From assembly GCA_030524745.1 (NCBI GenBank), contig JAUNGC010000005.1, positions 1 through 64,000 of the forward strand: a stretch of DNA of 64,000 nucleotides, in the 5' to 3' direction. The stretch comes from Eubacteriales bacterium (GTDB lineage: Bacteria; Bacillota; Clostridia; Lachnospirales; Lachnospiraceae). How positions within the stretch are numbered: position 1 is the first letter of the stretch; each line of letters begins with the position of its first letter. The notes beneath the pieces are model-generated. The model searched no databases. It was not told the origin of the DNA and was given only the letters and a program-made list of their open reading frames with translations. The position numbers and the translations under genes were made by a program. Of the stretch, positions 1 to 64,000 are shown piece after piece.

Positions 1-34
1 AACAGACCGACAAATCAAAATTTAAGGAGAAAAA

Positions 35-583
35 ATGGAAAGAATTATTAAATCTATGGAAAAGGAATATCTTCTTCCCGCTCTTGAATTAGTGGAGGAA
101 GTTTTTGCACAATGGAGTAATCCTGAGGAAGGAAAGGTTGTGCGTCAGCTTGTGGAAGAAATAAGAACCAAAAAGTATTACATTCCGGAATTGGAACTTA
201 TTATGGTGGATGAAAAAAATGTTGTTGTGGGTTATGCAATGTTTTCAAGATTTCATATCGAGGGAAAGTATGAGAATGAATTGCTCATTCTGACGCCTGT
301 TGCCGTGAAAACTGATCTGCAAAGGCAGCATATTTCAAAAGATCTTATTGAGTATGGATTTGTAAAAGCGAAGGAACTGGGATTTGCAGCTGTTCTTGTG
401 GAAGGGAATCCTCAAAACTATAATTCCAGAGGTTTTCAGACCAGTGCGGATTTTGGAATCATAGCAGGAGAAAATGTACACTTGCCTGATGTAAGTTGTC
501 TGATGGTAAAAGAACTTGTTGAAGGCGCATTGGATCATATAAGTGGAATTGTGGATTATTCTTTTTATGATGCTTTGCGTTAG
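35..583 (+). CDS. GNAT family N-acetyltransferase
   Basis: A 182-residue single-domain protein of the GCN5-related acetyltransferase fold, expected to move an acetyl group from acetyl-CoA to an unknown small molecule or protein in the cytoplasm. The family pattern is visible: the strand LLILTPVAV (about residues 83-91), then a QRQHISKDLIEYG helix corresponding to the acetyl-CoA pyrophosphate loop, then an EGNPQNYNSRGFQ segment typical of the C-terminal half (YhbS-like). The start is supported by an AAGGAG site at 24-29 five bases before the ATG. The gene and its follower are more AT-rich than most of the window. The substrate cannot be told from sequence. Confidence 0.85.
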   Translation: MERIIKSMEKEYLLPALELVEEVFAQWSNPEEGKVVRQLVEEIRTKKYYIPELELIMVDEKNVVVGYAMFSRFHIEGKYENELLILTPVAVKTDLQRQHISKDLIEYGFVKAKELGFAAVLVEGNPQNYNSRGFQTSADFGIIAGENVHLPDVSCLMVKELVEGALDHISGIVDYSFYDALR

Positions 584-655
584 TGTAAAAGAAATTGGAA
601 CTTTTAAAGCGCTTGCAGGGCAAGCATGAATTCTGCTAAGACAAGAGAGGTTGTT

Positions 656-3600
656 ATGACGAACTTTGATTTCCTGAAATCCGAACCGAAATTCAGAAGA
701 TTTGCTGATGTCGCTATAGCTGCAGAAAAAATTCTGCCGATTGATGCGGGAACATCCGTCATAAATTGCCGAAGGGCGATGGAATTTGCGATTAAATGGA
801 TGTATTCCGTGGACAGTTCACTTGTAAAGCCGTGGGACGATAAGCTGGCCAGTTTGATGAGTACGGAAGAATTTCGGGATATTGTGGATAACGATCTCTG
901 GCGGCGGATGGATCTCATCCGGAAAATCGGAAATAATGCAGCGCATACGGGAAAAAAGATTACAAAAGAGCAGGCCATGCTTTGTCTGGAGAATTTGTAT
1001 ATTTTCATGGACTTTCTTGCCTGCTGTTATGCAGATAATTACAAAGAAAGTAAATTTGATGCGGAATTATTGGCAGAAAAACCACAGGAATTGAGAAATA
1101 TCCCGCAGGCAGTTACGAATGTGGACATGGAATCCTTAATAAGGGAAAATGAGGCCCTGAAGGCGGAATTGACTGCTCGCCGGAAAGAGCAAAAGCCTAA
1201 TTATGTGCCGAAGCCGTTGGATATTTCGGAATATGAGACACGAAAAATATATATTGATGCTATGCTGGAGGATGCCGGCTGGATAGAGGGAAAAAACTGG
1301 CTGAATGAGGTGGAATTGTCAGGAATGCCCAATAAATCGGAAGTCGGATACGCTGATTATGCCTTATATGGGGATGATGGCAGAGTGTTGGCAATCATTG
1401 AGGCAAAGCGCACTTGCGTTGATGTTTCAAAAGGCCGTCATCAGGCAGAATTGTATGCAGATCTGATAGAGAAGAAGCAGAGGCGGCGTCCGGTGATCTT
1501 TCTGACCAATGGTTTTGATACCAGAATCAATGATAATTATTATCCGGAACGTAAGGTTGCAGCTATTTATTCAAAACGTGATCTGGAAAAATTGTTCAAC
1601 TTACATTCCATGCGTACAAGCCTTCAGAACGTTACGATAAATAAAAACATTGCAGGCCGTTATTATCAGGAAGGAGCGATCAAAGCTGTTTGCGATAGCT
1701 TTGGAAAAAAGAATCGCAGGAAAGCGCTTCTGGTTATGGCAACCGGCAGCGGAAAGACACGTACTGTGATTGCTTTGTGTGATGTGTTGCTGCAGAATGG
1801 CTGGGTGAAAAATATTTTATTTTTGGCAGACCGAAATTCACTGGTGACTCAGGCAAAGCGGAGTTTTGTGAATTTACTGCCGGATTTAACAGTTGTGAAT
1901 CTTTGCGAAGAAAAAAACAATTATAGTGCGCATTGCGTTTTTTCGACTTACCAGACGATGATGAACTGTATTGATTCGATCCATGATGATGAGGGAAAAC
2001 TATTTACCAGCGGACATTTTGATTTGGTGATCTGTGATGAAGCGCATCGTTCTATCTATAATAAGTATCGGGATATTTTCAACTATTTTGATGCGCCGCT
2101 GGTAGGATTGACGGCTACGCCGAAGGATGAGGTGGATAAAAATACCTATGAAATATTTGAATTGGAAAACGGTGTGCCTACTTATGGCTATGAACTATCA
2201 CAGGCGGTGAAAGACGGATTTCTTGTAGATTTTTTGTCGGTTGAAACAAAGCTGAAGTTTATTGAACAGGGTATCGTATATGACGAATTATCGGATGAAG
2301 AGAAAGAAGCATACGAAGAGACTTTTGGGGATCAGAGTGGTGAATTGCCGGAACGTATCGGGTCGGCGGCGCTGAATGAGTGGATTTTTAATGAGGATAC
2401 GATCCGTGAGGTACTGCATGTGCTGATGAACAGCGGTTTAAAAATTGATTATGGAAATAAAATCGGTAAAACGATTATTTTTGCAAAAAATCATATGCAT
2501 GCAGAAAAGATTTATGAGGTGTTCGGAAAGGAGTATCCGCATCTGCCGGGATACGCTATGGTGATTGATAATTATATGACCTATGCCCAGAGCGCGATTG
2601 ATAAGTTTTCTGATCCAAAGAAACTGCCGCAGATTGCGATTTCCGTTGATATGCTGGATACCGGTATCGACGTACCGGAAGTCTTGAATCTGGTCTTTTT
2701 TAAAAAGGTTATGAGTAAAGCAAAATTCTGGCAGATGATTGGCCGGGGAACCCGTCTTTGCCCGGGATTGATGGACGGAGAAGATAAACGGAAGTTTTAT
2801 ATTTTTGATTTTTGCGGCAATTTTGAATTCTTCCGAATGAATAAAGGAAAACCGACTGCCAATATGATCGCCTTGCAGGGGGCAATCTTCAGTCTTAAGT
2901 TTGAAATGACGCTTGAACTGCAAAAGCTGCAGTATCAGACCGAACGGCTGATTGCCTATAGGAAATCTCTGGTGGAGAATATGGCCGGTAAGGTAAGGGA
3001 ATTAAACCGGGAAAATTTTGCGGTAAGGCAGCATCTGAAATATGTGGAACTGTATTCCAATGAAGAAAATTACCAAACGTTGACTTATGCGGATACTCTG
3101 GCTGTTCGTGAAGAACTGGCGCCGCTTATCGAACCGGAGAAAGATGATGCGAAAGCGCTGCGTTTCGACGCATTACTGTATGGACTGGAACTTGCTTTTT
3201 TGGCGGAAAGGAAATATACGAGAGCGCGTCACGAGTTGATTAAAAAAGTATCGGATGTTGCAAACGTTGCCAACATTCCGGAAATCATGGCTCAGGCAGA
3301 GTTGATTAATAAGATTTTGCATACGGATTATGTCGAGCATGCGGATATTGATGATCTGGAACATATTCGCAGGAACATACGGGATCTGATTAAGTATATT
3401 CCGGTAGAAAGACAGGTCTACTATACGGATTTCAATGATGAAATATTGTCAATGGACTGGAAGGAATCAGAACTGGAAAATGATGATTTAAAGAATTATA
3501 AGGCAAAGGCGGAATATTACGTGCGCCAACACCAAGATAACGAGGTGATCGCCAAGCTGAAAAGTAACGTGATGCTGACAAGTGCAGATATTAAAGTTCT

Positions 3601-3952
3601 GGAGAAAATTCTGTGGAGCGAGGTCGGAACAAAAGCGGATTATGAAGCGGAGTATGGACAGAAACCATTAGGGGAATTTGTACGGGAAATTGTCGGCCTG
3701 GATATGGCGGCTGCAAAAGCAGCCTTTGCCGAATATCTGGATGAAACATATCTGGACAGCCGACAGATTTATTTTGTAAATCAGATTGTGGAATATATTG
3801 TGCATAACGGTATGATGAAAGATCTGTCTGTTTTACAGGATGCGCCCTTTTCGGATCAGGGCAGTATCGTGGAAATTTTTACGGATATGTCTGTATGGAT
3901 GGGAATCCGCAGGGTAATTGAGCAGGTCAATGCGAATGCGCTGGCCGCGTAG
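656..3952 (+). CDS. hsdR: Type I restriction enzyme R-subunit-like DEAD/DEAH helicase-nuclease
   Basis: A protein of about 1098 residues that looks like the motor and nuclease subunit of a type I restriction system (EcoEI-like). In order: an N-terminal DUF4145-type helical domain (NCRRAMEF, about 37-44); a short coiled segment (about 155-180); an HSDR_N nuclease with the PD-(D/E)xK pattern (D234, E249-A-K251); helicase motif I ATGSGKT (about 362-368); DEAH (461-464); TATP (486-489); motif VI GRGTRL; and a long EcoEI_R_C-like C-terminus. The ATG at 656 is preferred over an in-frame ATG at 626 because AGAGAGG (644-650) precedes it at five bases and homologues that I recall begin at the TNFDFLKSE segment. 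No methylase (hsdM) or specificity (hsdS) gene is present in the window, so it may be solitary or partnered upstream of the left edge. Confidence 0.85.
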   Translation: MTNFDFLKSEPKFRRFADVAIAAEKILPIDAGTSVINCRRAMEFAIKWMYSVDSSLVKPWDDKLASLMSTEEFRDIVDNDLWRRMDLIRKIGNNAAHTGKKITKEQAMLCLENLYIFMDFLACCYADNYKESKFDAELLAEKPQELRNIPQAVTNVDMESLIRENEALKAELTARRKEQKPNYVPKPLDISEYETRKIYIDAMLEDAGWIEGKNWLNEVELSGMPNKSEVGYADYALYGDDGRVLAIIEAKRTCVDVSKGRHQAELYADLIEKKQRRRPVIFLTNGFDTRINDNYYPERKVAAIYSKRDLEKLFNLHSMRTSLQNVTINKNIAGRYYQEGAIKAVCDSFGKKNRRKALLVMATGSGKTRTVIALCDVLLQNGWVKNILFLADRNSLVTQAKRSFVNLLPDLTVVNLCEEKNNYSAHCVFSTYQTMMNCIDSIHDDEGKLFTSGHFDLVICDEAHRSIYNKYRDIFNYFDAPLVGLTATPKDEVDKNTYEIFELENGVPTYGYELSQAVKDGFLVDFLSVETKLKFIEQGIVYDELSDEEKEAYEETFGDQSGELPERIGSAALNEWIFNEDTIREVLHVLMNSGLKIDYGNKIGKTIIFAKNHMHAEKIYEVFGKEYPHLPGYAMVIDNYMTYAQSAIDKFSDPKKLPQIAISVDMLDTGIDVPEVLNLVFFKKVMSKAKFWQMIGRGTRLCPGLMDGEDKRKFYIFDFCGNFEFFRMNKGKPTANMIALQGAIFSLKFEMTLELQKLQYQTERLIAYRKSLVENMAGKVRELNRENFAVRQHLKYVELYSNEENYQTLTYADTLAVREELAPLIEPEKDDAKALRFDALLYGLELAFLAERKYTRARHELIKKVSDVANVANIPEIMAQAELINKILHTDYVEHADIDDLEHIRRNIRDLIKYIPVERQVYYTDFNDEILSMDWKESELENDDLKNYKAKAEYYVRQHQDNEVIAKLKSNVMLTSADIKVLEKILWSEVGTKADYEAEYGQKPLGEFVREIVGLDMAAAKAAFAEYLDETYLDSRQIYFVNQIVEYIVHNGMMKDLSVLQDAPFSDQGSIVEIFTDMSVWMGIRRVIEQVNANALAA

Positions 3953-4102
3953 GTCTGTACGTGAGATAATTCAAACATTTGTCAAAAATCCGGTTGACCT
4001 TCTCCTTACGTCATGCTTTATGATAGATTTATCGGCAGTTGCCGACAAATCAGATTGCGGCCGGCGCAGTCCATCATACAGGCAGGAGCGATAGTGTGGA
4101 AA

Positions 4103-4256
4103 ATAAGCTTGATAGCTTATTGTTTCACAAATCGAACAAGTTCGATTGGCGATTTGTGCCGGAGCGTCACAAATCGCTTTAGTGGCAGAAGAGAAATCGC
4201 CTTCGCGAATTTCTCATGCGACTTCGGTCGCATTGGCCCCGTCGCTGACGCTCCGG
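4103..4256. repeat. Nested inverted repeats in the 305-base gap before the MerR-type gene
   Basis: Several perfect or near-perfect inverted repeats are packed into about 150 bases. ATAAGC (4103-4108) pairs with GCTTAT (4115-4120). CACAAATCG (4126-4134) can pair with CGATTTGTG (4150-4158), while GCGATTTGTG (4149-4158) can instead pair with CACAAATCGC (4168-4177), so the two hairpins exclude each other. GAGAAATCGC (4191-4200) pairs with GCGAATTTCTC (4205-4215) with one bulge. ATGCGAC and GTCGCAT (4216-4233) enclose a TTCG tetraloop. CCGGAGCGTCA (4159-4169) pairs with TGACGCTCCGG (4246-4256), closing the whole block just before the Shine-Dalgarno of the next gene. It may be a dispersed palindromic element or a structured leader. 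The rest of the gap (3953-4102) shows only a short CGGCA/TGCCG hairpin near 4033-4044. Confidence 0.8.
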
Positions 4257-4269
4257 AATGAGGATTGAT

Positions 4270-5472
4270 ATGAATAAGGATAAAAAATACTATACCGCAG
4301 GGGAAATTGCCGGGCTGACCGGCGTATCAACCAGAACCATCCGCTTTTATGACAAAAAGGGGTTGCTTGCGCCTTCCGGATACACGGAAAGCGGCTATCG
4401 GCTGTACGATAAAGAAGCGTTTGCCGTTTTGCAGCAGATTCTGATGTTTAAATATCTGGGTTTTTCCCTGGAGCAGATCCGGACCATGCTGCAAAGTGAA
4501 AACCAGGACAGGGTGAAAATGAAAGAACACTTATGCCGTCAGGAAAAACTGCTGCAGCAAAAGCGCAGACAACTGGATGCGCTGATTGAAACCGTGAATT
4601 TTGCGCAGGAGTGTAACGAAGAGGACCGGTGGGACAGTATGTTAAAGCTGCTGAGCCTTTTGACGGAAGAAGAGAAAATGGCGGAGCAGTATCGGACGGA
4701 TGACAATTTAAACCGCAGAATCCGGATTCACTCCTATAATACAAATCCCTATAGCTGGATGGAGTGGGTGTACGATCATCTGGATTTGAAGGAAGGGGAT
4801 AAGATTCTGGAAATCGGATGCGGCAATGGGCTTTTATGGAGAGACAATATTCACAGGCTTCCGGAGGGAGTGTCGCTTTTTCTGACCGATTATTCGGAAG
4901 GGATGCTCGCGCAGGCGAAGAAAACGCTGGAACCCTATGAAGAAGAATTAAGAGCCAGAAAAATTGCTGTTCATTTCGAGGTGGCGGACGCCAATCAGCT
5001 CCATATAAAGGAGAAGGAATTTGATAAGATAATCGCCGACCACATGCTCTATCACGTGGAAAACAGAGAAGCCTGTCTGAAAACGGTCAGAGGGCTTTTG
5101 AAAACGGACGGTACTTTTTGCTGTACTACAGTCGGTCTGCATCACATGAAGGAACTGCATGATCTGGTCACAGAGTTTGACGGGACCATTGAAATGCCGT
5201 TGGACCGGATTACCAACCGCTTCTGCCTGCAGAACGGGGCGGAACAGCTGCAGAAGTTCTTTCGGGAAATCTGCAGGGAAGATTATCCCTGCGATCTGCT
5301 GGTGGAGGATGCCGATGCGGTCTATGATTATGTTTACTCCTATCCGGGCAATGCCGCGCTGATTCTGGACCGGAAAGGCGAGCGGTTTAAGAAACTGATA
5401 CGGGATAAGATGAAGCCGGACGGCGTGTTTTTGATTCATAAGGAAACCGGCATATTTGTGTGCAGGCGGTAA
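4270..5472 (+). CDS. MerR-family regulator fused to a SAM-dependent methyltransferase
   Basis: A 400-residue two-domain protein. Residues 1-110 are a MerR-type winged helix (YTAGEIAGLTGVSTRTIRFYD, then GYRLYD) followed by a long dimerisation helix. The C-terminal half (about 165-300) is a class I methyltransferase with the SAM-binding motif ILEIGCGNG and a later LTDYSEGM acidic loop. MerR proteins normally bind an effector behind the helix; here that position is held by an enzyme, so the methyltransferase may sense or modify the inducer. I chose the ATG at 4270 rather than 4258 because GAGG (4260-4263) sits six bases before it and the MerR fold starts immediately. The preceding palindromic block ends four bases before that site. 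The target of methylation is unknown. Confidence 0.8.
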   Translation: MNKDKKYYTAGEIAGLTGVSTRTIRFYDKKGLLAPSGYTESGYRLYDKEAFAVLQQILMFKYLGFSLEQIRTMLQSENQDRVKMKEHLCRQEKLLQQKRRQLDALIETVNFAQECNEEDRWDSMLKLLSLLTEEEKMAEQYRTDDNLNRRIRIHSYNTNPYSWMEWVYDHLDLKEGDKILEIGCGNGLLWRDNIHRLPEGVSLFLTDYSEGMLAQAKKTLEPYEEELRARKIAVHFEVADANQLHIKEKEFDKIIADHMLYHVENREACLKTVRGLLKTDGTFCCTTVGLHHMKELHDLVTEFDGTIEMPLDRITNRFCLQNGAEQLQKFFREICREDYPCDLLVEDADAVYDYVYSYPGNAALILDRKGERFKKLIRDKMKPDGVFLIHKETGIFVCRR

Positions 5473-5546
5473 AATAGCGGCTCATGGCATAATGTGCGAA
5501 ATCATTTCCGGATATTCAACGGAAAGAGCGGGAGGCAGAACTGAGA

Positions 5547-6206
5547 ATGGAAAGAACATATCACGAGTTTGAAAAGATTCACAGGCTTGGCGGATCGCTG
5601 TTGATGCCTGTGAAGACCGGATATCCGGACGGCGGGCATATCAGGGCTGAGGACTTTCAAAGATATGCGGCGGAATGTGCCGAGGGCGACGCGGACGCCA
5701 TGTGGAAATTTGCAGAATATTTCAGAAAAAGAAAAGAAGAGCATAATTTTTTTGAGGCGGCGGCAAATCTATGGACATGCCGTGCGGCGCAAAGAGGTTG
5801 TGCCGATGCAAAAAAATGGCTCGATCAGTGGATGGCCGGAAAGAATCCGCCGAAGATATGGCTTCCTTCCATTTTGGACGATTCATTTTCCGGCAATGTA
5901 AGCGGGGTGGCAATGTACTACGCCGGTTTTTTGTTTTTTGACAGGAAACGTTTGTACAGTATTGAAAAAGCGGACAGCGACGGTGTGGTGACGGTGTCCT
6001 CCTGGTGTGATTCTGACGGACCGGACGAGACGGGATTTGGCATGGAGGATTATTACGACTGGTGGTATCTGGATGAAAACTTTAATGAACTGCCGGGCGT
6101 TGACGTGCTTCACAGCTGTTCCTATCGTGACAGGCGCGATAACTGGAAATGGTTTGCAGGCCGGCATACGGAAGCGGTAAAAGCGATAAAAGCGAAAAAA
6201 CGATAA
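5547..6206 (+). CDS. Hypothetical protein with Sel1-like helical N-terminus
   Basis: A 219-residue soluble protein with no signal peptide and no membrane segment. The first half contains a Sel1/TPR-like pattern (AAECAEGDADAMWKFAEYF and AAQRGCADAKKWLDQW), which normally forms a helix-turn-helix protein-protein interaction solenoid. The second half is rich in aromatic and acidic residues (MEDYYDWWYLDENFNELPG) and looks like a small beta domain of unknown function. A GGGAGG site lies at 5529-5534, somewhat far (12 bases) from the ATG. It stands alone between the MerR-methyltransferase and spoVAF. I do not recognise a named family for the C-terminal half. Confidence 0.7.
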   Translation: MERTYHEFEKIHRLGGSLLMPVKTGYPDGGHIRAEDFQRYAAECAEGDADAMWKFAEYFRKRKEEHNFFEAAANLWTCRAAQRGCADAKKWLDQWMAGKNPPKIWLPSILDDSFSGNVSGVAMYYAGFLFFDRKRLYSIEKADSDGVVTVSSWCDSDGPDETGFGMEDYYDWWYLDENFNELPGVDVLHSCSYRDRRDNWKWFAGRHTEAVKAIKAKKR

Positions 6207-6276
6207 AACAATAAAACAAAATCAACCCCGGAACATCTTTCGGCAAACGAAATAAGGCGAAATTGCCGTTTCGCAT

Positions 6277-6330
6277 AAAAACTCCTGTTTCGGACACAAT
6301 AAATCAAAAAGGTCCGGAAGGGAGTTTTTT
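6277..6330 (+). promoter_or_regulatory. Leader hairpin overlapping the spoVAF ribosome binding site
   Basis: AAAAACTCC (6277-6285) and CGGAC (6291-6295) pair with GTCCG (6312-6316) and GGAGTTTTT (6321-6329). The 3' arm contains the GGAAGGGAG Shine-Dalgarno of the gene starting at 6333 and ends in six T, so the same stem could act as a terminator or hide the ribosome site. A second small hairpin, GCGAAA/TTTCGC (6257-6274), lies just upstream. It might simply be the terminator of the preceding gene. Confidence 0.5.
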
Positions 6331-6332
6331 AT

Positions 6333-7745
6333 ATGGAAAAAATGAACGTAAATCTGGCGGAGAGCATGAAGCATATGAACGAGCGGCTCGGCGTAGGGAC
6401 GAACTTCGATGTGCTTTACCGGGTGGTGGAGGTCGGCGGGAAGCAGGCCTGCATTTACATGATCGACGGTTTCTGCAAGGATGAGATGATGCAGAAGCTT
6501 CTGCAGTATTTTATGGATATTACGGCGGATAAGCTGCCGGCAGATGCCCATGAGATGAGCAAACAGCTTGTGCCTTACGGAGAAGTGGATTTAAAGGATG
6601 ACTGGGCGGAAATTGAGTATGCGGTCATGTCCGGCGTGGTGGCGATGTTCATTGACGGATATGACAGATGTATTCTGATCGACGCCAGAACCTATCCGGC
6701 CAGAAGCGTATCCGAGCCGGAAAAGGATAAGGTGATGCGGGGCTCCAAGGACGGTTTTGTAGAGACGATCGTATTTAATACGGCCCTGATTCGAAGACGG
6801 ATCCGCAGCCCCCAGTTGCGGATGGAAATGCTCAAGGCGGGAACCTCTTCCCAGACGGATATCGTTCTCTGCTATATGGATGATCGCGTGGATAAAGCCT
6901 TTCTGGAGCAGATCAGGAACCGGATCAACAGCCTTCAGGTGGATGCCCTGACCTTAAATCAGGAAAGTCTGGCGGAGTGTCTGTATCAGCGGCGATGGTA
7001 TAATCCTTTTCCGAAGTTTAAGTATTCGGAGAGGCCGGATACGGCCGCCGCCCAGGTGCTGGAGGGAAATATCATCATTCTGGTGGACAATTCCCCGTCC
7101 GCCATGATTACGCCCACGTCCTTTTTTGACGTGGTGGAAGAGGCGGACGACTATTATTTTCCGCCGGTCACGGGAACTTACCTGCGCCTGTCCCGCATGC
7201 TGATCGCCATTATCACTTATTTCCTGACGCCAACCTTTCTTTTGCTGATGGAATATCCTCAGTGGATTCCGAAAGGCTTTGAATTTATTATGGTACAGGA
7301 TACGGTCAATATTCCGCTGATCTGGCAGCTATTGCTTCTGGAACTGGCGGTGGACGGTTTAAAGCTGGCTGCGGTGAACACGCCGAACATGCTAAGCACG
7401 CCGCTTTCGGTCATGGCGGCGCTGGTTCTGGGGGAATTTTCCGTGAAAAGCGGCTGGTTTAATTCCGAGGTTATGCTGTATATGGCCTTTGTCGCCGTGG
7501 CCAATTATACCCAGAACAGCCTGGAAATGGGATATGCCTTAAAGTTCATGCGCATCATCAATCTGATCCTGACGGCAATTTTCGGAGTGTGGGGATATAT
7601 TGCGGGCGTGGCGATTCTGGTCTTCAGCATTGTGACGAACCGGACCGTGAGCAGACAAAGCTATATTTATCCGTTGATTCCGTTTAATGCAAAACAGCTT
7701 TCCCATCAATTGTTTCGTACAAGATTGCCCGAAGCGAGAAAGTAG
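6333..7745 (+). CDS. spoVAF: Stage V sporulation protein AF / GerA-family spore membrane protein
   Basis: A 470-residue GerA-family protein resembling SpoVAF, an inner spore-membrane protein linked to germination and dipicolinate channel function. The first 280 residues are soluble and carry the family hallmarks TNFDVLYRVVEVGGK and a run corresponding to the GerA N-terminal domain (AGTSSQTDIVLCYM, NSPSAMITPTSFFD). Four to five hydrophobic segments follow (about 290-430), including PTFLLLMEYPQW and the PNMLSTPLSVM loop. GerA germinant receptors have B and C subunit genes next to them; here the gene is alone, which favours SpoVAF over a receptor A subunit, although the rest of a spoVA operon is also absent. 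The start is fixed by GGAAGGGAG at 6316-6324. It indicates a spore-former. Confidence 0.8.
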   Translation: MEKMNVNLAESMKHMNERLGVGTNFDVLYRVVEVGGKQACIYMIDGFCKDEMMQKLLQYFMDITADKLPADAHEMSKQLVPYGEVDLKDDWAEIEYAVMSGVVAMFIDGYDRCILIDARTYPARSVSEPEKDKVMRGSKDGFVETIVFNTALIRRRIRSPQLRMEMLKAGTSSQTDIVLCYMDDRVDKAFLEQIRNRINSLQVDALTLNQESLAECLYQRRWYNPFPKFKYSERPDTAAAQVLEGNIIILVDNSPSAMITPTSFFDVVEEADDYYFPPVTGTYLRLSRMLIAIITYFLTPTFLLLMEYPQWIPKGFEFIMVQDTVNIPLIWQLLLLELAVDGLKLAAVNTPNMLSTPLSVMAALVLGEFSVKSGWFNSEVMLYMAFVAVANYTQNSLEMGYALKFMRIINLILTAIFGVWGYIAGVAILVFSIVTNRTVSRQSYIYPLIPFNAKQLSHQLFRTRLPEARK

Positions 7746-7748
7746 GGA

Positions 7749-7778
7749 TTGTGAAACAGGGGTATATAGTGGTAAAAT
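7749..7778 (+). promoter_or_regulatory. Possible sigma-A promoter for the HAD/YesNM operon
   Basis: TTGTGA (7749-7754) and TAAAAT (7773-7778) are separated by 18 bases, in the 71-base gap before the HAD gene. The match is moderate. The gene order suggests that this would drive the HAD gene and the overlapping two-component genes behind it. Confidence 0.4.
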
Positions 7779-7816
7779 AGTAATATCTTTAATTATCGAC
7801 GAAAGAGGAAGGGAAT

Positions 7817-8560
7817 ATGAAATACTACGATTTGATTTTTGACCTGTACGGCACATTGGTGGATATTCATACGGATACGGATATGCCTGAAGTATGGGAG
7901 AAGACCGCGTTCTATTTCGGCTTTTACGGCGCATCTTATACGGCGCAGGAACTCAGGGAAGCTTATGATGAGGTCACTTGCAGGCAGAATATGGACGCCG
8001 GACAAAATTATGAATGCTTTCCGGAACTTCAGATTGAGAAGGTTTTTGCCGAACTGTTCGAGAAAAAGGGGATTGTCAGCGATACGGAGCGGCTGGGGCA
8101 GAATGCGGCGCAGTTTTTCCGCATTCTCTCCATGGAATATATCCGTCTGTATCCAGGAGTGAAAGAGGCGCTGGTGAAATTAAAAAAGGACGGACACAGG
8201 CTGTGGCTTTTGAGCAATGCGCAGCGGGTGTTTACCGCATATGAAATGCGGCTCTTGGGAATGGAGGATTATTTTGACGGGATCTATATTTCTTCCGATT
8301 ATGGCTGCAGAAAACCGGACGTCCGTTTTTTCGATGCGCTGATAAAAGCGAATGCTTTGAAGGCGGAGAACTGCCTGATGATCGGAAACGACCTGACAAC
8401 GGATATCGGCGGCGCTCAGGCGGCGGGACTGCGCACCTTTTATATTCATTCCAATATCAGCCCGGAACAGGACTCTTACGCAAAGAGAACGGCGGATTAC
8501 AGCGTGGAGGAAGCCGACTGGTATGAAATACTCAAAAAACTGGAAACAATCTGCTCATAG
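7817..8560 (+). CDS. HAD-superfamily hydrolase (YjjG-like)
   Basis: A 247-residue haloacid dehalogenase-type phosphatase. The motifs are in order: DLIFDLYGTLVD with the nucleophile Asp near residue 9, a helical cap domain (about 20-95), motif II LLSNAQ, the Lys of CRKPD as motif III, and the acidic motif IV in IGNDLTTDIGGAQAAG. Enzymes of this type hydrolyse phosphomonoesters such as nucleotides or sugar phosphates in the cytoplasm. GAGGAAGGG precedes the ATG. The next gene, a response regulator, starts ten bases after the stop, so they are probably co-transcribed. The substrate is not predictable. Confidence 0.85.
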   Translation: MKYYDLIFDLYGTLVDIHTDTDMPEVWEKTAFYFGFYGASYTAQELREAYDEVTCRQNMDAGQNYECFPELQIEKVFAELFEKKGIVSDTERLGQNAAQFFRILSMEYIRLYPGVKEALVKLKKDGHRLWLLSNAQRVFTAYEMRLLGMEDYFDGIYISSDYGCRKPDVRFFDALIKANALKAENCLMIGNDLTTDIGGAQAAGLRTFYIHSNISPEQDSYAKRTADYSVEEADWYEILKKLETICS

Positions 8561-8569
8561 GGGGAGTTT

Positions 8570-10105
8570 ATGTACAGGGTATTAATCGTAGACGATGAGA
8601 AGATCGAGAGAACCGGGATTCGCTTTTTGCTGAAGCAGATTCCGGAGGAGTTTGAAATCGAGGAAGCAGTCAACGGGAAAGAAGCGCTTTCCTGGCTGGA
8701 AGAAAATGAAGCGGATATTCTGATGACGGATGTCAAAATGCCGTTTATGAACGGGATCGAACTGCTGGAACATGTGTCGAAGCGGTATCCGAAACTGAAA
8801 ACGATGGTCTTCTCAGGGTACGGCGAATTTGAATATGCCAGACAGGCAATGCGTTTTGGCGTGGCAGAGTACATATTAAAGCCCGTGGATCCGGCGGAAT
8901 TCAAAAATGCCATGGCGAAGATTTTAAATTCCTTAGAGGGAAGAAAGAAGGAAGAGAGCAGGAAAAAAAAGAGCAGTTCCTTTTTTAAGGAGTACGTGCT
9001 CAACGCGGTGTTAAACGGCGCGGATATCGCAGAACTGGAGAAAAAGGCGACCGGATATTTCTCAATGGATTTTCTGGACCGCTATAAACGGATGATGCTG
9101 GTGGAACTGAACGCGGACTTTTTCGGCAGCGTGGACAGTGCGAAACTCAAGGAGAAAATATACCAGTCCGGGGCGGCGTATGATTACCTGAACTTAGGCC
9201 CGCAGCAGAGCGTGCTCTTTTTCTGGTCTGAGTATAAGGACTGGAAGGAACTGGCAGGGAAAGTGCAGGAGGCAATTCAGGAAAAATGCGCGGATGACGT
9301 CAAATGCTATGTGGCGGTGTCTTCCGGCATCAGCGACAGGAATCAGATCGCGCTTCGCTATCAGGAACTGGAACTTTTGATGGAGAACCGGTTCTATGAA
9401 CTGGACAGCAGAGTTTATATGGCGGAAAATGAAGCGGAGAATGCGGCGGATGTGCAGTTGGACGACGATACGCTGGTCAAGCAGATCAAACAGGATATCC
9501 GCATTAAGGATATTCTGAGCCTGCGGGAGCATTGCGACCGCCTTTTTCACAATTTCAGTCAGAATGTGGGATTTTCCCAGGTATATGTGAAATTTATGTT
9601 TACCAGCATTCTGAAATTGCTTTATGAAGCGATTCCGGAAAAGACAGAAAAAGAACTGAATGCGGAGATGGAAAAGCTTTACCGGACGGCGGATCTGTCA
9701 GGGATCAGGGAAATCATTGAAAAGAATGTTTCGCTGTTGGAGCAGAACGCGGAAAAGGACGCGGGCAGCGCGCACCGGGAAGTGGAAACCGTGAAGCGGT
9801 ATATATACAGTCACTATGACGAAGAACTGAGCATAGAGCGTCTGGCGGAGCAAGTGTATCTGGCGCCCAGCTATCTGAGCACGATTTTTAAGAAGGAAAC
9901 CGGACAGAATCTGAGCAAGTTCATCAAAGCCTGCCGTATGGAAAAAGCGCGGGAAATGCTGGAATCCACCCATGAAAAGATCGTACAGATCAGTGAAAAG
10001 GTAGGTTATTCAAACGTTTCGTATTTCTGTCAGAGTTTCCGGGAGTATTTCGGCGTCAGCCCGCAGAAATACCGGGATCAGGGAGAAAATTACGAAGATG
10101 AATAA
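8570..10105 (+). CDS. YesN-type response regulator with AraC DNA-binding domain
   Basis: A 511-residue regulator. The N-terminal receiver has the DDE acidic pocket (about 8-10), the phospho-acceptor Asp in ILMTDVKMP (about 54) and the conserved Lys in ILKPVDP (about 104). A long middle region of about 250 residues of the YesN class follows, then a C-terminal AraC pair of helix-turn-helix motifs (about 405-505: LSIERLAEQVYLAPSYLS and ending GVSPQKYRDQ). It overlaps the histidine kinase gene behind it by eight bases, so the two are translated together. Such pairs in Firmicutes usually activate a nearby carbohydrate ABC transporter, here most likely including the lipoprotein gene at 11816. Confidence 0.93.
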   Translation: MYRVLIVDDEKIERTGIRFLLKQIPEEFEIEEAVNGKEALSWLEENEADILMTDVKMPFMNGIELLEHVSKRYPKLKTMVFSGYGEFEYARQAMRFGVAEYILKPVDPAEFKNAMAKILNSLEGRKKEESRKKKSSSFFKEYVLNAVLNGADIAELEKKATGYFSMDFLDRYKRMMLVELNADFFGSVDSAKLKEKIYQSGAAYDYLNLGPQQSVLFFWSEYKDWKELAGKVQEAIQEKCADDVKCYVAVSSGISDRNQIALRYQELELLMENRFYELDSRVYMAENEAENAADVQLDDDTLVKQIKQDIRIKDILSLREHCDRLFHNFSQNVGFSQVYVKFMFTSILKLLYEAIPEKTEKELNAEMEKLYRTADLSGIREIIEKNVSLLEQNAEKDAGSAHREVETVKRYIYSHYDEELSIERLAEQVYLAPSYLSTIFKKETGQNLSKFIKACRMEKAREMLESTHEKIVQISEKVGYSNVSYFCQSFREYFGVSPQKYRDQGENYEDE

Positions 10106-11819
10106 GTTACAGCGGTGGTTCAACTCCATTAAGCTTAGGTATAAACTTGTCCTTTTTTATATCTGTTTTTGCTTTTTGCCCGTTATGGTGCTGTTTTTAT
10201 ACAGCTTTTTTCAGATGAGACAGGTGCTGGCGGATAAGGAGAAAATCAACCTTCAGTCCTATCTGTATCAGTCTGTCGCCACAATGGACAGTAAAATTGA
10301 AGTGTACGACAATCTTTCCGATTATATTTCGTTCAACTCAAACCTGTCGAAAACGCTGGAATATGAATATGAAAGCCCTTATGCGCAGTATCTGCAGGTC
10401 GTGGAAGAAGTGGATCCCATTTTACAAACGTTGCGCTATTTCCACAAGGATATCAGCCGGGTGACGATCTATACGGATAACGGAATGATTAAACATGATA
10501 CGACAATCGCGCCGCTTTCTGAAATTGCCGGAGAAGACTGGTATCAGTCGGTCATACTTTCTTCAGGAACAGAATGGTTTGTGGATGAAAACAGCAGGGA
10601 GGTTTTTTCCGCCCGGAGGATGCCGGTGAAGACGAAGGACGGAAATCCCTGTGTATTATATATGGAAGTGGATTATGGACAGCTTTTTGGACCCTATGAG
10701 CAGACGCTGACGTCTGAATACGGCGTTTTTATTACGGATGAATCCGGAAAGGTGGTTTACAGCGGAAGCCGTTTTTCGGAGGACAACAAAAAGTATATTT
10801 TAGACTACGGCAGTCTTAAGACGGAAAAGGAAAAGGGGACATCTTCGGAATACACGATTATAGCGGAGAATTCCACGAAGGCCGGATGGACGGTCTGGCT
10901 GTATCAGCCGTTGAGAATCGCGGAAAGGGGAATGAGCCCGGTAATCAGCATGATTGCTTTGACAGTGCTGCTGTCGTGCTGCTGCGCGCTATTGGCTTAT
11001 CTGTTTATTTCCATCATGATCAGCAAGCGTCTGGAACGCCTGACTGCCACTATGCAGGAAGTGGAGAGCGGAAATCTTGAGGTTGAAGTAACCAGCCAGG
11101 ATAAAGACGAAATCGGCCTTCTTTACAGGGGGTTCGGCAATATGCTCCGGCGGATCCGGACGCTGATTGAAGAAGTGTATGTGAGCAAGATTACGCAGAA
11201 GGAATCGGAAATGAAGGCGCTACAGGCGCAGATCAATCCGCACTTTCTCTACAATACGCTTTCCATCATCAATTGGAAGGCGCTGGCGGCAGGGGAAGAA
11301 GATATCAGCAGGATGACGCTGGCAATGTCCACTTTTTACCGGACGGCCTTAAATAAAGGAAAAAACACGATCCGGGTGGAGGACGAACTGAAAAATACGA
11401 AGGCGTATCTGGAAATTCAGGATATGATGCACGATCATGATTTCGATTATGTGATGGAAATTGAACCTGAAATTCTGGGATATGAATCTCTGAATCTGAT
11501 CCTGCAGCCGATCGTGGAGAATGCAATCATGCATGGAATTGAGAAGAAGACGGACGGCAGAGGGAAAATTGAAATCAGAGGATGGAAAGAGGGCGGCTGC
11601 GTCTGGTTCTCCGTGAAAGATAACGGGGCAGGAATGGATATGGAGACTGCGCGCAAGATCCCGACCATGGAATCGAAAGGCTACGGGGTGCGCAACGTCA
11701 ATGAACGCATTTGCCTTTATTATGGGGAAGAGTACGGCATAATGGTGGAAAGTGAGGTCGGAACGGGAACAGAACTGAAAATTCACTTTCCTGTGGAAGT
11801 AAAGCGGGGACTGATATGA
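10098..11819 (+). CDS. YesM-type sensor histidine kinase
   Basis: A 573-residue membrane kinase. A first transmembrane helix (about 19-38) is followed by a large extracytoplasmic dCache-like sensor domain (about 40-275), a second membrane helix (about 284-307), a HAMP linker (LERLTATMQEVESGNLEVEV), the His_kinase segment QAQINPHFLYNTLS with the phospho-accepting His, and a HATPase domain (N box PIVENAIMHGI, G box DNGAGMD). It overlaps the response regulator upstream by eight bases and the lipoprotein gene downstream by four (ATGA). That arrangement suggests that the lipoprotein may present ligand to the sensor. The ligand is probably a sugar or glycan, by analogy only. Confidence 0.93.
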   Translation: MNKLQRWFNSIKLRYKLVLFYICFCFLPVMVLFLYSFFQMRQVLADKEKINLQSYLYQSVATMDSKIEVYDNLSDYISFNSNLSKTLEYEYESPYAQYLQVVEEVDPILQTLRYFHKDISRVTIYTDNGMIKHDTTIAPLSEIAGEDWYQSVILSSGTEWFVDENSREVFSARRMPVKTKDGNPCVLYMEVDYGQLFGPYEQTLTSEYGVFITDESGKVVYSGSRFSEDNKKYILDYGSLKTEKEKGTSSEYTIIAENSTKAGWTVWLYQPLRIAERGMSPVISMIALTVLLSCCCALLAYLFISIMISKRLERLTATMQEVESGNLEVEVTSQDKDEIGLLYRGFGNMLRRIRTLIEEVYVSKITQKESEMKALQAQINPHFLYNTLSIINWKALAAGEEDISRMTLAMSTFYRTALNKGKNTIRVEDELKNTKAYLEIQDMMHDHDFDYVMEIEPEILGYESLNLILQPIVENAIMHGIEKKTDGRGKIEIRGWKEGGCVWFSVKDNGAGMDMETARKIPTMESKGYGVRNVNERICLYYGEEYGIMVESEVGTGTELKIHFPVEVKRGLI

Positions 11820-13528
11820 AAAAAAGAATCGTTTTCAGCATGATAGTGGTGTGTTTGCTGGCCGGATGCGCACAGTCTGATGCGGACCGGACGGCGGCGA
11901 CGGATGCTGCAGATCCGGATATGGTCCGGGAAACCGAACTGTCAGATGAGCAGGCAAAAGAGTGGGAGACGGCGGCGACGACTCCCTACGGGAAATATCC
12001 TTTGCTGGTGACTTATACGCTGGGCAAAATGAATGGGGAAAACAATTCCAATATGCCGGCGGGAGACACTTATGAAGACAATGTGTATACCCGATATCTG
12101 AGGGAAACCTTAAACATTCAGAATGAGGATATTTTTGAAGAAAACGAGGAGCAGTACACGACGAACGTGAAAATGGCAATCGCATCAGAGGAACTGCCGG
12201 ATGTCATGATTGTGGAAGACAAGGAGACGCTGCAGCAGCTTGTGGAGGAGGATCTCATTGCGGATCTGACGGATGCTTATGAAAACTGCGCCAGCGAAGG
12301 AATACGGGCAATGTATGACAGCTATGAGAATTCTGCGGTAGACACCGCAATTTTCGACGGAAAGCTGATGGCGCTGCCGGAACCTAGCTTTGTAGACGGG
12401 CCGAATTTGCTGTGGCTTCGAAAAGACTGGCTGGATCAACTGGGAATGAAAGAGCCGGAGACGATTGCAGATGTGGAGGAAATTGTGCGCGCGTTTATCC
12501 GGGAGGATCCGGGCGGCAACGGAGAAGGCAGCACAGTCGGTCTGGTATGCCATTCCGATCTGACGGGGGAAAGCGGATATAATTATGAATTCCAACTGGA
12601 TCCGATCTTTTCCTTTTTTGAGGCATATCCCAAACAGTGGATGCTGGACGAAGAGGGAAATGTGGTATACGGATCCATACAGCCGCAGGCGAAGGAGGCG
12701 CTGGCCCACATCAATGAACTGTATGAGGAGGGCGTGCTGGATCAAAGTTTTATGCTGCGCAGCATGAGTAATATTGCGGAATTGATCATCGACGGCAAAT
12801 GCGGTTCGTTTTTTGGGCCGTGGTGGGCGCCGAACAATCCGCTGATGGATGCGAAGGCGGCGGATCCGGATGCGGTGTGGGAGCCTTATCTGATCGCTAC
12901 GACGCAGGACGGCAAAACCCGTTATTTCGACCAGCGGCCCAGTTACAAATATGTTGTCGTGCGCAAAGACTTTGAACATCCGGAAATCGTGTTCAAAATG
13001 GCCAGCGTAATGTTTGATAAGATGCGGTATGAGGACAATGAAAACAGTGAACTGGAGACTTACTTTCAGCTCAATGTGGATTCCACGGCCCGGCCCATCG
13101 CAATCAACATCGATTACAGCAATGCGCTGTATCAGTGTTATGAGCAGGTGAACGCGGCGCTGAATGGGGAGATTGATCCGGATGATCTGCAGATTCTGGA
13201 GCACTCCTATTATGTGCTGTGTGAAGATTATCAGGCTCACCCGGAGGAGGCCCAAAAAGAGGAATGGGCGGCTTATGTATCCAGAATTAAGGCCTGCGCC
13301 TTACTGCAGGAAGAGCACCTGGAAGTAATCAGTCCGGTCTTTTCGGGAGAGACAGAGTCCATGGCAAGCGGATGGTGGAAGCTGCAGGAACTGGAAAAGA
13401 AAGCGTACCTGGAACTGATTACCGGTGAAAAGGATATGAGTTATTTTGAAACTTTCGTGGAGGAATGGAAGGAACAGGGAGGAGAACAGATTCTGAAAGA
13501 GGTACAGCAGCAAATAGAGGAGGAATAG
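11816..13528 (+). CDS. Extracellular solute-binding lipoprotein (LplA/YtcQ-like) linked to a YesMN system
   Basis: A 570-residue lipoprotein. The signal peptide ends in the lipobox LLAGC (Cys about 18), so it is anchored outside the membrane. The remainder is an extracellular solute-binding protein family 1 fold of the large carbohydrate class (PNLLWLRKDWLDQLGM is a hallmark segment, also KYVVVRKDFEHPEIV). It overlaps the kinase gene by four bases. Unlike a normal transporter operon no permease genes follow; the next element is a long terminator-like hairpin and a gene on the other strand. It therefore either works with permeases encoded elsewhere or serves as a sensor accessory for the kinase. 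Confidence 0.9.
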   Translation: MKKRIVFSMIVVCLLAGCAQSDADRTAATDAADPDMVRETELSDEQAKEWETAATTPYGKYPLLVTYTLGKMNGENNSNMPAGDTYEDNVYTRYLRETLNIQNEDIFEENEEQYTTNVKMAIASEELPDVMIVEDKETLQQLVEEDLIADLTDAYENCASEGIRAMYDSYENSAVDTAIFDGKLMALPEPSFVDGPNLLWLRKDWLDQLGMKEPETIADVEEIVRAFIREDPGGNGEGSTVGLVCHSDLTGESGYNYEFQLDPIFSFFEAYPKQWMLDEEGNVVYGSIQPQAKEALAHINELYEEGVLDQSFMLRSMSNIAELIIDGKCGSFFGPWWAPNNPLMDAKAADPDAVWEPYLIATTQDGKTRYFDQRPSYKYVVVRKDFEHPEIVFKMASVMFDKMRYEDNENSELETYFQLNVDSTARPIAINIDYSNALYQCYEQVNAALNGEIDPDDLQILEHSYYVLCEDYQAHPEEAQKEEWAAYVSRIKACALLQEEHLEVISPVFSGETESMASGWWKLQELEKKAYLELITGEKDMSYFETFVEEWKEQGGEQILKEVQQQIEEE

Positions 13529-13572
13529 CTGCGGTTTTGGCAGGAACGGATGGTCCGCCCGTATAGAAAATG

Positions 13573-13661
13573 AAAAAGCCCCGGTGCATGGCAGGCCGGA
13601 GACGCTGCCGTCAGGTAACTGACGGAGAGCGTTCCGGCCGGACCTGTGCACAGGGCTTTTT
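13573..13661. terminator. Long bidirectional terminator-like hairpin
   Basis: AAAAAGCCC (13573-13581) pairs with GGGCTTTTT (13653-13661). The stem continues inward through GTGCA/TGCAC, CAGG/CCTG, ACGCT/AGCGT (13602-13606 with 13628-13632) and CCGTCAG/CTGACGG, capped by a GTAA loop (13615-13618). It lies between convergent genes and carries a T tract at the 3' end on both strands. Confidence 0.8.
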
Positions 13662-13710
13662 GCTACAGTGCGCCTGGCGGCACACGTTTCTTATGGTATC
13701 CTGCGTTGGC

Positions 13711-15333
13711 TCAGACTTTCTGACCCTGTATTTTCTGAATGGCAAATAAGGTGCCGATTGTGAGCGCGACGCCGATGATGAGACAGACTGCCGCATTTTG
13801 GAGAAAGCCGGCGATGATATACGTGATGCAGGAAATCGCCGCGGCTACCACCGCATACGGAAGCTGTGTGGAAACATGATTGACATGCTCGCACTGTGCG
13901 CCCGCGCTGGCCATAATCGTTGTGTCGGAAATCGGAGAACAGTGATCGCCGCATACCGCGCCCGCCATACAGGCGGAAATGGAGATAATCATCAGTTCCG
14001 GACTGGACTGGGAGAATACTTCTACCACAATCGGGATCAGAATACCGAAGGTTCCCCAGGAGGTTCCGGTTGCAAATGCCAGGAAACAGCCGATCAGGAA
14101 AATGATGGCCGGCAGCATGCTCATCAGTCCGCCTGCCGCGTTTTTCGTGAGGCCATATACAAATTCCGCAGCCCCCAGACTGTCGGTCATTGCCTTTAAG
14201 GTCCATGCAAACGTCAGGATCAGAATCGCAGGAACCATCGCTTTAAACCCTTCCGGAATACATGCCATGATGTCATGGAAGGAAAGCACTCTGCGGACCA
14301 GGTACAGAAGGATGGTGATGAGCAGTCCGAAGAAGCCGCCGAGCGCCAGACCTACGGATGCGTCGCTCTGGGAAAAGCTTGTAACGAAGTCCACGCCGGA
14401 GAAGAAGCCGCCGGTGTAGAGCATGCCGATGACGCAGCAGACAATCAGGCTGAGAATCGGAATGACAAGATCGATGACTTTGCCGTTTGTGGTGATTTTG
14501 TCCGCATTTTCCATGCCTGCATAAGGACGTTCCTTTGTGGTAAAGAGATCGCCCTTTTCCGCGGCGTTCTTTTCATGGATTGCCATGGAACCGAATTCCA
14601 GCTTCATCACAACCATGGCAACCATCATGACGATGGTGAGAAGCGCGTAGTAATTGTAGGGAATGGCACGGATGAACAAAGAAAAACCGTCTTCCCCTTC
14701 CACAAAGCCCGTCACAGCGGCCGCCCAGGAGGAGATCGGCGCGATGATGCAGACCGGCGCTGCGGTGGCGTCGATCAGATAGGCCAGCTTTGCGCGGGAG
14801 ACTTTTTCCTTGTCCGTGACCGGGCGCATGACGCTGCCGACCGTGAGACAGTTAAAATAGTCGTCGATGAAGATCAGAACGCCCAGCGCGATGGTGGCAA
14901 GCTGCGCGCCCGTGCGTGTCTTGATTTTGCTGCCGGCCCAGCGCCCGAAAGCGGCGGAGCCGCCCGCTTTGTTCATCAGAGCGACGATTGCGCCCAGGAT
15001 GACAAGAAAGATCAGAATGCCGACGTTGTAGCTGTCTGAAAGGACGTTTAAGAAGCCGCCGTTGAACATATGAAGGATAGTGCCCTCAAAGGAAAAGCCG
15101 GAATAGAACAGTCCGCCCACGAGAATGCCGATGAAAAGAGAACTGTAAACCTCTTTGGTAATCAGCGCCAGCGCGATGGCGACGATGGGAGGAACCAGCG
15201 CCCAGAAGGTCGCGTACATGGACGGCACGTATTCGGCCTCGCCGTCCGCCGCAAAGACGGTCATGGAACACAAAAGTGCCAAAAGCACAACAACAGGTAC
15301 TGCGGTTTTGATTCTGTAGAGTAAAGTTTGCAT
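13711..15333 (-). CDS. NhaC-family antiporter, probable lysine transporter
   Basis: A 540-residue integral membrane protein of the NhaC Na+/H+ antiporter superfamily. A cleavable or first membrane segment (about 10-29) is followed by roughly a dozen hydrophobic helices. Typical segments are FIDDYFNCLTVGSVMRPVTD, APICIIAPISSWAA-like APVCIIAPISSWAAA and SVGLALGGFFGLL. A lysine riboswitch controls the transcript, and riboswitch-controlled NhaC-type proteins have been proposed as lysine transporters (LysW type), so lysine is the likely substrate rather than only sodium. The ATG at 15331-15333 follows GAGGGG by eight bases, but that ribosome site is buried in the terminator stem. Monocistronic. 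Confidence 0.88.
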   Translation of the reverse strand: MQTLLYRIKTAVPVVVLLALLCSMTVFAADGEAEYVPSMYATFWALVPPIVAIALALITKEVYSSLFIGILVGGLFYSGFSFEGTILHMFNGGFLNVLSDSYNVGILIFLVILGAIVALMNKAGGSAAFGRWAGSKIKTRTGAQLATIALGVLIFIDDYFNCLTVGSVMRPVTDKEKVSRAKLAYLIDATAAPVCIIAPISSWAAAVTGFVEGEDGFSLFIRAIPYNYYALLTIVMMVAMVVMKLEFGSMAIHEKNAAEKGDLFTTKERPYAGMENADKITTNGKVIDLVIPILSLIVCCVIGMLYTGGFFSGVDFVTSFSQSDASVGLALGGFFGLLITILLYLVRRVLSFHDIMACIPEGFKAMVPAILILTFAWTLKAMTDSLGAAEFVYGLTKNAAGGLMSMLPAIIFLIGCFLAFATGTSWGTFGILIPIVVEVFSQSSPELMIISISACMAGAVCGDHCSPISDTTIMASAGAQCEHVNHVSTQLPYAVVAAAISCITYIIAGFLQNAAVCLIIGVALTIGTLFAIQKIQGQKV

Positions 15334-15341
15334 AAAAAAAT

Positions 15342-15368
15342 CCCCTCTCGTTTATTTGGCAGAAGGGG
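15342..15368 (-). terminator. Riboswitch expression platform: terminator that also contains the Shine-Dalgarno
   Basis: On the minus strand CCCCTTCT (15368-15361) pairs with AGAGGGG (15348-15342) around an AT-rich loop, followed by seven T that directly abut the ATG. The GAGGGG arm is also the ribosome binding site of the transporter gene, so one hairpin could stop transcription and block translation. Confidence 0.75.
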
Positions 15369-15442
15369 AAAGCGCGCAGCATAGATCAGCGGGAATCCAA
15401 AATGGAACAGCCGGATATCCGGCCTGCTGACAAAATATAACT

Positions 15443-15616
15443 GATAGCGCTCCACTCAGGTGACGTTACGTCACATGTGACAGTCCGCTGCATGTTCTGC
15501 AGCGTCCCAGGAATCAGCGCCGGGCAGCAAAGACTCCTTCGGCAGCGTTCCCTTTCCCACAGTTCCGGCCGCCCGCCGGGATCAACTGTGGTACTTTTGA
15601 AAACTGCACCTCTACC
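15443..15616 (-). promoter_or_regulatory. Lysine riboswitch (L box) aptamer
   Basis: Read on the minus strand, the conserved lysine-aptamer blocks appear in the right order: AGAGGTGC near the 5' end (15613-15606), AAAAGTA, GAAAGGG, GCCGAAG, TTGCTG, GGACTGTC and the closing GGAGCGCTATC. The P1 stem GGTAG/CTATC closes between 15616-15612 and 15447-15443. When lysine binds, these RNAs normally favour the downstream terminator and shut off expression. A 14-base palindrome (15410-15423) lies between aptamer and terminator and may belong to the antiterminator. Confidence 0.93.
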
Positions 15617-15628
15617 ATGTATATGTGC

Positions 15629-15657
15629 GTTGTATCATATTTCGACAATCTTGTCAA
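15629..15657 (-). promoter_or_regulatory. Sigma-A promoter for the lysine-riboswitch transcript
   Basis: On the minus strand TTGACA (15657-15652) is followed after 17 bases by TACAAC (15634-15629), with a TG two bases before the -10 box. This would start the RNA a few bases before the riboswitch P1 stem. Confidence 0.7.
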
Positions 15658-15745
15658 GAAAAAATCGAAAAATTGTGCAGCCTGGCGCATTTGGAGGCAA
15701 CGGTTCGGGCGGAAGGGGAATCGTTACATTTATTGTCGGACCGTG

Positions 15746-15773
15746 TTGACAGCGGACAACTGCATGCTATAAT
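15746..15773 (+). promoter_or_regulatory. Near-consensus sigma-A promoter for feoAB
   Basis: Perfect TTGACA (15746-15751) and TATAAT (15768-15773), spaced by 16 bases, with an extended TG at 15765-15766. Transcription would start near 15780, which excludes the in-frame ATG at 15779 as the feoA start. I could not delineate a convincing Fur or DtxR box over it. Confidence 0.85.
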
Positions 15774-15820
15774 TTTAGATGAAAATGAGCATCAATAAAA
15801 AGAACGGCGAGGATAAAATC

Positions 15821-16072
15821 ATGAAGCTTTACGAGGGAGAGAAGGGAAAGACCTATTGCGTCCGGGAGCTTTTCATGGAAGAGGGGCTGATGAGACGGCT
15901 GCAGGCTTTGGGGCTGAACGAAGGGACGAAGGTGAAAATTTTGAACCGAAAGGCAGGCGGCGCGCTTATCATTTATGTGCGCGGCACCCGGCTGGCTGTC
16001 GGTAAGCACATTTCGATGAATATAGAAGTGAGGGAGACTGCTGCAGATGATGAAGAAAGGCCGGGTGAATGA
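15821..16072 (+). CDS. feoA: FeoA-domain ferrous iron transport protein
   Basis: An 83-residue protein with the SH3-like FeoA fold (KGKTYCVRELFMEEGLMRRL, then GLNEGTKVKILNRKAGG and the final beta strands). FeoA works in the cytoplasm as a small partner of the FeoB iron transporter. The ATG at 15821 is preferred over 15779 because GGCGAGGA (15806-15813) precedes it at seven bases and the upstream ATG coincides with the predicted transcription start. The end overlaps the feoB start by 26 bases if feoB begins at 16047. Confidence 0.9.
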   Translation: MKLYEGEKGKTYCVRELFMEEGLMRRLQALGLNEGTKVKILNRKAGGALIIYVRGTRLAVGKHISMNIEVRETAADDEERPGE

Positions 16073-18098
16073 GATGGCATTGAGCGGTACGGATACGAGG
16101 AAGGAAGACAGGCATGTGCATGTGGCGTTTGTGGGAAATCCCAACTGCGGCAAGACGACGCTGTTCAATGCGCTGACCGGCGCAAAGCTGAAGGTGGCAA
16201 ACTGGCCCGGTGTCACGGTGGAAAAGTTTGAGGGCGATATCGAATATGAAGGATATCAGCTTAAGCTGGTGGATACGCCCGGCATTTATTCCCTGAGCTG
16301 TTATACGATTGAAGAGCAGGTGACCAGAACGTGCGTGCTGGATGATGATATTGAGGTGATCGTCAATGTGGTGGATGCTTCTTCGCTGGAACGCAATCTC
16401 TATCTGACGCTGCAGCTTCTGGAACTGGGAAAGCCGGTGATTCTGGCGCTCAACATGATGGATATCGTGAAGGAACGTGGTCTGGAAATTGATTTGCACC
16501 GTCTGCCGGAAATGCTGGGCGGGATTCCGGTTGTGCCGGTGTCTGCGGCGAAGCGGACCGGACTGGACATTCTGCTTCATGCGGTAGTGCATCATTTTGA
16601 AGAGGGGCCCAAGGAAGACGTCATGGATTACGGCCCCATGATCGAAGACAAGCTGGCGAAGCTGGAAGTGATGATGCAGGCCCGTTATCCCAGTCATTCC
16701 ATGGTGCGCTGGCATGCCATCAAGCTTTTGGAGGATGACGAGCAGGTGACCAGCGAGCATCCGATTGAAATCACCAACGTGGTGGACAGAAGCTATGAAA
16801 AGGAAATTATTCAGAAAAAATATCAGTATATCGAAGAAATTGTGAAAGAATCTCTTTTTCATAAGGAAAGCAGAGCTGCGCAGACGGACCGGATCGATAA
16901 GCTGCTCACCCATCCAATTCTGGGCGTTCCGGTCTTCTTATGCATCATGGCGCTGGTTTTCTTTCTGACTTTTGCGGTGGGCGATTTCTTAAAAGGCGGA
17001 TTTGAAGTGGTTCTTGCATGGATTTCGGATGCTGCCAGAGTCTTTTTGGTCGGGATCCACGTTTCCGGGTGGCTGACGTCGCTGGTGGTGGACGGCATTA
17101 TTGCCGGTGTGGGGGGGATTCTGACGTTTCTGCCCAACATTTTTATCCTGTTTTTGGCACTGGGAATTCTGGAGGATTCCGGATACATGTCCCGCGTCGC
17201 CTATGTGATGGATTCGATCATGGGAAAGGTTGGATTGTCAGGCAGAGCCTTTCTTCCGATGATTCTGGGATTCGGCTGTACGGTGCCCGCCATTATGGCG
17301 ACCAGGGCGCTGGAAAAGGAGCATGACAGGCGGAAGGTGATGGTGATTACGCCGTTCATGTCCTGTTCGGCTCGCCTGCCGGTTTATGTGTTGTTTGCGG
17401 ATATGTTTTTCCCGGGCCATCCGATGATTCCGGCATTTTCCATGTATGTGATCGGATTGATGACGGCGATTCTGGTGGCGCTGGTGATGAACCGGATGGA
17501 GAAAGGGAAAATCAACGATTCCCTTCTCATTGAACTGCCGGAATATAAGCGTCCCAACGCCCGGACGATCCGCATCTATGTCTGGACGAAGCTGAAGGAC
17601 TATCTGACGAAGGCGGGAACGACGATTTTCATCGCTTCCATTATTATCTGGTTTGTGCTGAACTTCGGCGTACACGGCATGGTGACGGATACGGCGGAAA
17701 GCTTCGGCGCGGTGATCGGACGCCTCCTGGTGCCGGTGCTTGCGCCTGCGGGACTGGGCATGTGGCAGATCGTGGTGGCGCTCATTTCCGGAATTTCCGC
17801 GAAGGAAGTGGTGGTATCCAGTTTCGCGGTGCTCTTTGGCGTGGCAAATGCAAATTCTGCAGCCGGAATGAGGACGATTGTGGAAAATATTCATCAGTTC
17901 AATCCTTCCTTCGGGCCGCTCAACGCTTTTTGCCTGATGCTGTTTGTTCTTTTGTATGTGCCGTGCGCGGCCGCGATCGGAACGATCAAAAAAGAAAGCG
18001 GCTCCTGGAAGTTCACGCTGGGACTGATGGCGTTTCAGATGTTTTTGGCCTGGGCGGTCTGTGTGATCGTTTTCCAGATCGGATCGATTTTCCTCTGA
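16047..18098 (+). CDS. feoB: Ferrous iron transport GTPase FeoB
   Basis: A 683-residue Fe(II) transporter. The N-terminal G domain shows G1 GNPNCGKT (30-37), the G3 DTPG (76-79) and the G4 NMMD (136-139), followed by a helical guanine-dissociation-inhibitor region and about ten membrane helices from residue 290 on, with Gate motifs around GFGCTVPAIMATR and CSARLPVYVLFADMFF. It imports Fe2+ across the cytoplasmic membrane. The start at 16047 follows AGGGAG by ten bases; 16074 is an alternative. It is transcribed with feoA from the promoter at 15746. The length is normal for a clostridial FeoB. Confidence 0.95.
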   Translation: MMKKGRVNEMALSGTDTRKEDRHVHVAFVGNPNCGKTTLFNALTGAKLKVANWPGVTVEKFEGDIEYEGYQLKLVDTPGIYSLSCYTIEEQVTRTCVLDDDIEVIVNVVDASSLERNLYLTLQLLELGKPVILALNMMDIVKERGLEIDLHRLPEMLGGIPVVPVSAAKRTGLDILLHAVVHHFEEGPKEDVMDYGPMIEDKLAKLEVMMQARYPSHSMVRWHAIKLLEDDEQVTSEHPIEITNVVDRSYEKEIIQKKYQYIEEIVKESLFHKESRAAQTDRIDKLLTHPILGVPVFLCIMALVFFLTFAVGDFLKGGFEVVLAWISDAARVFLVGIHVSGWLTSLVVDGIIAGVGGILTFLPNIFILFLALGILEDSGYMSRVAYVMDSIMGKVGLSGRAFLPMILGFGCTVPAIMATRALEKEHDRRKVMVITPFMSCSARLPVYVLFADMFFPGHPMIPAFSMYVIGLMTAILVALVMNRMEKGKINDSLLIELPEYKRPNARTIRIYVWTKLKDYLTKAGTTIFIASIIIWFVLNFGVHGMVTDTAESFGAVIGRLLVPVLAPAGLGMWQIVVALISGISAKEVVVSSFAVLFGVANANSAAGMRTIVENIHQFNPSFGPLNAFCLMLFVLLYVPCAAAIGTIKKESGSWKFTLGLMAFQMFLAWAVCVIVFQIGSIFL

Positions 18099-18103
18099 AA
18101 ATA

Positions 18104-18249
18104 GCAGTTCAGCTGCGCTGAAGTGTTACTGCGGTTCATCCGGAACAAAACTCTTGATTTCCTCGTTAGTTTGTGCAAGAATAGTAACAGTTCAGACAAG
18201 TCTGGACTGTTATCAGGAAACAAAACAGCACCTGACGGGGATTTTTTTT
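18104..18249 (+). promoter_or_regulatory. Structured leader between feoB and the hydrogenase gene
   Basis: GCAG-TTCAG (18104-18112) can pair with CTGAA...CTGC (18118-18132). A 13-pair stem formed by 18185-18197 with 18200-18212 contains one G-U pair. A weaker TCAGG/CCTGA pairing is followed by CGGGGA and nine T (18242-18250). The T run looks like an intrinsic terminator, either for feoB or as an attenuator 30 bases before the hydrogenase ATG. I do not recognise a named RNA family. Confidence 0.45.
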
Positions 18250-18277
18250 TGATAAAAAGCACGGATGGAGGTAATCT

Positions 18278-19759
18278 ATGAGAGGGATTGATACGCCGGT
18301 CAGACAGCTGCGGCGAAGGGTGTTTAAGGGGATCGCCAACCTCGCTTATTATTCTGAAAATCTGATTGATGATATGGAAGCGCTGCCTTACAAAATCGTG
18401 AATCAGGACGAACCTGTTTACCGGGAGAGCATATATCGGGAACGCGCGATCGTCAGGGAGCAGCTTCGTCTGGCGATGGGCCTTTCGCTGCGGCCGGAAA
18501 ACGTTCCGTCCCATTTGACGCAGGGACTGATGGAGAGCAATATCGATGAGAAATATTATGAGCCTCCGCTGATGCAGGTTATTCCGTCGGCATGTAATTC
18601 ATGTCCGATCAATGATTATAAGGTGACAAACCGCTGTATGGGGTGTGTGGCGCATCCCTGCCAGGAAGTGTGTCCGCGCGGCGCCATCAGCATGGTGGAC
18701 GGTAAATCTTTTATCGATCCGGCCAAATGTATCAAGTGCGGAAAGTGTAAGGCGATCTGTCCCTACGACGCCATTTCCCACCAGCAGCGTCCCTGCAGCG
18801 CAGCCTGCGGCGTGGGCGCGATTGAAACGGATCAGGCGGGAAGGGCTGTGATTAACAACGCGAAATGCGTTTCCTGCGGTCAGTGCATGGTAAGCTGCCC
18901 GTTCGGCGCGATTGCGGACAAGTCCCAGATCTTTCAACTGATCCGGGCGATTCAGTCCGGAAGAAAGATCATCGCGCAGGTGGCCCCGGCGTTTGTCGGA
19001 CAGTTCGGACCGAAAGTGACGCCCGGCAAGTTAAAGACGGCTTTAAAGGAACTGGGCTTTGCCGATGTGTATGAAACAGCGATTGGCGCCGATATGGGCG
19101 CGATGGCGGAAGCGGAACATTACGTGAAAGAAGTGGCGACGGGTAAGCTGCCCTTTTTGCTGACCTCCTGTTGTCCTTCCTGGTCGATGCTGGCCAAGAA
19201 CTTTTTCCCGGAAACGATCGATAAGATTTCCAACGAACTGACGCCCATGGTGGCGACGGCGCGCAGAATCAAGGAAGATCATCCGGACGCTTCCGTGGTC
19301 TTTATCGGTCCCTGCGCTTCCAAGAAGCTGGAGGCTTCCAGAAGAACGGTGCGCTCGGATGTGGATTTTGTCATCACCTTCGAGGAACTGGCGGGCATGT
19401 TTGAAGCGAAGGGAATCGATCCGGCCAGCGTGGAATCGGAGACGCCGGTGGAAGACGCGACGGCGGCGGGACGCGGTTACGGCGTTGCGGGCGGCGTTGC
19501 GAATGCGATAGAGAACTGTATCAAAGAATATTATCCGGATGTGACGGTGCAGATCGAGCATGCGGAGAGTCTGGCGGAATGCAAGAAGATCCTGATGCTG
19601 GCCAAGATGGGCAAGAAAAACGGCTGCCTGATCGAGGGCATGGCATGTCCGGGCGGCTGCGTGGCAGGAGCGGGCACCAATATTGCGATTCCGCAGGCGA
19701 TGAAAGAAGTGAACGGCTTTAAGCAGGCGGCGGCCAAAAAGCTGCCTGATTTCCAGTGA
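18278..19759 (+). CDS. Monomeric [FeFe] hydrogenase, group B-like
   Basis: A 493-residue iron-sulfur enzyme expected to reduce protons or oxidise hydrogen in the cytoplasm with ferredoxin. After a helical N-terminus it has a cysteine cluster (CNSC at 106-109 up to CQEVCP at 128-133), two classical 4Fe-4S motifs (CIKCGKCKAICP at 151-162 and CVSCGQCMVSCP at 197-208) and an extra CSAAC. The three H-cluster signatures follow: TSCCPSW (296-302), GPCASKK (345-351) and MACPGGC (455-461). The L2 motif begins with GPC instead of the MPC of group A enzymes, and L3 is preceded by EG, both pointing to group B. No maturation genes (hydEFG) are in the window. A good GGAGG site precedes the ATG. Confidence 0.85.
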   Translation: MRGIDTPVRQLRRRVFKGIANLAYYSENLIDDMEALPYKIVNQDEPVYRESIYRERAIVREQLRLAMGLSLRPENVPSHLTQGLMESNIDEKYYEPPLMQVIPSACNSCPINDYKVTNRCMGCVAHPCQEVCPRGAISMVDGKSFIDPAKCIKCGKCKAICPYDAISHQQRPCSAACGVGAIETDQAGRAVINNAKCVSCGQCMVSCPFGAIADKSQIFQLIRAIQSGRKIIAQVAPAFVGQFGPKVTPGKLKTALKELGFADVYETAIGADMGAMAEAEHYVKEVATGKLPFLLTSCCPSWSMLAKNFFPETIDKISNELTPMVATARRIKEDHPDASVVFIGPCASKKLEASRRTVRSDVDFVITFEELAGMFEAKGIDPASVESETPVEDATAAGRGYGVAGGVANAIENCIKEYYPDVTVQIEHAESLAECKKILMLAKMGKKNGCLIEGMACPGGCVAGAGTNIAIPQAMKEVNGFKQAAAKKLPDFQ

Positions 19760-19777
19760 TTTAAGGAGGAGAGAGAA

Positions 19778-21241
19778 GTGACGAAAATAAGAACACGTTT
19801 TGCGCCCAGCCCTACCGGACGCATGCATGTGGGAAATCTGCGTACGGCGCTTTATGCCTATCTGGTGGCGAAGCATGAGGGCGGGGATTTCATATTGAGA
19901 ATTGAGGATACCGACCAGGAGCGTTATGTGGAAGGCGCGGTGGATATCATCTACCGGACGCTTCAGAAAACGGGACTGATCCATGACGAAGGTCCGGATA
20001 AGGACGGCGGCGTGGGACCCTATGTGCAGAGCGAACGCCAGGCCCAGGGCATCTATCTGGAATATGCGAAAAAACTGATCGAGAAGGGCGAAGCTTATTA
20101 CTGCTTTTGCGATAAAGAGCGCCTCGCCACGTTAAACCGCGTGGTGGCGGGCAAGGAGATCAACGTCTATGACAAACATTGCCTGCATCTTTCCAAAGAA
20201 GAGGTGGAAGCAAAGCTGGCGGCGGGAGTTCCCTATGTCATCCGCCAGAACAATCCCACAGAAGGAACCACAACCTTCCATGATGAGATTTACGGGGATA
20301 TCACCGTGGACAATGCGGAACTGGACGATATGATACTCATAAAATCGGACGGCTATCCGACGTACAATTTTGCCAACGTGGTGGACGATCACCTCATGGG
20401 CATCACCCACGTCGTGAGGGGCAATGAATATCTTTCCTCATCTCCGAAGTACAACAGGCTCTATGAGGCTTTTGGGTGGGAAGTTCCGGTTTATATTCAC
20501 TGTCCGCTGATCACGGATGAGGAACATCAGAAGCTTTCCAAGCGCTGCGGTCATTCCTCTTATGAAGATCTGATCGACCAGGGATTTCTGACGGAAGCGA
20601 TTGTGAATTTCGTCGCGCTGCTGGGCTGCTGTCCGGAAGGCGATAACGAGATTTTTTCGTTGGACGAACTGGTGAAGGTTTTCGATTACAGGAGGATGTC
20701 CAAGTCGCCGGCCGTGTTTGATTATACAAAACTGAAATGGATGAACGGCGAATATATCAAGGCCATGGACTTTGACCGTTTTTATGAGATGGCAAAACCT
20801 TATCTGGAAAAAGCGCTGACCAAAGGCCAAGACCTTGTAAAGATTGCGGAAATGGTCAAGAGCAGGATTGAGATTTTCCCGGACATCACGGAGATGGTGG
20901 ATTTCTTTGAAACCTTGCCGGCGTATGATCCTGCCATGTATGTGCATAAGAAGATGAAAACCACGAAGGAAAGTTCGCTGGAAGTGTTAAAGGAACTGCT
21001 TCCGGTCCTGGAAGAGCAGGAGGATTACAGCAATGACGCGCTTTATGCGGCGCTGCTTTCCTATGTGGAGAAGAAGGGCTGTAAGAACGGGTATGCGCTC
21101 TGGCCGGTGCGCACGGCGGTCTCCGGCAAACAGATGACCCCGGCGGGCGCTACGGAGATCATGGAGATTCTGGGAAAAGAGGAATCCCTGGTGAGAATCC
21201 GCAAAGGAATCGCGCTGCTGGAGGGCTCATTAGAGCAGTGA
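19778..21241 (+). CDS. gltX: Glutamyl-tRNA synthetase
   Basis: A 487-residue class I aminoacyl-tRNA synthetase that charges tRNA-Glu (and often tRNA-Gln in Clostridia lacking GlnRS). The N-terminus has the HIGH-type signature [15 protein letters not shown], the [10 protein letters not shown] motif follows, and the KMSKS loop appears as [10 protein letters not shown] (about 249-258). The C-terminal helical anticodon-binding region is complete. The gene starts with GTG (19778) behind AAGGAGGAGAG. It lies 18 bases after the hydrogenase gene and may share its transcript. Confidence 0.95.
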
Positions 21242-21302
21242 GAAAACGCCGGAATTTCGGCATGCTCAAAATATAAGGAATTTGAAAACGGAGTAACCCG
21301 AT

Positions 21303-23234
21303 TTGCAGGGAAACGAACAACAACAAAAAGCGATTGAATGGAACACGGGTCCGGCCCTTATTCTGGCCGGACCGGGTTCCGGAAAAACATTTACCACCGT
21401 GGAACGCGTGCGGTATCTGATTGAGGTCCATCATGTGGACCCGTCGAACATTTTAGTCATTACATTCACAAAAGCGGCTGCCCGGCAGATGCGGGACCGC
21501 TTCTTTACCAGGATGGAAGGAAAATTCCATCCGGTCAGCTTCGGCACCTTTCATGCCGTCTTTTTTTCCATCTTAAGAACTTCCCGCCATTATGAATTAA
21601 ACAGCGTTCTTTCCGAACGGGAGAAAAAAGAATATCTGCGCATTGTGCAAAGCAAAATGCCGGGAGAAATGCCCCGGGAGGAAGGCTGGGAAGAAGGGCT
21701 TCTTTCTGAAATCGGGTATGTGAAAAATGCGGGCGCGATTCCGGAGAATTTTCACAGCGATTATATGGAAAATGCGGATTTTCGCCGTCTTTTTCTGGAT
21801 TTTCAAAAACTGATCCGGGACATGGGAAAACTGGATCTGGACGATTTCGCGGCTGCTGTGCGGCACCTGTTTTTGAGCAGTCCGCAGACGCTTGCGGCCT
21901 GGCGGCAGAAATACTCCCATATTCTGGTGGATGAGTTCCAGGATATCAATGCGGTGCAGTATGAGGTGGTGAAAATGCTGGCAGGAGAGCGCCAAAATCT
22001 TTTCGTGGTGGGAGACGACGATCAGGCGATCTATGGGTTTCGGGGATCGGACCCTTCCATTATGAAACAGTTTCTGCGCGACTATCCGGATGCGCTGCAA
22101 ATCAATCTGTCTGTTAATTACCGTAGCAGCGCCGGCATTGTGGAAACTGCGGGAAAGGTGATTGCGCAAAATAAGGAACGGTTTTCCAAAAAAATCACAG
22201 CGGATAAAAAGCCGCAAAAATATCAGGATCCGTTTGCGCAGACAGCGGACGGGGGATCGGACGGACGGCATAAAGAACCTAAGGCCCGATGGAAAGCGCT
22301 GACGGGGGACGGTTCCGTACAGGTGGGAAGCTTTCCGAACCGGAGGCAGCAGGCGAAAACGATTGCGGATATGATCGGGAGGTATTTGGAAGAAAACAGC
22401 AAAAAAGGAGTGGCGGCAATTTACCGGACGAATGCGGACGCCATGCTTTTGGCGGAAGAACTGGGAAAGAGAAAAATCGCCTTTGGGATGAAAGAAAAGG
22501 CGAAAAGTCCGTATGCGCACGCCGTGTGCCGGGACCTGGCGGCGTATCTGCGTTTTGCCAAGGCGGGGCGTATGCGGCGTGATTTTTTTCAGATCATGAA
22601 CAAACCCTGCCGTTATCTTTCCAGAAAAGCGGTCCGGGAAGGGATGGTGTCCTTCCCGGAACTGCTTTCGGCCTATCAGGATAAGTCCTATATGTGCCGG
22701 AACATTTCCAAAATGCAGACGGACATCGGCAGAATTGCGGGAATGGATCTGTATGCGGCGGTCAATTACGTGAGAAAGGGAATGGGATATGATGCGTATT
22801 TGCAGCATACTTTGCATGGGGAAGGCTATCGGGAAGCGCTTTCCATGGCCGACTTTTTTCAGGACAGCGTCCGGGAATTTGAAACGGTGGAACAGTTGGA
22901 TGCGCATATTTGCCAGTATGAGCGGATTTTGCTGGAAGCGGCGCATAAAGAAGAGGAAAATGCAAAAGACGTGCTGCTGATGACCATGCACGGTGCAAAA
23001 GGACTGGAATTTGACATTGTTTTTCTGCCGGACTGCAATGAAGGAATCATGCCCCATAAAAAGAGCATGAGGGGAAAGGAACTGGAAGAAGAGCGCAGAT
23101 TGTTTTATGTGGGCATGACCCGGGCGAAAGAGCGGCTTTATCTGACCTGGGTGGAAGGAAACCGTGAGGAACCGGGCTTTGTTTCCCGTTTTCTGCAGGA
23201 GTGCGGATTCCGGGAGTCCTACCGGCCTTCTTAA
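21303..23234 (+). CDS. UvrD/PcrA-like superfamily 1 DNA helicase
   Basis: A 643-residue ATP-dependent 3'-5' DNA helicase. Motifs: Q-motif NEQQQKAI, Walker A AGPGSGKT (22-29), Walker B VDEFQD, motif III GDDDQAIYGFRG, motif IV NYRSS, motif V MTMHGAKGLEFD, motif VI VGMTRAKERLYL. It is roughly 100 residues shorter than PcrA, mainly at the C-terminus, so it is a UvrD-like paralogue more than the housekeeping PcrA. The start is a TTG at 21303, supported by GGAG about nine bases upstream and by the absence of an earlier fitting ATG. It acts on DNA repair or replication intermediates. Confidence 0.88.
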   Translation: MQGNEQQQKAIEWNTGPALILAGPGSGKTFTTVERVRYLIEVHHVDPSNILVITFTKAAARQMRDRFFTRMEGKFHPVSFGTFHAVFFSILRTSRHYELNSVLSEREKKEYLRIVQSKMPGEMPREEGWEEGLLSEIGYVKNAGAIPENFHSDYMENADFRRLFLDFQKLIRDMGKLDLDDFAAAVRHLFLSSPQTLAAWRQKYSHILVDEFQDINAVQYEVVKMLAGERQNLFVVGDDDQAIYGFRGSDPSIMKQFLRDYPDALQINLSVNYRSSAGIVETAGKVIAQNKERFSKKITADKKPQKYQDPFAQTADGGSDGRHKEPKARWKALTGDGSVQVGSFPNRRQQAKTIADMIGRYLEENSKKGVAAIYRTNADAMLLAEELGKRKIAFGMKEKAKSPYAHAVCRDLAAYLRFAKAGRMRRDFFQIMNKPCRYLSRKAVREGMVSFPELLSAYQDKSYMCRNISKMQTDIGRIAGMDLYAAVNYVRKGMGYDAYLQHTLHGEGYREALSMADFFQDSVREFETVEQLDAHICQYERILLEAAHKEEENAKDVLLMTMHGAKGLEFDIVFLPDCNEGIMPHKKSMRGKELEEERRLFYVGMTRAKERLYLTWVEGNREEPGFVSRFLQECGFRESYRPS

Positions 23235-23285
23235 GAACGATAAAATCCGCGCATGGGGAATTTTTGCGCTGCCGGGAATAGAAAT

Positions 23286-23318
23286 TGCCGCAGGCCATCG
23301 CGGTTTGGGCCTGCGGCA
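23286..23318. terminator. Strong hairpin between convergent genes
   Basis: TGCCGCAGGCC (23286-23296) and GGCCTGCGGCA (23308-23318) form a perfect 11-pair stem between the helicase gene and the convergent DUF1292 gene. The flanks carry only short T or A runs, so it is a moderate terminator candidate for both strands. Confidence 0.55.
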
Positions 23319-23359
23319 GAAAAAGCGCTGTTTTCCGTTTTGGACTGAATGGAGAGGGA

Positions 23360-23692
23360 TCAGTTGCCGGCTTCATCGGCATCGATCAGTTCGTCGAATT
23401 CACAACTGTCGAGATACTGGTCGAAAGCTTCTTCCACTTTTTCATATTCCGCATCGTCGTCGATGTAGCCAAGTTCCGGTTCTTCATTGGGATCATCGGG
23501 ATTTTCGGAATAGCGGTAAAACCATACTTCGCCGTCGTCGTTCTGGCCGTCTTCGTCAAGCGGCATCAAAACGATATAATCTTTTTTCTCCACTTCCAGA
23601 ATTGTGATGATGGCACAGGTAACGCTGGTGCCGTCGTCCAGTTCCAGTTCAACGGTCATTTCTTCATCTGTTTCATCATATTGATTGCCCAT
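23360..23692 (-). CDS. DUF1292 family protein
   Basis: A 110-residue, strongly acidic cytoplasmic protein of the DUF1292 family found across Firmicutes, often near cell-wall or RNA metabolism genes. The core pattern MTVELELDDGTSVTCAIITI...DYIVLMPLDE...EVWFYRY is visible, followed by an acidic tail (DDDAEYEKVEEAFDQYL). The ATG follows a GAAAGGAAAC site on the minus strand. It is transcribed divergently from the isoamylase-like gene, with about 138 bases between the starts. The function of the family is not established. Confidence 0.88.
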   Translation of the reverse strand: MGNQYDETDEEMTVELELDDGTSVTCAIITILEVEKKDYIVLMPLDEDGQNDDGEVWFYRYSENPDDPNEEPELGYIDDDAEYEKVEEAFDQYLDSCEFDELIDADEAGN

Positions 23693-23830
23693 CGTTTCGT
23701 TTCCTTTCTTTTTAAGCCAGAAGGCTGGTTATTCTTATCATACAGGAAGTTCGTCTGGCGTGCAATCCTAATTTGTGTTATACTGGAAAAAACCGCAGGC
23801 AGAAAGGATAGAAAGCAGAGGCATACGAAG

Positions 23831-25738
23831 ATGAGACATGAGATTACTGTTTTAAAGGGCAGGCCTTATCCGGCCGGCATGACTGTTACGGGAGAAAGGG
23901 AGATCAATCTGGCGGCCGTATTGCCGGGGAAAGAGGAGTGCGGCGTGATTTTATATCCGCGTCAGGGGGGCGGACAGATCCGTCTGCCGTTTCGGGCGGA
24001 AAACAGGACGGGAAATGTTTCCTGCATGAAAATTTCGGGAATTGATCCTGCGGAATACGAGTACAATTTTTACTCAGGCAAGGATATTATTACGGATCCT
24101 TATGCACGGCGGATTTCGGGAAATGATAAATGGGGACATAAGGTGGATCCTGTTCTGCGCGGCAGCGATGTTTCAGGCAGCTTTGACTGGGGGGAAGATA
24201 TGCCTCTCATGACCCCCATGTGCGACAGCATATTTTACCTGCTTCATGTAAGAGGGTTCACCAGACACGTTTCATCGGGAGTGGAGAAGAAAGGCACTTT
24301 TGCGGGAATTGTTGAGAAAATTCCTTATCTGAAAGAACTTGGCGTGACGGCGGTGGAATTGATGCCCGCTTATGAATTCCTGGAACTGGAACAGGAGAAG
24401 AAAAGAAGCCATTCCATGGCGGAAGCGGCGAGCCGGTTTATGGAGAAGCCGGAAGCGGAGAAGGAAAGACCAAGAATCAACTACTGGGGCTTTAAGAAAG
24501 GCTATTATTTTGCGCCGAAGGCTTCTTACAGCAGCGCCGAAGATCCGGTCGCGGAGTTTAAAGGCATGGTGAAAAGTCTGCATGAAAACGGACTGGAAGT
24601 TATTATGCAGTTCTATTTCCCCAGGGATGTGAAGCCCGGCTTTATACTGGAAGTTTTAAAATATTGGGTTTTTGAATATCATATCGACGGGATTCATCTG
24701 ATGGGAGAGCAAATTCCGACGCAGCTTCTGGCCACGGACCCGCTGCTCTCCAATACAAAGCTGTTTTATTATGACTTTCCGTGTTACGATATCTATGGTT
24801 CTGAAGAAACGCCTGCTTATCAGAATCTGGCCTGTTACCGGGACGATTTTCAGTATGATATGCGCCGTTTCTTAAAGGGCGACGAGGATATGCTGGGCAA
24901 GGCTCTTTATCAGCTTAAGAAGAATCCGAAGCAGACCGGCGTGGTGAACTTTATCGCCAATTATGAAGGCTTTTCGGTGGCGGATATGGTGTCCTATGAA
25001 CGTAGGCACAATGAAGAGAACGGCGAAGATAACCGGGACGGCAACCCCTATAATGCCAGTTGGAACTGCGGCGTGGAAGGGAAAACCCGGAAAAAAAGCG
25101 TGCTTTCGCTGCGCAAAAAGCAGATGAGGAACGCCATGCTGCTGCTTCTGACCGCACAGGGGACGCCCATGATCGTTGCAGGAGATGAGTTTGGACACAC
25201 AAGGAACGGAAATAATAACGCCTGGTGTCAGGACAACGGGGTGAACTGGCTGAACTGGAAACAGACGGAGACGAACCGGGAATTTCTGGAATTCGTCAAA
25301 GCGGTTATCGCGCTGCGCAGAGCCCATCCGATTCTGCACAAGCCGGATGAGTTTACCATGCTGGATTTCATTGCCAGCGGGTATCCGGATCTTTCTTATC
25401 ATGACAGGGATGCCTGGAGAATTACCATGGACAGGATCAGCAGGGAAGTCGGCGTGATGTATTGCGGCAGATATGCGAAAATTGACAGAGTGAAGGACGA
25501 TGACTTTTTTTACATCGCCTATAATATGCACTGGGAAGAGAAGGAACTGGCGCTGCCTGCGCTGCCAAAAGGCATGCATTGGGAAAAGGTGATGGATTCT
25601 GAAAAGGGAACAACCGAATCCGACGGCGCGGCGGTGGAAAAGACTGCGAAGCTGGCAGGGCGCAGCATCGTTATTCTGAAAAGCTTTGGAAGACCGGTGA
25701 AAAGGGGAAAGGCACTTGAAGGCGTTACAGCATTTTAA
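23831..25738 (+). CDS. Isoamylase/GlgX-like GH13 protein lacking catalytic residues
   Basis: A protein of 635 residues with the layout of a glycogen-debranching GH13 enzyme: an N-terminal CBM48-like beta domain (1-110), a TIM barrel (about 125-560) and a C-terminal beta domain. Typical GlgX segments are kept (HNEENGEDNRDG, SWNCGVEG, AQGTPMIVAGDEFG, GNNNAWCQDN). The four conserved catalytic regions are not: region I reads VIMQFYFP instead of DVVYNH; region II reads DGIHLMGE where GFRFD with its nucleophile Asp is expected; region III has YYDFP instead of the Glu; region IV has NYEG instead of HDG. It is probably a carbohydrate-binding pseudoenzyme or has a changed mechanism. The ATG at 23831 has AGAGG nine bases upstream; the longer open frame upstream is antisense to DUF1292. 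Confidence 0.85.
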   Translation: MRHEITVLKGRPYPAGMTVTGEREINLAAVLPGKEECGVILYPRQGGGQIRLPFRAENRTGNVSCMKISGIDPAEYEYNFYSGKDIITDPYARRISGNDKWGHKVDPVLRGSDVSGSFDWGEDMPLMTPMCDSIFYLLHVRGFTRHVSSGVEKKGTFAGIVEKIPYLKELGVTAVELMPAYEFLELEQEKKRSHSMAEAASRFMEKPEAEKERPRINYWGFKKGYYFAPKASYSSAEDPVAEFKGMVKSLHENGLEVIMQFYFPRDVKPGFILEVLKYWVFEYHIDGIHLMGEQIPTQLLATDPLLSNTKLFYYDFPCYDIYGSEETPAYQNLACYRDDFQYDMRRFLKGDEDMLGKALYQLKKNPKQTGVVNFIANYEGFSVADMVSYERRHNEENGEDNRDGNPYNASWNCGVEGKTRKKSVLSLRKKQMRNAMLLLLTAQGTPMIVAGDEFGHTRNGNNNAWCQDNGVNWLNWKQTETNREFLEFVKAVIALRRAHPILHKPDEFTMLDFIASGYPDLSYHDRDAWRITMDRISREVGVMYCGRYAKIDRVKDDDFFYIAYNMHWEEKELALPALPKGMHWEKVMDSEKGTTESDGAAVEKTAKLAGRSIVILKSFGRPVKRGKALEGVTAF

Positions 25739-26270
25739 AACGATTACGCATCACAAATATCTGGTTATGAAAGGATGCTTTGCGGTAGGTCTCTACTGGC
25801 AGGGCATCTGTCATGATTTGTCCAAATATTCCTGGACGGAGTTTAAGGTCGGCGCGAAATATTATCAGGGAAGCCGAAGTCCCAACAATGCGGAGCGGGA
25901 GGATATCGGGTATTCTACTGCCTGGCTGCATCACAAGGGGCGCAATAAGCATCATTATGAATATTGGATTGATTACAGCATCAGAGAGGTCAGGGGAGGG
26001 ATGGCCCCTGTTCCCATGCCGAAAAAGTATGTGGCGGAGATGCTTATGGACCGCATCGCGGCTTCCAAAACATACCGGGGAAGCGCTTATACGGACAGCG
26101 ATCCGCTCACGTATTATGAAAGTTCCCTGGAACATGGTTCCATGGAGCCGCCCATGATCCATCCAGAAACGAAGGAACTGTTGGAAAAACTGCTGCGCAT
26201 GCTGGCGCAAAAGGGAGAAAAAGAAACCTTCGCCTATGTGCGGCGGGAAGTGCTGGGGAAGAAAGCGTAA
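25716..26270 (+). CDS. DUF5662 family protein
   Basis: A 184-residue protein matching the DUF5662 family as I recall it: HFKTITHHKYLVMKGCF near the N-terminus, HDLSKYSWTEF, then WLHHKGRNKHHYEYW. The repeated His/Asp pairs suggest a metal-binding HD-like helical fold, but no activity is known. Translation begins at a TTG (25716) inside the end of the preceding gene, giving a 23-base overlap, with AGGGGAAAGG just upstream; the two are therefore translationally coupled. This coupling is the only clue to its role. Confidence 0.8.
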   Translation: MKALQHFKTITHHKYLVMKGCFAVGLYWQGICHDLSKYSWTEFKVGAKYYQGSRSPNNAEREDIGYSTAWLHHKGRNKHHYEYWIDYSIREVRGGMAPVPMPKKYVAEMLMDRIAASKTYRGSAYTDSDPLTYYESSLEHGSMEPPMIHPETKELLEKLLRMLAQKGEKETFAYVRREVLGKKA

Positions 26271-26329
26271 GGAACCAAAAGCAGAAATGCGGCATATCAT
26301 AGCAGTATAAAGCGAGGAGATGAAAAACT

Positions 26330-26659
26330 ATGAATTGTCTTTTTTTACTTGTACTGCTTTGCTGCTGCAACCATGGCTGCGGCGGATGTATGGAAGAACG
26401 GGAAAGCTGCGGCTGCGAAAGCGGCTCTGAAGGAAGAGAAGGCTGCGGTTGTGAAAGACGCGGCGAAGAAAGAGGAGGCTGCGGCTGCGAGAGACGCGGT
26501 GAAGAAAGAGAAAACTGCGGCTGTGAAAGGCGTGCTTTTGACAACCGGCAGATGCAGCGCTATGACGACTCTGTGAGAAGCTGCTCTTTTGACGATCCTG
26601 TGCCGGAAATGGGCCAGCAGTCGGGCAGATCCTATCCGTCCTATCCGAATAATCAGTGA
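26330..26659 (+). CDS. Small cysteine-rich repeat protein
   Basis: A 109-residue protein. A short hydrophobic N-terminus (LFLLVLLCCC) is followed by four exact-period 12-residue units each centred on CGCE (CGCE at 27, 39, 51 and 63), rich in Glu and Arg, then a polar tail ending in a tyrosine- and proline-rich stretch. It has a GAGGAG site about eleven bases before the ATG and its own terminator, and the cysteine spacing is regular, so I take this frame as real and the alanine/lysine-rich frame on the same strand as a shadow. The cysteine pairs could bind metal or form disulfides. No named family is recognised. Confidence 0.6.
   Translation: MNCLFLLVLLCCCNHGCGGCMEERESCGCESGSEGREGCGCERRGEERGGCGCERRGEERENCGCERRAFDNRQMQRYDDSVRSCSFDDPVPEMGQQSGRSYPSYPNNQ
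26393..26536 (+). repeat. Four tandem 36-base coding repeats
   Basis: Codons 22-69 of the cysteine-rich gene form four 12-codon units (EERESCGCESGS, EGREGCGCERRG, EERGGCGCERRG, EERENCGCERRA). Units two to four are close to identical at the DNA level, which suggests recent tandem duplication and possible copy-number variation between strains. Confidence 0.85.
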
Positions 26660-26711
26660 CGGCATATTCTCAAAAGCTGCCCGGTCATTGTGAATGAAAT
26701 TACAGTCAAAG

Positions 26712-26744
26712 AGTGTCGGAGAGAAAAAAACTCCGGCACTTTTT
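26712..26744 (+). terminator. Intrinsic terminator after the cysteine-rich gene
   Basis: AGTGTCGGAG (26712-26721) pairs with CTCCGGCACT (26731-26740) with one G-U pair, followed by a run of T. Confidence 0.85.
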
Positions 26745-26781
26745 GATTCATAGGATTTCATTTTGAATCGGGTGATTTTAA

Positions 26782-26810
26782 TTGACTTTCCTCTTTTTGT
26801 CGTGTATAGT
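26782..26810 (+). promoter_or_regulatory. Sigma-A promoter for the DEAD-box helicase
   Basis: TTGACT (26782-26787) and TATAGT (26805-26810) with a 17-base spacer, about 85 bases before the helicase ATG. Confidence 0.75.
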
Positions 26811-26895
26811 CTAAGGAGTTTGCAGGAAAATGAAAAAATGAAAAAGAAAACGGCTGTGAGAGGGAACGTCGCAGACGATTGGGAATGAGGAATTT

Positions 26896-28401
26896 ATGGA
26901 AAGAATGTTACGGTATGAGGATTCGGGCATTGATGAAAGAATCCTGAGAGCTGTTACGGAAATGGGATTTGAGGTTATGACGCCGATTCAGTCGGACGCC
27001 ATTCCGGTTCTGATGGAAGGAAGAGATGTGATCGGACAGGCGCAGACCGGCACGGGAAAAACTGCTGCTTTCGGGATCCCCATGCTGCAGCGTGTGGATC
27101 CTGAAGACCGCAGCCTGCAGGGAATGATTTTGTGCCCGACCAGAGAATTGGCGATACAGGCGGCGGACCAGTTGCGCCGCTTTGCGAAATATATGCATGG
27201 GGTGAGGGTTCTTGCCGTGTATGGCGGACAGGATATCAACAGGCAGATAAAAGCGCTGAAAGGCGGCGTTCAGATCATCGTCGGAACCCCGGGCCGGGTG
27301 ATGGATCATATGAGAAGGCATACGGTCAGGGTGAATCGTTTGAAAATGGTGGTGCTGGATGAAGCGGATGAAATGCTGGATATGGGCTTCAGAGAGGATA
27401 TGGAAGCGATCCTCGGCCAGATCGGGAACGAACATCAGACGGCGCTGTTTTCCGCTACGATGCCGGAGCCTATTTTACGCATAACGGATCAATTTCAGAA
27501 AGACGCGGTGCTTGTGAAGGTGGTAAAAAAAGAACTTACGGTGGAAGCGATCCGGCAGTATCTTTATTATATCAGAAATACGGACAAGGAAGCGGCAACG
27601 GCCAGACTGATTGAATATTATGATCTGAAGCGCTGTCTGGTTTTTTGCAATACGAAAAGTATGGTGGATGCGCTGGCGGAAAATCTGAAGGACCGGGGAA
27701 TTTCGGCGGAAGGTCTGCACGGAGATATGAGCCAGGCGCAGCGGGATCTGGTGATGAAGCGTTTCCGCAGCGGAAATCTGCAGGTATTGATCGCTACCGA
27801 CGTCGCGGCGCGGGGAATCGACGTAAACGATGTGGACGGCGTGATCAATTACGATGTGCCGCAGGATATCGAATATTATGTGCACCGCATCGGCAGGACG
27901 GGCAGAGCGGGAAGGGACGGTATGTCGTTTACGCTGGCAGGCGGAAGGGAAGCTTATAAAATCCGGGAAATTGAAAAAATGTGTAAAACCCGTCTGGAAG
28001 AGAAAAAGCTTCCCACGTATGAAGAGGTCAGCCGACACAGGGAAAAAGCGGTTCTGGAACAGATGCGCAGGGTGATGGAAGAAGTGAATACGGCGGATTT
28101 CATTCGGGCGGTGGAACGTTTTGAAAAGGAAAATAAAGTCAGCGCGCTGGAATTGGCGGCGGCTTTTTTGTGCAGCCAGACCGGGGGCGACAGAGAAGAA
28201 GTGATTGAAGAACAGGTTCCCTGGCGCAGGCGGACGGAGGAAGAACGGCGCGGACGAAACCGGTACGGAGAAAACAGGCAGGGAAAAAGCATGCGCGGCG
28301 AAAGAAGGCAGCGGGGCGCGGCGCGGGACTGCAGACAGCAGGACAGAAGAAATGACCGGGGATATCGTAGGGAAGGCAGGAAAAAGAGGGAGGTTTCTTG
28401 A
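26896..28401 (+). CDS. DEAD-box ATP-dependent RNA helicase (CshA/DeaD-like)
   Basis: A 501-residue RNA helicase with the full motif set: Q motif (MGFEVMTPIQSDAIP), motif I AQTGTGKT (49-56), Ia PTREL, Ib TPGR, motif II DEAD (155-158), motif III SAT, motif V ARGIDV, motif VI HRIGRTGRAG. A C-terminal region ends in a very basic Arg/Gln/Gly-rich tail (about 440-501) that fits RNA binding. It unwinds RNA for ribosome assembly or mRNA decay in the cytoplasm. GAGG lies six bases before the ATG. It has its own promoter; the long basic tail is typical of cold-adapted or ribosome-linked forms. Confidence 0.93.
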   Translation: MERMLRYEDSGIDERILRAVTEMGFEVMTPIQSDAIPVLMEGRDVIGQAQTGTGKTAAFGIPMLQRVDPEDRSLQGMILCPTRELAIQAADQLRRFAKYMHGVRVLAVYGGQDINRQIKALKGGVQIIVGTPGRVMDHMRRHTVRVNRLKMVVLDEADEMLDMGFREDMEAILGQIGNEHQTALFSATMPEPILRITDQFQKDAVLVKVVKKELTVEAIRQYLYYIRNTDKEAATARLIEYYDLKRCLVFCNTKSMVDALAENLKDRGISAEGLHGDMSQAQRDLVMKRFRSGNLQVLIATDVAARGIDVNDVDGVINYDVPQDIEYYVHRIGRTGRAGRDGMSFTLAGGREAYKIREIEKMCKTRLEEKKLPTYEEVSRHREKAVLEQMRRVMEEVNTADFIRAVERFEKENKVSALELAAAFLCSQTGGDREEVIEEQVPWRRRTEEERRGRNRYGENRQGKSMRGERRQRGAARDCRQQDRRNDRGYRREGRKKREVS

Positions 28402-28513
28402 CGAATGACCCGGATAATGATAAACTGAAAGCTGTGATTATGGTTCACTTGATACAAAAGATACAGAGAAAACCGGAAACGGTTCATTTTTGATACAGGA
28501 CGGAGGTACAATC

Positions 28514-29518
28514 ATGATTGGAGATCAGAAAGTTCTTTTCAGCGGCATGCAGGCAACCGGGAATCTGACGCTGGGAAATTATCTGGGCGCGCTGAAAAAC
28601 TGGGTGGATATCGCGGACGAATATCTGACTTTCTTTTCCGTTGTGGATCTGCATTCGATTACGGTGCGTCAGGATCCCGCGGAGTTAAAGAAAAGAGCCA
28701 GAACGCTGCTGACGCTTTATATCGCGGCGGGACTGGACCCGGAGAAAAACTGCATTTACTATCAGTCGCATGTTTCGGGACATGCGGAACTGGCCTGGAT
28801 CCTCAATTGCTTTACTTATATGGGAGAATTAAACCGCATGACGCAGTTTAAGGATAAAGCGGCGAAGCATGCGGATAATATCAACGCCGGACTGTTTACT
28901 TATCCTGTGCTGATGGCGGCGGATATTTTGTTATATCAGGCGGATGTGGTGCCGGTCGGCAAGGACCAGTTGCAGCATCTGGAAATCACCAGGGACATTG
29001 CCCAGCGGTTCAATGCGATTTACGGAGATGTATTCACCATGCCGGAACCCTATATGGGCAAGGCGGGGGCAAAGATCATGAGCCTTCAGGATCCTGCAAA
29101 GAAAATGAGCAAATCCGATGAAAACCCCAACGCCAGCATTTATCTGATGGACGATCCCGATACCGTAATCCGCAAGTTCAAACGCGCGGTGACGGATTCC
29201 GAAGCGCAGATTCTTTACCGGGACGAGCAGCCGGGCATTAAGAACCTGATCGATATTTACAGCGCGAGCACCGGCAAGACGCCTGACGAGGTCGTGAAGG
29301 AATTTGACGGCAAAGGCTACGGCGAATTCAAGATGGCGGTCGGCGAGGCCGTCGTGTCCGTATTGAAGCCTCTACAGGACAGATTTGCGGAACTTTCCAA
29401 AGATAAGGCGTATATTGACGGCGTGATTAAGAATAATGCCGAAAAGGCGGAGTATTATTCGATGAAAACGCTGCGCAAGGTGCAGAAGAAAGTGGGATTT
29501 CCGGAAAGAATCCGCTGA
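28514..29518 (+). CDS. trpS: Tryptophanyl-tRNA synthetase
   Basis: A 334-residue class I synthetase that charges tRNA-Trp. The HIGH-type motif appears as TGNLTLGNYLG, the substrate-binding region contains ADILLYQADVVPVGKDQLQH, and the KMSKS loop is KKMSKSDEN. The ATG at 28514 with GGAGG at 28502-28506 is preferred over a TTG at 28490. The length is normal. I looked for a T-box leader in the 112 bases before it and saw none. A hairpin terminator follows. Confidence 0.96.
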   Translation: MIGDQKVLFSGMQATGNLTLGNYLGALKNWVDIADEYLTFFSVVDLHSITVRQDPAELKKRARTLLTLYIAAGLDPEKNCIYYQSHVSGHAELAWILNCFTYMGELNRMTQFKDKAAKHADNINAGLFTYPVLMAADILLYQADVVPVGKDQLQHLEITRDIAQRFNAIYGDVFTMPEPYMGKAGAKIMSLQDPAKKMSKSDENPNASIYLMDDPDTVIRKFKRAVTDSEAQILYRDEQPGIKNLIDIYSASTGKTPDEVVKEFDGKGYGEFKMAVGEAVVSVLKPLQDRFAELSKDKAYIDGVIKNNAEKAEYYSMKTLRKVQKKVGFPERIR

Positions 29519-29567
29519 ATCCTTTTCCGGCTTTGTGTTCCCCGTCAGTATATTGATTGAAACGAAT

Positions 29568-29600
29568 AAACGCCAGTCCGGGCAAAAGGGACTGGCGTTT
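29568..29600 (+). terminator. Hairpin terminator after trpS
   Basis: AAACGCCAGTCC (29568-29579) and GGACTGGCGTTT (29589-29600) form a perfect 12-pair stem; the T run is only the stem's own three T. Confidence 0.65.
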
Positions 29601-29622
29601 CCCTGTAAGAAGGAGTGAGTAT

Positions 29623-30948
29623 ATGGATGCTCTTGTGAGTATCATCGTCCCTGTATATAATGCGGAAAAATATTTAAATCGCTGTGTGGACAGCATTTTA
29701 AGCCAGGATTATCCTCATTTTGAACTGCTTTTGATGAACGACGGAAGTACGGATTCTTCGGGCGGAATCTGTGACGCTTATGCGCAAAAGGATGCGAGGG
29801 TGCGGGTTGTTCACAAAGAAAATACCGGGGTTTCCGACACCCGCAACCGGGCGCTTGATTTGGCCCGGGGGGAATATATTCAGTTTTTGGACAGCGACGA
29901 CTGGATTGTGCCGGAAGCGACCCGTTTGCTGGTCCGTTCTATGGAACGGTACCAATGCGATATGGTGATCGCGGATTTTTACCGGGTGTCGGGGGAGAGG
30001 CTGGCGCAGAAGGGGGATATCGAAGAGGATAAGGTGATGACCCGTCAGGAGTTTGCCGCCTGCATGATCGAGAATCCTGCCGATTTTTATTATGGGGTGC
30101 TGTGGAACAAGCTGTTTCGCAGGGAGATTATTGAGGCGCATAACATCCGCATGGATGTGTCTTTGAGTTGGTGCGAGGATTTTCTGTTCAATCTGGAATA
30201 TATCCGTCACGCCAACAGCTTTTATGCCCTTCAGGTGCCCGTTTACTATTACCTGAAACGAAAAGGAAGCCTGGCCACGCAGGGCGTCAGCATCAGCAAT
30301 ACGGTGCGGATGAAGACGAATATATTCGAATATTATAACGAATTTTATAAGGACGTATACGACCACGAAGATTATGCAAACATAAAACGGCAGGTATACA
30401 GCTTTTTCTGGTCGGCGGCAAAGGACGGAGCCGTTCTGCCGGGCAGCAAAAAGCTGGGAGAAGAGCGCCGTCAGATTCTGCGGGAGGATGTGGAGGGCGA
30501 TTCGCCCATCATGTCGCTGTACCGTTTCCGGCAGCTTTTGGAGTACCAGCTTGGATTTATTGCGAAGAAGAACAACCTTTCCATGGATGAAACGCTGATT
30601 TTATGCACGCTGTACCAGTGCGGGATCTTTAAAAGCATCCGCAGACTGTCTGAAGTGACCGAAATCGGTCTGCCGCGGCTGTATTTGTGCCTGCAGACGC
30701 TGGAGCGCAAAAAGCTGATTGATACGACGCCGGATAAGGACGCTGAGAAGAAGGAGAGGACAAAGATCGCCCTCGGTCCGGAATCGGAGCGAATTTGCGA
30801 GGATTTTAAATTACAGCAGGAGGAATGGGACGAAATATGTCTGACCGGATTTGAGCAGAAGGAAAGGCGGTTCTGCGAAGGGGTACAGAAGCGTGTTTAT
30901 GAAAATGTGATTCGCTTTATGGTGAAGGAAAATCCACAGGAAGGATAG
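29623..30948 (+). CDS. Family 2 glycosyltransferase fused to a MarR-like winged-helix domain
   Basis: A 441-residue protein with two parts. Residues 1-210 are a GT-A glycosyltransferase: SIIVPVYNAEKYLNRCVDSI, NDGSTDSS, the DxD-type motif FLDSDD (88-93), and WCEDFLFN near 183-190. The C-terminal part (about 300-435) does not look like a glycosyltransferase tail. It resembles a MarR-type winged helix: a long dimer helix, DETLILCTLYQCG, a recognition-helix-like stretch LSEVTEIGLPRLYLCLQTL, the ERKKLI segment leading into a charged wing with DKDAEKKERTKIAL, and a closing helical pair. The ATG at 29623 has AGGAG seven bases upstream; the longer frame would start inside the trpS terminator. No signal or membrane anchor is visible. 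Confidence 0.8.
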   Translation: MDALVSIIVPVYNAEKYLNRCVDSILSQDYPHFELLLMNDGSTDSSGGICDAYAQKDARVRVVHKENTGVSDTRNRALDLARGEYIQFLDSDDWIVPEATRLLVRSMERYQCDMVIADFYRVSGERLAQKGDIEEDKVMTRQEFAACMIENPADFYYGVLWNKLFRREIIEAHNIRMDVSLSWCEDFLFNLEYIRHANSFYALQVPVYYYLKRKGSLATQGVSISNTVRMKTNIFEYYNEFYKDVYDHEDYANIKRQVYSFFWSAAKDGAVLPGSKKLGEERRQILREDVEGDSPIMSLYRFRQLLEYQLGFIAKKNNLSMDETLILCTLYQCGIFKSIRRLSEVTEIGLPRLYLCLQTLERKKLIDTTPDKDAEKKERTKIALGPESERICEDFKLQQEEWDEICLTGFEQKERRFCEGVQKRVYENVIRFMVKENPQEG

Positions 30949-30950
30949 GA

Positions 30951-31334
30951 ATGGAAAAATTATTGTTTTATGCGGCGGGAAACCGGGAAAAAGAAAAAAA
31001 GCTGGCGCAGCTTGCGGCAATGCTGGGGATGGAGTTCGTGTGCATAAAGCCGATGCAGACGGGGCAGCAGATCGGCTATCTGGCGGGCGTGGAGGGCTTT
31101 TATGAGAAAAAAATGTCCGTATTGGAGAACGCGCCTTTCCTTCCGGAGGAAATGCTGGTTTTTTGCGGTCTTGCCGGAGACAGGCTGGATCATGTTCTGA
31201 ATATGCTGCGCGGCAGCGGTCTGCCGGTTTCCTTAAAGGCGGTCATGACGGCGCACAACGTAGGATGGACTGTCGCGGCGCTCTATCGGGAACTGACTGC
31301 GGAGCGGATGCAGTTTCAGGAAAAGCGGCCCTGA
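30951..31334 (+). CDS. DUF3783 family protein
   Basis: A 127-residue cytoplasmic protein starting two bases after the previous stop, so co-translated with the glycosyltransferase. Its core (FYAAGNREKEKKLAQLAAMLGM..., PEEMLVFCGLAGDRLDHVLNML, VSLKAVMTAHNVGWTVAALY) fits the DUF3783 family of small Firmicutes proteins as I recall it. No enzymatic motif is evident. It precedes the Rrf2 regulator by about 50 bases and may be part of the same transcript. Confidence 0.75.
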   Translation: MEKLLFYAAGNREKEKKLAQLAAMLGMEFVCIKPMQTGQQIGYLAGVEGFYEKKMSVLENAPFLPEEMLVFCGLAGDRLDHVLNMLRGSGLPVSLKAVMTAHNVGWTVAALYRELTAERMQFQEKRP

Positions 31335-31383
31335 TGGCGGTACGGAAAGTTTGCAGAAGATTTGGGGAAGGAAGGTGTTTGCC

Positions 31384-31797
31384 ATGATGGTTTCCACAAG
31401 GGGCAGGTATGCGTTGCGCATTATGCTGGATCTGGCGATGCAGGAGAACGGGACCTATATTTCGCTGAAGTCCATATCGGAGAGACAGAAGATTTCCATG
31501 AAATATATGGAAGCCATTGTGGCGATGCTGAACAGGGCAGGACTTTTAAAAAGCCAGAGAGGAAAAGAGGGCGGCTACCGGCTGGCCAGAACGCCCGGAG
31601 AATATCCGGTCAGCGAAATTCTGAAGCTGACGGAGGGGACGCTGGCTCCGGTGGCATGCCTGGAAGCGGGATGCAACGATTCCTGTGAACTTTCCGCAAA
31701 CTGTCTGACCCGCCCGATGTGGCAAAAGCTGGATGGCATTATTGATGATTATTTATCCGGAGTGACGCTGGAGGATTTGCTGGCAGGCAGAAGTTAG
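31384..31797 (+). CDS. Rrf2/IscR-family transcriptional regulator
   Basis: A 137-residue regulator with the N-terminal winged helix of the Rrf2 family (MVSTRGRYALRIMLDLA, SERQKISMKYMEAIVAMLNRAGLLKSQRGKEGGYRLA) and a C-terminal cysteine cluster CLEAGCNDSCELSANC that could hold a 2Fe-2S cluster as in IscR, although the spacing differs from E. coli IscR. The start at 31384 follows AAGGAAGG by eight bases. It is directly upstream of a cysteine desulfurase gene and of a palindromic operator, so it probably controls iron-sulfur cluster synthesis in response to cluster status. Confidence 0.9.
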   Translation: MMVSTRGRYALRIMLDLAMQENGTYISLKSISERQKISMKYMEAIVAMLNRAGLLKSQRGKEGGYRLARTPGEYPVSEILKLTEGTLAPVACLEAGCNDSCELSANCLTRPMWQKLDGIIDDYLSGVTLEDLLAGRS

Positions 31798-31826
31798 AAA
31801 GGAAAGGGAATTTTTTTATTCATAAT

Positions 31827-31880
31827 TCCTATTGAAACAATAGGATATAATAAGTATAATTCCTATTATGCAAGTAGGAA
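31827..31880 (+). promoter_or_regulatory. Promoter with two Rrf2-type operators before nifS
   Basis: A -35 box TTGAAA (31833-31838) and a -10 box TATAAT (31855-31860) are 16 bases apart. A perfect palindrome TCCTATTG-AAA-CAATAGGA (31827-31845) covers the -35 box, and a second, weaker TTCCTA...TAGGAA pair (31860-31865 and 31875-31880) starts at the -10 box. This is a typical repressor layout for the adjacent Rrf2 protein. Confidence 0.8.
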
Positions 31881-31897
31881 AGAAGGGAGAAGACTTT

Positions 31898-33064
31898 ATG
31901 AAAGTTTATGCAGATCAGTCTGCTACCACAAAGATCAGCGACAGGGCGCTTGCGGCTATGATGCCCTGCTATACGAATATATTCGGGAATCCTTCCAGTC
32001 TTCACGAGGCCGGAAGAGAGGCGGAAGCGGTTGTGGAAAAAGCGAGAAAGGAAATCTCAGCGCTCATTCATGCCGAAGCGCGCGAACTTTACTTTACGTC
32101 CGGAGGCAGCGAAGCGGATAACTGGGCGATCCGGCAGGCGGCGTTACTGGGAGCAAGAAAAGGAAAGAAGCATATCATTTCCACCGCATTTGAACATCAT
32201 GCGGTACTGCATACGCTGGATGCGCTCAAAAAGGAAGGGTTTGAGGTGACCCTTCTGCCTGTGCACAGCGACGGACTGGTGCGTATTGAGGAACTTACGG
32301 ATGCGATTCGAGAGGATACGGCGCTTGTGACGGTCATGTACGTGAACAATGAGGTGGGAACGATTCAGCCGGTCGGGGAAATCGGAAAGATTTGCAGGGA
32401 AAAGGGCGTTTTATTCCACACCGATGCGGTACAGGCTGTGGGGCATCTGCCTGTCGACGTGAAAGAGCAGAATATCGATATGCTTTCCATGGCGGCGCAC
32501 AAGTTTCACGGTCCCAAAGGCGTGGGCGCGCTTTATGTGCGCAAGGGTATTGCAATCGGAAATCTGATCGCGGGCGGCGCACAGGAAAGAGGAAAACGCG
32601 CCGGCACGGAAAACGTACCGGGAATAGCAGGCATGGCGGAAGCATTGAAAGAAAGTCTGGAGAACAGGGAAGAGAAAAATGCGCGGGTGCTCGCAATGCG
32701 GGAACGGCTTGCGGATGCAGTTCTTAAGATCCCCCGATCCCGTTTAAACGGAGACCGGACAAAACGTGCCGCGGGAAACTTAAATTTCTGCTTTGAAGGA
32801 ATCGAAGGGGAGTCCTTGCTGTTGTATCTGGATCTGGCCGGTATCTGTGCCTCTTCCGGTTCCGCATGTACTTCCGGATCGCTGGACCCCAGTCATGTGC
32901 TGCTGGCGCTTGGCATTCCGGTGGAAATCGCGCACGGTTCCCTGCGCCTGAGTCTGGATGAGACGAATACGGAAGAAGAGGTGGATTATATCATCGAAAA
33001 GCTGCCGCCGGTGGTGGAAAGGCTGCGGGAGATGTCGCCGGTATGGGAAAGCATAAAGGACTGA
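31898..33064 (+). CDS. Cysteine desulfurase (NifS/IscS family)
   Basis: A 388-residue PLP enzyme that takes sulfur from cysteine for iron-sulfur clusters. Visible features: YADQSATTK near the N-terminus, the [10 protein letters not shown] cofactor loop, HTDAVQA, the PLP Lys in [12 protein letters not shown] (Lys202) and the persulfide Cys in the short loop [10 protein letters not shown] (Cys324), which marks the class I NifS/IscS type. The ATG at 31898 has GGGAG eight bases upstream. It is controlled by the Rrf2-type operator and is followed by the remnant of a NifU scaffold gene. Confidence 0.94.
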
Positions 33065-33092
33065 GGGATCCGTTTGATCTTCAACAGGATTT

Positions 33093-33227
33093 ATGATAAC
33101 GAATCAGGCGGTGGTGGAAGCGCTGGACGGCCTTCCGCCGGTCAAGGTGCATTGTTCCGTGCTGGCGGAAGAAGCGGTGAAGGCAGCTCTTGAGGACTAT
33201 TATAAACGCCAGGAAGAAAAAGCTTAA
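33093..33227 (+). pseudogene. Truncated nifU/iscU scaffold gene (C-terminal remnant)
   Basis: A 44-codon open frame whose product (ITNQAVVEALDGLPPVK, then VHCSVLAEEAVKAALEDYY) matches the last third of clostridial NifU-type Fe-S scaffolds. The upstream part, holding the first two ligand cysteines, is missing: a TGA at 33075 interrupts the frame and there is no NifU-like sequence between it and the nifS stop. Only the third ligand Cys is left. A weak AGGA at 33086 precedes the ATG, so a short peptide could still be made. Most likely a deletion between nifS and the middle of nifU. Confidence 0.8.
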
Positions 33228-33274
33228 CGAAATCTGAGCACACAAACGGAAGGCGATCCTTTATACTATAGAGA

Positions 33275-33362
33275 GTAAGAGGGAGTAGCCGGCATATTAT
33301 GGATTCTGCGGCGTCAATACGGCCGAACAGCCCGCGCAGAATTGAAATGGCAAGACTTTTAC
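33275..33362 (+). promoter_or_regulatory. yybP-ykoY (manganese) riboswitch aptamer
   Basis: The hallmark blocks of this RNA family occur in order: GAGGGAGTAGCC (33279-33290), a stem-loop with GTCAATACGGCC (33312-33323) enclosed by ATTCTGCG (33303-33310) and CGCAGAAT (33335-33342), and GGCAAGACTTTTAC (33349-33362). The P1 stem is GTAAGAG (33275-33281) with CTTTTAC (33356-33362). The family binds Mn2+. A TATACT box (33262-33267) could be the -10 element of its promoter; no convincing -35 box is visible. Confidence 0.85.
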
Positions 33363-33398
33363 GCAGTTTTAAGCTGCGTTTGGGTCTTGCCTTTTTTT
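33349..33398 (+). terminator. Riboswitch-controlled intrinsic terminator
   Basis: GGCAAGAC (33349-33356) pairs with GTCTTGCC (33384-33391), with an inner ACGCAG/CTGCGT stem, followed by seven T. The 5' arm is the conserved 3' end of the aptamer, so aptamer and terminator exclude each other: Mn2+ binding should favour read-through. Confidence 0.88.
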
Positions 33399-33438
33399 GC
33401 AGGAAATCCCGAAAAAGCGAAGGAAAAGGAGAAAAAAG

Positions 33439-34575
33439 ATGGAATTTCTGGTGGAAAGTGTGAAAAACGTGACGTGGCAGCAGGCTGTCATGTACGCAGT
33501 GGGAGTGCTGCTCATTTATCTGGCAATCCGAAAAGAGTACGAACCGGCGCTGCTTTTGCCGATGGGGTTTGGTTCAATTCTGGTGAATCTGCCTTTCAGC
33601 GGCGCGGTGGATCAGGTGCTGCAGGGAACTGTGGAAACAAAAGGAATTATCCAGTGGCTGTTTGAAGTCGGAATAGAAGCTTCGGAAGCGATGCCGGTTC
33701 TTTTGTTTATCGGGATCGGCGCCATGATCGATTTCGGTCCGTTGCTTTCCAGGCCCGTTATGTTTTTGTTTGGCGCGGCGGCACAATTCGGCATTTTTGC
33801 TGCGATCTGTATTGCGGCGGCAGCCGGATTTGATCTGAAGGATGCCGCGTCGATCGGCATGATCGGTGCAGCGGACGGTCCGACCTCCATTCTGGTATCT
33901 CAGATTCTGGGTTCCAAATATGTGGGAGCGATTGCGGTCGCGGCCTATTCCTATATGGCGCTCGTTCCTCTTGTACAGCCCCTGGTAATCAAAATGGTAA
34001 CAACCAAAAAAGAGCGCGGCATCCGAATGGATTACCGGCCGGCGGAAGTAAACAAATCGTTGCGAATCGCCTTTCCGGTTGTAGTGACGTTTATCGTCGG
34101 CTTTATTGCGCCCTCGTCCGTTGCTTTGGTCGGCTTTTTGATGTTCGGCAATTTGCTGCGGGAATGCGGCGTATTGAAGACGCTTTCTGCAACGGCGCAG
34201 GATGATCTGGTCAACCTGATTACGCTGCTTTTGGGAATCACGATTTCCTTCAGCATGAGGGCGGAAGCGTTTGTCAGACCGGAAACGATTATGATTATGG
34301 CAATCGGCCTTCTGGCCTTTGCGTTCGATACGATCGGAGGGGTGGTATTTGCAAAAATTCTGAATCTTTTCATGAAAGAAAAGATGAACCCGATGGTCGG
34401 GGCAGCCGGAATTTCCGCGTTCCCGATGTCGTCCCGCGTTGTACAGAAAATTGCGCAGGAGGAAAATCCCGGAAATATCATTTTGATGCATGCGGCGGGC
34501 GCGAATGTTTCCGGGCAGATAGCGTCGGTAGTGGCGGGCGGCCTGGTCATCAATCTGGTGAGCCGGTTTTTGTAA
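33439..34575 (+). CDS. Sodium ion-translocating decarboxylase beta subunit-like protein (OadB/MmdB/GcdB)
   Basis: A 378-residue polytopic membrane protein of the carboxyltransferase beta-subunit family. The signature Na+-site segment MIGAADGPTSI (Asp146) is intact, as is the HAAGANVSGQIASVVAGG segment near the C-terminus that corresponds to the second conserved membrane motif. In complete pumps the beta subunit couples decarboxylation of biotin-bound carboxylate to Na+ export. Here no alpha subunit, biotin carrier or carboxyltransferase gene is near; the only partner is a gamma-like mini-protein. The gene is preceded by a manganese-type riboswitch, which points to a metal-related role. The ATG at 33439 follows AAGGAG by seven bases. 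Confidence 0.88.
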   Translation: MEFLVESVKNVTWQQAVMYAVGVLLIYLAIRKEYEPALLLPMGFGSILVNLPFSGAVDQVLQGTVETKGIIQWLFEVGIEASEAMPVLLFIGIGAMIDFGPLLSRPVMFLFGAAAQFGIFAAICIAAAAGFDLKDAASIGMIGAADGPTSILVSQILGSKYVGAIAVAAYSYMALVPLVQPLVIKMVTTKKERGIRMDYRPAEVNKSLRIAFPVVVTFIVGFIAPSSVALVGFLMFGNLLRECGVLKTLSATAQDDLVNLITLLLGITISFSMRAEAFVRPETIMIMAIGLLAFAFDTIGGVVFAKILNLFMKEKMNPMVGAAGISAFPMSSRVVQKIAQEENPGNIILMHAAGANVSGQIASVVAGGLVINLVSRFL

Positions 34576-34633
34576 GAAAGATATCTTAAATAATAGTTCG
34601 ATTGAACGGAATTATCTGAAAGGAGATTGTATT

Positions 34634-34765
34634 ATGTCAGAAAATTTTGTACTGTCCCTTGAAATTATGGGAAAAGGAATGCTGGGCGTTTTTGCGGCGG
34701 CGCTGATCATCTGGTTCGCTGTGTGGGTCATGCAGAAGGCGGGAGAAAGAAATAAGAAACGGTGA
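34634..34765 (+). CDS. Small OadG-like gamma subunit
   Basis: A 43-residue single-span membrane protein. After a short polar start (MSENFVLSLEIMGKGM) comes one hydrophobic helix (LGVFAAALIIWFAVWVM) and a basic tail ending in RNKKR, the layout of sodium-pump gamma subunits (OadG), which stabilise the alpha-beta complex. AGGAG (34621-34625) lies nine bases before the ATG. It follows the beta subunit gene by 58 bases and precedes a convergent regulator gene. The longer charged or proline-rich tail of classical OadG, used to bind the alpha subunit, is absent. Confidence 0.75.
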   Translation: MSENFVLSLEIMGKGMLGVFAAALIIWFAVWVMQKAGERNKKR

Positions 34766-34821
34766 CCGGAATACAGGGCGGGAGACCGGGACCCTTTGCG
34801 CGCCGCGCGCAGAATCAGGAT

Positions 34822-35181
34822 TTATTTGATATGCTTTTTGATTGCTTCAAAACTCTCAGCGCTGATATCGTGCTCGATCTTACAGGCGTCGTGAACTGCA
34901 ACCTTGGGATCGACGCCGAGCCTGATGAGCCACTGGGACAATAATTCATGGCGCTCGTAAATCATCTCCGCAATCTGCCTTCCGGATTCGGTCAGATAGA
35001 TGAAGCCCTCTTTGGTTACCGTGATATGGTTTTTCTCACGGAGATTTTTCATTGCAACGCTGACGCTTGATTTTTTAAAACCGAGTTCTTCCGCTACATC
35101 CACAGAGCGTACGACGGGGTGGCTTTTGCTCAGCATTAAAATGGTTTCCAGGTAGTTTTCAGCAGATTCGTTTGTCGCCAT
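34822..35181 (-). CDS. DtxR/MntR-family metal-dependent regulator
   Basis: A 119-residue repressor with the DtxR-family winged helix (NYLETILMLSKSH, VDVAEELGFKKSSVSVAMKNLREKNHI) and a dimerisation/metal domain (MIYERHELLSQWL, ACKIEHDIS). The ligands His (RHELL), Glu and His (IEHD) are present. The position that is Glu in Bacillus MntR is Cys here, as in the iron-sensing DtxR/IdeR, so metal choice (Mn2+ or Fe2+) is unclear. There is no SH3 third domain, like MntR. The ATG at 35181 follows AAAGGAAA on the minus strand; a start at 35211 is less likely. It converges on the riboswitch-controlled membrane genes. Confidence 0.88.
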   Translation of the reverse strand: MATNESAENYLETILMLSKSHPVVRSVDVAEELGFKKSSVSVAMKNLREKNHITVTKEGFIYLTESGRQIAEMIYERHELLSQWLIRLGVDPKVAVHDACKIEHDISAESFEAIKKHIK

Positions 35182-35225
35182 ATTGATTATTTCCTTTCTT
35201 TTCAGCATCACAATAACTATAGCTG

Positions 35226-35244
35226 CTGGTCACTCCGTGACCAG
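35226..35244. promoter_or_regulatory. Palindrome upstream of the DtxR/MntR-type gene
   Basis: CTGGTCAC and GTGACCAG are separated by three bases, about 45 bases before the regulator's ATG. It could be an operator (autoregulation) or part of a leader hairpin. The rest of the 35182-35474 gap holds this site, the long inverted repeat at 35343 and AT-rich sequence. Confidence 0.45.
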
Positions 35245-35342
35245 TAACCAATTATAAACAGTATAACACGTCTGAAATTATGGTTCAATTGAAAAAACAA
35301 AGAAAATGCTGTATTATAGGATCAGAGATATGCTGCGCCGCA

Positions 35343-35423
35343 TTCCCCTGCGTCTCCCGGCAGTCCTGCCCTGCCTGACGCCGGGAGACGGGGAGGGCAG
35401 GACTGCCGGGAGACGCAGGGGAA
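35343..35423. repeat. Perfect 30-base inverted repeat
   Basis: The 30 bases 35343-35372 are the exact reverse complement of 35394-35423, with a 21-base loop. The loop itself repeats CCGGGAGACG from the arm. There is no T run after it, so it is unlikely to be a normal terminator. It is GC-rich and stands in an AT-rich intergenic region. Confidence 0.9.
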
Positions 35424-35474
35424 AACGGCGATGGCACTCACCGGAACTTAAAATAGAGCAAGGAGGACTGATCT

Positions 35475-35648
35475 ATGCTGTGCTGCGAATACATTGTGGA
35501 ACGCATTGAGGGAGATTATGCAAATCTGCGCAGGTGCGATATGCCGGAGATGGAGCCAAAGCTGGTGGCCAGGGCCCTGCTGCCGGAAAGCATTGCAGAG
35601 GGCGCCAGGCTGAAATATGAAATGCTGCAATACACGATTCTGGACTAA
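35475..35648 (+). CDS. Small DUF3006-like protein
   Basis: A 57-residue protein. The beginning YIVERIEGDYANLR fits the small DUF3006 family (a single beta-rich domain that starts with an RIEGDYA-like pattern), and it ends in YEMLQYTILD. AGGAGG (35461-35466) lies eight bases before the ATG, a strong site. The first codons include two adjacent cysteines. Its stop overlaps the stop of the convergent superoxide dismutase gene. Function unknown. Confidence 0.65.
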   Translation: MLCCEYIVERIEGDYANLRRCDMPEMEPKLVARALLPESIAEGARLKYEMLQYTILD

Positions 35649-36136
35649 TTTTCAGGGCGGATCACGCCGCAGGCGATTTTGGCGCCGGAGTTGCCGGAAG
35701 GCTGGGTCATGAAGTCGTCCGGCATAGCGTGTATGATTACGGACCGGCCAAGGATGTCGGAGATGGTGAAGCGTTTGTCATAGAAAGCGCTCCAGGCATA
35801 GCCCTGATTGGAGAGAAGCGGAATCAGATCGCCCGCATGATCGGGATGAGGGCGGCCGGTGGGATTATAATGGTTGCCGGTTTTGGTGAAATTTTCGGAA
35901 CAGTCGCCGTGCTCGTGAATGTGCATGGCATAAAAACGGCTGGATCCTTCTTCGGAGACGTTGGGCAGTCCGAAGATTTCCGATTCTATCAAAACGCCTC
36001 CGTAGGGGGTCTCGAAAAATTTGACGAGCCCGCTTAGCTGCGGTTCCTGGCTGTTTCCGGTCACCCAGGCCATTGCCGTTGGCTTATTGCTGTCCAGAAT
36101 TTGATTGAAGGTCAGACGGGGGGTAAACTGATACAT
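35645..36136 (-). CDS. Cu/Zn superoxide dismutase, no signal peptide
   Basis: A 163-residue member of the Cu/Zn superoxide dismutase family, which converts superoxide to oxygen and peroxide. All metal ligands can be placed: His72 and His74 (MHIHEHGDC), His89 (GNHYNP), His97, His100 and Asp103 (GRPHPDHAGD), His136 (IIHAMPDDF). The disulfide pair is Cys79 and Cys156. The active-site Arg is replaced by Lys153 (SGAKIACGV). No signal peptide or lipobox is present, so it should be cytoplasmic, while most bacterial SodC proteins are exported. Monocistronic; the minus-strand ATG is followed upstream by GGAG. Confidence 0.85.
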   Translation of the reverse strand: MYQFTPRLTFNQILDSNKPTAMAWVTGNSQEPQLSGLVKFFETPYGGVLIESEIFGLPNVSEEGSSRFYAMHIHEHGDCSENFTKTGNHYNPTGRPHPDHAGDLIPLLSNQGYAWSAFYDKRFTISDILGRSVIIHAMPDDFMTQPSGNSGAKIACGVIRPEN

Positions 36137-36255
36137 AAAAAACTCCTGCCGGCAGCATATGCTGCATTTTCTTTTAAAATATGCATAAACAGGCGGCGTG
36201 TTTCCCGTATGGTTAAATGGGAACGCCTGCGAAAAAAATATCAGGAGGGTATGGA

Positions 36256-37809
36256 ATGGAACATTTATTCACACACAATGCAGAAACGGCCGTAGTGGAA
36301 ACAAAGCGGGGAAAGGTTCGGGGATATGTGTATGACAATATCTCCATATTCAAGGGGATTCCGTATGCAAAGGCAAAACGGTTTCATGCGCCTGAACCGG
36401 TTGAAGCCTGGGAGGGAGTGCTGGACGCCACAAGCTACGGCTGCGTCTGTCCTCTGCTGGAGATGGGAAAGCCGGACGGGGAACTGCTGGTGCCGCACCG
36501 CTACTGGATTATGGACGAGGATTGTCAGAATCTGAATGTCTGGACGCCGTCCTGTGACAAAGAAAAGCGCCCTGTTTTGGTATGGCTGCACGGGGGCGGC
36601 TATGAAGCGGGTTCCGCCATCGAGCAGATCGCTTATGAAGGGGAAAATATGTGCAGAATCGGCCAGGTTGTCGTCGTATCCGTCAATCACAGGCTGAATG
36701 TGCTGGGATACTGCGATCTGTCGGCTTTTGGGGAGGAATACGCAAACTCCGGAAACGCAGGGACTGACGATATCATAGCCGCGTTGAAATGGATCAGAGA
36801 AAATATTTCCCGTTTCGGCGGAGATCCGGAAAATGTGACGGTGTTCGGGCAGTCCGGCGGCGGCGCGAAGGTGACGACGCTCTTGCAGACGCCTGCTGCG
36901 GACGGTCTGTATGCGAAAGGGATGAACATGAGCGGCGTGATCGGTCCTTTGCTGGCGGACAGCAAGGGGAGCGGAGAAGAACTTGTGCGTGCCATGATGA
37001 CAGAACTTGGCGCAGAGGATGTGAAGGAACTGGAGACCGTGCCTTATCACGCGCTGGCTTCAGCATACCGGAAGGTGAAACCGCGGCTTGCGAAAGAAGG
37101 AAAGTATGTGGGCGGAACGCCCCATCCCAACGCTTATTATGCGGGAACGCCGGAGGAAAACGGATTCCGGAAGGAAACCGCCCATATTCCGCTGCTGGTC
37201 GGAACGGTGTACGGAGAATTTACTTCCTTTGCGCCCACGCCCTATGATAAGAGCGGGATGACGAAGGAACAGGGAGAAGCTTACGTTGCCAAAGTGCTGG
37301 GAGAAGAAGCGGCGCAGCGCCTGCTTCCGATGTATCAAAAGGCTTATCCGGAGCGCAATCCCGTGGATATACTCACGCTTGACTTTTTGTTCCGGCTTCC
37401 CACGCAGCAGTATATCCGTCAGAGAAGCGGTTTGAATCACTGTACCTATTCCTATTTATTCAATCTGGACCTGCCTGTTGACGGAGGACGTACGCCCTGG
37501 CATTGCGCCGATATTCCTTATGTGTTCCACAATACGGAACTGGTGCCTGCGACGCAGGAGAGCGGCGTGACGGAAAAAATAGAAGCGCAGATTTTTGAAA
37601 GTCTGATGGCGTTTGCGAGAACCGGAAATCCCAATCACCCCGGGCTTGCGCAATGGCCGCACAGCACGCCGCAGGAAGAATATACGATGGTATTTGACAA
37701 ACAGACCGCGGTACGCTGCAATTTTGACGAGGAACTGATGCCGTTATTTGCGGAATATATGGGGCCGGTTTTTCTGCGGGAAAGGGAAAAACAGAATGTA
37801 CAGCACTGA
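36256..37809 (+). CDS. Type B carboxylesterase (para-nitrobenzyl esterase-like)
   Basis: A 517-residue alpha/beta hydrolase of the carboxylesterase B family. Oxyanion-hole segment WLHGGGYEAGS, nucleophilic elbow VFGQSGGGAKV with the catalytic Ser, the NLNVWTP segment and the late His in TPWHCADIPYVF are all present. No signal peptide, so it acts inside the cell on small esters or detoxifies xenobiotics. AGGAGGG (36243-36249) selects the ATG at 36256. The gene is followed 17 bases later by a MarR regulator, probably the sensor for its substrate. Confidence 0.9.
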   Translation: MEHLFTHNAETAVVETKRGKVRGYVYDNISIFKGIPYAKAKRFHAPEPVEAWEGVLDATSYGCVCPLLEMGKPDGELLVPHRYWIMDEDCQNLNVWTPSCDKEKRPVLVWLHGGGYEAGSAIEQIAYEGENMCRIGQVVVVSVNHRLNVLGYCDLSAFGEEYANSGNAGTDDIIAALKWIRENISRFGGDPENVTVFGQSGGGAKVTTLLQTPAADGLYAKGMNMSGVIGPLLADSKGSGEELVRAMMTELGAEDVKELETVPYHALASAYRKVKPRLAKEGKYVGGTPHPNAYYAGTPEENGFRKETAHIPLLVGTVYGEFTSFAPTPYDKSGMTKEQGEAYVAKVLGEEAAQRLLPMYQKAYPERNPVDILTLDFLFRLPTQQYIRQRSGLNHCTYSYLFNLDLPVDGGRTPWHCADIPYVFHNTELVPATQESGVTEKIEAQIFESLMAFARTGNPNHPGLAQWPHSTPQEEYTMVFDKQTAVRCNFDEELMPLFAEYMGPVFLREREKQNVQH

Positions 37810-37826
37810 AAGGCGAGTGAGATAAA

Positions 37827-38249
37827 ATGGATGCGGATAACAGGCTGATTATGAATCTGCGGGAACTGGGACATGTGATTCGTTTTCTGTCGGAAGGGAA
37901 AGGGAGCCAGAGCCGGATTCTTATCATTTTGCTGAAGGAAGGAAATATGACCCAGCGGGAATTGACGCAGCGGCTGGGGATTCAGCCGGGATCGGCCAGC
38001 GAGGTGATCGGAAAGCTGGAGAGCGCGGAGTTGATTCTGCGCTCTTTGAGCAGCCAGGACAGGCGGACCGCCAATATAGAATTAACGCCAAAAGGCCGCG
38101 CGCAGGCGCAGGAAGCGCTTGCACGGCGTAAAATGCGCCAGCGGGAAATGCTTTCGGGGCTGACGGAGGAAGAAAAGGACACGCTGCTTTTGCTGACGGA
38201 AAAGCTGTGCGTAGACTGGCAGGTCCGCTATTGCAAAAAAGATAATTAG
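37827..38249 (+). CDS. MarR-family regulator
   Basis: A 140-residue MarR protein: dimer helices at both ends, winged helix NMTQRELTQRLGIQPGSASEVIGKLESAELI, wing SSQDRRTANIELTPKG, and a C-terminal helix. It starts 17 bases after the esterase gene and likely represses or senses for that operon. Its last four bases overlap the end of the convergent AraC gene. Confidence 0.9.
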   Translation: MDADNRLIMNLRELGHVIRFLSEGKGSQSRILIILLKEGNMTQRELTQRLGIQPGSASEVIGKLESAELILRSLSSQDRRTANIELTPKGRAQAQEALARRKMRQREMLSGLTEEEKDTLLLLTEKLCVDWQVRYCKKDN

Positions 38250-39115
38250 GGGCCGGAAGGATACATTTCCTGATATTCCTTCGGGGAAACGCCGTATTCT
38301 TTTTTGAAAGCGCGGAAAAAGCTGGAGTAGTCATGAAAACCGAACTGTTGATAGGTTTCGCTGATTTTCCTGCCGTCCCGTAACGCATCCCGGCAGGCCG
38401 CCAGCCGCTTTTGCGCGATGTAACGGTGCAGGGAAATTCCCATATGATCTTTAAAAGTGTGAGCAATGTAATACTTGCTCACGTAGAATTTCCCTGCCAG
38501 AAGGTCCAGAGACAGCGGCTCTGCCAGGTGGCCGGAAATATAGTCGCAGAGATTCACATATAATTCTGCGCCGATGGTATCCTTTGCGGCATGAAACTTT
38601 TCATATACCGTCTGATTCAGCTTAAGAAGCAGGGTATGGAGCAGCAGGTCCACTTCGCAGTCTTTTCCGAAATGATCCGTGTGAAGCGCTTCCAGAAGCT
38701 GCGTGATCAGCGCCTGAAGGGAATTGAATTCCAGAAAGCTGTTGTGAAAAATATATTCCCGTTTTTTCATGACCAGTCTGGCAAGCCATCCGTAATCTTC
38801 CGATTCCAAAAGCAGGCGGTTAAAGCAATCCTGACTGATCCACAGGACAAATCTGCGGTAGACATGGTTTTGCCCGATGGCGGCATGGTGCCGGATTCCG
38901 GGAGGAATCAGAATCACATCTCCGTATTGAAGCGGATAAGTTTGCCCGTCGATGCGCATTTCAATATTCCCTTCCAGAAAAAAGTAAAATTCGTAATAGT
39001 CGTGAGAATGGCTTTTTACTTTGGAAAGATTGTGGTCGCTGTAATAATAAAGTTCAAAATCTTTGGCGCACATGTACTGACGGGCGCTGAAAGCGGTCTG
39101 AAGCGTTTCTTTCAT
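38246..39115 (-). CDS. AraC-family regulator with cupin sensor domain
   Basis: A 289-residue regulator. The N-terminal half is a cupin (HSHDYYEFYFFLEGNIEM, YPLQYGDVILIPPGIRH) that normally binds a sugar; the C-terminal half has the two AraC helix-turn-helix motifs (SLDLLAGKFYVSKYYIAHTF, and the closing FHDYSSFFRAFKKEYGVSP). It is divergent from the mannonate dehydratase gene with a 158-base gap, so it most likely activates hexuronate use. The gap contains a TATACT box near 39227, but no clear -35. Confidence 0.92.
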   Translation of the reverse strand: MKETLQTAFSARQYMCAKDFELYYYSDHNLSKVKSHSHDYYEFYFFLEGNIEMRIDGQTYPLQYGDVILIPPGIRHHAAIGQNHVYRRFVLWISQDCFNRLLLESEDYGWLARLVMKKREYIFHNSFLEFNSLQALITQLLEALHTDHFGKDCEVDLLLHTLLLKLNQTVYEKFHAAKDTIGAELYVNLCDYISGHLAEPLSLDLLAGKFYVSKYYIAHTFKDHMGISLHRYIAQKRLAACRDALRDGRKISETYQQFGFHDYSSFFRAFKKEYGVSPKEYQEMYPSGP

Positions 39116-39273
39116 CTGATCCTGTCCATTCCTTTCCCTGCTGATTTATAAACAGTATAGGACAATATAGCAACTTTTGCAATATGAACAACAATCTGCA
39201 CTATTTCGCTTTTACGGATTTTGATTTATACTAAAACTATCAAAATAAAATACGTAAGGGGGTAACAACAAGT

Positions 39274-40323
39274 ATGAAAAGTTCATTTCGCTGGTATGGG
39301 GACAGTGATCCGGTAACGCTGGAATACATCAGACAGATTCCGGGAATGAGAAGCATCGTTTCCGCTGTTTATGATGTAAAGCCCGGCGAGGTATGGCCGG
39401 AGGAGAGCATCAGACACATCAAGGAAAGATGTGAAGAGAATGGACTTGTGTTCGATGTGGTGGAATCCATCCCGGTTACGGAAGAGATCAAACTGGGGAA
39501 GCCGGAGAGAGAACGCCATATCGAGAATTATTGCGAGAGCATCCGCCGCTGCGCGAAGTATGGGGTGAAATGCGTAACCTACAATTTCATGCCGGTATTT
39601 GACTGGACCCGCACGCAGTTGGACAAGATGGCGGAGGATGGTTCCACCTCCCTGGTTATGTACTGGGATCAGATGAAAAATCTGGATCCGTTAAAGGACG
39701 ACATTCATCTTCCGGGCTGGGATTCCAGTTATACACAGGATGAGGTCCGGGATCTGATCAGAGCGTATGACGAGATCGGCGAGGAAGGCTTGTGGGCGAA
39801 CCTGGAATATTTCTTAAAGAAAGTGATTCCGGTAGCCGAGGAGTGCGGCGTGGTGATGGCGATTCATCCCGACGATCCGCCGTATCCGATTTTCGGACTT
39901 CCCAGAATTATCACCTGTGAGGAGAATCTGGACAGATTCCTGGCGCTTGTGGACAGCAAGGCCAACGGGCTGTGCTTATGCACCGGTTCCCTGGGCTGTT
40001 CTCCCAAAAACGATATTCCGGCGATGGTGCGCAAATACAGTGAAATGGGACGGATCGGTTTCATGCATCTGCGCAATGTGAAAATTCTGGAGGATACCAG
40101 CTTCGAGGAATCCGGACATCTGAGCCAGAAGGGCAGCCTGGATATGAACGCGATTGTGAAAGCGCTGGTGGAGACAGGCTTTGACGGTTATTTCAGACCC
40201 GATCACGGACGCATGATCTGGGGAGAAAGCGGCAAAGCGGGTTATGGCCTGTATGACAGAGCGCTGGGCAGCGCTTATATCAACGGCCTGATCGAAGCGA
40301 ACGGCGGCAAGATTGAAGACTGA
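39274..40323 (+). CDS. uxuA: Mannonate dehydratase
   Basis: A 349-residue enzyme that removes water from D-mannonate to give 2-keto-3-deoxygluconate in glucuronate breakdown. The N-terminal [20 protein letters not shown], the [15 protein letters not shown] segment, the metal-binding [18 protein letters not shown] and CLCTGSLG, and the [10 protein letters not shown] signature near the C-terminus are characteristic. GGGGG precedes the ATG. It is followed 20 bases later by the mannonate oxidoreductase gene, forming a two-gene operon divergent from an AraC regulator. Confidence 0.95.
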
Positions 40324-40343
40324 GCAAAAAGGAGGATGGTTAC

Positions 40344-41195
40344 ATGATGAAGTTACCTTTGAATGTGGATTTTAGCGGTAAAGTGGTAGTGATAACGGGC
40401 GCAGGCGGCGTTATCTGCGGGACGATGGCCCGCGCGTTCGCACAGGCGGGCGCGAAGGTTGCGGCGCTGGATCTGAATGAAGACGCTGTGAAGGCTCTGG
40501 CGGACGAACTGAAGGCGGAAGGTTTTGTGTGTGAAGGCTATAAAGCGAATGTGCTGGATCCGGAAGCGCTTAAGGCAGTTCACGATCAGGTTGTCGCTGA
40601 TCTGGGAACCTGCGATATTCTGGTAAACGGAGCGGGCGGTAACAATCCCCGCGCAACTACGGATAACGAGTATCAGCATGAGGCTGCAAACATCGAGAAC
40701 TGCAAGACGTTCTTTGATCTGGATGCTTCGGGCGTGGATTTCGTGTTTAAACTCAATTTCCAGGGCACATTGCTTCCGACTCAGGCATTCGCGCAGGATA
40801 TGGTGGAAAAGAAGAGCGGCTGTATTTTGAATATCTCTTCCATGAACGCATATATTCCGCTGACGAAGATTCCCGCATATTCCGGCGCGAAGGCGGCGAT
40901 TTCCAACTTCACCCAGTGGCTGGCAACCCATTTTGCGAAAACGGGCATCCGCTGTAATGCGATCGCTCCCGGCTTTTTGGTGACAAACCAGAACAGAAGC
41001 CTGCTGTTTCATGAGGACGGCACGCCTACCGCGCGTTCCGGCAAGATCTTAAACGGCACGCCGATGGGACGCTTTGTGGAAAGCGAAGAACTTCTGGGCG
41101 CGACCTTCTTCCTCTGCGACGATGTGTCCGCAAGCGCAATTACGGGCGTGGTTCTTCCGATCGACGCAGGCTTTGCAGCATATTCCGGCGTATAA
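40344..41195 (+). CDS. SDR-type D-mannonate (fructuronate) oxidoreductase
   Basis: A 283-residue short-chain dehydrogenase expected to interconvert fructuronate and mannonate with NAD(P)H. Cofactor motif VVVITGAGGVICGTMA (the usual TGxxxGIG form is slightly altered to TGAGGVICG), NGAGG, the catalytic Ser in NISSMN and Tyr-x-x-x-Lys in YSGAKAA are visible. In Bacillus the SDR enzyme YjmF/UxuB fills this role next to uxuA. AGGAGG precedes the ATG. A strong terminator follows, closing the operon. Confidence 0.9.
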   Translation: MMKLPLNVDFSGKVVVITGAGGVICGTMARAFAQAGAKVAALDLNEDAVKALADELKAEGFVCEGYKANVLDPEALKAVHDQVVADLGTCDILVNGAGGNNPRATTDNEYQHEAANIENCKTFFDLDASGVDFVFKLNFQGTLLPTQAFAQDMVEKKSGCILNISSMNAYIPLTKIPAYSGAKAAISNFTQWLATHFAKTGIRCNAIAPGFLVTNQNRSLLFHEDGTPTARSGKILNGTPMGRFVESEELLGATFFLCDDVSASAITGVVLPIDAGFAAYSGV

Positions 41196-41234
41196 ACAGC
41201 AGGACTTTACAGAGAATATTAATTTTCATGAATC

Positions 41235-41273
41235 AAAAACTGCCGGTGACGAAATGCCACCGGCAGTTTTTTT
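41235..41273. terminator. Bidirectional terminator
   Basis: AAAAACTGCCGGTG (41235-41248) and CACCGGCAGTTTTT (41258-41271) form a perfect 14-pair stem with A and T runs on either side, serving the mannonate operon and the convergent lipoprotein gene. Confidence 0.93.
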
Positions 41274-41284
41274 GAAATCAGATG

Positions 41285-41986
41285 TTAGTGGATGAGTGCA
41301 TTCTCGATATCAAGAGAGAAGCCGTCCATATCGGTAGGAAGCCATGCGGCTTTTTCTTTGCCGCTCACTTCTACGAGCAGTTTCTCGCAGTTTACGGTGA
41401 TTTCCACCGCTTCGTCGCTGGGCTCCATGGCAGCGAGTCCGTCGGAAAAGTCTCTTAAATACTGAGAAATGTATGTATTGAACAGATCCTCATCGCCATC
41501 CATGATAGCAAGCTGATCTTCTTCGGTAATGCTTTCCATCATCTTGGTGGAAGCTTCCAGCATAACTTCGTTCATTTCTTCCTCAGAAAAACCGTTCACC
41601 TTCAGGGTAACCACAACAGCGTCCTTTTCTTCAGAGGTGATTTCTGCCGTATAGGTGACTTTGTCCAGCATAGCGTAAAGCTGGTCTGTAAAATACTGCA
41701 GATCCTCCTGGCTCAGCGTCATGCCGGCGTCTTCAAACTCTTTGCTGAATTCTTCTACCAGGTCGGTATCGGCGCCTTCTTCATAGAATGCGCTCTTTAC
41801 ATCTTCCTCCGATGCGAATCCAAGCAGGTCCTTCATCGGCACAGCATTTTCTTTTGCTGCAAGTTCAAACAGTGCGCCGATCGTCTGGTCTGCAGGAACC
41901 AGTTCTTCGCCGCAGCCTGTCAGCGTCATGCACAGCATGGTCATAGCAGCGACAACGGCCAGTAATTTCTTTTTCATTCCCTTCAT
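41285..41986 (-). CDS. Lipoprotein of unknown function
   Basis: A 233-residue lipoprotein: MKGMKKKLLAVVAAMTM signal segment and lipobox LTGC (Cys25). The mature part is acidic and helical (FSEEEMNEVMLEASTKMM), with a predicted mixed fold; it resembles the DUF5105-type lipoproteins of Clostridia, but I am not certain. GGAGAGAG lies eight bases before the ATG at 41986. It is monocistronic, between the mannonate operon and a LysR regulator. It would sit on the outer face of the cytoplasmic membrane. Confidence 0.75.
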   Translation of the reverse strand: MKGMKKKLLAVVAAMTMLCMTLTGCGEELVPADQTIGALFELAAKENAVPMKDLLGFASEEDVKSAFYEEGADTDLVEEFSKEFEDAGMTLSQEDLQYFTDQLYAMLDKVTYTAEITSEEKDAVVVTLKVNGFSEEEMNEVMLEASTKMMESITEEDQLAIMDGDEDLFNTYISQYLRDFSDGLAAMEPSDEAVEITVNCEKLLVEVSGKEKAAWLPTDMDGFSLDIENALIH

Positions 41987-42119
41987 AAGATCTCTCTCCT
42001 TTTCTGATTTTGGATGATAAATAAAAACCAAAATCAGTATAGACCCTGGCGCAAATAAAGTAAATGGGGAAAATATACTTATTTTTTTACAGTTTTCCCG
42101 TTTTTTTATACATATTTAT

Positions 42120-43043
42120 TCAGAAACCGGTATACTGCTCCTTGAAAAATGTAATAAAATGCATAACGGCGGGAGAATGCCGCTTCCCTTTTAAATAACA
42201 TAAGGACAGTTGCGTGGAAATGACCGGAACGATTCTGGCGACAAAGAACGGCGGATCCGCGGAATTGGCAAAGTTCTCGCAGGATACATGTCTGTTCATG
42301 AGAAGAGCAACACAGCCGCCTTTTGCGACCATGTCCAGAATGCTGTCCAGTCTGTGACTGTTGAAGACGATATCCGGAATGAAATCAGCTTCCTGGCAGG
42401 CGGAGCGGCACAGATCATAGAGCATGGTGTTTTCCTTGAGGAAACAGAATTTTTCGTTTTTGAGATCCCTCAGGGAAATTTCTTTTTCAGAGGAAAGCGG
42501 ATGGTGTTTGGGCAATACCGCAACCATAGAATCCTGGATATACGGAATGCGCTGCACGAGTTCATCCTGTAAAAATGCGCGCTCAAAACTGCTTTTTGTT
42601 TCCCGCAGAAAAATCAGATCGCATCTTTGGTCCATTAAATAGCGCATCAGATTTTTAGAATCGTCTTCGATAAATCTGACGCTGGAATCGGGCTGCTGCT
42701 TTTGAAACTCCAGCAGCATATTCGTGATATGATATTGTGACAAAACGGGAATACTGCCAATTGTAATCAGCCCTTTATGATGATTTTGCACCTGCAGAAG
42801 CTGTGCGGAATACTCAAATTGGAGTTTGGTGATGGATTGCGCATAGGGGAGCAGCGCGAGGCCGAATTCCGTCAGTTCCACCCGCCGGGTCGTGCGGGTA
42901 AAAAGAGGAAAGCCCAGTTCTGATTCCATGGCTTTGATATGTTTGGAAAGCGTGGACTGATTGAGAAAGAGCCGGTCAGAGGCCTCCCAGAAATTTTTGG
43001 TTTCCGCCAATACGGTAAACTCTTTGAAATAGCTGATATTCAT
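42120..43043 (-). CDS. LysR-family regulator
   Basis: A 307-residue LysR regulator. The N-terminal helix-turn-helix (ISYFKEFTVLAETKNFWEAS, LFLNQSTLSKHIKAMESELG, LFTRTTRRVELTEFG) is canonical; the rest is a periplasmic-binding-protein-like effector domain (ITIGSIPVLSQYHIT). Start at the ATG 43043, with GGAGG five bases upstream; a GTG at 43049 is possible. It is divergent from the ubiD gene with a 107-base gap and is the obvious regulator of the decarboxylase operon, with an aromatic acid as the likely inducer. Confidence 0.92.
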   Translation of the reverse strand: MNISYFKEFTVLAETKNFWEASDRLFLNQSTLSKHIKAMESELGFPLFTRTTRRVELTEFGLALLPYAQSITKLQFEYSAQLLQVQNHHKGLITIGSIPVLSQYHITNMLLEFQKQQPDSSVRFIEDDSKNLMRYLMDQRCDLIFLRETKSSFERAFLQDELVQRIPYIQDSMVAVLPKHHPLSSEKEISLRDLKNEKFCFLKENTMLYDLCRSACQEADFIPDIVFNSHRLDSILDMVAKGGCVALLMNRHVSCENFANSADPPFFVARIVPVISTQLSLCYLKGKRHSPAVMHFITFFKEQYTGF

Positions 43044-43156
43044 GCGCACCTCCGCTAAATTGATTCCAATACTGACTTAATCGTAAAAGAAATTGAATTG
43101 TTTGTCAATCCTGCTTTATTATATAGTTGAGATAACAAAAAAGTGGAGGTAATCTG

Positions 43157-44635
43157 ATGAATAACAGAACGGATATTTTGGATTTGAGAACTTCTTTGGA
43201 TGTGCTGCGTGAAATTGGGGGACAGCTTGTGGAAACGGATATCGAAGTGGATCCAAAGGCGGAACTGGCAGGCGTTTACCGCCATGTGGGAGCGGGCGGA
43301 ACGGTCATGCGGCCGACGAAGGTGAACGGTCCCGCCATGATTTTTCATAACGTGAAGGGACATCCGGACGCCGACGTGGTGATCGGGCTTCTGGCGAGCC
43401 GCGAACGCGTGGCGGCGTTACTGGGCTGCAGGAAAGAAGAACTGGGAAAGCTGCTGTGCGAGTGCGCAAAAAGTCCCGTCATGCCGGTTGTCAGCACAGC
43501 GCCTGCGCCCTGCCAGGAAGTGGTCTACCGGGCGGAGGATCCCGGATTTGATTTGTTTAAGCTGATTCCGGCGCCCACCAATACGCCGGTGGATGCGGGA
43601 CCGTATATTACGATGGGTATGTGTTATGCGACTCATCCGGATACCGGGCTTTCCGACGTGACGATTCATCGGATGTGCATTCAGTCAAAGGACGAACTTT
43701 CCATCTTTTTACAGCCGGGCAGCCGTCATATCGGCGCAATGGCGGAACGTGCAACCGAATTAAACCAAAAACTTCCGATTTCCATTTCCATCGGCGTGGA
43801 TCCCGCTATTGAAGTGGCGTCCTGCTTTGAACCGCCCACGACGCCCTTAGGCTTCAATGAACTTTCCATTGCGGGTGCGCTCAGACAGCGGCCGGTGGTC
43901 TTGCATAAATGTGTTTCCATTGAGGAAAATGCCATTGCAAACGCGGAATATGTCATTGAGGGCGAAATCATTCCCGGCGTAAAGGTGGTGGAGGATCAGA
44001 ATTCCCACAGCGGATATGCGATGCCGGAATTCCCCGGTTATAACGGAAAGGCTTCCCATGAGTGCTGGCTGATCAAGGTAAAAGCGGTGACAACCAGAAA
44101 GCATCCCATCATGCAGACGGTCATCGGCCCTTCCGAGGAGCATGTCAATCTGGCAGGCATTCCCACTGAGGCGAGTATTTACAACATGATTGAAAAAGCG
44201 CTTCCGGGAAAGGTGACCAATGTGTATGCGCATCCGTCAGGCGGCGGGAAATATATGGCGGTTTTACAGTGTAAGAAAGCGGTTCACACGGACGAAGGAA
44301 AACAGCGTCAGGCGGCGCTTCTGGCATTCTCCGCCTTTCCGGAATTGAAACATGTGATTCTGGTGGATGAGGACGTGGATATTTTTGATACCAACGACGT
44401 CCTTTGGGCCATGAATACCAGATTTCAGGGAGACCGGGATATCGTCACGATTCCCGGCGTCAGATGCCATCCGCTGGATCCCAGTTCTGATCCGGCTTAT
44501 GCGCCCTCCATTCTGGATTGCGGAATCAGTTGCAAAACCATTTTCGACTGCACCGTGCCCTTTTCCATGCAGGAACACTTCAAACGGGCGCAGTTTCTGG
44601 AAGTGGACCCCAAAAAGTGGGAAGCGTTTTTATAA
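43157..44635 (+). CDS. UbiD-family decarboxylase
   Basis: A 492-residue prenylated-FMN-dependent decarboxylase. Segments typical of the family include EIGGQLVETDIEVDPKAELA, GPAMIFHNVKG, the ITMGMCYATHPDTG region, AEYVIEGEIIPG and PEFPGYNGK, and the MNTRFQGDRDIVTIPG C-terminal part. Members such as gallate, vanillate or 4-hydroxybenzoate decarboxylases act on aromatic acids; sequence alone does not tell which. With a UbiX and an LpdD-type gene directly behind it, it resembles the lpdC-lpdB-lpdD and vdcCBD sets. GGAGG precedes the ATG. Confidence 0.92.
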   Translation: MNNRTDILDLRTSLDVLREIGGQLVETDIEVDPKAELAGVYRHVGAGGTVMRPTKVNGPAMIFHNVKGHPDADVVIGLLASRERVAALLGCRKEELGKLLCECAKSPVMPVVSTAPAPCQEVVYRAEDPGFDLFKLIPAPTNTPVDAGPYITMGMCYATHPDTGLSDVTIHRMCIQSKDELSIFLQPGSRHIGAMAERATELNQKLPISISIGVDPAIEVASCFEPPTTPLGFNELSIAGALRQRPVVLHKCVSIEENAIANAEYVIEGEIIPGVKVVEDQNSHSGYAMPEFPGYNGKASHECWLIKVKAVTTRKHPIMQTVIGPSEEHVNLAGIPTEASIYNMIEKALPGKVTNVYAHPSGGGKYMAVLQCKKAVHTDEGKQRQAALLAFSAFPELKHVILVDEDVDIFDTNDVLWAMNTRFQGDRDIVTIPGVRCHPLDPSSDPAYAPSILDCGISCKTIFDCTVPFSMQEHFKRAQFLEVDPKKWEAFL

Positions 44636-44696
44636 AGCCGGATAACGTTTGGAAAGAAAGTTGGCTGTTATTCTGAAAGAAAGCGGGGGACCGTTT

Positions 44697-45260
44697 ATGA
44701 AGAGGCGTTTGCTGATTGGTATGAGCGGCGCATCGGGCGCGCCGATTGCTGTGGAATTGTTAAAACAGTTGAAAAAAAGAGAGGACATGGAAACCCATTT
44801 GATCGTGACGAGGGGAGCGCAGATGACGCTTTTGCAGGAATGTAATCTGACGCCTGAGCAGGTGAGAGAACTGGCCGACGTATCCTATGAAAACGACGCG
44901 ATCGGGGCAAGGGTGGCTTCCGGCAGTTTTTTTACGGAAGGAATGATCATCGTTCCCTGTTCCATGAAAACCGCCGCAGGGATCGTTTCGGGCTATAGCG
45001 ATAATCTGTTGCTTCGGGCGGCGGATGTGACGCTGAAGGAACGGCGTAAACTGGTTCTCGTGGCGAGAGAATCTCCGCTGAGCACGGTCCACTTGAGAAA
45101 TCTGTATGAACTGAGCCGGCTGGGAGCGGTGATTATTCCGCCCATGCTCACCTATTACAATCATCCGGCCACGCTGGAAGACTGCACGGCATATGCGGCG
45201 CAGAGAATTTTAAGACAGTTCGGGCTGGGGGACGATGCATATGAATGGGAGGGCATGTGA
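44697..45260 (+). CDS. UbiX-type flavin prenyltransferase
   Basis: A 187-residue flavoprotein that makes prenylated FMN for the UbiD partner. The FMN-binding MSGASGAPIAVELLKQL start, IVPCSMKTAAGIVSGYSDNLL and the DVTLKERRKLVLVARESP segment are standard UbiX signatures. The ATG at 44697 with GCGGGGGA six bases upstream gives the usual length; a TTG at 44649 would add 16 unneeded residues. It lies 61 bases after ubiD and the next gene begins one base after its stop. Confidence 0.94.
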   Translation: MKRRLLIGMSGASGAPIAVELLKQLKKREDMETHLIVTRGAQMTLLQECNLTPEQVRELADVSYENDAIGARVASGSFFTEGMIIVPCSMKTAAGIVSGYSDNLLLRAADVTLKERRKLVLVARESPLSTVHLRNLYELSRLGAVIIPPMLTYYNHPATLEDCTAYAAQRILRQFGLGDDAYEWEGM

Positions 45261-45261
45261 A

Positions 45262-45612
45262 ATGCGTTTTGAAAAAACGGTGATCGTGCTGGAAAAAGAA
45301 ATTCATATCGCCGTCTATGATACGGGATGCGGCATTCAGATTCTGATCGAGGGCGGAGACAGGGGGCATATCGGCGCGGTTTCCGTCGCATCGCCCGATA
45401 CGCCGATGCAGACCGTTGTATTCCCGCAGCATAAAGAGGATGTCATCAGCAGGAAGTGGGCCGGCACGATCTGTGAGGAGACCGGCGTGCCCGTCGTGGT
45501 ATCCGCCGGAGTACATTATGATAACATCCGGAAAGAACAGATCCGGCAGGTGCTGGATGCGACGGACAGGGAACTGGAGGAATGTGTCCGCGCCCTGAAA
45601 ATTCAGAAATAA
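45262..45612 (+). CDS. LpdD-like prenylated-flavin chaperone
   Basis: A 116-residue protein that follows ubiX almost directly. It fits the LpdD/VdcD family of small proteins accompanying UbiD decarboxylases (MRFEKTVIVLEKEIHIAVYDTG, GDRGHIGAVSVASP, VFPQHKEDVISRKWAG, PVVVSAGVHYDNIRKEQIRQVL). They are proposed to help load or mature the prenylated flavin. The ATG at 45262 has GGAGGG eight bases upstream. Last gene of the operon, followed by a strong terminator. Confidence 0.85.
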   Translation: MRFEKTVIVLEKEIHIAVYDTGCGIQILIEGGDRGHIGAVSVASPDTPMQTVVFPQHKEDVISRKWAGTICEETGVPVVVSAGVHYDNIRKEQIRQVLDATDRELEECVRALKIQK

Positions 45613-45639
45613 AATGTGTCTTTGACGGCATACATAGCG

Positions 45640-45673
45640 GAAGGCCCCGTTTTCGGCGGGGCCTTCACTTTTT
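45640..45673 (+). terminator. Intrinsic terminator of the ubiD operon
   Basis: GAAGGCCCCG (45640-45649) and CGGGGCCTTC (45657-45666) form a perfect ten-pair stem, followed by ACTTTTT. Confidence 0.92.
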
Positions 45674-45780
45674 GTGATGAAACTTTTCAAAACTGCATCG
45701 AATCTCTCTGGCCGACACAATTCCGTAACCGTTCATTTGTATGTATCATAGCAGGGAAATGTGTCCGGAATGTTTCCGAA

Positions 45781-45810
45781 TTCATAAAATTTCATAAAGT
45801 TTCATACAAG
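45781..45810 (+). repeat. Three tandem 10-base direct repeats
   Basis: TTCATAAAAT, TTCATAAAGT and TTCATACAAG follow each other without gaps, 41 bases upstream of the -35 box at 45851. A 10-base period equals one helical turn, so the copies face the same side of the DNA, as expected for an activator-binding or curvature element. Confidence 0.8.
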
Positions 45811-45850
45811 CTGCGGGCTGAAAATGTTGTTTAAAAAGTTAAGATAGTGC

Positions 45851-45890
45851 TTGTATATTATTAATCAAATTGTTATAATGTGTTAACAAC
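45851..45890 (+). promoter_or_regulatory. Promoter and candidate LacI operator of glycan operon 1
   Basis: TTGTAT (45851-45856) and TATAAT (45874-45879) are 17 bases apart. Directly behind the -10 box lies GTTAACAA (45882-45889), the same half-site as in the perfect palindrome at 53648. Together with TTGTTATA (45870-45877) it forms an imperfect palindrome spanning the -10 box and the start site. Confidence 0.7.
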
Positions 45891-45905
45891 GACAGAGGGT
45901 CTCCA

Positions 45906-46007
45906 ATGCTTTTTTGGGGGCCCTTCGTGGCCGCTGATAAAAGCGCAGAGCGACGGCCTGCTCATGCGGCGGATGTTGCGGCCGCAAACGACAAGGCCGC
46001 AGTGTAA
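45906..46007 (+). CDS. Possible 33-residue leader ORF
   Basis: An open frame of 33 codons in the 5' leader of the operon, with AGAGGG six bases before its ATG, ending 26 bases before the next gene. The product is alanine-rich and similar to nothing I know. The leader also holds a GAGGG...CCCTTC hairpin that overlaps its start. It may be chance. Confidence 0.3.
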   Translation: MLFWGPFVAADKSAERRPAHAADVAAANDKAAV

Positions 46008-46033
46008 AGAGGCGTTTGAGAAAGGATGGGGAG

Positions 46034-48436
46034 ATGAAAACGGTATCTTTGCAGAGGAAGGAAATATTAGAGTATTACAGGAGTGCCATGCCATATTGTG
46101 ATAAGACGGATGTGCCGCAAAAGGTACTGGAGGCTTACGCAGAGCACGCTCTTTTTTTACGTGAGCAGGTGGAATGGTGCAGAGAACTGCCGGAAGATGT
46201 TTTTCTGGAGAACGTGGCGGCTTACCGGATCAACAGCGAGAGGATTGAGGATTGCCGCCGTTTCTTCTATGAGATGGTGATGCCGCTTCTGGAAGGGCTG
46301 TCTTTAAAGGAAGCGATTCTGAAGGTGAATCTCTGGTGTGCGGCCAACGCCACTTATCATCAGGCGGATTTTCGGACTGCCAATGCGATGACTGTATACA
46401 AAAGCGGCTTTGGGCGCTGCGGGGAGGAAAGTACCTTTGCAGTGACGGTTTTTCGCAGCGTGGGTATCGCTGCCAGACAGGTGTATGCGCCGCTGTGGTC
46501 TCATTGTGACGACAATCATGCCTGGGTGGAAGTGTATTGTGACGGACGCTGGCAGTATCTTGGCGCCTGCGAGCCGGAGCCGGTGCTGAACAGAGGATGG
46601 TTTGATCTGCCGGCCTCCAAAGCGATGCTGGTGCATGCGAGAAGCTTCGGCGTTTTGGAAGAGCAGAAGGATGTGATCGCCCGCAACGGATGCGTTACCT
46701 ATTATAATGTGACGGAGCATTATGCGAAAACCGCCGACGTGACGGTCACGGTGAAGAAGGCTTCCGGAGAACTTGTGTGCGGCGTGTGGGTGAATTTGGA
46801 AGTGTTAAATTACGCCCATTTCGGAAAAATTGCCACGTTACGGACCGATGGCGACGGGAAGGTTTTTGCCCGTCTGGGAATCGGCAGCGTGCGGATTAGC
46901 TGTATGCTGGAAGGCGGGTTTTTCTCCTGCCTGTTAAAGATTGAAGAAAACGGAGAACTGGAAGCGCTTCTTGCGCCTGTCTGCCGTGATTTGTGGACGG
47001 AACAAAAGTTTATGGCTCCCGCGGGGGGTGTGGGAGACATAGAGGACGCGCAGCCGGAGGATTTCGTCGCTTTTCAGCAGGAAATTGAACGGGCAAAGGC
47101 CAAGCGGGAAGAGCGGATTTCTTCCTATTACGATGCGGCGCGTGCGCAGCGTTTCCCTAAGGCGCAGGAACTGCTGCGCGCGGCAGGCGGGAATTTCGAA
47201 GAAGTGATCCGGTTTCTGGAAACGGACGGGAATCCATACCGGCTGAAAATGTTGAAGAGTCTGACCCAGAAGGATTATTACGATCTGAAGGCGGAGGTGC
47301 TGGAAGAGCATTTGGCGTGCACGCTGCGTTACGCCGGCAGGGCGGAAGTGCCGGAAGAAATATTTGTGGACTGTCTGTTAAATCCGAGACTGGAATTTGA
47401 AGAACTCAGTTGCTGGCGCAAAGAGATCCGGGAACTTCTGGGAGACCGGGAGGCGGAGTTTGGGTCCGACCCGGAAAAAATCTGGCGGCAGTTATGCGTC
47501 CCCATAGAGGAGCCAAAAGAGGACGCTTACGACACGCTGCGGATGCGTCCGCTGGCTGTCTTACAGGGCGGCAGGGGCAGCCGGGCGGATCAGAAAAATC
47601 TGTTTCTGGCCGTGGCGAGAACCTATGGCATTCCGGCGCGCTTAAATCCGGTGACAAAAGAGGCGGAGTATTACCGGGACGGCGCTTTTTATCCGGCTGA
47701 TACTTCAGGTGGGGAGCCGGAGAAAAAGAGCAGGATTGTGCTTTTGGCAAACGGGGAAAAGAACTGGACCTATCTGACGGACTGGAGCATGGAATGTCTG
47801 GAAAAGAGCGGATACCGGCTGCTGGATCTGCACAGAGAGGAGTGGAGTTCGGACCGCCTCGTTGTGGAAGCGAAGCCGGGAGAGTACCGGATCACTACCT
47901 CGATCCGTCTGATAAACGGCGATCAGTTGGAGACGGAGTTATTCTTTACGCTCGGACCGGAAGAAAAGACGGTGCCTCTCAGACGGCACAGCGCATATAA
48001 GGACGCCGATATGGGCGCAGCTTTGCCGGAGACGGAAGTGCGGACCGACAACGGAACCGTGACGTTAAACGCTCTGCGGAACGGACGGCGCGGCATTTAT
48101 GTCTGGATCCGGGAAGGAGAAGAACCGACCGAGCATATACTGAACGAAATGCTGGAGCGGATTTCCGACGTGAAGAACTGCCAGGAACGGATCTTTTTGC
48201 TCAGCGAAAAGCCGCCGAAGACTGCCGGAACCTTAAAACGCCTGATGGAGGCGGTTCCCGACGTGAAATTTTATCTTGTGGACAGCTTTGAAGACGCGCG
48301 GCGGGCGGCGGCGGCCATGGGCGCGGAGACGAAGAAATATCCGCTGGCGTTGGTGGCGAATGAAGAGGGAAAAGGCATCTATGTGACCTGCGGCTACAAC
48401 GTGGGGGCTGTGGCCCAGATGCTGATGAGAATCTAG
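46034..48436 (+). CDS. Intracellular transglutaminase-like (possibly PNGase-like) protein
   Basis: An 800-residue protein without signal peptide. Residues about 90-205 form a transglutaminase-fold core: Cys129 in GFGRCGEES, His162 in DDNHAWVEVY, and then LGACEPEPVLNRGWF where papain-like enzymes usually have the third residue as Asp (here Gly177, with Glu180 nearby). The tail of this segment recalls the peptide:N-glycanase (PNGase) branch. A second, degenerate core seems present around 520-560 (TYGIPARLNP), then beta domains, and a C-terminal thioredoxin-like domain (about 680-800) lacking a CxxC. The ATG at 46034 has AAAGGA seven bases upstream. First gene of an operon with GH18, CBM9-like, GH29 and an aminopeptidase, so a role in deglycosylating or cutting glycopeptides is plausible. 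Activity is unproven. Confidence 0.75.
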   Translation: MKTVSLQRKEILEYYRSAMPYCDKTDVPQKVLEAYAEHALFLREQVEWCRELPEDVFLENVAAYRINSERIEDCRRFFYEMVMPLLEGLSLKEAILKVNLWCAANATYHQADFRTANAMTVYKSGFGRCGEESTFAVTVFRSVGIAARQVYAPLWSHCDDNHAWVEVYCDGRWQYLGACEPEPVLNRGWFDLPASKAMLVHARSFGVLEEQKDVIARNGCVTYYNVTEHYAKTADVTVTVKKASGELVCGVWVNLEVLNYAHFGKIATLRTDGDGKVFARLGIGSVRISCMLEGGFFSCLLKIEENGELEALLAPVCRDLWTEQKFMAPAGGVGDIEDAQPEDFVAFQQEIERAKAKREERISSYYDAARAQRFPKAQELLRAAGGNFEEVIRFLETDGNPYRLKMLKSLTQKDYYDLKAEVLEEHLACTLRYAGRAEVPEEIFVDCLLNPRLEFEELSCWRKEIRELLGDREAEFGSDPEKIWRQLCVPIEEPKEDAYDTLRMRPLAVLQGGRGSRADQKNLFLAVARTYGIPARLNPVTKEAEYYRDGAFYPADTSGGEPEKKSRIVLLANGEKNWTYLTDWSMECLEKSGYRLLDLHREEWSSDRLVVEAKPGEYRITTSIRLINGDQLETELFFTLGPEEKTVPLRRHSAYKDADMGAALPETEVRTDNGTVTLNALRNGRRGIYVWIREGEEPTEHILNEMLERISDVKNCQERIFLLSEKPPKTAGTLKRLMEAVPDVKFYLVDSFEDARRAAAAMGAETKKYPLALVANEEGKGIYVTCGYNVGAVAQMLMRI

Positions 48437-48484
48437 CAGTTTGCAGACAGGGAGGAAAGTGCAGTATTTTGCACGAATGGAAAA

Positions 48485-49501
48485 ATGGGAAAACTCATTG
48501 GATATGTGGGGACGAAAGAAATTAATGACATGATGGAAGAAGACATCAAAGCGATGGACGTCGTCAATATTGCGTTCGGCCGCATTGCGGACGGAAGGGC
48601 GGTATGGTCTCATCCGGAATGCAAGGAAGGGATCGCGCGAATCCGCCGGATCAATCCGGAACAGAAAATTCTCCTTTCCGTCGGCGGCTGGGGAGCAGGC
48701 GGTTTTTCGGAAGCCGCACGCACGCCGGAAGGAAGAGCGCAGTTTGCCGCGACAGCGATGTCGATTGTGAAGGAGTATGGGCTGGACGGCATCGACATCG
48801 ACTGGGAATATCCCTGCTTTACCACGGCGGGGATCGGAGCCTGCAAAGCGGATAAGGAAAATTATACGCTGTTTTTAAAGGCGATCCGGGAGACGATGGA
48901 AGAGGAAGAGAAGGGCCGTTATATGCTGACGATTGCAGCGGGCGGCGACAGCTACTTCGTGAAAAATACGCAGATGGATCTGGTACAGGAATATCTGGAT
49001 TATGTGCAGATCATGACCTATGATCTGCGGGGCGGATTCCAGACGCTGACCGGCCATCATACCAACCTTTATTCCTATCAGACGGACTTGTTCGATGCAA
49101 GCGCCGACAAGGCGGTCCGGGCCTTTCATGAGGCGGGAGTGCCCCGCGAAAAAATTGTGATCGGCGCAGCCTTTTACTGCAGGGAATGGAAAGGCGTGGA
49201 GGATGTGAATCACGGATTGTGCCAGCAGGCCAAAACGACGGGAACGATCACCCATCATTACGGAGAGTTGGCGGAAAATTACATCAATAAAAACGGTTAT
49301 GTGAGGTACTGGGATGAAGAGGCAAAGGCGCCTTATCTGTTTAACGGCAGCAATTTTATCAGTTATGATGACGAAGAATCCCTTTCCTGCAAAATCGCAT
49401 ACTTAAAAGAACAGAAGCTTTCAGGCATCATGTTCTGGGCCTATGACGGCGAAAAAACGCATACGCTGGTGACGCATATAAGAAAAGAACTGGATCAGTG
49501 A
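48485..49501 (+). CDS. Intracellular GH18 family glycosidase
   Basis: A 338-residue single-domain GH18 TIM barrel. The catalytic motif DGIDIDWE (101-108) is intact, with Glu108 as acid/base, and SVGGWG (65-70) precedes it as in chitinases. Members cleave chitin or, in the endo-beta-N-acetylglucosaminidase branch, the GlcNAc-GlcNAc core of N-glycans. There is no signal peptide or carbohydrate-binding module, so the substrate must be imported. It lies 48 bases after the transglutaminase-like gene. A chitobiose-type core substrate would fit the neighbours; I infer this from context. Confidence 0.9.
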   Translation: MGKLIGYVGTKEINDMMEEDIKAMDVVNIAFGRIADGRAVWSHPECKEGIARIRRINPEQKILLSVGGWGAGGFSEAARTPEGRAQFAATAMSIVKEYGLDGIDIDWEYPCFTTAGIGACKADKENYTLFLKAIRETMEEEEKGRYMLTIAAGGDSYFVKNTQMDLVQEYLDYVQIMTYDLRGGFQTLTGHHTNLYSYQTDLFDASADKAVRAFHEAGVPREKIVIGAAFYCREWKGVEDVNHGLCQQAKTTGTITHHYGELAENYINKNGYVRYWDEEAKAPYLFNGSNFISYDDEESLSCKIAYLKEQKLSGIMFWAYDGEKTHTLVTHIRKELDQ

Positions 49502-49520
49502 GAGAGGGGAGGAATGTGTG

Positions 49521-50537
49521 ATGAACTACAGAATACCGAAACCGGATATCGATTTTAACCCTCCGGTATATCAGTGCAGACGCGCAAAGAAGCCCTTTGT
49601 TCTGGATGGCAATCTGGATAAGGAATTCTGGCAGGATGCGCCTTTTACGGACGACTTTGTGGATATTGAAGGGGAAAAACGGGAAACGCCCCGTTTCCGG
49701 ACCAGAGCCAAAATGCTGTGGGATGACGAGAACCTTTACGTGGGAGCGGTGCTGGAAGGCGATGAGATCTGGGGCCATCAGACAGAGCGCGACTGCGTCA
49801 TTTTCCAGGACAATGACTTCGAGATTTTTATTGATCCGGATTCCGATACGCATCAGTATTATGAATATGAAATGAATGCGAAAAACACGGTGTGGGATCT
49901 GCTTTTGACCAAGACCTACAGAGACGGCGGCAAGCCGGTGAACGGTTTTGATATGCACGGCATGCGCAGCGCGGTACATATCGATGGAAAGTTAAACAAT
50001 CCTTCCGCTGACAACAGACGGTGGATGGTGGAAGTGGTGATTCCTTTTTCTGCGGTCAACGAGTGCGCTAAGGAATTGAGAAGCCCGCTTGCAGGCGAGT
50101 ATTACCGGGTGAATTTTTCCCGCGTTCAGTGGAAGGTGGATGTAAAGGATAACGCTTATGTAAAACGCTGCGACGAAAAGGGAAAAGTGCTGCCGGAGGA
50201 CAACTGGGTATGGGCGCCCACCGGCATTGTCAACATTCATTATCCGGAACTGTGGGGATTTGTTTTCTTTACGGAAGGGGAAGAAACCTATGAAATCCCC
50301 CAGGATGAGAAGGACAAGTGGGAACTGAGACGGTTATATTATAACGCGAACGGTTATTATGACGAGCACGGCAGATTTCCGGAAAACATCGGGGAGATCA
50401 ATCAGGACTATCCTTATACGATCCGGCCTCTCCTTCAGACCACAAAGCATACCTTTGAAATTACCTGCGACAGCAAAGACGGAAAAAGGGAACTGGCGAT
50501 TCAGGGAGACGGAAGAACTTACGTATATCAAAAATAG
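49521..50537 (+). CDS. CBM9-like carbohydrate-binding protein, cytoplasmic
   Basis: A 338-residue protein built around a carbohydrate-binding family 9-like fold (VLDGNLDKEFWQDAPFTDDF, ENLYVGAVLEGDEIWG, DNDFEIFIDPDSDTHQYYEY, WMVEVVIPFSAV, RVNFSRVQWKV). This fold occurs in periplasmic and secreted sugar-binding proteins, but here there is no signal peptide. It may bind glycan fragments inside the cell or assist an enzyme of the operon. The ATG at 49521 follows GGGAGG by eight bases; a GTG at 49518 is in frame. It is 19 bases behind the GH18 gene and 14 bases before GH29. Confidence 0.82.
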   Translation: MNYRIPKPDIDFNPPVYQCRRAKKPFVLDGNLDKEFWQDAPFTDDFVDIEGEKRETPRFRTRAKMLWDDENLYVGAVLEGDEIWGHQTERDCVIFQDNDFEIFIDPDSDTHQYYEYEMNAKNTVWDLLLTKTYRDGGKPVNGFDMHGMRSAVHIDGKLNNPSADNRRWMVEVVIPFSAVNECAKELRSPLAGEYYRVNFSRVQWKVDVKDNAYVKRCDEKGKVLPEDNWVWAPTGIVNIHYPELWGFVFFTEGEETYEIPQDEKDKWELRRLYYNANGYYDEHGRFPENIGEINQDYPYTIRPLLQTTKHTFEITCDSKDGKRELAIQGDGRTYVYQK

Positions 50538-50551
50538 CGGGGTGAGAAGCG

Positions 50552-51985
50552 ATGAGTGAAGAATGGAAGAAAGAGACGCAGACAGCCGAAACGGCAGATA
50601 CGGACGCGGCAAAAGAACAGGAAGCCGCTCCGGAAGATATGGTGCAAAACGGGGTGCATAATTACAGTACGGAAGAGAGTTATGTGTGGCCGACCGATCC
50701 TGCAGTGCTAAAAAAGCTGGAATGGTTTCAGGATCAGAAGCTGGGGCTGATGATGCACTGGGGCGCATACAGTCAGCTTGGCATTGTGGAATCCTGGGCG
50801 CTGTCCGATGCGGACGCCGACTGGTCAAGAACCGGGATCGACTGGGAGGTGACCGGAGAGGAATTCAAAAAGCAGTATTTCGATTTGAACAAGACCTTCA
50901 ATCCCATCCGGTTTGAACCGGAAAAATGGGCCGATATCGCAAAAGAAGCGGGAACGAAATATCTGCTTTTTACGACGAAGCATCACGACGGGTTTTGCAT
51001 GTGGGATACCAAATATTCCGATTATAAGGTGACGGCGCCGGATTGTCCGTTTCACACAAACCGCTATGCGGATATATGCGCTCATCTGTTTGAATCCTTC
51101 CGGAAGCGGGAACTGGGCGTGATCGCCTATTTTTCCAAAGCCGACTGGCATGTGGACAGCTATTGGAGCGAGAACTATGAGAGAGGAAGCTATCAGCACA
51201 GGGGGCCTTCCTATAAGCCTTCCGAATATCCCGAAGAATGGGAGCGCTTTGTGGAGTTCACCCAGAATCAGATCATGGAACTGGGGAGCCGCTATGGCCG
51301 GCTGGACGGAATGTGGTTTGACGCCGGATGGGTGTGCGAGCATAACGGACAGGATATCCGGCTGGGCGAAGTGATCGAACGGGTACGGAAATTCCAGCCG
51401 GGCATGCTCTGCGCGGACCGGACGATCGGCGGCCCTTATGAGAATTATGTGACGCCTGAACAGTGTGTGCCCGATAAGCCGTTGCGCATCCCGTGGGAAA
51501 GCTGCATCACGCTGGGAACCTCTTTTTCCTTCGCATACGAGGATACTTATAAAAGCCCGAGAGAAGTGATCTGTCTGCTGGTGGATATCGTGGTCAAGGG
51601 CGGCAATCTGGCGATCAATGTGGGTCCCCAGCCAAACGGCTGTCTGCCCAAAGGCGCGGTGGAGAGCCTGCGCGGCATGGGAAAATGGCTGAAGGTATAC
51701 GGAGACGCGATCTATGGGACGCGGGTGTGCGCGCCTTATAAGAAAGACGGAATCGGTTTTACCAAAAAAGGAGACGTCGTGTACGCCATCCAGACCTTTG
51801 CCGATGAAAACGAAAAAGTGTCTTCGGAGGTATGGATTCCCTACGAGGGCGAAGCGTCCAGGATCACAGCGCTGGATACGAAGGAAACGCTGGACTTTGA
51901 GCGCAGAGACGGTGGTTATCTGGTGAAGGCAAAGGCGTATGAAGAGAAGAAGGCGCCGATCGGAAGAGTATTCTGTCTGGAATGA
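50552..51985 (+). CDS. GH29 alpha-L-fucosidase
   Basis: A 477-residue alpha-L-fucosidase that removes fucose from glycans. The barrel starts at residue 50 (LEWFQDQKLGLMMHWG). The HH pair of KHHDGFCMWD (144-150) binds substrate and the nucleophile is Asp257 in DGMWFDAGW. A short C-terminal beta domain follows. A 35-residue acidic, Ala/Glu-rich N-terminal extension is unusual and looks disordered. There is no signal peptide, so fucosylated oligosaccharides or glycopeptides must be imported. It is the fourth gene of the operon. Confidence 0.92.
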   Translation: MSEEWKKETQTAETADTDAAKEQEAAPEDMVQNGVHNYSTEESYVWPTDPAVLKKLEWFQDQKLGLMMHWGAYSQLGIVESWALSDADADWSRTGIDWEVTGEEFKKQYFDLNKTFNPIRFEPEKWADIAKEAGTKYLLFTTKHHDGFCMWDTKYSDYKVTAPDCPFHTNRYADICAHLFESFRKRELGVIAYFSKADWHVDSYWSENYERGSYQHRGPSYKPSEYPEEWERFVEFTQNQIMELGSRYGRLDGMWFDAGWVCEHNGQDIRLGEVIERVRKFQPGMLCADRTIGGPYENYVTPEQCVPDKPLRIPWESCITLGTSFSFAYEDTYKSPREVICLLVDIVVKGGNLAINVGPQPNGCLPKGAVESLRGMGKWLKVYGDAIYGTRVCAPYKKDGIGFTKKGDVVYAIQTFADENEKVSSEVWIPYEGEASRITALDTKETLDFERRDGGYLVKAKAYEEKKAPIGRVFCLE

Positions 51986-51998
51986 GGAGGAAGGTAAC

Positions 51999-53420
51999 AT
52001 GCCGGAAATCATTTTAAAAGAAGAATTTTTAAACGGCGTTTCCGTGCGCTTCTTCACGGAAGAAGAAGCAAAAACGCTGCATATGGGAAAGCTTTTTGAA
52101 GGAAAATGGCTGGAAAGCCGACTTATGCCCGGCGCAGACGGGATGTTCACGGTTTATCTGGGGCTGGGAGAGGGCGTCGGCGATCTGGCGGAAGTGAAAA
52201 ACGTTTATGCAAAGGCCGTGAAGGAGGCCAGACCGTATACGGAAACGATGACGCTGAACCTGCTGACAGCGGAAAAATGGACGGGCAAAAGCTTCGATAC
52301 AAAAAGAGCGCTGGGCGCGGCGCTGGAAGGCATGCTTTTGGCCTGCTACAAGCCCATGAAATATAAATCGGAGACAGAAGAGGAGAAAGCCCTCACAATC
52401 ACGCTGGGGGGCGCGGCGCCCACGCCGGAGCATGAAAAGCTTCTGGAGGAAAAGACCGCTCTTGCCCGGGGAATTTATTTTGCCAGGGATGCGGTGAACA
52501 AGCCATCCAATCTGCTACGGCCCATGGAATTTGCCAGAGAAGTGAAAGAATTATTTGCAGGGCTTCCTGCGGAAATAGAAGTATATGACAGACAGGCGCT
52601 GGAAGAAATGCACATGGAGGCGCTCCTGACGGTGGGAAGGGGCAGCAGCTTCGATCCCTGCCTGACGGTGATCCGGTATCTGCCGGATAAAAACGGGCCT
52701 GTTACCGCGCTGGTGGGAAAAGGCGTGACCGTGGATACCGGCGGCTATTGTGTGAAGCCCTCCGGCTCCATGGCGGGCATTAAAGGCGATATGGCGGGCG
52801 CGGCAGGCGTGATCGCGGCGATGTACGCCCTTGTGAAAACCGGCGGCAGAAAGAATACGGTGGCGGTGCTTCCGATGTGCGAAAACCGCATTTCTTCCGA
52901 CGCCATGCTGCCCGGCGACGTTATTTCTTCCTATGGAGGAAAGACGATCGAAATTCTGAATACGGATGCGGAGGGGCGGCTGATTCTGGCGGACGCGGTT
53001 TCCTTTGCGGTGAAGCATGAGAACGCGCAGCGGGTGCTGGATATCGCAACGCTGACAGGTGCGGCGGCGATTACCTTCGGCAAATGTATGGCTCCCGTGC
53101 TGGCGGACGGAGAAGAATTTTATGAGGAGTTTGTAGAAGCGCAGGAACGTTCCGGGGAGCGGTATGTGCGGCTTCCTTTCTTCAAAGAGCATGAGAAGAT
53201 GATTGAAAGCAGGTGGGCGGATGTAAAAAACGTGGGCGGAGAAACCTGCGGCAGCATTACGGCCGGACTTTTCATCCGCTTTTTCGCAGAAGGAAGACAG
53301 TGGCTGCATCTGGATATCGCAGGCACGGCCGAAGCGCAAAATCCGGAGCCGGTGTGTGAATATCATGTCTACGGCGGTACCGGGGCGGGCGCGGCGACAA
53401 TGTATGAACTGTGCAAATGA
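51999..53420 (+). CDS. M17 leucyl aminopeptidase
   Basis: A 473-residue cytosolic metallo-aminopeptidase that trims N-terminal residues from peptides. The two-metal site is visible: Lys241 and Asp246 (KGVTVDTGGY), Asp264 (IKGDMAGA), Asp323 and Glu325 with Arg327 (NTDAEGRL). The N-terminal domain is divergent. GGAGGAAGG (51986-51994) selects the ATG at 51999. A peptidase as the last gene of a glycosidase operon suggests that the imported substrate includes peptides, for example N-glycopeptides. A strong terminator follows. Confidence 0.93.
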   Translation: MPEIILKEEFLNGVSVRFFTEEEAKTLHMGKLFEGKWLESRLMPGADGMFTVYLGLGEGVGDLAEVKNVYAKAVKEARPYTETMTLNLLTAEKWTGKSFDTKRALGAALEGMLLACYKPMKYKSETEEEKALTITLGGAAPTPEHEKLLEEKTALARGIYFARDAVNKPSNLLRPMEFAREVKELFAGLPAEIEVYDRQALEEMHMEALLTVGRGSSFDPCLTVIRYLPDKNGPVTALVGKGVTVDTGGYCVKPSGSMAGIKGDMAGAAGVIAAMYALVKTGGRKNTVAVLPMCENRISSDAMLPGDVISSYGGKTIEILNTDAEGRLILADAVSFAVKHENAQRVLDIATLTGAAAITFGKCMAPVLADGEEFYEEFVEAQERSGERYVRLPFFKEHEKMIESRWADVKNVGGETCGSITAGLFIRFFAEGRQWLHLDIAGTAEAQNPEPVCEYHVYGGTGAGAATMYELCK

Positions 53421-53483
53421 AGCAAAATCACGATATGATATTGTAGTTAACAAAAGTGAAAAAGTTAATTAGCAATTGTAATA

Positions 53484-53535
53484 ACGTCAAAAAAGCGGTT
53501 CTGGAAAAAAACAGAATCGCTTTTTTGACGTTTTG
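53484..53535 (+). terminator. Strong terminator of glycan operon 1
   Basis: A 20-base arm (53484-53503) pairs with 53512-53531 with a single G-U pair, with long A and T runs, then TTTT. It lies between the aminopeptidase and the ABC operon. GTTAAC-like sequence also occurs at 53445-53451. Confidence 0.92.
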
Positions 53536-53647
53536 CATAAGGCTTTAAGGATCAAATTAAAAAAAAAGAAAAAAAGCATAAAAAATTTTCAAAAAAGGCT
53601 TTTAAAAGTGTAAAAGTTGTAGTATGATAATAAACATAAAGTAAAGA

Positions 53648-53666
53648 TTGTTAACGGTGTTAACAA
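53648..53666. promoter_or_regulatory. Perfect palindromic operator before the ABC operon
   Basis: TTGTTAACGGTGTTAACAA is an exact palindrome with eight-base arms and a three-base centre, 37 bases before the TTG start. A further ATGTTAAT follows at 53674. A TATGATAAT stretch (53623-53631) may hold the -10 box. This is the best match to the site presumed for the LacI regulator at 57506. The rest of the 53421-53702 gap is a terminator and AT-rich DNA. Confidence 0.8.
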
Positions 53667-53702
53667 AAACAAAATGTTAATCAAAACAGGAGGGGTGATC
53701 AT

Positions 53703-54656
53703 TTGAAAGCAAAAGCTAAAGCAAATGCGACGGGTACTATCAAACCCAGGAAACGAAGTTTTATGGAAACCTTGAAAAAGGACTGGTCCCTTTGGACGTT
53801 CTGTATCCCGGGAATTATTCTGACTTTTATTTTCAGCTATATTCCCATGTACGGCGTACAGATCGCCTTCCGCCGGTTCAACGCCAAGCAGGGCATTTGG
53901 GGGAGCCCATGGGTGGGACTGCAGTATTTTGAACGGTTTTTCAATTCGCCGTATTTTTCCAGGACGATTGTCAATACGCTGGTCCTGAGTTTATATGGTC
54001 TGATCGTTTCCTTCCCGATCCCGATCATCCTGGCTCTGATGCTGAACGCGTTCCGCCATAAACGGTACCGCAAGGTGATTCAGACCGTTACCTATGCGCC
54101 GAACTTCATTTCCACCATCGTTATGTGCGGTATGTTGATCCTGTTTTTATCCCCTACGGTCGGCATTATCAACACCGTTATCAAGATGTTTGGCGGCGAA
54201 GCGATCAACTTTATGGCCAAGAAGGAGTATTGGAGGCATTTGTATGTGTGGTCCGGCGTATGGCAGGGCATGGGGTGGAGTTCCGTTATCTATTTTGCGG
54301 CGCTGTCCGGCATCAGTCCCGAACTGCATGAGGCGGCCAAGTGTGACGGCGCGACCAAGTTCCAGATCATCCGTTACATCGATTTTCCTTCCATCCTTCC
54401 GACCGCTACGATTCAGCTGATCCTAAGCTGCGGCAGCATCCTTTCCATCGGCTTTGAGAAGGCATTCGCGCTGCAGAACGATTTGAACCTGTCCGTATCG
54501 GAAATTATTTCCACCTACGTGTACAAGGTCGGTCTGCTTGACAATAATATGTCCTATTCGTCTGCAATCGGCCTGTTCAATACGCTGATAAACATGGTGA
54601 TGCTGATCCTGGTCAATAAGATAGCCGATAAGATGTCCGGCACAAGCTTATTCTAA
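53703..54656 (+). CDS. ABC transporter permease (LplB/YteP-like)
   Basis: A 317-residue membrane permease with about six helices and the EAA loop CDGATKFQIIRYIDFPSILP for contact with an ATPase subunit. It belongs to the carbohydrate uptake type that pairs with LplC and a large lipoprotein; the ATPase (MsmX-like) is usually encoded elsewhere, and none is present here. The start is a TTG at 53703 with AGGAGGGG seven bases upstream. First gene of glycan operon 2. Confidence 0.93.
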   Translation: MKAKAKANATGTIKPRKRSFMETLKKDWSLWTFCIPGIILTFIFSYIPMYGVQIAFRRFNAKQGIWGSPWVGLQYFERFFNSPYFSRTIVNTLVLSLYGLIVSFPIPIILALMLNAFRHKRYRKVIQTVTYAPNFISTIVMCGMLILFLSPTVGIINTVIKMFGGEAINFMAKKEYWRHLYVWSGVWQGMGWSSVIYFAALSGISPELHEAAKCDGATKFQIIRYIDFPSILPTATIQLILSCGSILSIGFEKAFALQNDLNLSVSEIISTYVYKVGLLDNNMSYSSAIGLFNTLINMVMLILVNKIADKMSGTSLF

Positions 54657-54671
54657 GCGAGGGGGGAGAAC

Positions 54672-55604
54672 ATGGGAAAAAGAGAAAAAGAAATTGAAGT
54701 GGAAAAAAATATAAAACGCTGTAAAGAAGATGTGATTTTTGATACGGTCATTTTCATCATTCTGACGATTTTGCTTGTGATCGTGGCATATCCGCTCTGG
54801 TGGGTTATCATTTCTTCCTTCAGTGATCCGAAGGCAGTATCCGGCGGACAGGTAATCTGGCTCCCTGTCGGTTTCAACTTCAAGGGGTATGCGGAAGTCT
54901 TTCAGGACGATTCCATCGTGCGCAGCTTTTTGAACTCCGTTTTATATACGGTATGCGGCGTGCTGATTAATCTGGCTGTGACGCTGCCCACCGCATATGC
55001 GCTGTCGAGAGATAAATTCTCCGGCAAGAAGATTGTTACGATTTTCTATGTTATCACGATGTTCTTCAGCGGCGGCCTGATTCCTACCTACCTGGTTGTG
55101 CAGAGCCTGGGCCTGCTGGATACGATGTGGGCGCTGATCCTTCCCGGATGCTTAAGCGTTTACAACATGATCGTTGCAAGAACCTTCTTTAAGTCCAACA
55201 TTTCGGAAGAACTGTATGAAGCGGCGGAGATTGACGGCTGTACCCAGGGCAGATTCTTCTTTAAGATTGCCTTGCCGCTGTCGGGCGCGATCACCGCGAT
55301 CATGGTTCTCTATTACGGTGTAGGTCACTGGAACGCATACTTCTCCGCATTGATCTATCTGGCGGATAAGGATAAATACCCGCTGCAGCTGGTGCTGAGA
55401 AGTATCCTGATTACCAACGAATCGGCTCTGCAGCAGGCGGCAACCACCGCAGAGGCGAGAGCGGCGCTGAACGAGAAGAAGCAGCTGATCGAGGTTATGA
55501 AATATTCCCTTATCATCATAAGTTCCATTCCCGTATTGATTTTGTATCCGTTCATTCAGAGACATTTCGTAAAGGGCGTTATGATCGGTTCCGTAAAGGG
55601 CTGA
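54672..55604 (+). CDS. ABC transporter permease (LplC/YtcP-like)
   Basis: A 310-residue permease, partner of the previous one, starting 15 bases after its stop. Six hydrophobic helices and the EAA loop AAEIDGCTQGRFFFKIALPLS are visible; the C-terminal VKGVMIGSVKG is typical for the YtcP class. It imports oligosaccharides together with the lipoprotein encoded next. GGGGGGAG precedes the ATG. Confidence 0.94.
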   Translation: MGKREKEIEVEKNIKRCKEDVIFDTVIFIILTILLVIVAYPLWWVIISSFSDPKAVSGGQVIWLPVGFNFKGYAEVFQDDSIVRSFLNSVLYTVCGVLINLAVTLPTAYALSRDKFSGKKIVTIFYVITMFFSGGLIPTYLVVQSLGLLDTMWALILPGCLSVYNMIVARTFFKSNISEELYEAAEIDGCTQGRFFFKIALPLSGAITAIMVLYYGVGHWNAYFSALIYLADKDKYPLQLVLRSILITNESALQQAATTAEARAALNEKKQLIEVMKYSLIIISSIPVLILYPFIQRHFVKGVMIGSVKG

Positions 55605-55770
55605 TCTGCAGGATCGGGCAGTACGCCCGCAGGGAGCGGACTGCTTTCGGAAATATTGTTGTTTCCATAGCTGATGTGTTATCAAGGCGGTTTTTGGTTG
55701 CTTTTCGCTGTAAGCGGATGACAGTGCAGGCGGATGCCGCTTGATATAGAAAAAAAGGAGGATATGAAGA

Positions 55771-57399
55771 ATGAAGAAAAAGTTAGTGGCTTGCGTTTTA
55801 CTGACTGCAATGGCAGTGACGACACTGGCCGGCTGCGGCAGTTCCGGCGGCAACACTGCTTCTGCTGAAAAGGAGGAGTATGTACCCGGAGAGGTGGATG
55901 AAAACGGTAAGGTGGACGGCCTGATGTATGCGGAGGGGCTTCCTTTGGTGGATGAAGGCGAATACAGCTTTTCCATTTTCTGCGATGATTCCAGTTCCAC
56001 AGGGGAATTCTACATGCTGGATGTATTCAAGGAACAGACGAACGTTGACGTTGACCTTGAGATCTATGCATATGAGAACGCGACTGAAAAATTGAACCTG
56101 GCACTGAATGCCGGCACCTATGCGGATGTGATTGGCGGCTGGACGCTGTCCGATGCGATGATCCTGACCTATGGCGTGGAGCAGGGCGTATTCATTCCGC
56201 TGGAAGATATTTTTGAGGAATACTGCCCCAACATTTCCGCAATTCTGGATCTGGAAGGCGTAAGAGAGAAAATGACGGCGCCTGACGGCCATATCTACAC
56301 GATCCCGTATGTGTGCGGCGATACCACAGTTGGCTACAGCCCGTACATCAACAGCCGCTGGCTGGAGAACGTGGGTATGGAAATGCCCACCACCACCGAT
56401 GAATTTGAAGCGGTTCTGAAGGCGTTCAAGGAGCAGGATGCGAACGGCAATGGAGATCCTACGGATGAAATCCCGTTCTCCACGGACCCGAACAACAAGC
56501 ATCTGGAAGCGATGGCCGGCTATTTTGGACTGCCGATGAACAAGAACGGCCTGACCGTTCTGGACAGCGGCGAGACCGCATTTGCGGCGACCAGCGATAC
56601 TTACAGAGAGTTCTTAAGCTGGTTCAACAAGCTGTATGAGCAGGGACTGGTTGACTCCGAAATCTTCACGCAGGATTCCGCTACCTGGGAAGGTAAGGGA
56701 AATCAGGATATGTACGGTGTGTCCATTGCTTATGGCTCCAGCGAATATGCAGGCTATGTGGTGGGAACCGAGAAGAGCGAATATGATCCGCTTCCCGTTC
56801 TGAATGCGGACAACGGCGGCGTATGGCTGAGAGATACGCCTGGTAACTCCGTATACAGAACGCAGGCTGTCATTACCGACAATGCAGAACATCCTGAAAT
56901 TATCGCGCGCTGGTTCGACAATGCGTTTGAACTTGAAAACGGTATTGGCTGTTCCATCGGACCTGTAGGCGTTGTTACCTTCAAGGAAGGCGACGGCTAT
57001 CGTCAGATCGATTCCTCCACTCTGGATGCTGATATGCAGGAGAAGGTGAGTTGGAGCAATCTGTGGCCGCAGTCCCTGCCGAAATACACCCCTATCGGAT
57101 TTAAGACCATTCAGGACAATCCGCTGTATGATGAGAAGAAGGCTGTGGAAGAGTTCTACGAGCCCAATCTGACGGAAGGCGTAATTGATACTCCCTGGAT
57201 TGAGATGGACAGCGTGGAAATCTATTCCGAATATGCTTCCGCAATTCAGGATTACTTCGATCAGCAGCAGGCACTGTTCATTTCTGGTGAACAGGATGTG
57301 GATGACGACGCGGTCTGGGAAGCTTACAAGGATGGCTTTGAAGGTCTCGGACTGTCTGAATACCTTGACATCAAGGGAATCACGACTGTAGTTGAATAA
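55771..57399 (+). CDS. Extracellular solute-binding lipoprotein (glycan uptake)
   Basis: A 542-residue lipoprotein with the signal peptide MKKKLVACVLLTAMAVTTL and lipobox LAGC. The binding protein is of the large LplA/YtcQ class (YSPYINSRWLENVGMEMPTT, PFSTDPNNKHLEAMAGYFG). It captures the substrate of the ABC transporter encoded just upstream. The 166-base gap after the permease gene holds no clear promoter or hairpin. AAGGAGGA lies about ten bases before the ATG. A strong terminator follows. Confidence 0.94.
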   Translation: MKKKLVACVLLTAMAVTTLAGCGSSGGNTASAEKEEYVPGEVDENGKVDGLMYAEGLPLVDEGEYSFSIFCDDSSSTGEFYMLDVFKEQTNVDVDLEIYAYENATEKLNLALNAGTYADVIGGWTLSDAMILTYGVEQGVFIPLEDIFEEYCPNISAILDLEGVREKMTAPDGHIYTIPYVCGDTTVGYSPYINSRWLENVGMEMPTTTDEFEAVLKAFKEQDANGNGDPTDEIPFSTDPNNKHLEAMAGYFGLPMNKNGLTVLDSGETAFAATSDTYREFLSWFNKLYEQGLVDSEIFTQDSATWEGKGNQDMYGVSIAYGSSEYAGYVVGTEKSEYDPLPVLNADNGGVWLRDTPGNSVYRTQAVITDNAEHPEIIARWFDNAFELENGIGCSIGPVGVVTFKEGDGYRQIDSSTLDADMQEKVSWSNLWPQSLPKYTPIGFKTIQDNPLYDEKKAVEEFYEPNLTEGVIDTPWIEMDSVEIYSEYASAIQDYFDQQQALFISGEQDVDDDAVWEAYKDGFEGLGLSEYLDIKGITTVVE

Positions 57400-57455
57400 G
57401 TTGCATCAGGCTTATGCGCAGCGATTGCCGGGCTTTGCGGCAAACGTTGTTGAAT

Positions 57456-57497
57456 AAAAAGAGCAGGTTACGGTTTCGGCTGTAACCTGCTCTTTTT
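57456..57497. terminator. Bidirectional terminator
   Basis: AAAAAGAGCAGGTTAC (57456-57471) and GTAACCTGCTCTTTTT (57482-57497) form a perfect 16-pair stem between the solute-binding gene and the convergent LacI gene. Confidence 0.95.
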
Positions 57498-57505
57498 ATG
57501 AAAAA

Positions 57506-58525
57506 TTACCGTCTAGGACAAGGAGACGGATGGATGATATTCGAAATAATGTAAATGACTTCATGGCAGCCCACGGGATTTTCCAGCCGGAAAATGAATT
57601 GCCTTGCCAGTCTCTTGCCGAGTACAGTGGTATCCACCAGAACAGTGGCGGACATGTTGGAATGGCTGTCATGTTCCGCGGTTCCGTCGTATCCGGTAAT
57701 GATAACGTCGTCAGGAACAGAGATTCCGTGACTTGCGAAATAAGTATTTACCACATGGGCGACATAGTCGTTGACACAGATAAACACTTCCGGCATTGTC
57801 TGTAAGTTGTCCAGAAATGAGAAAACGTCTTCTTCATAATGATGGTTTGCCTGTGAAAGGAGCATGCAGCAGGATGGATTGATCTCCATATGATGTTCCG
57901 AAAGCGCGGTTATGAATCCTTCATAACGCAGCGAGTTTGTCTTGGCGTAGTTGATATCGCCGATAAAGCCAAAACGTCTATAGCCAAGTTCGATGAAGTC
58001 GCTGACCAGCCGCCGGATCGTTTCCGCTCCTTCCAGAAGAAACAGATCGCCGCGAATCTCCCATACAGGAATGGCGGGAACGATATCCAGAAAGATCTTT
58101 GGAATATCGAGGTCATTGAGCATTTTGGTCAGCTGCAGATCATAGACGTTTAAAATGATACAGCCGGAAGTGGTGCCGTCGCTCAATGAGCCCGGAAGCG
58201 TGTACCCGTCCGAGTAAAAGGTGGGAAGATATGTGTATATCAGGTCGATATTATTTTTGCTTAACTCTTTGGCGATCTGATGAATAATATTCATCCAGAA
58301 AATGGAGGTATCCGGCCGGGATACGACCAGTGAAACGATATTGTGCTTCGAGGCGGCCGGCGGGGAATCGGCAGTATACTTATTGTAGCCCATTTCCTTT
58401 GCTTTTTGAAGGATCTGCTCCCGCAATTCCTGAGAAACCCCGTCGCGGTTGTTGAACGCCTTCCAGACGGTAACTCTGGATGTCTGTAGAGCGTCCGCTA
58501 TGTCCTGCATGGTGATTTTAGCCAT
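57506..58525 (-). CDS. LacI-family regulator of the glycan locus
   Basis: A 339-residue repressor: N-terminal LacI helix-turn-helix and hinge (ITMQDIADALQTSRVTVWKAFNNRDGVS) followed by a periplasmic-binding-type effector domain (NIVSLVVSRPDTSIFW, RFGFIGDINYAKTNSLRYEGF, DVIITGYDGTAE). It sits between glycan operons 2 and 3 and is divergent from the GH38 gene, so it probably represses all three operons through GTTAAC-containing sites. AGGAGGTA precedes the minus-strand ATG. The inducer is probably a glycan breakdown sugar. Confidence 0.93.
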   Translation of the reverse strand: MAKITMQDIADALQTSRVTVWKAFNNRDGVSQELREQILQKAKEMGYNKYTADSPPAASKHNIVSLVVSRPDTSIFWMNIIHQIAKELSKNNIDLIYTYLPTFYSDGYTLPGSLSDGTTSGCIILNVYDLQLTKMLNDLDIPKIFLDIVPAIPVWEIRGDLFLLEGAETIRRLVSDFIELGYRRFGFIGDINYAKTNSLRYEGFITALSEHHMEINPSCCMLLSQANHHYEEDVFSFLDNLQTMPEVFICVNDYVAHVVNTYFASHGISVPDDVIITGYDGTAEHDSHSNMSATVLVDTTVLGKRLARQFIFRLENPVGCHEVIYIISNIIHPSPCPRR

Positions 58526-58593
58526 AAAAAGTACCTCCTGTACATCCTTAACAATATTATTGCATAAAATGTTAATAAAAACAACAAAAAGGC

Positions 58594-58622
58594 TTGAAAT
58601 GTTAACGATCTTTTGTTAAAAC
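58594..58622 (+). promoter_or_regulatory. Promoter with embedded GTTAAC site before the GH38 gene
   Basis: TTGAAA (58594-58599) and a weak TAAAAC (58617-58622) are 17 bases apart. TGTTAACGATC fills the spacer, with a second GTTAAAAC right behind; further TTAACA and GTTAAT sites lie at 58547-58575 near the LacI start. This fits repression of both divergent genes. Confidence 0.6.
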
Positions 58623-58686
58623 AAAGAAAAAAGATATTGCCCATACGCCGGCACTGGGAACCGGCGGCGGGGAAAGGAACAATAAT

Positions 58687-61600
58687 ATGGATTTCTTGGA
58701 TAAGAGAGTCGGAATTATCTGCGAACAGTTGAAAAAACTGGCGGTAAAACAAAGGAAGCCGATTACGGATTTTTATTTTAAGAAAGGATTTTTCGAACGG
58801 CCGGAGGACGCCGACGCGTCAGAAGAGGTGTGGGAAGTATTTCAGAGCCGGACGATGCACTGGTATGGACCGGACGAACATTATTGGTTTCGTACGGAAT
58901 TGACAGTTCCGGATTCCATGGATGGAAAATCCATGTGGATTCGGGTTCGTACGCAGATCGATGAATGGGATGACGGAAGAAATCCTCAGTTTTTATTGTT
59001 TGTCGACGGAAAAGTGACACAGGGAGTCGATATGAATCACCGGGAGGTGAAGTTATCTTCCTGTGCGAAATCCGGCGAGAAGCTGCAATTGGATCTGCAG
59101 GCCTATACCGGAAATCTGCATGGGGAATTCCGGCTGATTGTCGATCTGTTTGAATTGGACGAAACGATCGCAAAGCTGTACTATGATCTGTGGGTGCCCG
59201 GCCTTGCCTTCCCCAGAATGGATGAAGGGGATAAGGTCAGGAAGGATATGGAGTTTATCTTGAATGAAGCGGTGAATCTGCTGGATCTTCGGAGCCCGTA
59301 TTCCGAAGAGTTCTACCGTTCTGTGGACAGCGCTTCCGCTTATCTGGAAAAGGCACTGTATGAGGAAAAAGCGGGTTATACGGATGTGATCGCAACCTGT
59401 ATCGGGCATACGCATATCGACGTGGCGTGGTGGTGGACGGTGGCGCAGACCCGGGAGAAGGTGGCGAGAAGCTTTTCCACCGTTTTGAAGCTGATGGAGG
59501 AATATCCGAACTATAAATTCATGTCCAGCCAGCCGCAGCTTTATCAGTTTTTGAAGGAACGTTATCCGGAGGTTTATGAACAGATCAAAGAGCGGGTGAA
59601 AGAAGGCCGCTGGGAGCCGGAAGGCGGCATGTGGGTGGAAGCCGACTGCAATCTGACTTCGGGAGAATCTCTGGTGCGTCAGTTCCTGCACGGAAAACGC
59701 TTTTTCAAAGAAGAGTTTGGCCTGGACAACGAAATTTTGTGGCTTCCGGACGTGTTTGGCTATTCCGGCGCGCTGCCCCAGATCATGAAAAAGTCCGGCA
59801 TCAAATATTTTATGACCACAAAGCTGGCATGGAACCAGTTTAATAAGGTTCCCAACGACACGATGCTCTGGCGGGGAATTGACGGAAGCGAAATTCTGAC
59901 CCATCTGATTACGACGCTCGGCATCGGACAGCCTGAAAGCAATTTCTTTACCACCTATAACGGCATGCTTCATCCCGACGCTATCATGGGCGGCTGGAAA
60001 CGTTATCAGAATAAAGATATGAACAATGATATTCTGATCGCCTATGGTTATGGAGACGGCGGCGGAGGCCCTACCAGAGAGATGCTGGAAACCTCCAAAC
60101 GGCTGGAAAAGGGAATCAAGGGCATCCCGAAGGTGCGCCAGGAATTTTCTCATGTCTGGTTTGAGGAACTGGAGGAGCGGGTGAGAAAAGATAAGCGGCT
60201 TGCCGTGTGGGAAGGAGAGTTTTATTTCGAGTACCACAGAGGCACCTACACCTCTATGGCGAGAAACAAACGCGCCAACCGGAAGAGCGAACTGGGGCTG
60301 ATGGATCTGGAACTGTTCTCCGTAATGGCGCAGAATAAAGTTCCTTATCCGAAAGAAGAACTGGACCGGATGTGGAAGACTGTTTTGCTGAACCAGTTCC
60401 ACGATATCCTGCCGGGATCGTCCATCGAGGAAGTGTACGAGGTGACGAAAGCGGAATATGCGCAGCTTCAGGAGCGTCTGGAAGCGCTTACCGAAGAAAG
60501 GATCCGGGCGCTGACGCCCGGCGGAGAGGGCATTACGCTTTATAATACCACCGGATTTGTGCGGGATGACATCGTGAATCTGGGAAACAGCAGCGCAGAA
60601 GCGCTCTGCGATGAAAACGGAACACAATATCCGGTGCAGCAGACTGCTGACGGCGCGATCGCTTATGTCAAAGAACTGCCTGCGAAAGGATACCGTACCT
60701 TTGCGGTGAAAGAAGCCGCAGAACAGGCGTCAAATCCTTTTACCCTTGACCGGAATGTGCTGGAAACGCCATATTACCGGATCCGTGTGGATGAAAACGG
60801 GCTGTTTGAAAGCATTTTTGACAAAGAGTTTGAGCGGGAAGTGATACAGGAAGGGAAGCGCGCAAACCTGTTCCGCATGTATGAAGATAAGCCCATGTGC
60901 TATGACAACTGGGATATCGATATTTATTATACGGAAAAATTCTGGGATGCGGTAAAAGCGGAATGTGTGGAATGGAAAGAACTGGGCCCCGTGAGAGCGG
61001 TGCTCTGCGTGGAACGTAAGATCAGCAATTCCCGAATTTGCCAGGAAATCTGTTTTTATGCCGATGACAGAAGAATCGACTTCCATACATGGGTGGACTG
61101 GAAGGAGCAGCAGCATCTCCTCAAAGTGCATTTCCCGGTGGATGTTCATACGGACGAGGCGACCTTTGACATACAGTTCGGCAATCTGACCCGCAAAACG
61201 CATACCAATACAAGCTGGGATAAGGCCCGGTTTGAAAGCTGCGGACAGAAGTGGATCGATGTATCGGAAGGGCACTACGGCGTGAGTCTGATGAATGACT
61301 GTAAATACGGTCATTCCGTTCATGACGGCGATCTGGGACTGACTTTGATTAAGTCCGGCATAGAGCCGAACCCTGCAGCCGATAAGGAAGAACACATATT
61401 TACCTATTCCCTCTATCCCCATGGAGAAACCTGGCGGGCGGCGCAGACGGTGAAAAAGGCATATTTTATCAATCAGCCCGTATGGATTCAAAAGGGCGGA
61501 GAACCGGGCAGTTCCTTCAGTCTGGCGTCGGTGGACCGTTCCAATGTGGTGATCGAGACGATCAAGGAGGCAGAGGACGGCGACGGCGTGATTCTGCGCC

Positions 61601-61776
61601 TGTATGAATCGGAGAACGCGCGCACAAAAGCGACGCTTACCTTCGGATTTCCGATCAGAAGCGCAGAGGAATGCAATCTGATGGAAGAAAAAGAAGCGGA
61701 CGCAGTATTTGACGAAAGTAAAATCAGCTTTACCATCAAACCTTACGAAATCAAGACCTTCCGCATAAGGTCATAA
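58687..61776 (+). CDS. GH38 alpha-mannosidase
   Basis: A 1029-residue alpha-mannosidase. After a beta-rich N-terminal domain (1-230) comes the catalytic barrel with the Zn2+ ligands His243 and Asp245 in GHTHIDVAW and the nucleophile Asp355 in LPDVFGYSG; a later His in NQFHDILPGSS completes the site. Large C-terminal beta domains follow. Such bacterial enzymes remove alpha-linked mannose from high-mannose N-glycans and related oligosaccharides. There is no signal peptide, so it is cytoplasmic. First gene of glycan operon 3; the LacI gene is divergent. Confidence 0.95.
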   Translation: MDFLDKRVGIICEQLKKLAVKQRKPITDFYFKKGFFERPEDADASEEVWEVFQSRTMHWYGPDEHYWFRTELTVPDSMDGKSMWIRVRTQIDEWDDGRNPQFLLFVDGKVTQGVDMNHREVKLSSCAKSGEKLQLDLQAYTGNLHGEFRLIVDLFELDETIAKLYYDLWVPGLAFPRMDEGDKVRKDMEFILNEAVNLLDLRSPYSEEFYRSVDSASAYLEKALYEEKAGYTDVIATCIGHTHIDVAWWWTVAQTREKVARSFSTVLKLMEEYPNYKFMSSQPQLYQFLKERYPEVYEQIKERVKEGRWEPEGGMWVEADCNLTSGESLVRQFLHGKRFFKEEFGLDNEILWLPDVFGYSGALPQIMKKSGIKYFMTTKLAWNQFNKVPNDTMLWRGIDGSEILTHLITTLGIGQPESNFFTTYNGMLHPDAIMGGWKRYQNKDMNNDILIAYGYGDGGGGPTREMLETSKRLEKGIKGIPKVRQEFSHVWFEELEERVRKDKRLAVWEGEFYFEYHRGTYTSMARNKRANRKSELGLMDLELFSVMAQNKVPYPKEELDRMWKTVLLNQFHDILPGSSIEEVYEVTKAEYAQLQERLEALTEERIRALTPGGEGITLYNTTGFVRDDIVNLGNSSAEALCDENGTQYPVQQTADGAIAYVKELPAKGYRTFAVKEAAEQASNPFTLDRNVLETPYYRIRVDENGLFESIFDKEFEREVIQEGKRANLFRMYEDKPMCYDNWDIDIYYTEKFWDAVKAECVEWKELGPVRAVLCVERKISNSRICQEICFYADDRRIDFHTWVDWKEQQHLLKVHFPVDVHTDEATFDIQFGNLTRKTHTNTSWDKARFESCGQKWIDVSEGHYGVSLMNDCKYGHSVHDGDLGLTLIKSGIEPNPAADKEEHIFTYSLYPHGETWRAAQTVKKAYFINQPVWIQKGGEPGSSFSLASVDRSNVVIETIKEAEDGDGVILRLYESENARTKATLTFGFPIRSAEECNLMEEKEADAVFDESKISFTIKPYEIKTFRIRS

Positions 61777-61790
61777 GGAGAAAAGAACAA

Positions 61791-62951
61791 TTGAGAACGA
61801 TACTGGGCGTGGAAAGAATTGCGGAATACAAAAAACTGTTTCAGGGAAAAAGAATCGGCCTGATCACCAACTTTTCAGGGATTCTTCCCGATTTGACGAT
61901 GGATACCGCAGATGTCTTTTGGAGTAACGGTTTTCATGTGCAAAAGATCTTTACGCCGGAACATGGACTCTATGGTGCAGGCGCAGGAGAAAGTGTGGCG
62001 GACAGCTTTCACCCGCGTTATCACATTCCGGTGATTTCTCTGTACGGCGATCACCGCAAGCCTACGGACGAGGATGTGGAAAATCTGGATCTTCTGGTCT
62101 ATGATATTCAGGATGTGGGGCTCCGTTATTATACGTATCTTTATACCATGTGTTATTCCCTGGATAAAGCAGCCCAAAAGGGGATTCCCTATGTGATTCT
62201 GGACCGCCCGAATCCTCTGGGCGGCCGTCAGATCCGGGGCGCCCGAATCCGTCAGGATTATCACAGCTTTGTGGGAGATTATGAACTGCCGATGCGTTAT
62301 GGCCTGACCATCGGCGAGGCGGCGCACTATTATCTGAAGTATACCGGAACAAAGGCGGATCTCACGGTGATTCCGATGGAGAATTACACCATGGACACCA
62401 CTTTTCCCCGAACCGGGCTTTTGTGGAATGTGCCGTCTCCGGCGCTTCCTGCTTTTGAGAGCGTGTTATGCTATTGCGGCGGCTGTCTGTTTGAGACGGT
62501 CAATGTCAGCGAAGGCCGCGGAAGCGCAAAACCGTTTCAGATGTACGGCGCGCCTTTCATCGATATGGATCGGTTTTACGAGGATGTGAAGGCGCAGTGG
62601 AAGGACGATTCCATTGTGTTCCGCAGAAGAGCCTTTGTACCAAACTGCAGCAAGCATCAGGGAGAAGTCTGCTATGGGCTGGAATTTTTCCCGCTCAGAG
62701 AGGAATGCGATTTCCTTCCGCTGGCGCTTATCATGATGAAAGCGATCTTTGAACGCTACCCTGAGAAGGCGGTATTTTGCGCCTTGCCGGACGGGGAGAG
62801 CGAAAACCGTCTGGCGGTTCTGTACGGCAATGAACTGGCGCTTGCGTATATCAGAGGAAATATAGCCATGAAGGAACTGCAGGAAGCCTGGACGGCGGAA
62901 GACGAAGCGTTTGCGGCGTATGCAAGGGATATCCGGATTTACCGGGATTAA
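61791..62951 (+). CDS. DUF1343 / NamZ-like (GH171) protein
   Basis: A 386-residue protein of the DUF1343 family, whose characterised member NamZ is an exo-beta-N-acetylmuramidase. Typical segments: IGLITNFSG, EHGLYGAGAGESV, LVYDIQDVGLRYYTYLYTM, LDRPNPLGG, and the NVSEGRGSAKPFQMYGAPF loop. NamZ proteins are usually exported; this one has no signal peptide. It starts with a TTG 14 bases after the mannosidase stop, preceded by AAGGAG. It could recycle MurNAc-containing fragments or cleave a GlcNAc-type end of the imported glycans. Confidence 0.88.
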   Translation: MRTILGVERIAEYKKLFQGKRIGLITNFSGILPDLTMDTADVFWSNGFHVQKIFTPEHGLYGAGAGESVADSFHPRYHIPVISLYGDHRKPTDEDVENLDLLVYDIQDVGLRYYTYLYTMCYSLDKAAQKGIPYVILDRPNPLGGRQIRGARIRQDYHSFVGDYELPMRYGLTIGEAAHYYLKYTGTKADLTVIPMENYTMDTTFPRTGLLWNVPSPALPAFESVLCYCGGCLFETVNVSEGRGSAKPFQMYGAPFIDMDRFYEDVKAQWKDDSIVFRRRAFVPNCSKHQGEVCYGLEFFPLREECDFLPLALIMMKAIFERYPEKAVFCALPDGESENRLAVLYGNELALAYIRGNIAMKELQEAWTAEDEAFAAYARDIRIYRD

Positions 62952-62964
62952 GCGGGGAGAGAAT

Positions 62965-63882
62965 ATGTATCGGATCGGGATAGACGGCGGCGGAACGAGA
63001 AGCCGGTTTGCGGTGCTGGAAAACGGAAAAGAGTTGTTCCGGTGCGAAAGCGGCGGGCTGAACTATAACAGCTATGGAGAGAAGGAAATTCTGTCAAATC
63101 TTTTGGCGGCAATGACAGCATTGACAAAAGCAGGATTTAAACCGCAGGATTGTGCGGGAATCGGCGCGGGCGCGGCCGGAATCAGCAATCCGAAGGCGAT
63201 TCCTTTTTTAAAAGGCAGCCTGCGGAAACAGGGATTTTCCTGTCCTATTGTAATTGCTGGCGATCAGGAAGCCGCTCTTGTGGGAGGAATCGGAAAGAAA
63301 GCGGGAATTTTGCTGATTGCCGGAACCGGTTCCATCTGCATGGCGCAGGACGGCAGAGGAAACCGCTTCCGGACCGGCGGTTACGGACATATCATAGATG
63401 ATGCCGGAAGCGCCTATGCGGTGGGAAGGGACATTTTAAATGCGGTAGTGCGGGCGCGGGATGGCAGGGCCAATCCCACCGCATTGGAAGAAAGGGTATT
63501 TGAAACCTTATCCGTTAAAACGATGGAGGAAGTAATCGCCTATATCTATGCTCCGGAACGGAACAAAAAAGATATCGCGGCGCTGGCCTCCATTCTGACC
63601 GATACATTGATTTTGGAGGATGCCGCCGCAGGGCGGATTGCGGCCCATGCCGCAGAAGAACTGACTCTGCTGGTGATTGCAGCGCTGGCGCAAATCAATT
63701 CTTCCGCAGTAAGAACGGAAAATGGACCCGAATGCTTCCCTCTGCTTCTGGAAGGAGGACTGATCCTGAAAAACCGGGAAATCAACCGGATGTTCTGGAG
63801 AATTCTTCAGGAAAAAGAGATACCGGTCTTTCCGGCGCAAAAGGAACATGACGCGGCATACGGCGCGGCGCTGCTGCTTTAA
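62965..63882 (+). CDS. BadF/BadG/BcrA/BcrD-type sugar kinase (GlcNAc kinase-like)
   Basis: A 305-residue ASKHA-fold ATPase of the BadF/BcrA family, which includes eukaryotic and bacterial N-acetylglucosamine kinases. Phosphate loop GIDGGGTRSRFAV, the GAGAAGISN segment, AGTGSICMA and GGYGHIIDDAGSAY are present. It would phosphorylate an amino sugar released by the glycosidases. The ATG at 62965 has GGGGAGAG upstream and lies 13 bases after the previous stop. Last gene of the operon; its stop overlaps the end of the convergent pseudouridine synthase gene. Confidence 0.9.
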   Translation: MYRIGIDGGGTRSRFAVLENGKELFRCESGGLNYNSYGEKEILSNLLAAMTALTKAGFKPQDCAGIGAGAAGISNPKAIPFLKGSLRKQGFSCPIVIAGDQEAALVGGIGKKAGILLIAGTGSICMAQDGRGNRFRTGGYGHIIDDAGSAYAVGRDILNAVVRARDGRANPTALEERVFETLSVKTMEEVIAYIYAPERNKKDIAALASILTDTLILEDAAAGRIAAHAAEELTLLVIAALAQINSSAVRTENGPECFPLLLEGGLILKNREINRMFWRILQEKEIPVFPAQKEHDAAYGAALLL

Positions 63883-64000
63883 CGAAGTACCTGTTGCATG
63901 TCATCCGGCAGAGGAGCGGTAAATTCCATTTTTATTCCTGTGATGGGATGTAAAAATTCCAGCCTGTAAGAATGCAGCGCCTGGCGGCTGATGAATTCCA
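63879..64000 (-). CDS. RluD/RluA-family pseudouridine synthase (C-terminal part only)
   Basis: The last 40 codons of a gene that runs off the right edge of the window. The readable end, RQALHSYRLEFLHPITG, then KMEFTAPLPDDM, is the classic C-terminus of RluD-type large-subunit or tRNA pseudouridine synthases. The stop codon overlaps the stop of the kinase gene on the other strand. The catalytic Asp lies outside the window. Confidence 0.88.
   Translation of the reverse strand, partial: EFISRQALHSYRLEFLHPITGIKMEFTAPLPDDMQQVLR

Follow-up and report, generated by a model that had tools for sequence, protein, structure and literature searches.

Positions 45851 to 63882 of the analysed window (a 64,000-nucleotide stretch of DNA from a gut-type Eubacteriales bacterium of the Lachnospiraceae) raise the question of which substrate their genes serve, and whether it enters the cell whole. 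Open reading frames and Pfam searches revealed eleven genes and a LacI regulator gene, encoding an ABC importer, a transglutaminase-fold protein (TG), a GH18, a CBM9-like protein, a GH29, an M17 peptidase, a GH38, a NamZ-like protein, a BadF-type kinase, and LacI. This bears out the gene inventory of an earlier note on this DNA, which had read the set as a cytoplasmic pathway for fucosylated, mannose-rich N-glycopeptides. We consider it probable that the locus is an N-glycan uptake and breakdown unit controlled by one regulator, presumably its LacI, with small Asn-glycopeptides or glyco-asparagines as its most likely supply.

The locus ends sharply on its 3' side, where RluA-like and pot-type transport genes (named by eye from their translations) lie past 63882 on the opposite strand; a UbiD/flavoprotein/PAC_bac group occupies the 5' side. 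When the N-terminal 46 residues of each of the twelve proteins were checked for hydropathy, only the two permeases and the solute-binding protein (SBP) had a strongly hydrophobic stretch, which LAGC follows in the SBP. No secretion leader was seen on the locus enzymes in these 46 residues, in support of the proposed degradation in the cytoplasm.

The grouping of the genes exceeds chance, as shown by 298 further genomes of the family, drawn evenly from a larger group. TG occurs in 35 of the 298, and all eight holders of the CBM9 gene (E <= 1e-30) have it (p 1.7e-8); with the window's own genome included, the CBM9 gene is present in 9/299 genomes, TG in all nine. For GH18, TG was found in 9 of 18 genomes at the search cut-off of 1e-50 (p 3.5e-5) and in 9 of 11 when only the closest subtype is counted (E <= 1e-80, a limit set after the list was seen; p 7e-8). 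The corresponding counts for GH38 were 22/54 at the search's own cut-off (p 2e-10) and 7/12 above a 60% line, also set after the list was seen (p 9e-5). Overall, the co-occurrence p values span 7e-11 to 9e-5. Because a GH38 relative (E <= 1e-100) is held by 55 of 299 genomes, own genome included, GH38 is a weak marker alone.

The first gene of unit 1 is TG, the last M17. TG (46034..48436, plus strand; Pfam Transglut_core 8e-23) is a candidate glycoamidase (PNGase-like) or peptidase. A profile of its domain built from 56 sequences matched best 3isr (1.1e-5), a putative cysteine protease and not a PNGase, and reached the PNGases of mouse (2f4m, 2.2e-4) and yeast (Png1, 1x3w, 6.9e-4) as well as 3esw (8.7e-4). 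Transglutaminase-core homology to PNGase was found with this domain profile only: a whole-protein profile gave PNGases at non-significant E values of 0.28-0.81, and whole-protein phmmer against the PDB returned just a small domain, 3e8v.

The catalytic residues of yeast PNGase are given as Cys-191, His-218, and Asp-235 (PMC2791212). TG residues Cys128 and His161 align with the first two and are invariant in 59/59 aligned sequences, while the position of Asp-235 is taken by Gly176, an invariant Gly in the same 59; Glu179, three residues further on, is also invariant. CxxC zinc-binding motifs are absent from the window TG and occur upstream of the Cys in one of the 59 sequences. Alignment A2 dropped L091 and left out 21 further named loci, and A3 left out L064, L076, and L100. 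With an invariant Gly for Asp and no CxxC, TG was ruled out as a sequence member of the cytosolic PNGase family. The PNGase-like label of the earlier note accordingly holds for the fold, the Cys, and the His, and fails at the Asp of the triad and at CxxC. Standing outside that family by sequence, TG may still work like a PNGase. It is possible, if on the doubtful side, that the TG family represents an unrecognised class of bacterial cytosolic glycoamidases that free N-glycans or GlcNAc from Asn-glycopeptides; such an enzyme would use the Cys-His pair, perhaps with Glu replacing Asp. Titles and abstract starts listed for searches of open-licence PMC papers described neither this cluster nor an activity for the TG family. 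The family comprises at least 590 coding stretches in genome contigs, and GH18 and CBM9 are both missing from the examined flanks of 66 of 80 named TG loci, which points to a wider role for TG.

The other genes of unit 1 are likewise on the plus strand. GH18 (48485..49501; Pfam 3e-71; DGIDIDWE motif) is leaderless and of the exo-GlcNAcase/chitobiase type. Its best full-length solved relative is 6inx, an 'N-acetylglucosaminidase' identical at 175/327 aligned residues (54%), so chito-oligosaccharides are also possible substrates. The leaderless CBM9-like protein (49521..50537; Pfam CBM9_1 1.4e-13) serves as a marker of the cluster type. Next to it are the GH29 alpha-L-fucosidase (50552..51985; Pfam 1.1e-83), with 56-74% identical relatives in related clusters and a natural GH18-GH29 fusion in L109, and the M17 leucyl-aminopeptidase-type peptidase (about 51999..53420; Peptidase_M17 1.1e-100; NTDAEGR motif), which recurs in the examined flanks of 17/80 TG loci.

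The importer genes follow on the same strand: an LplB-type permease (53703..54656; Pfam BPD_transp_1 3.6e-15) with 67-80% relatives in several clusters, a YtcP-type permease (54672..55604; BPD_transp_1 3.4e-10), and the lipoprotein SBP (55771..57399; Pfam SBP_bac_8 2.1e-10; lipobox by eye). An ABC importer with a lipoprotein SBP is a pneumococcal-type feature. The best PDB match of the SBP is 5g5z/5g5y, which we take to be FusA, and NgtS entries are not among the 14 PDB sequences listed for it at E <= 1e-3.

Beyond the regulator gene, three plus-strand genes complete the locus. GH38 (58687..61776) carries four GH38 domains (N, middle, two C; 1.3e-24 to 4e-94) and matched best Ams1 in the PDB (6lz1, 3e-150). 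The four domains, Ams1 as closest solved relatives, and motifs that we take to be of the active-site type identify it as an alpha-mannosidase of the cytosolic Ams1/MAN2C1 type. The leaderless NamZ-like hydrolase (61791..62951; Pfam NamZ_N 8e-69, NamZ_C 1.4e-30), presumably GH171-type, is without a relative among TG loci L033-L132 as examined, 100 in number, two pairs of which each represent a single locus. The earlier note had counted this gene in the matching enzyme set; the N-glycan scheme does not account for it. The last gene encodes a BadF-type amino-sugar kinase (about 62965..63882; Pfam BcrAD_BadFG (BadF/BadG) 5.7e-32), which matched NCBIfam NagK_SO3507 at 1e-21, under the family cut-off.

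Inspection of the promoters disclosed operator-like sites. The palindrome TTGTTATAATGTGTTAACAA (45870..45889), holding one GTTAAC, lies upstream of unit 1, and the perfect palindrome TTGTTAACGGTGTTAACAA (53648..53666), found by exact-pattern and GTTAAC searches, lies upstream of the importer genes. In the divergent promoter between GH38 and the LacI-family regulator gene (57506..58525, minus strand; Pfam LacI 1.4e-6, Peripla_BP_3 2.4e-16), a GTTAAC-containing sequence (58600..58625) has half-sites and an imperfect palindrome only, and does not match the exact pattern. That pattern, TTGTTAN{5,6}GTTAACAA, has just two occurrences in the 3.57-Mb genome, one ahead of TG and one ahead of the importer, and all five GTTAAC hexamers of the window fall within three promoters of this locus. 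The p value of 1.4e-5 for the palindrome among intergenic bases is indicative only, the palindrome having been picked after the promoters were inspected. Matches were obtained in 12 of 29 related loci, mostly loosely (one mismatch per half allowed); that in L054 (12758-12777) is just ahead of a 503-residue gene downstream of TG. The operator argument is thus good mainly for the window genome. As regards the claim of one regulon, the shared operator-like sites stand, and we infer that the LacI protein binds them. Two terminator-like hairpins were noted by eye, one on the plus strand between M17 and the importer genes (GTCAAAAAAGCG...CGCTTTTTTGAC, 53486..53529) and one flanked on either side by T/A runs (57456..57497), where the SBP and LacI genes converge; both are absent from the computed terminator list.

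The window genome (3.57 Mb, 93% complete) encodes a second cluster (G000:C26:29897-39116) in the order GH125-GH3-GH20-[336 aa]-GH2 beta-mannosidase, its GH125 at 47% by BLAST. Judged by its genes, this cluster would supply steps missing from the main locus; the operator motif was not found in it, so its co-regulation with the locus is only a possibility. GH38 and GH29 in the locus and GH125 and GH20 at G000:C26 are all members of the pneumococcal-type set too. Searches of this 93% complete genome gave no GH85 match at E <= 0.001 and no GH130, while MurQ was represented by three sub-cut-off pieces of 53-62 positions and no full match. Glycosylasparaginase was not among the Pfam matches of the locus. 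Across the family, the Pfam cut-off for GH85 was passed in 25/299 genomes; of the 35 matches listed, 31 score <32 bits and cover part of the profile only, and only the 4 listed matches >220 bits were counted as GH85.

A gene-neighbourhood search, as proposed in the earlier note, revealed that relatives of the locus genes adjoin GH85, GH125, GH130, GH20, and GH2 beta-mannosidase. In Paenibacillus brevis (L059), a GH85 with SLH surface domains is directly downstream of TG, and GH85 stands beside GH38 relatives in L143, L158, and L159. GH130 adjoins GH38 in Niameybacter (L112) and adjoins 68-69% identical GH38 in L143, L154, and L156, together with 46-47% LacI relatives; GH125 is found in L132 and L149. 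GH2 beta-mannosidase and GH20 accompany the same importer and GH18 in L149 and L153, and the series GH38-GH2-GH20-GH18-TG occurs in L146 and L095, with L098 similar by gene order. The importer and GH18 are also found in L145, L149, and L153 with TG absent within the 20 kb examined. These neighbours, along with the complementary cluster in the own genome, support the N-glycan as the target.

Whole uptake of the glycopeptide is plausible in view of TG, M17, and the chitobiose-splitting type of the intracellular GH18. Such a GH18 is needed only if both core GlcNAcs are kept, which implies import of material not pre-cut by an ENGase, and no GH85 showed up in the genome. The glycopeptides would be remnants left by proteases of other microbes and the host. 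The lipoprotein SBP and the LplB/YtcP permeases, seen in the sequence, would import them; M17 would then trim the peptide and GH29 remove fucose, after which TG would detach the glycan from Asn, the step that falls to a glycosylasparaginase in L. casei. Alpha-mannose would be removed by GH38 with the help of GH125 from the second cluster, and beta-linked residues by that cluster's GH20, GH3, and GH2 beta-mannosidase. GH18 would finally split the GlcNAc-GlcNAc core, and the BadF-type kinase would phosphorylate GlcNAc.

Several observations go against this reading: the Gly at the Asp position of TG, its lack of CxxC, and its best domain match to a putative cysteine protease; the clusters with importer and GH18 and no TG nearby; NamZ, which has no place; and a genome with no GH130. 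Some of them would suit a free N-glycan released outside by ENGases/PNGases of neighbours, taken up by an importer NgtS-like in function, with TG a peptidase or acting on another amide. Import of free N-glycans is supported in the pneumococcus (PMC5215778), and the GH85 genes near cluster and GH38 relatives, the TG-less clusters, and the protease match agree with it. However, the window genome is without a GH85 match, unit 1 opens with TG and closes with M17, and TG is naturally fused to the cluster's CBM9 protein (CBM9-TG, L052). ENGase products, moreover, carry one GlcNAc and would leave a chitobiose-splitting GH18 superfluous, and we regard import of a free glycan as unlikely.

NamZ and the kinase in the locus could instead indicate salvage of chitin or peptidoglycan fragments, with GH18, NamZ, and the kinase acting on GlcNAc/MurNAc oligomers and M17 and TG on stem peptides. 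The GH18 identity to a solved N-acetylglucosaminidase would fit, as would an NAGK-NamZ pair beside an M20 peptidase in L157, where no N-glycan-type gene was recognised nearby. Salvage of peptidoglycan MurNAc proceeds through NamZ-MurK-MurQ, and this role for NamZ and the kinase was set aside, no full MurQ match having turned up in the 93% complete genome. NamZ is missing from the examined TG loci, where mannosidases, GH20, and fucosidases recur, and GH38 and GH29 are not known to act on chitin or peptidoglycan; we consider such salvage very improbable. Equally improbable as substrates, in place of N-glycan cores, are glycopeptides from mannoproteins of fungi or other sources, carrying O-mannosyl groups or short alpha-mannan. 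GH38 and the peptidases suit mannopeptides, but GH18, GH29, and the GH85/GH130/GH20/GH2 beta-mannosidase neighbours indicate a fucosylated chitobiose-Man core, and no GH76/GH99 appeared in single scans or among the 25 of 142 families listed in a Pfam tally that took in 74 of 118 flanking ORFs left unassigned in the 18 core loci.

N-glycan import followed by cytoplasmic cleavage, the reading that we prefer, resembles described systems. The S. pneumoniae system comprises EndoD, NgtS-P1-P2, and CPL with GH20, ROK, GH38, GH125, GH92, and GH29 (PMC5215778). It shares with our locus an ABC importer, GH38, GH29, a sugar kinase, and import before degradation, GH125 and GH20 here being in the second cluster. 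There, GH85 EndoD frees the glycan first, whereas the present genome has no GH85 match, and TG, GH18, M17, and CBM9 are not in Table 1 of PMC5215778. The L. casei alf-2 cluster for Fuc-GlcNAc-Asn (AlfH, AlfC, PepV, AsnA2, SugK; PMC6960285) likewise combines import of an Asn-linked core remnant with an intracellular fucosidase, a peptidase, an amide-cleaving enzyme, and a sugar kinase, the substrate and amide cleavage being proposals in our case. It uses an MFS permease in place of the ABC importer, its amide cutter is the glycosylasparaginase AsnA2 where TG perhaps acts here, and neither GH18 nor GH38 is among the alf-2 genes listed in PMC6960285. The high-mannose N-glycan operon of Bifidobacterium longum, as summarised in PMC10154615, has three GH38 and one GH125, mannosidases also found here; TG, GH18, M17, and CBM9 are not named for it in that summary. 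Intracellular degradation after import is already known in Gram-positives, namely the pneumococcus and Lactobacillus casei (PMC5215778, PMC6960285). ABC import with intracellular N-glycan degradation is therefore of a known kind; new are this variant and a candidate bacterial glycoamidase family.

In eukaryotes, the cytosolic route employs PNGase, ENGase, and MAN2C1/Ams1, and the lysosomal route GH29, glycosylasparaginase, GH18 chitobiase, and GH38. Like these routes, the locus unites GH18, GH29, an Ams1-type GH38, and a distant TG-fold relative of PNGase in a single catabolic set. It differs in being bacterial, import-fed, and presumably LacI-regulated, and in a TG without the PNGase Asp and CxxC. 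If the glycoamidase reading of TG is true, bacteria would run in one cell, from an imported glycopeptide, something like the eukaryotic cytosolic and lysosomal routes combined. TG is a concrete candidate for a new bacterial glycoamidase family. Such a family would give glycobiology a useful tool, and the few proteins of the locus lend themselves to clear yes/no assays. Import of a still-capped core for cleavage in the cytoplasm would account for the way in which a bacterium of Lachnospiraceae type, without a GH85, could feed on remnants of glycoproteins, and would keep the products out of competitors' reach.

Open reading frame and domain analysis bore out all twelve genes (eleven plus the LacI regulator) that the earlier note had placed in the locus at 45851-63882. 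They fall into four units: the transglutaminase-fold protein (TG; 46034-48436)-GH18-CBM9-GH29-M17 (+), the importer genes LplB-YtcP-SBP (+), LacI (-), and GH38-NamZ-kinase (+), with intra-unit gaps of 13-48 bases except for 166 bases ahead of the SBP gene. The window covers bases 1-64000 of a contig 142,613 bases long, from a 3.57-Mb genome that is 93% complete. Genes 3' of the locus lie on the opposite strand and are unrelated to it; on the 5' side, 42120-45612 holds a LysR regulator (-), UbiD, a flavoprotein that we take to be UbiX-like, and a PAC_bac protein, and looks like an aryl-acid decarboxylase set. A type I restriction R-subunit-like protein (ResIII, EcoEI_R_C) occupies 626-3952.

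All five copies of GTTAAC in the 64-kb window fall within the locus's three promoter regions, and of the hexamers with at least four copies in the window no other is so confined. The exact pattern TTGTTAN{5,6}GTTAACAA, chosen after the promoters had been inspected, has only two sites genome-wide, 45870-45889 (5' of TG) and 53648-53666 (5' of the importer); its backward control gave 0 matches in the whole genome. This distribution fits one dedicated regulator, presumably the centrally encoded LacI protein, which would bind there. A palindrome resembling this operator-like sequence, TTGTTAAGCTGTATTAACAA, was seen in a relative's locus (L054:12758-12777), directly 5' of a 503-residue gene that is itself downstream of TG.

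The profile of the TG N-terminal domain best matched 3isr, a putative cysteine protease, followed by mouse and yeast PNGase. Cys128, Glu130, Arg147, His161, Trp163, Glu165, Trp172, Cys178, and Glu179 (numbered from 46037; +1 if the ATG at 46034 is used) align with identical PNGase residues and are all invariant in 59 sequences, while Gly176 occupies the PNGase Asp-235 position. The H-W-E-W pattern residues are presumably common in other bacterial transglutaminase-like proteins and therefore not PNGase-specific. If the catalytic Cys of human NGLY1 is Cys309, as we assume, our own mapping by spacing from it would place Glu130, Arg147, and Cys178 at NGLY1 positions 311, 328, and 355, where variants are recorded in an excerpt of PMC9102325. 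TG contains no CxxC motif. Its C-terminal part gave profile matches to 2m72 (E 0.065) and 2nbs (E 0.21), neither significant, of a possible thioredoxin-like domain; thioredoxin activity is reported for C. elegans PNGase (PMC2791212, excerpt). TG is therefore a relative of uncertain chemistry. A glycoamidase role is tentatively preferred, since no other locus gene looks capable of Asn-GlcNAc cleavage; in L. casei, that bond is cut by AsnA2 (PMC6960285, excerpt).

GH38 has Ams1 as its closest solved relative. GH18 shares 54% identity across 327 residues with 6inx, an entry titled N-acetylglucosaminidase, which places it in the chitobiose-splitting and not the Endo H type; it scores only 26.8 bits against the EndoS model and 27.8 bits against that of Endo H. 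No NamZ relative was found in the 100 TG loci of relatives as compared (L033-L132, including two duplicate pairs), but G317 (L157) has NamZ and a kinase as a pair, together with an M20 peptidase; NamZ may be an added module.

Among 299 family genomes, own included, TG is found in 36 (E <= 1e-10), CBM9 in 9 (E <= 1e-30), and GH18 in 19 (E <= 1e-50), 12 of these at E <= 1e-80. With the own genome excluded, TG accompanies CBM9 in 8/8 carriers (p 1.7e-8), GH18 in 9/18 (p 3.5e-5), close-subtype GH18 in 9/11 (p 7e-8), and GH38 at >=60% identity in 7/12 (p 9e-5); close GH18 accompanies CBM9 in 7/8 (p 7e-11), the 1e-80 and 60% lines having been drawn after the lists were seen. A TG-alignment scan of GTDB species genomes gave at least 590 relatives; in the fetched flanks of the best 80 retained, GH18 was present in 14 (one from a fusion), CBM9 in 11, GH29 in 37, and M17 in 17, and CBM9 occurred in 11/14 loci with GH18 versus 0/66 without. 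The cluster type thus turns up again, in rearranged order, and the records that contain it are titled uncultured Lachnospiraceae, Eisenbergiella, Fusicatenibacter, Clostridium, Paenibacillus, Caldicoprobacter, and Niameybacter. Natural fusions join CBM9 to TG (L052) and GH18 to GH29 (L109).

Many GH18-less TG loci (L057, L063, L071, L072, L077, L078, and others) have a protein directly 5' of TG that Pfam assigns to the CutC family (PF03932) in L072 (L072:6915-12307) and that is similar at 49-68% in most of the other loci aligned; M17 and another GH29 are often nearby, and L072 has a DeoR regulator. CutC is generally described as a copper protein; its setting here suggests a role in a sugar-peptide pathway. 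TG relatives are also present in three species of Bifidobacterium, B. biavatii, B. pullorum, and B. miconis (L110, L117, L119), whose fetched flanks contain no relative of GH18, CBM9, or GH29.

Near relatives of the locus genes, Pfam identified GH85 (L059), GH130 (L112), GH20 (L033, L095, L109), LacZ-type GH2 (L095), GH125 (L132; L149 by BLAST), GH2 with beta-mannosidase domains (L149, L153), GH3 (L144, L145, L147), and a ROK protein (L143). BLAST with Pfam-named queries gave the order GH38-GH85-ROK-GH38(69%)-GH130-LacI(47%) in L143, LacI, GH130, and GH38 (68-69%) in L154 and L156, and GH85-GH125-GH38 (40-42%) in L158 and L159. Characterised GH85 enzymes have N-glycans as exclusive substrates, according to an excerpt of PMC10154615. 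GH2 and GH20 are separated by a 392-residue protein with no Pfam match in L095 (5467-6642) and L146 (97% identical), with a likely counterpart by position and length at L098:5439-6614.

Searches of the own genome (93% complete) returned neither GH85 nor GH130. Since the N-glycan scheme lacked a beta-mannosidase, one was sought there, disclosing a second, single-strand cluster (G000:C26:29897-39116) of GH125, GH3 (assigned from a domain scan of its C-terminal part, L142), GH20, a 336-residue protein, and a GH2 beta-mannosidase (67% over 845 residues). No signal-type start was seen by eye in its four enzymes, and no operator motif lies 5' of it. Beta-mannosidase together with GH125 and GH20 is what the N-glycan scheme predicts; the GH130 it also predicts is missing.

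Degradation is very probably intracellular and the target is likely an N-glycan; entry with the peptide still attached is slightly favoured. Compared with excerpted accounts of the pneumococcal N-glycan, L. casei, and B. longum systems, the TG-CBM9-GH18-M17 set and the lack of a GH85 stand out here as new.
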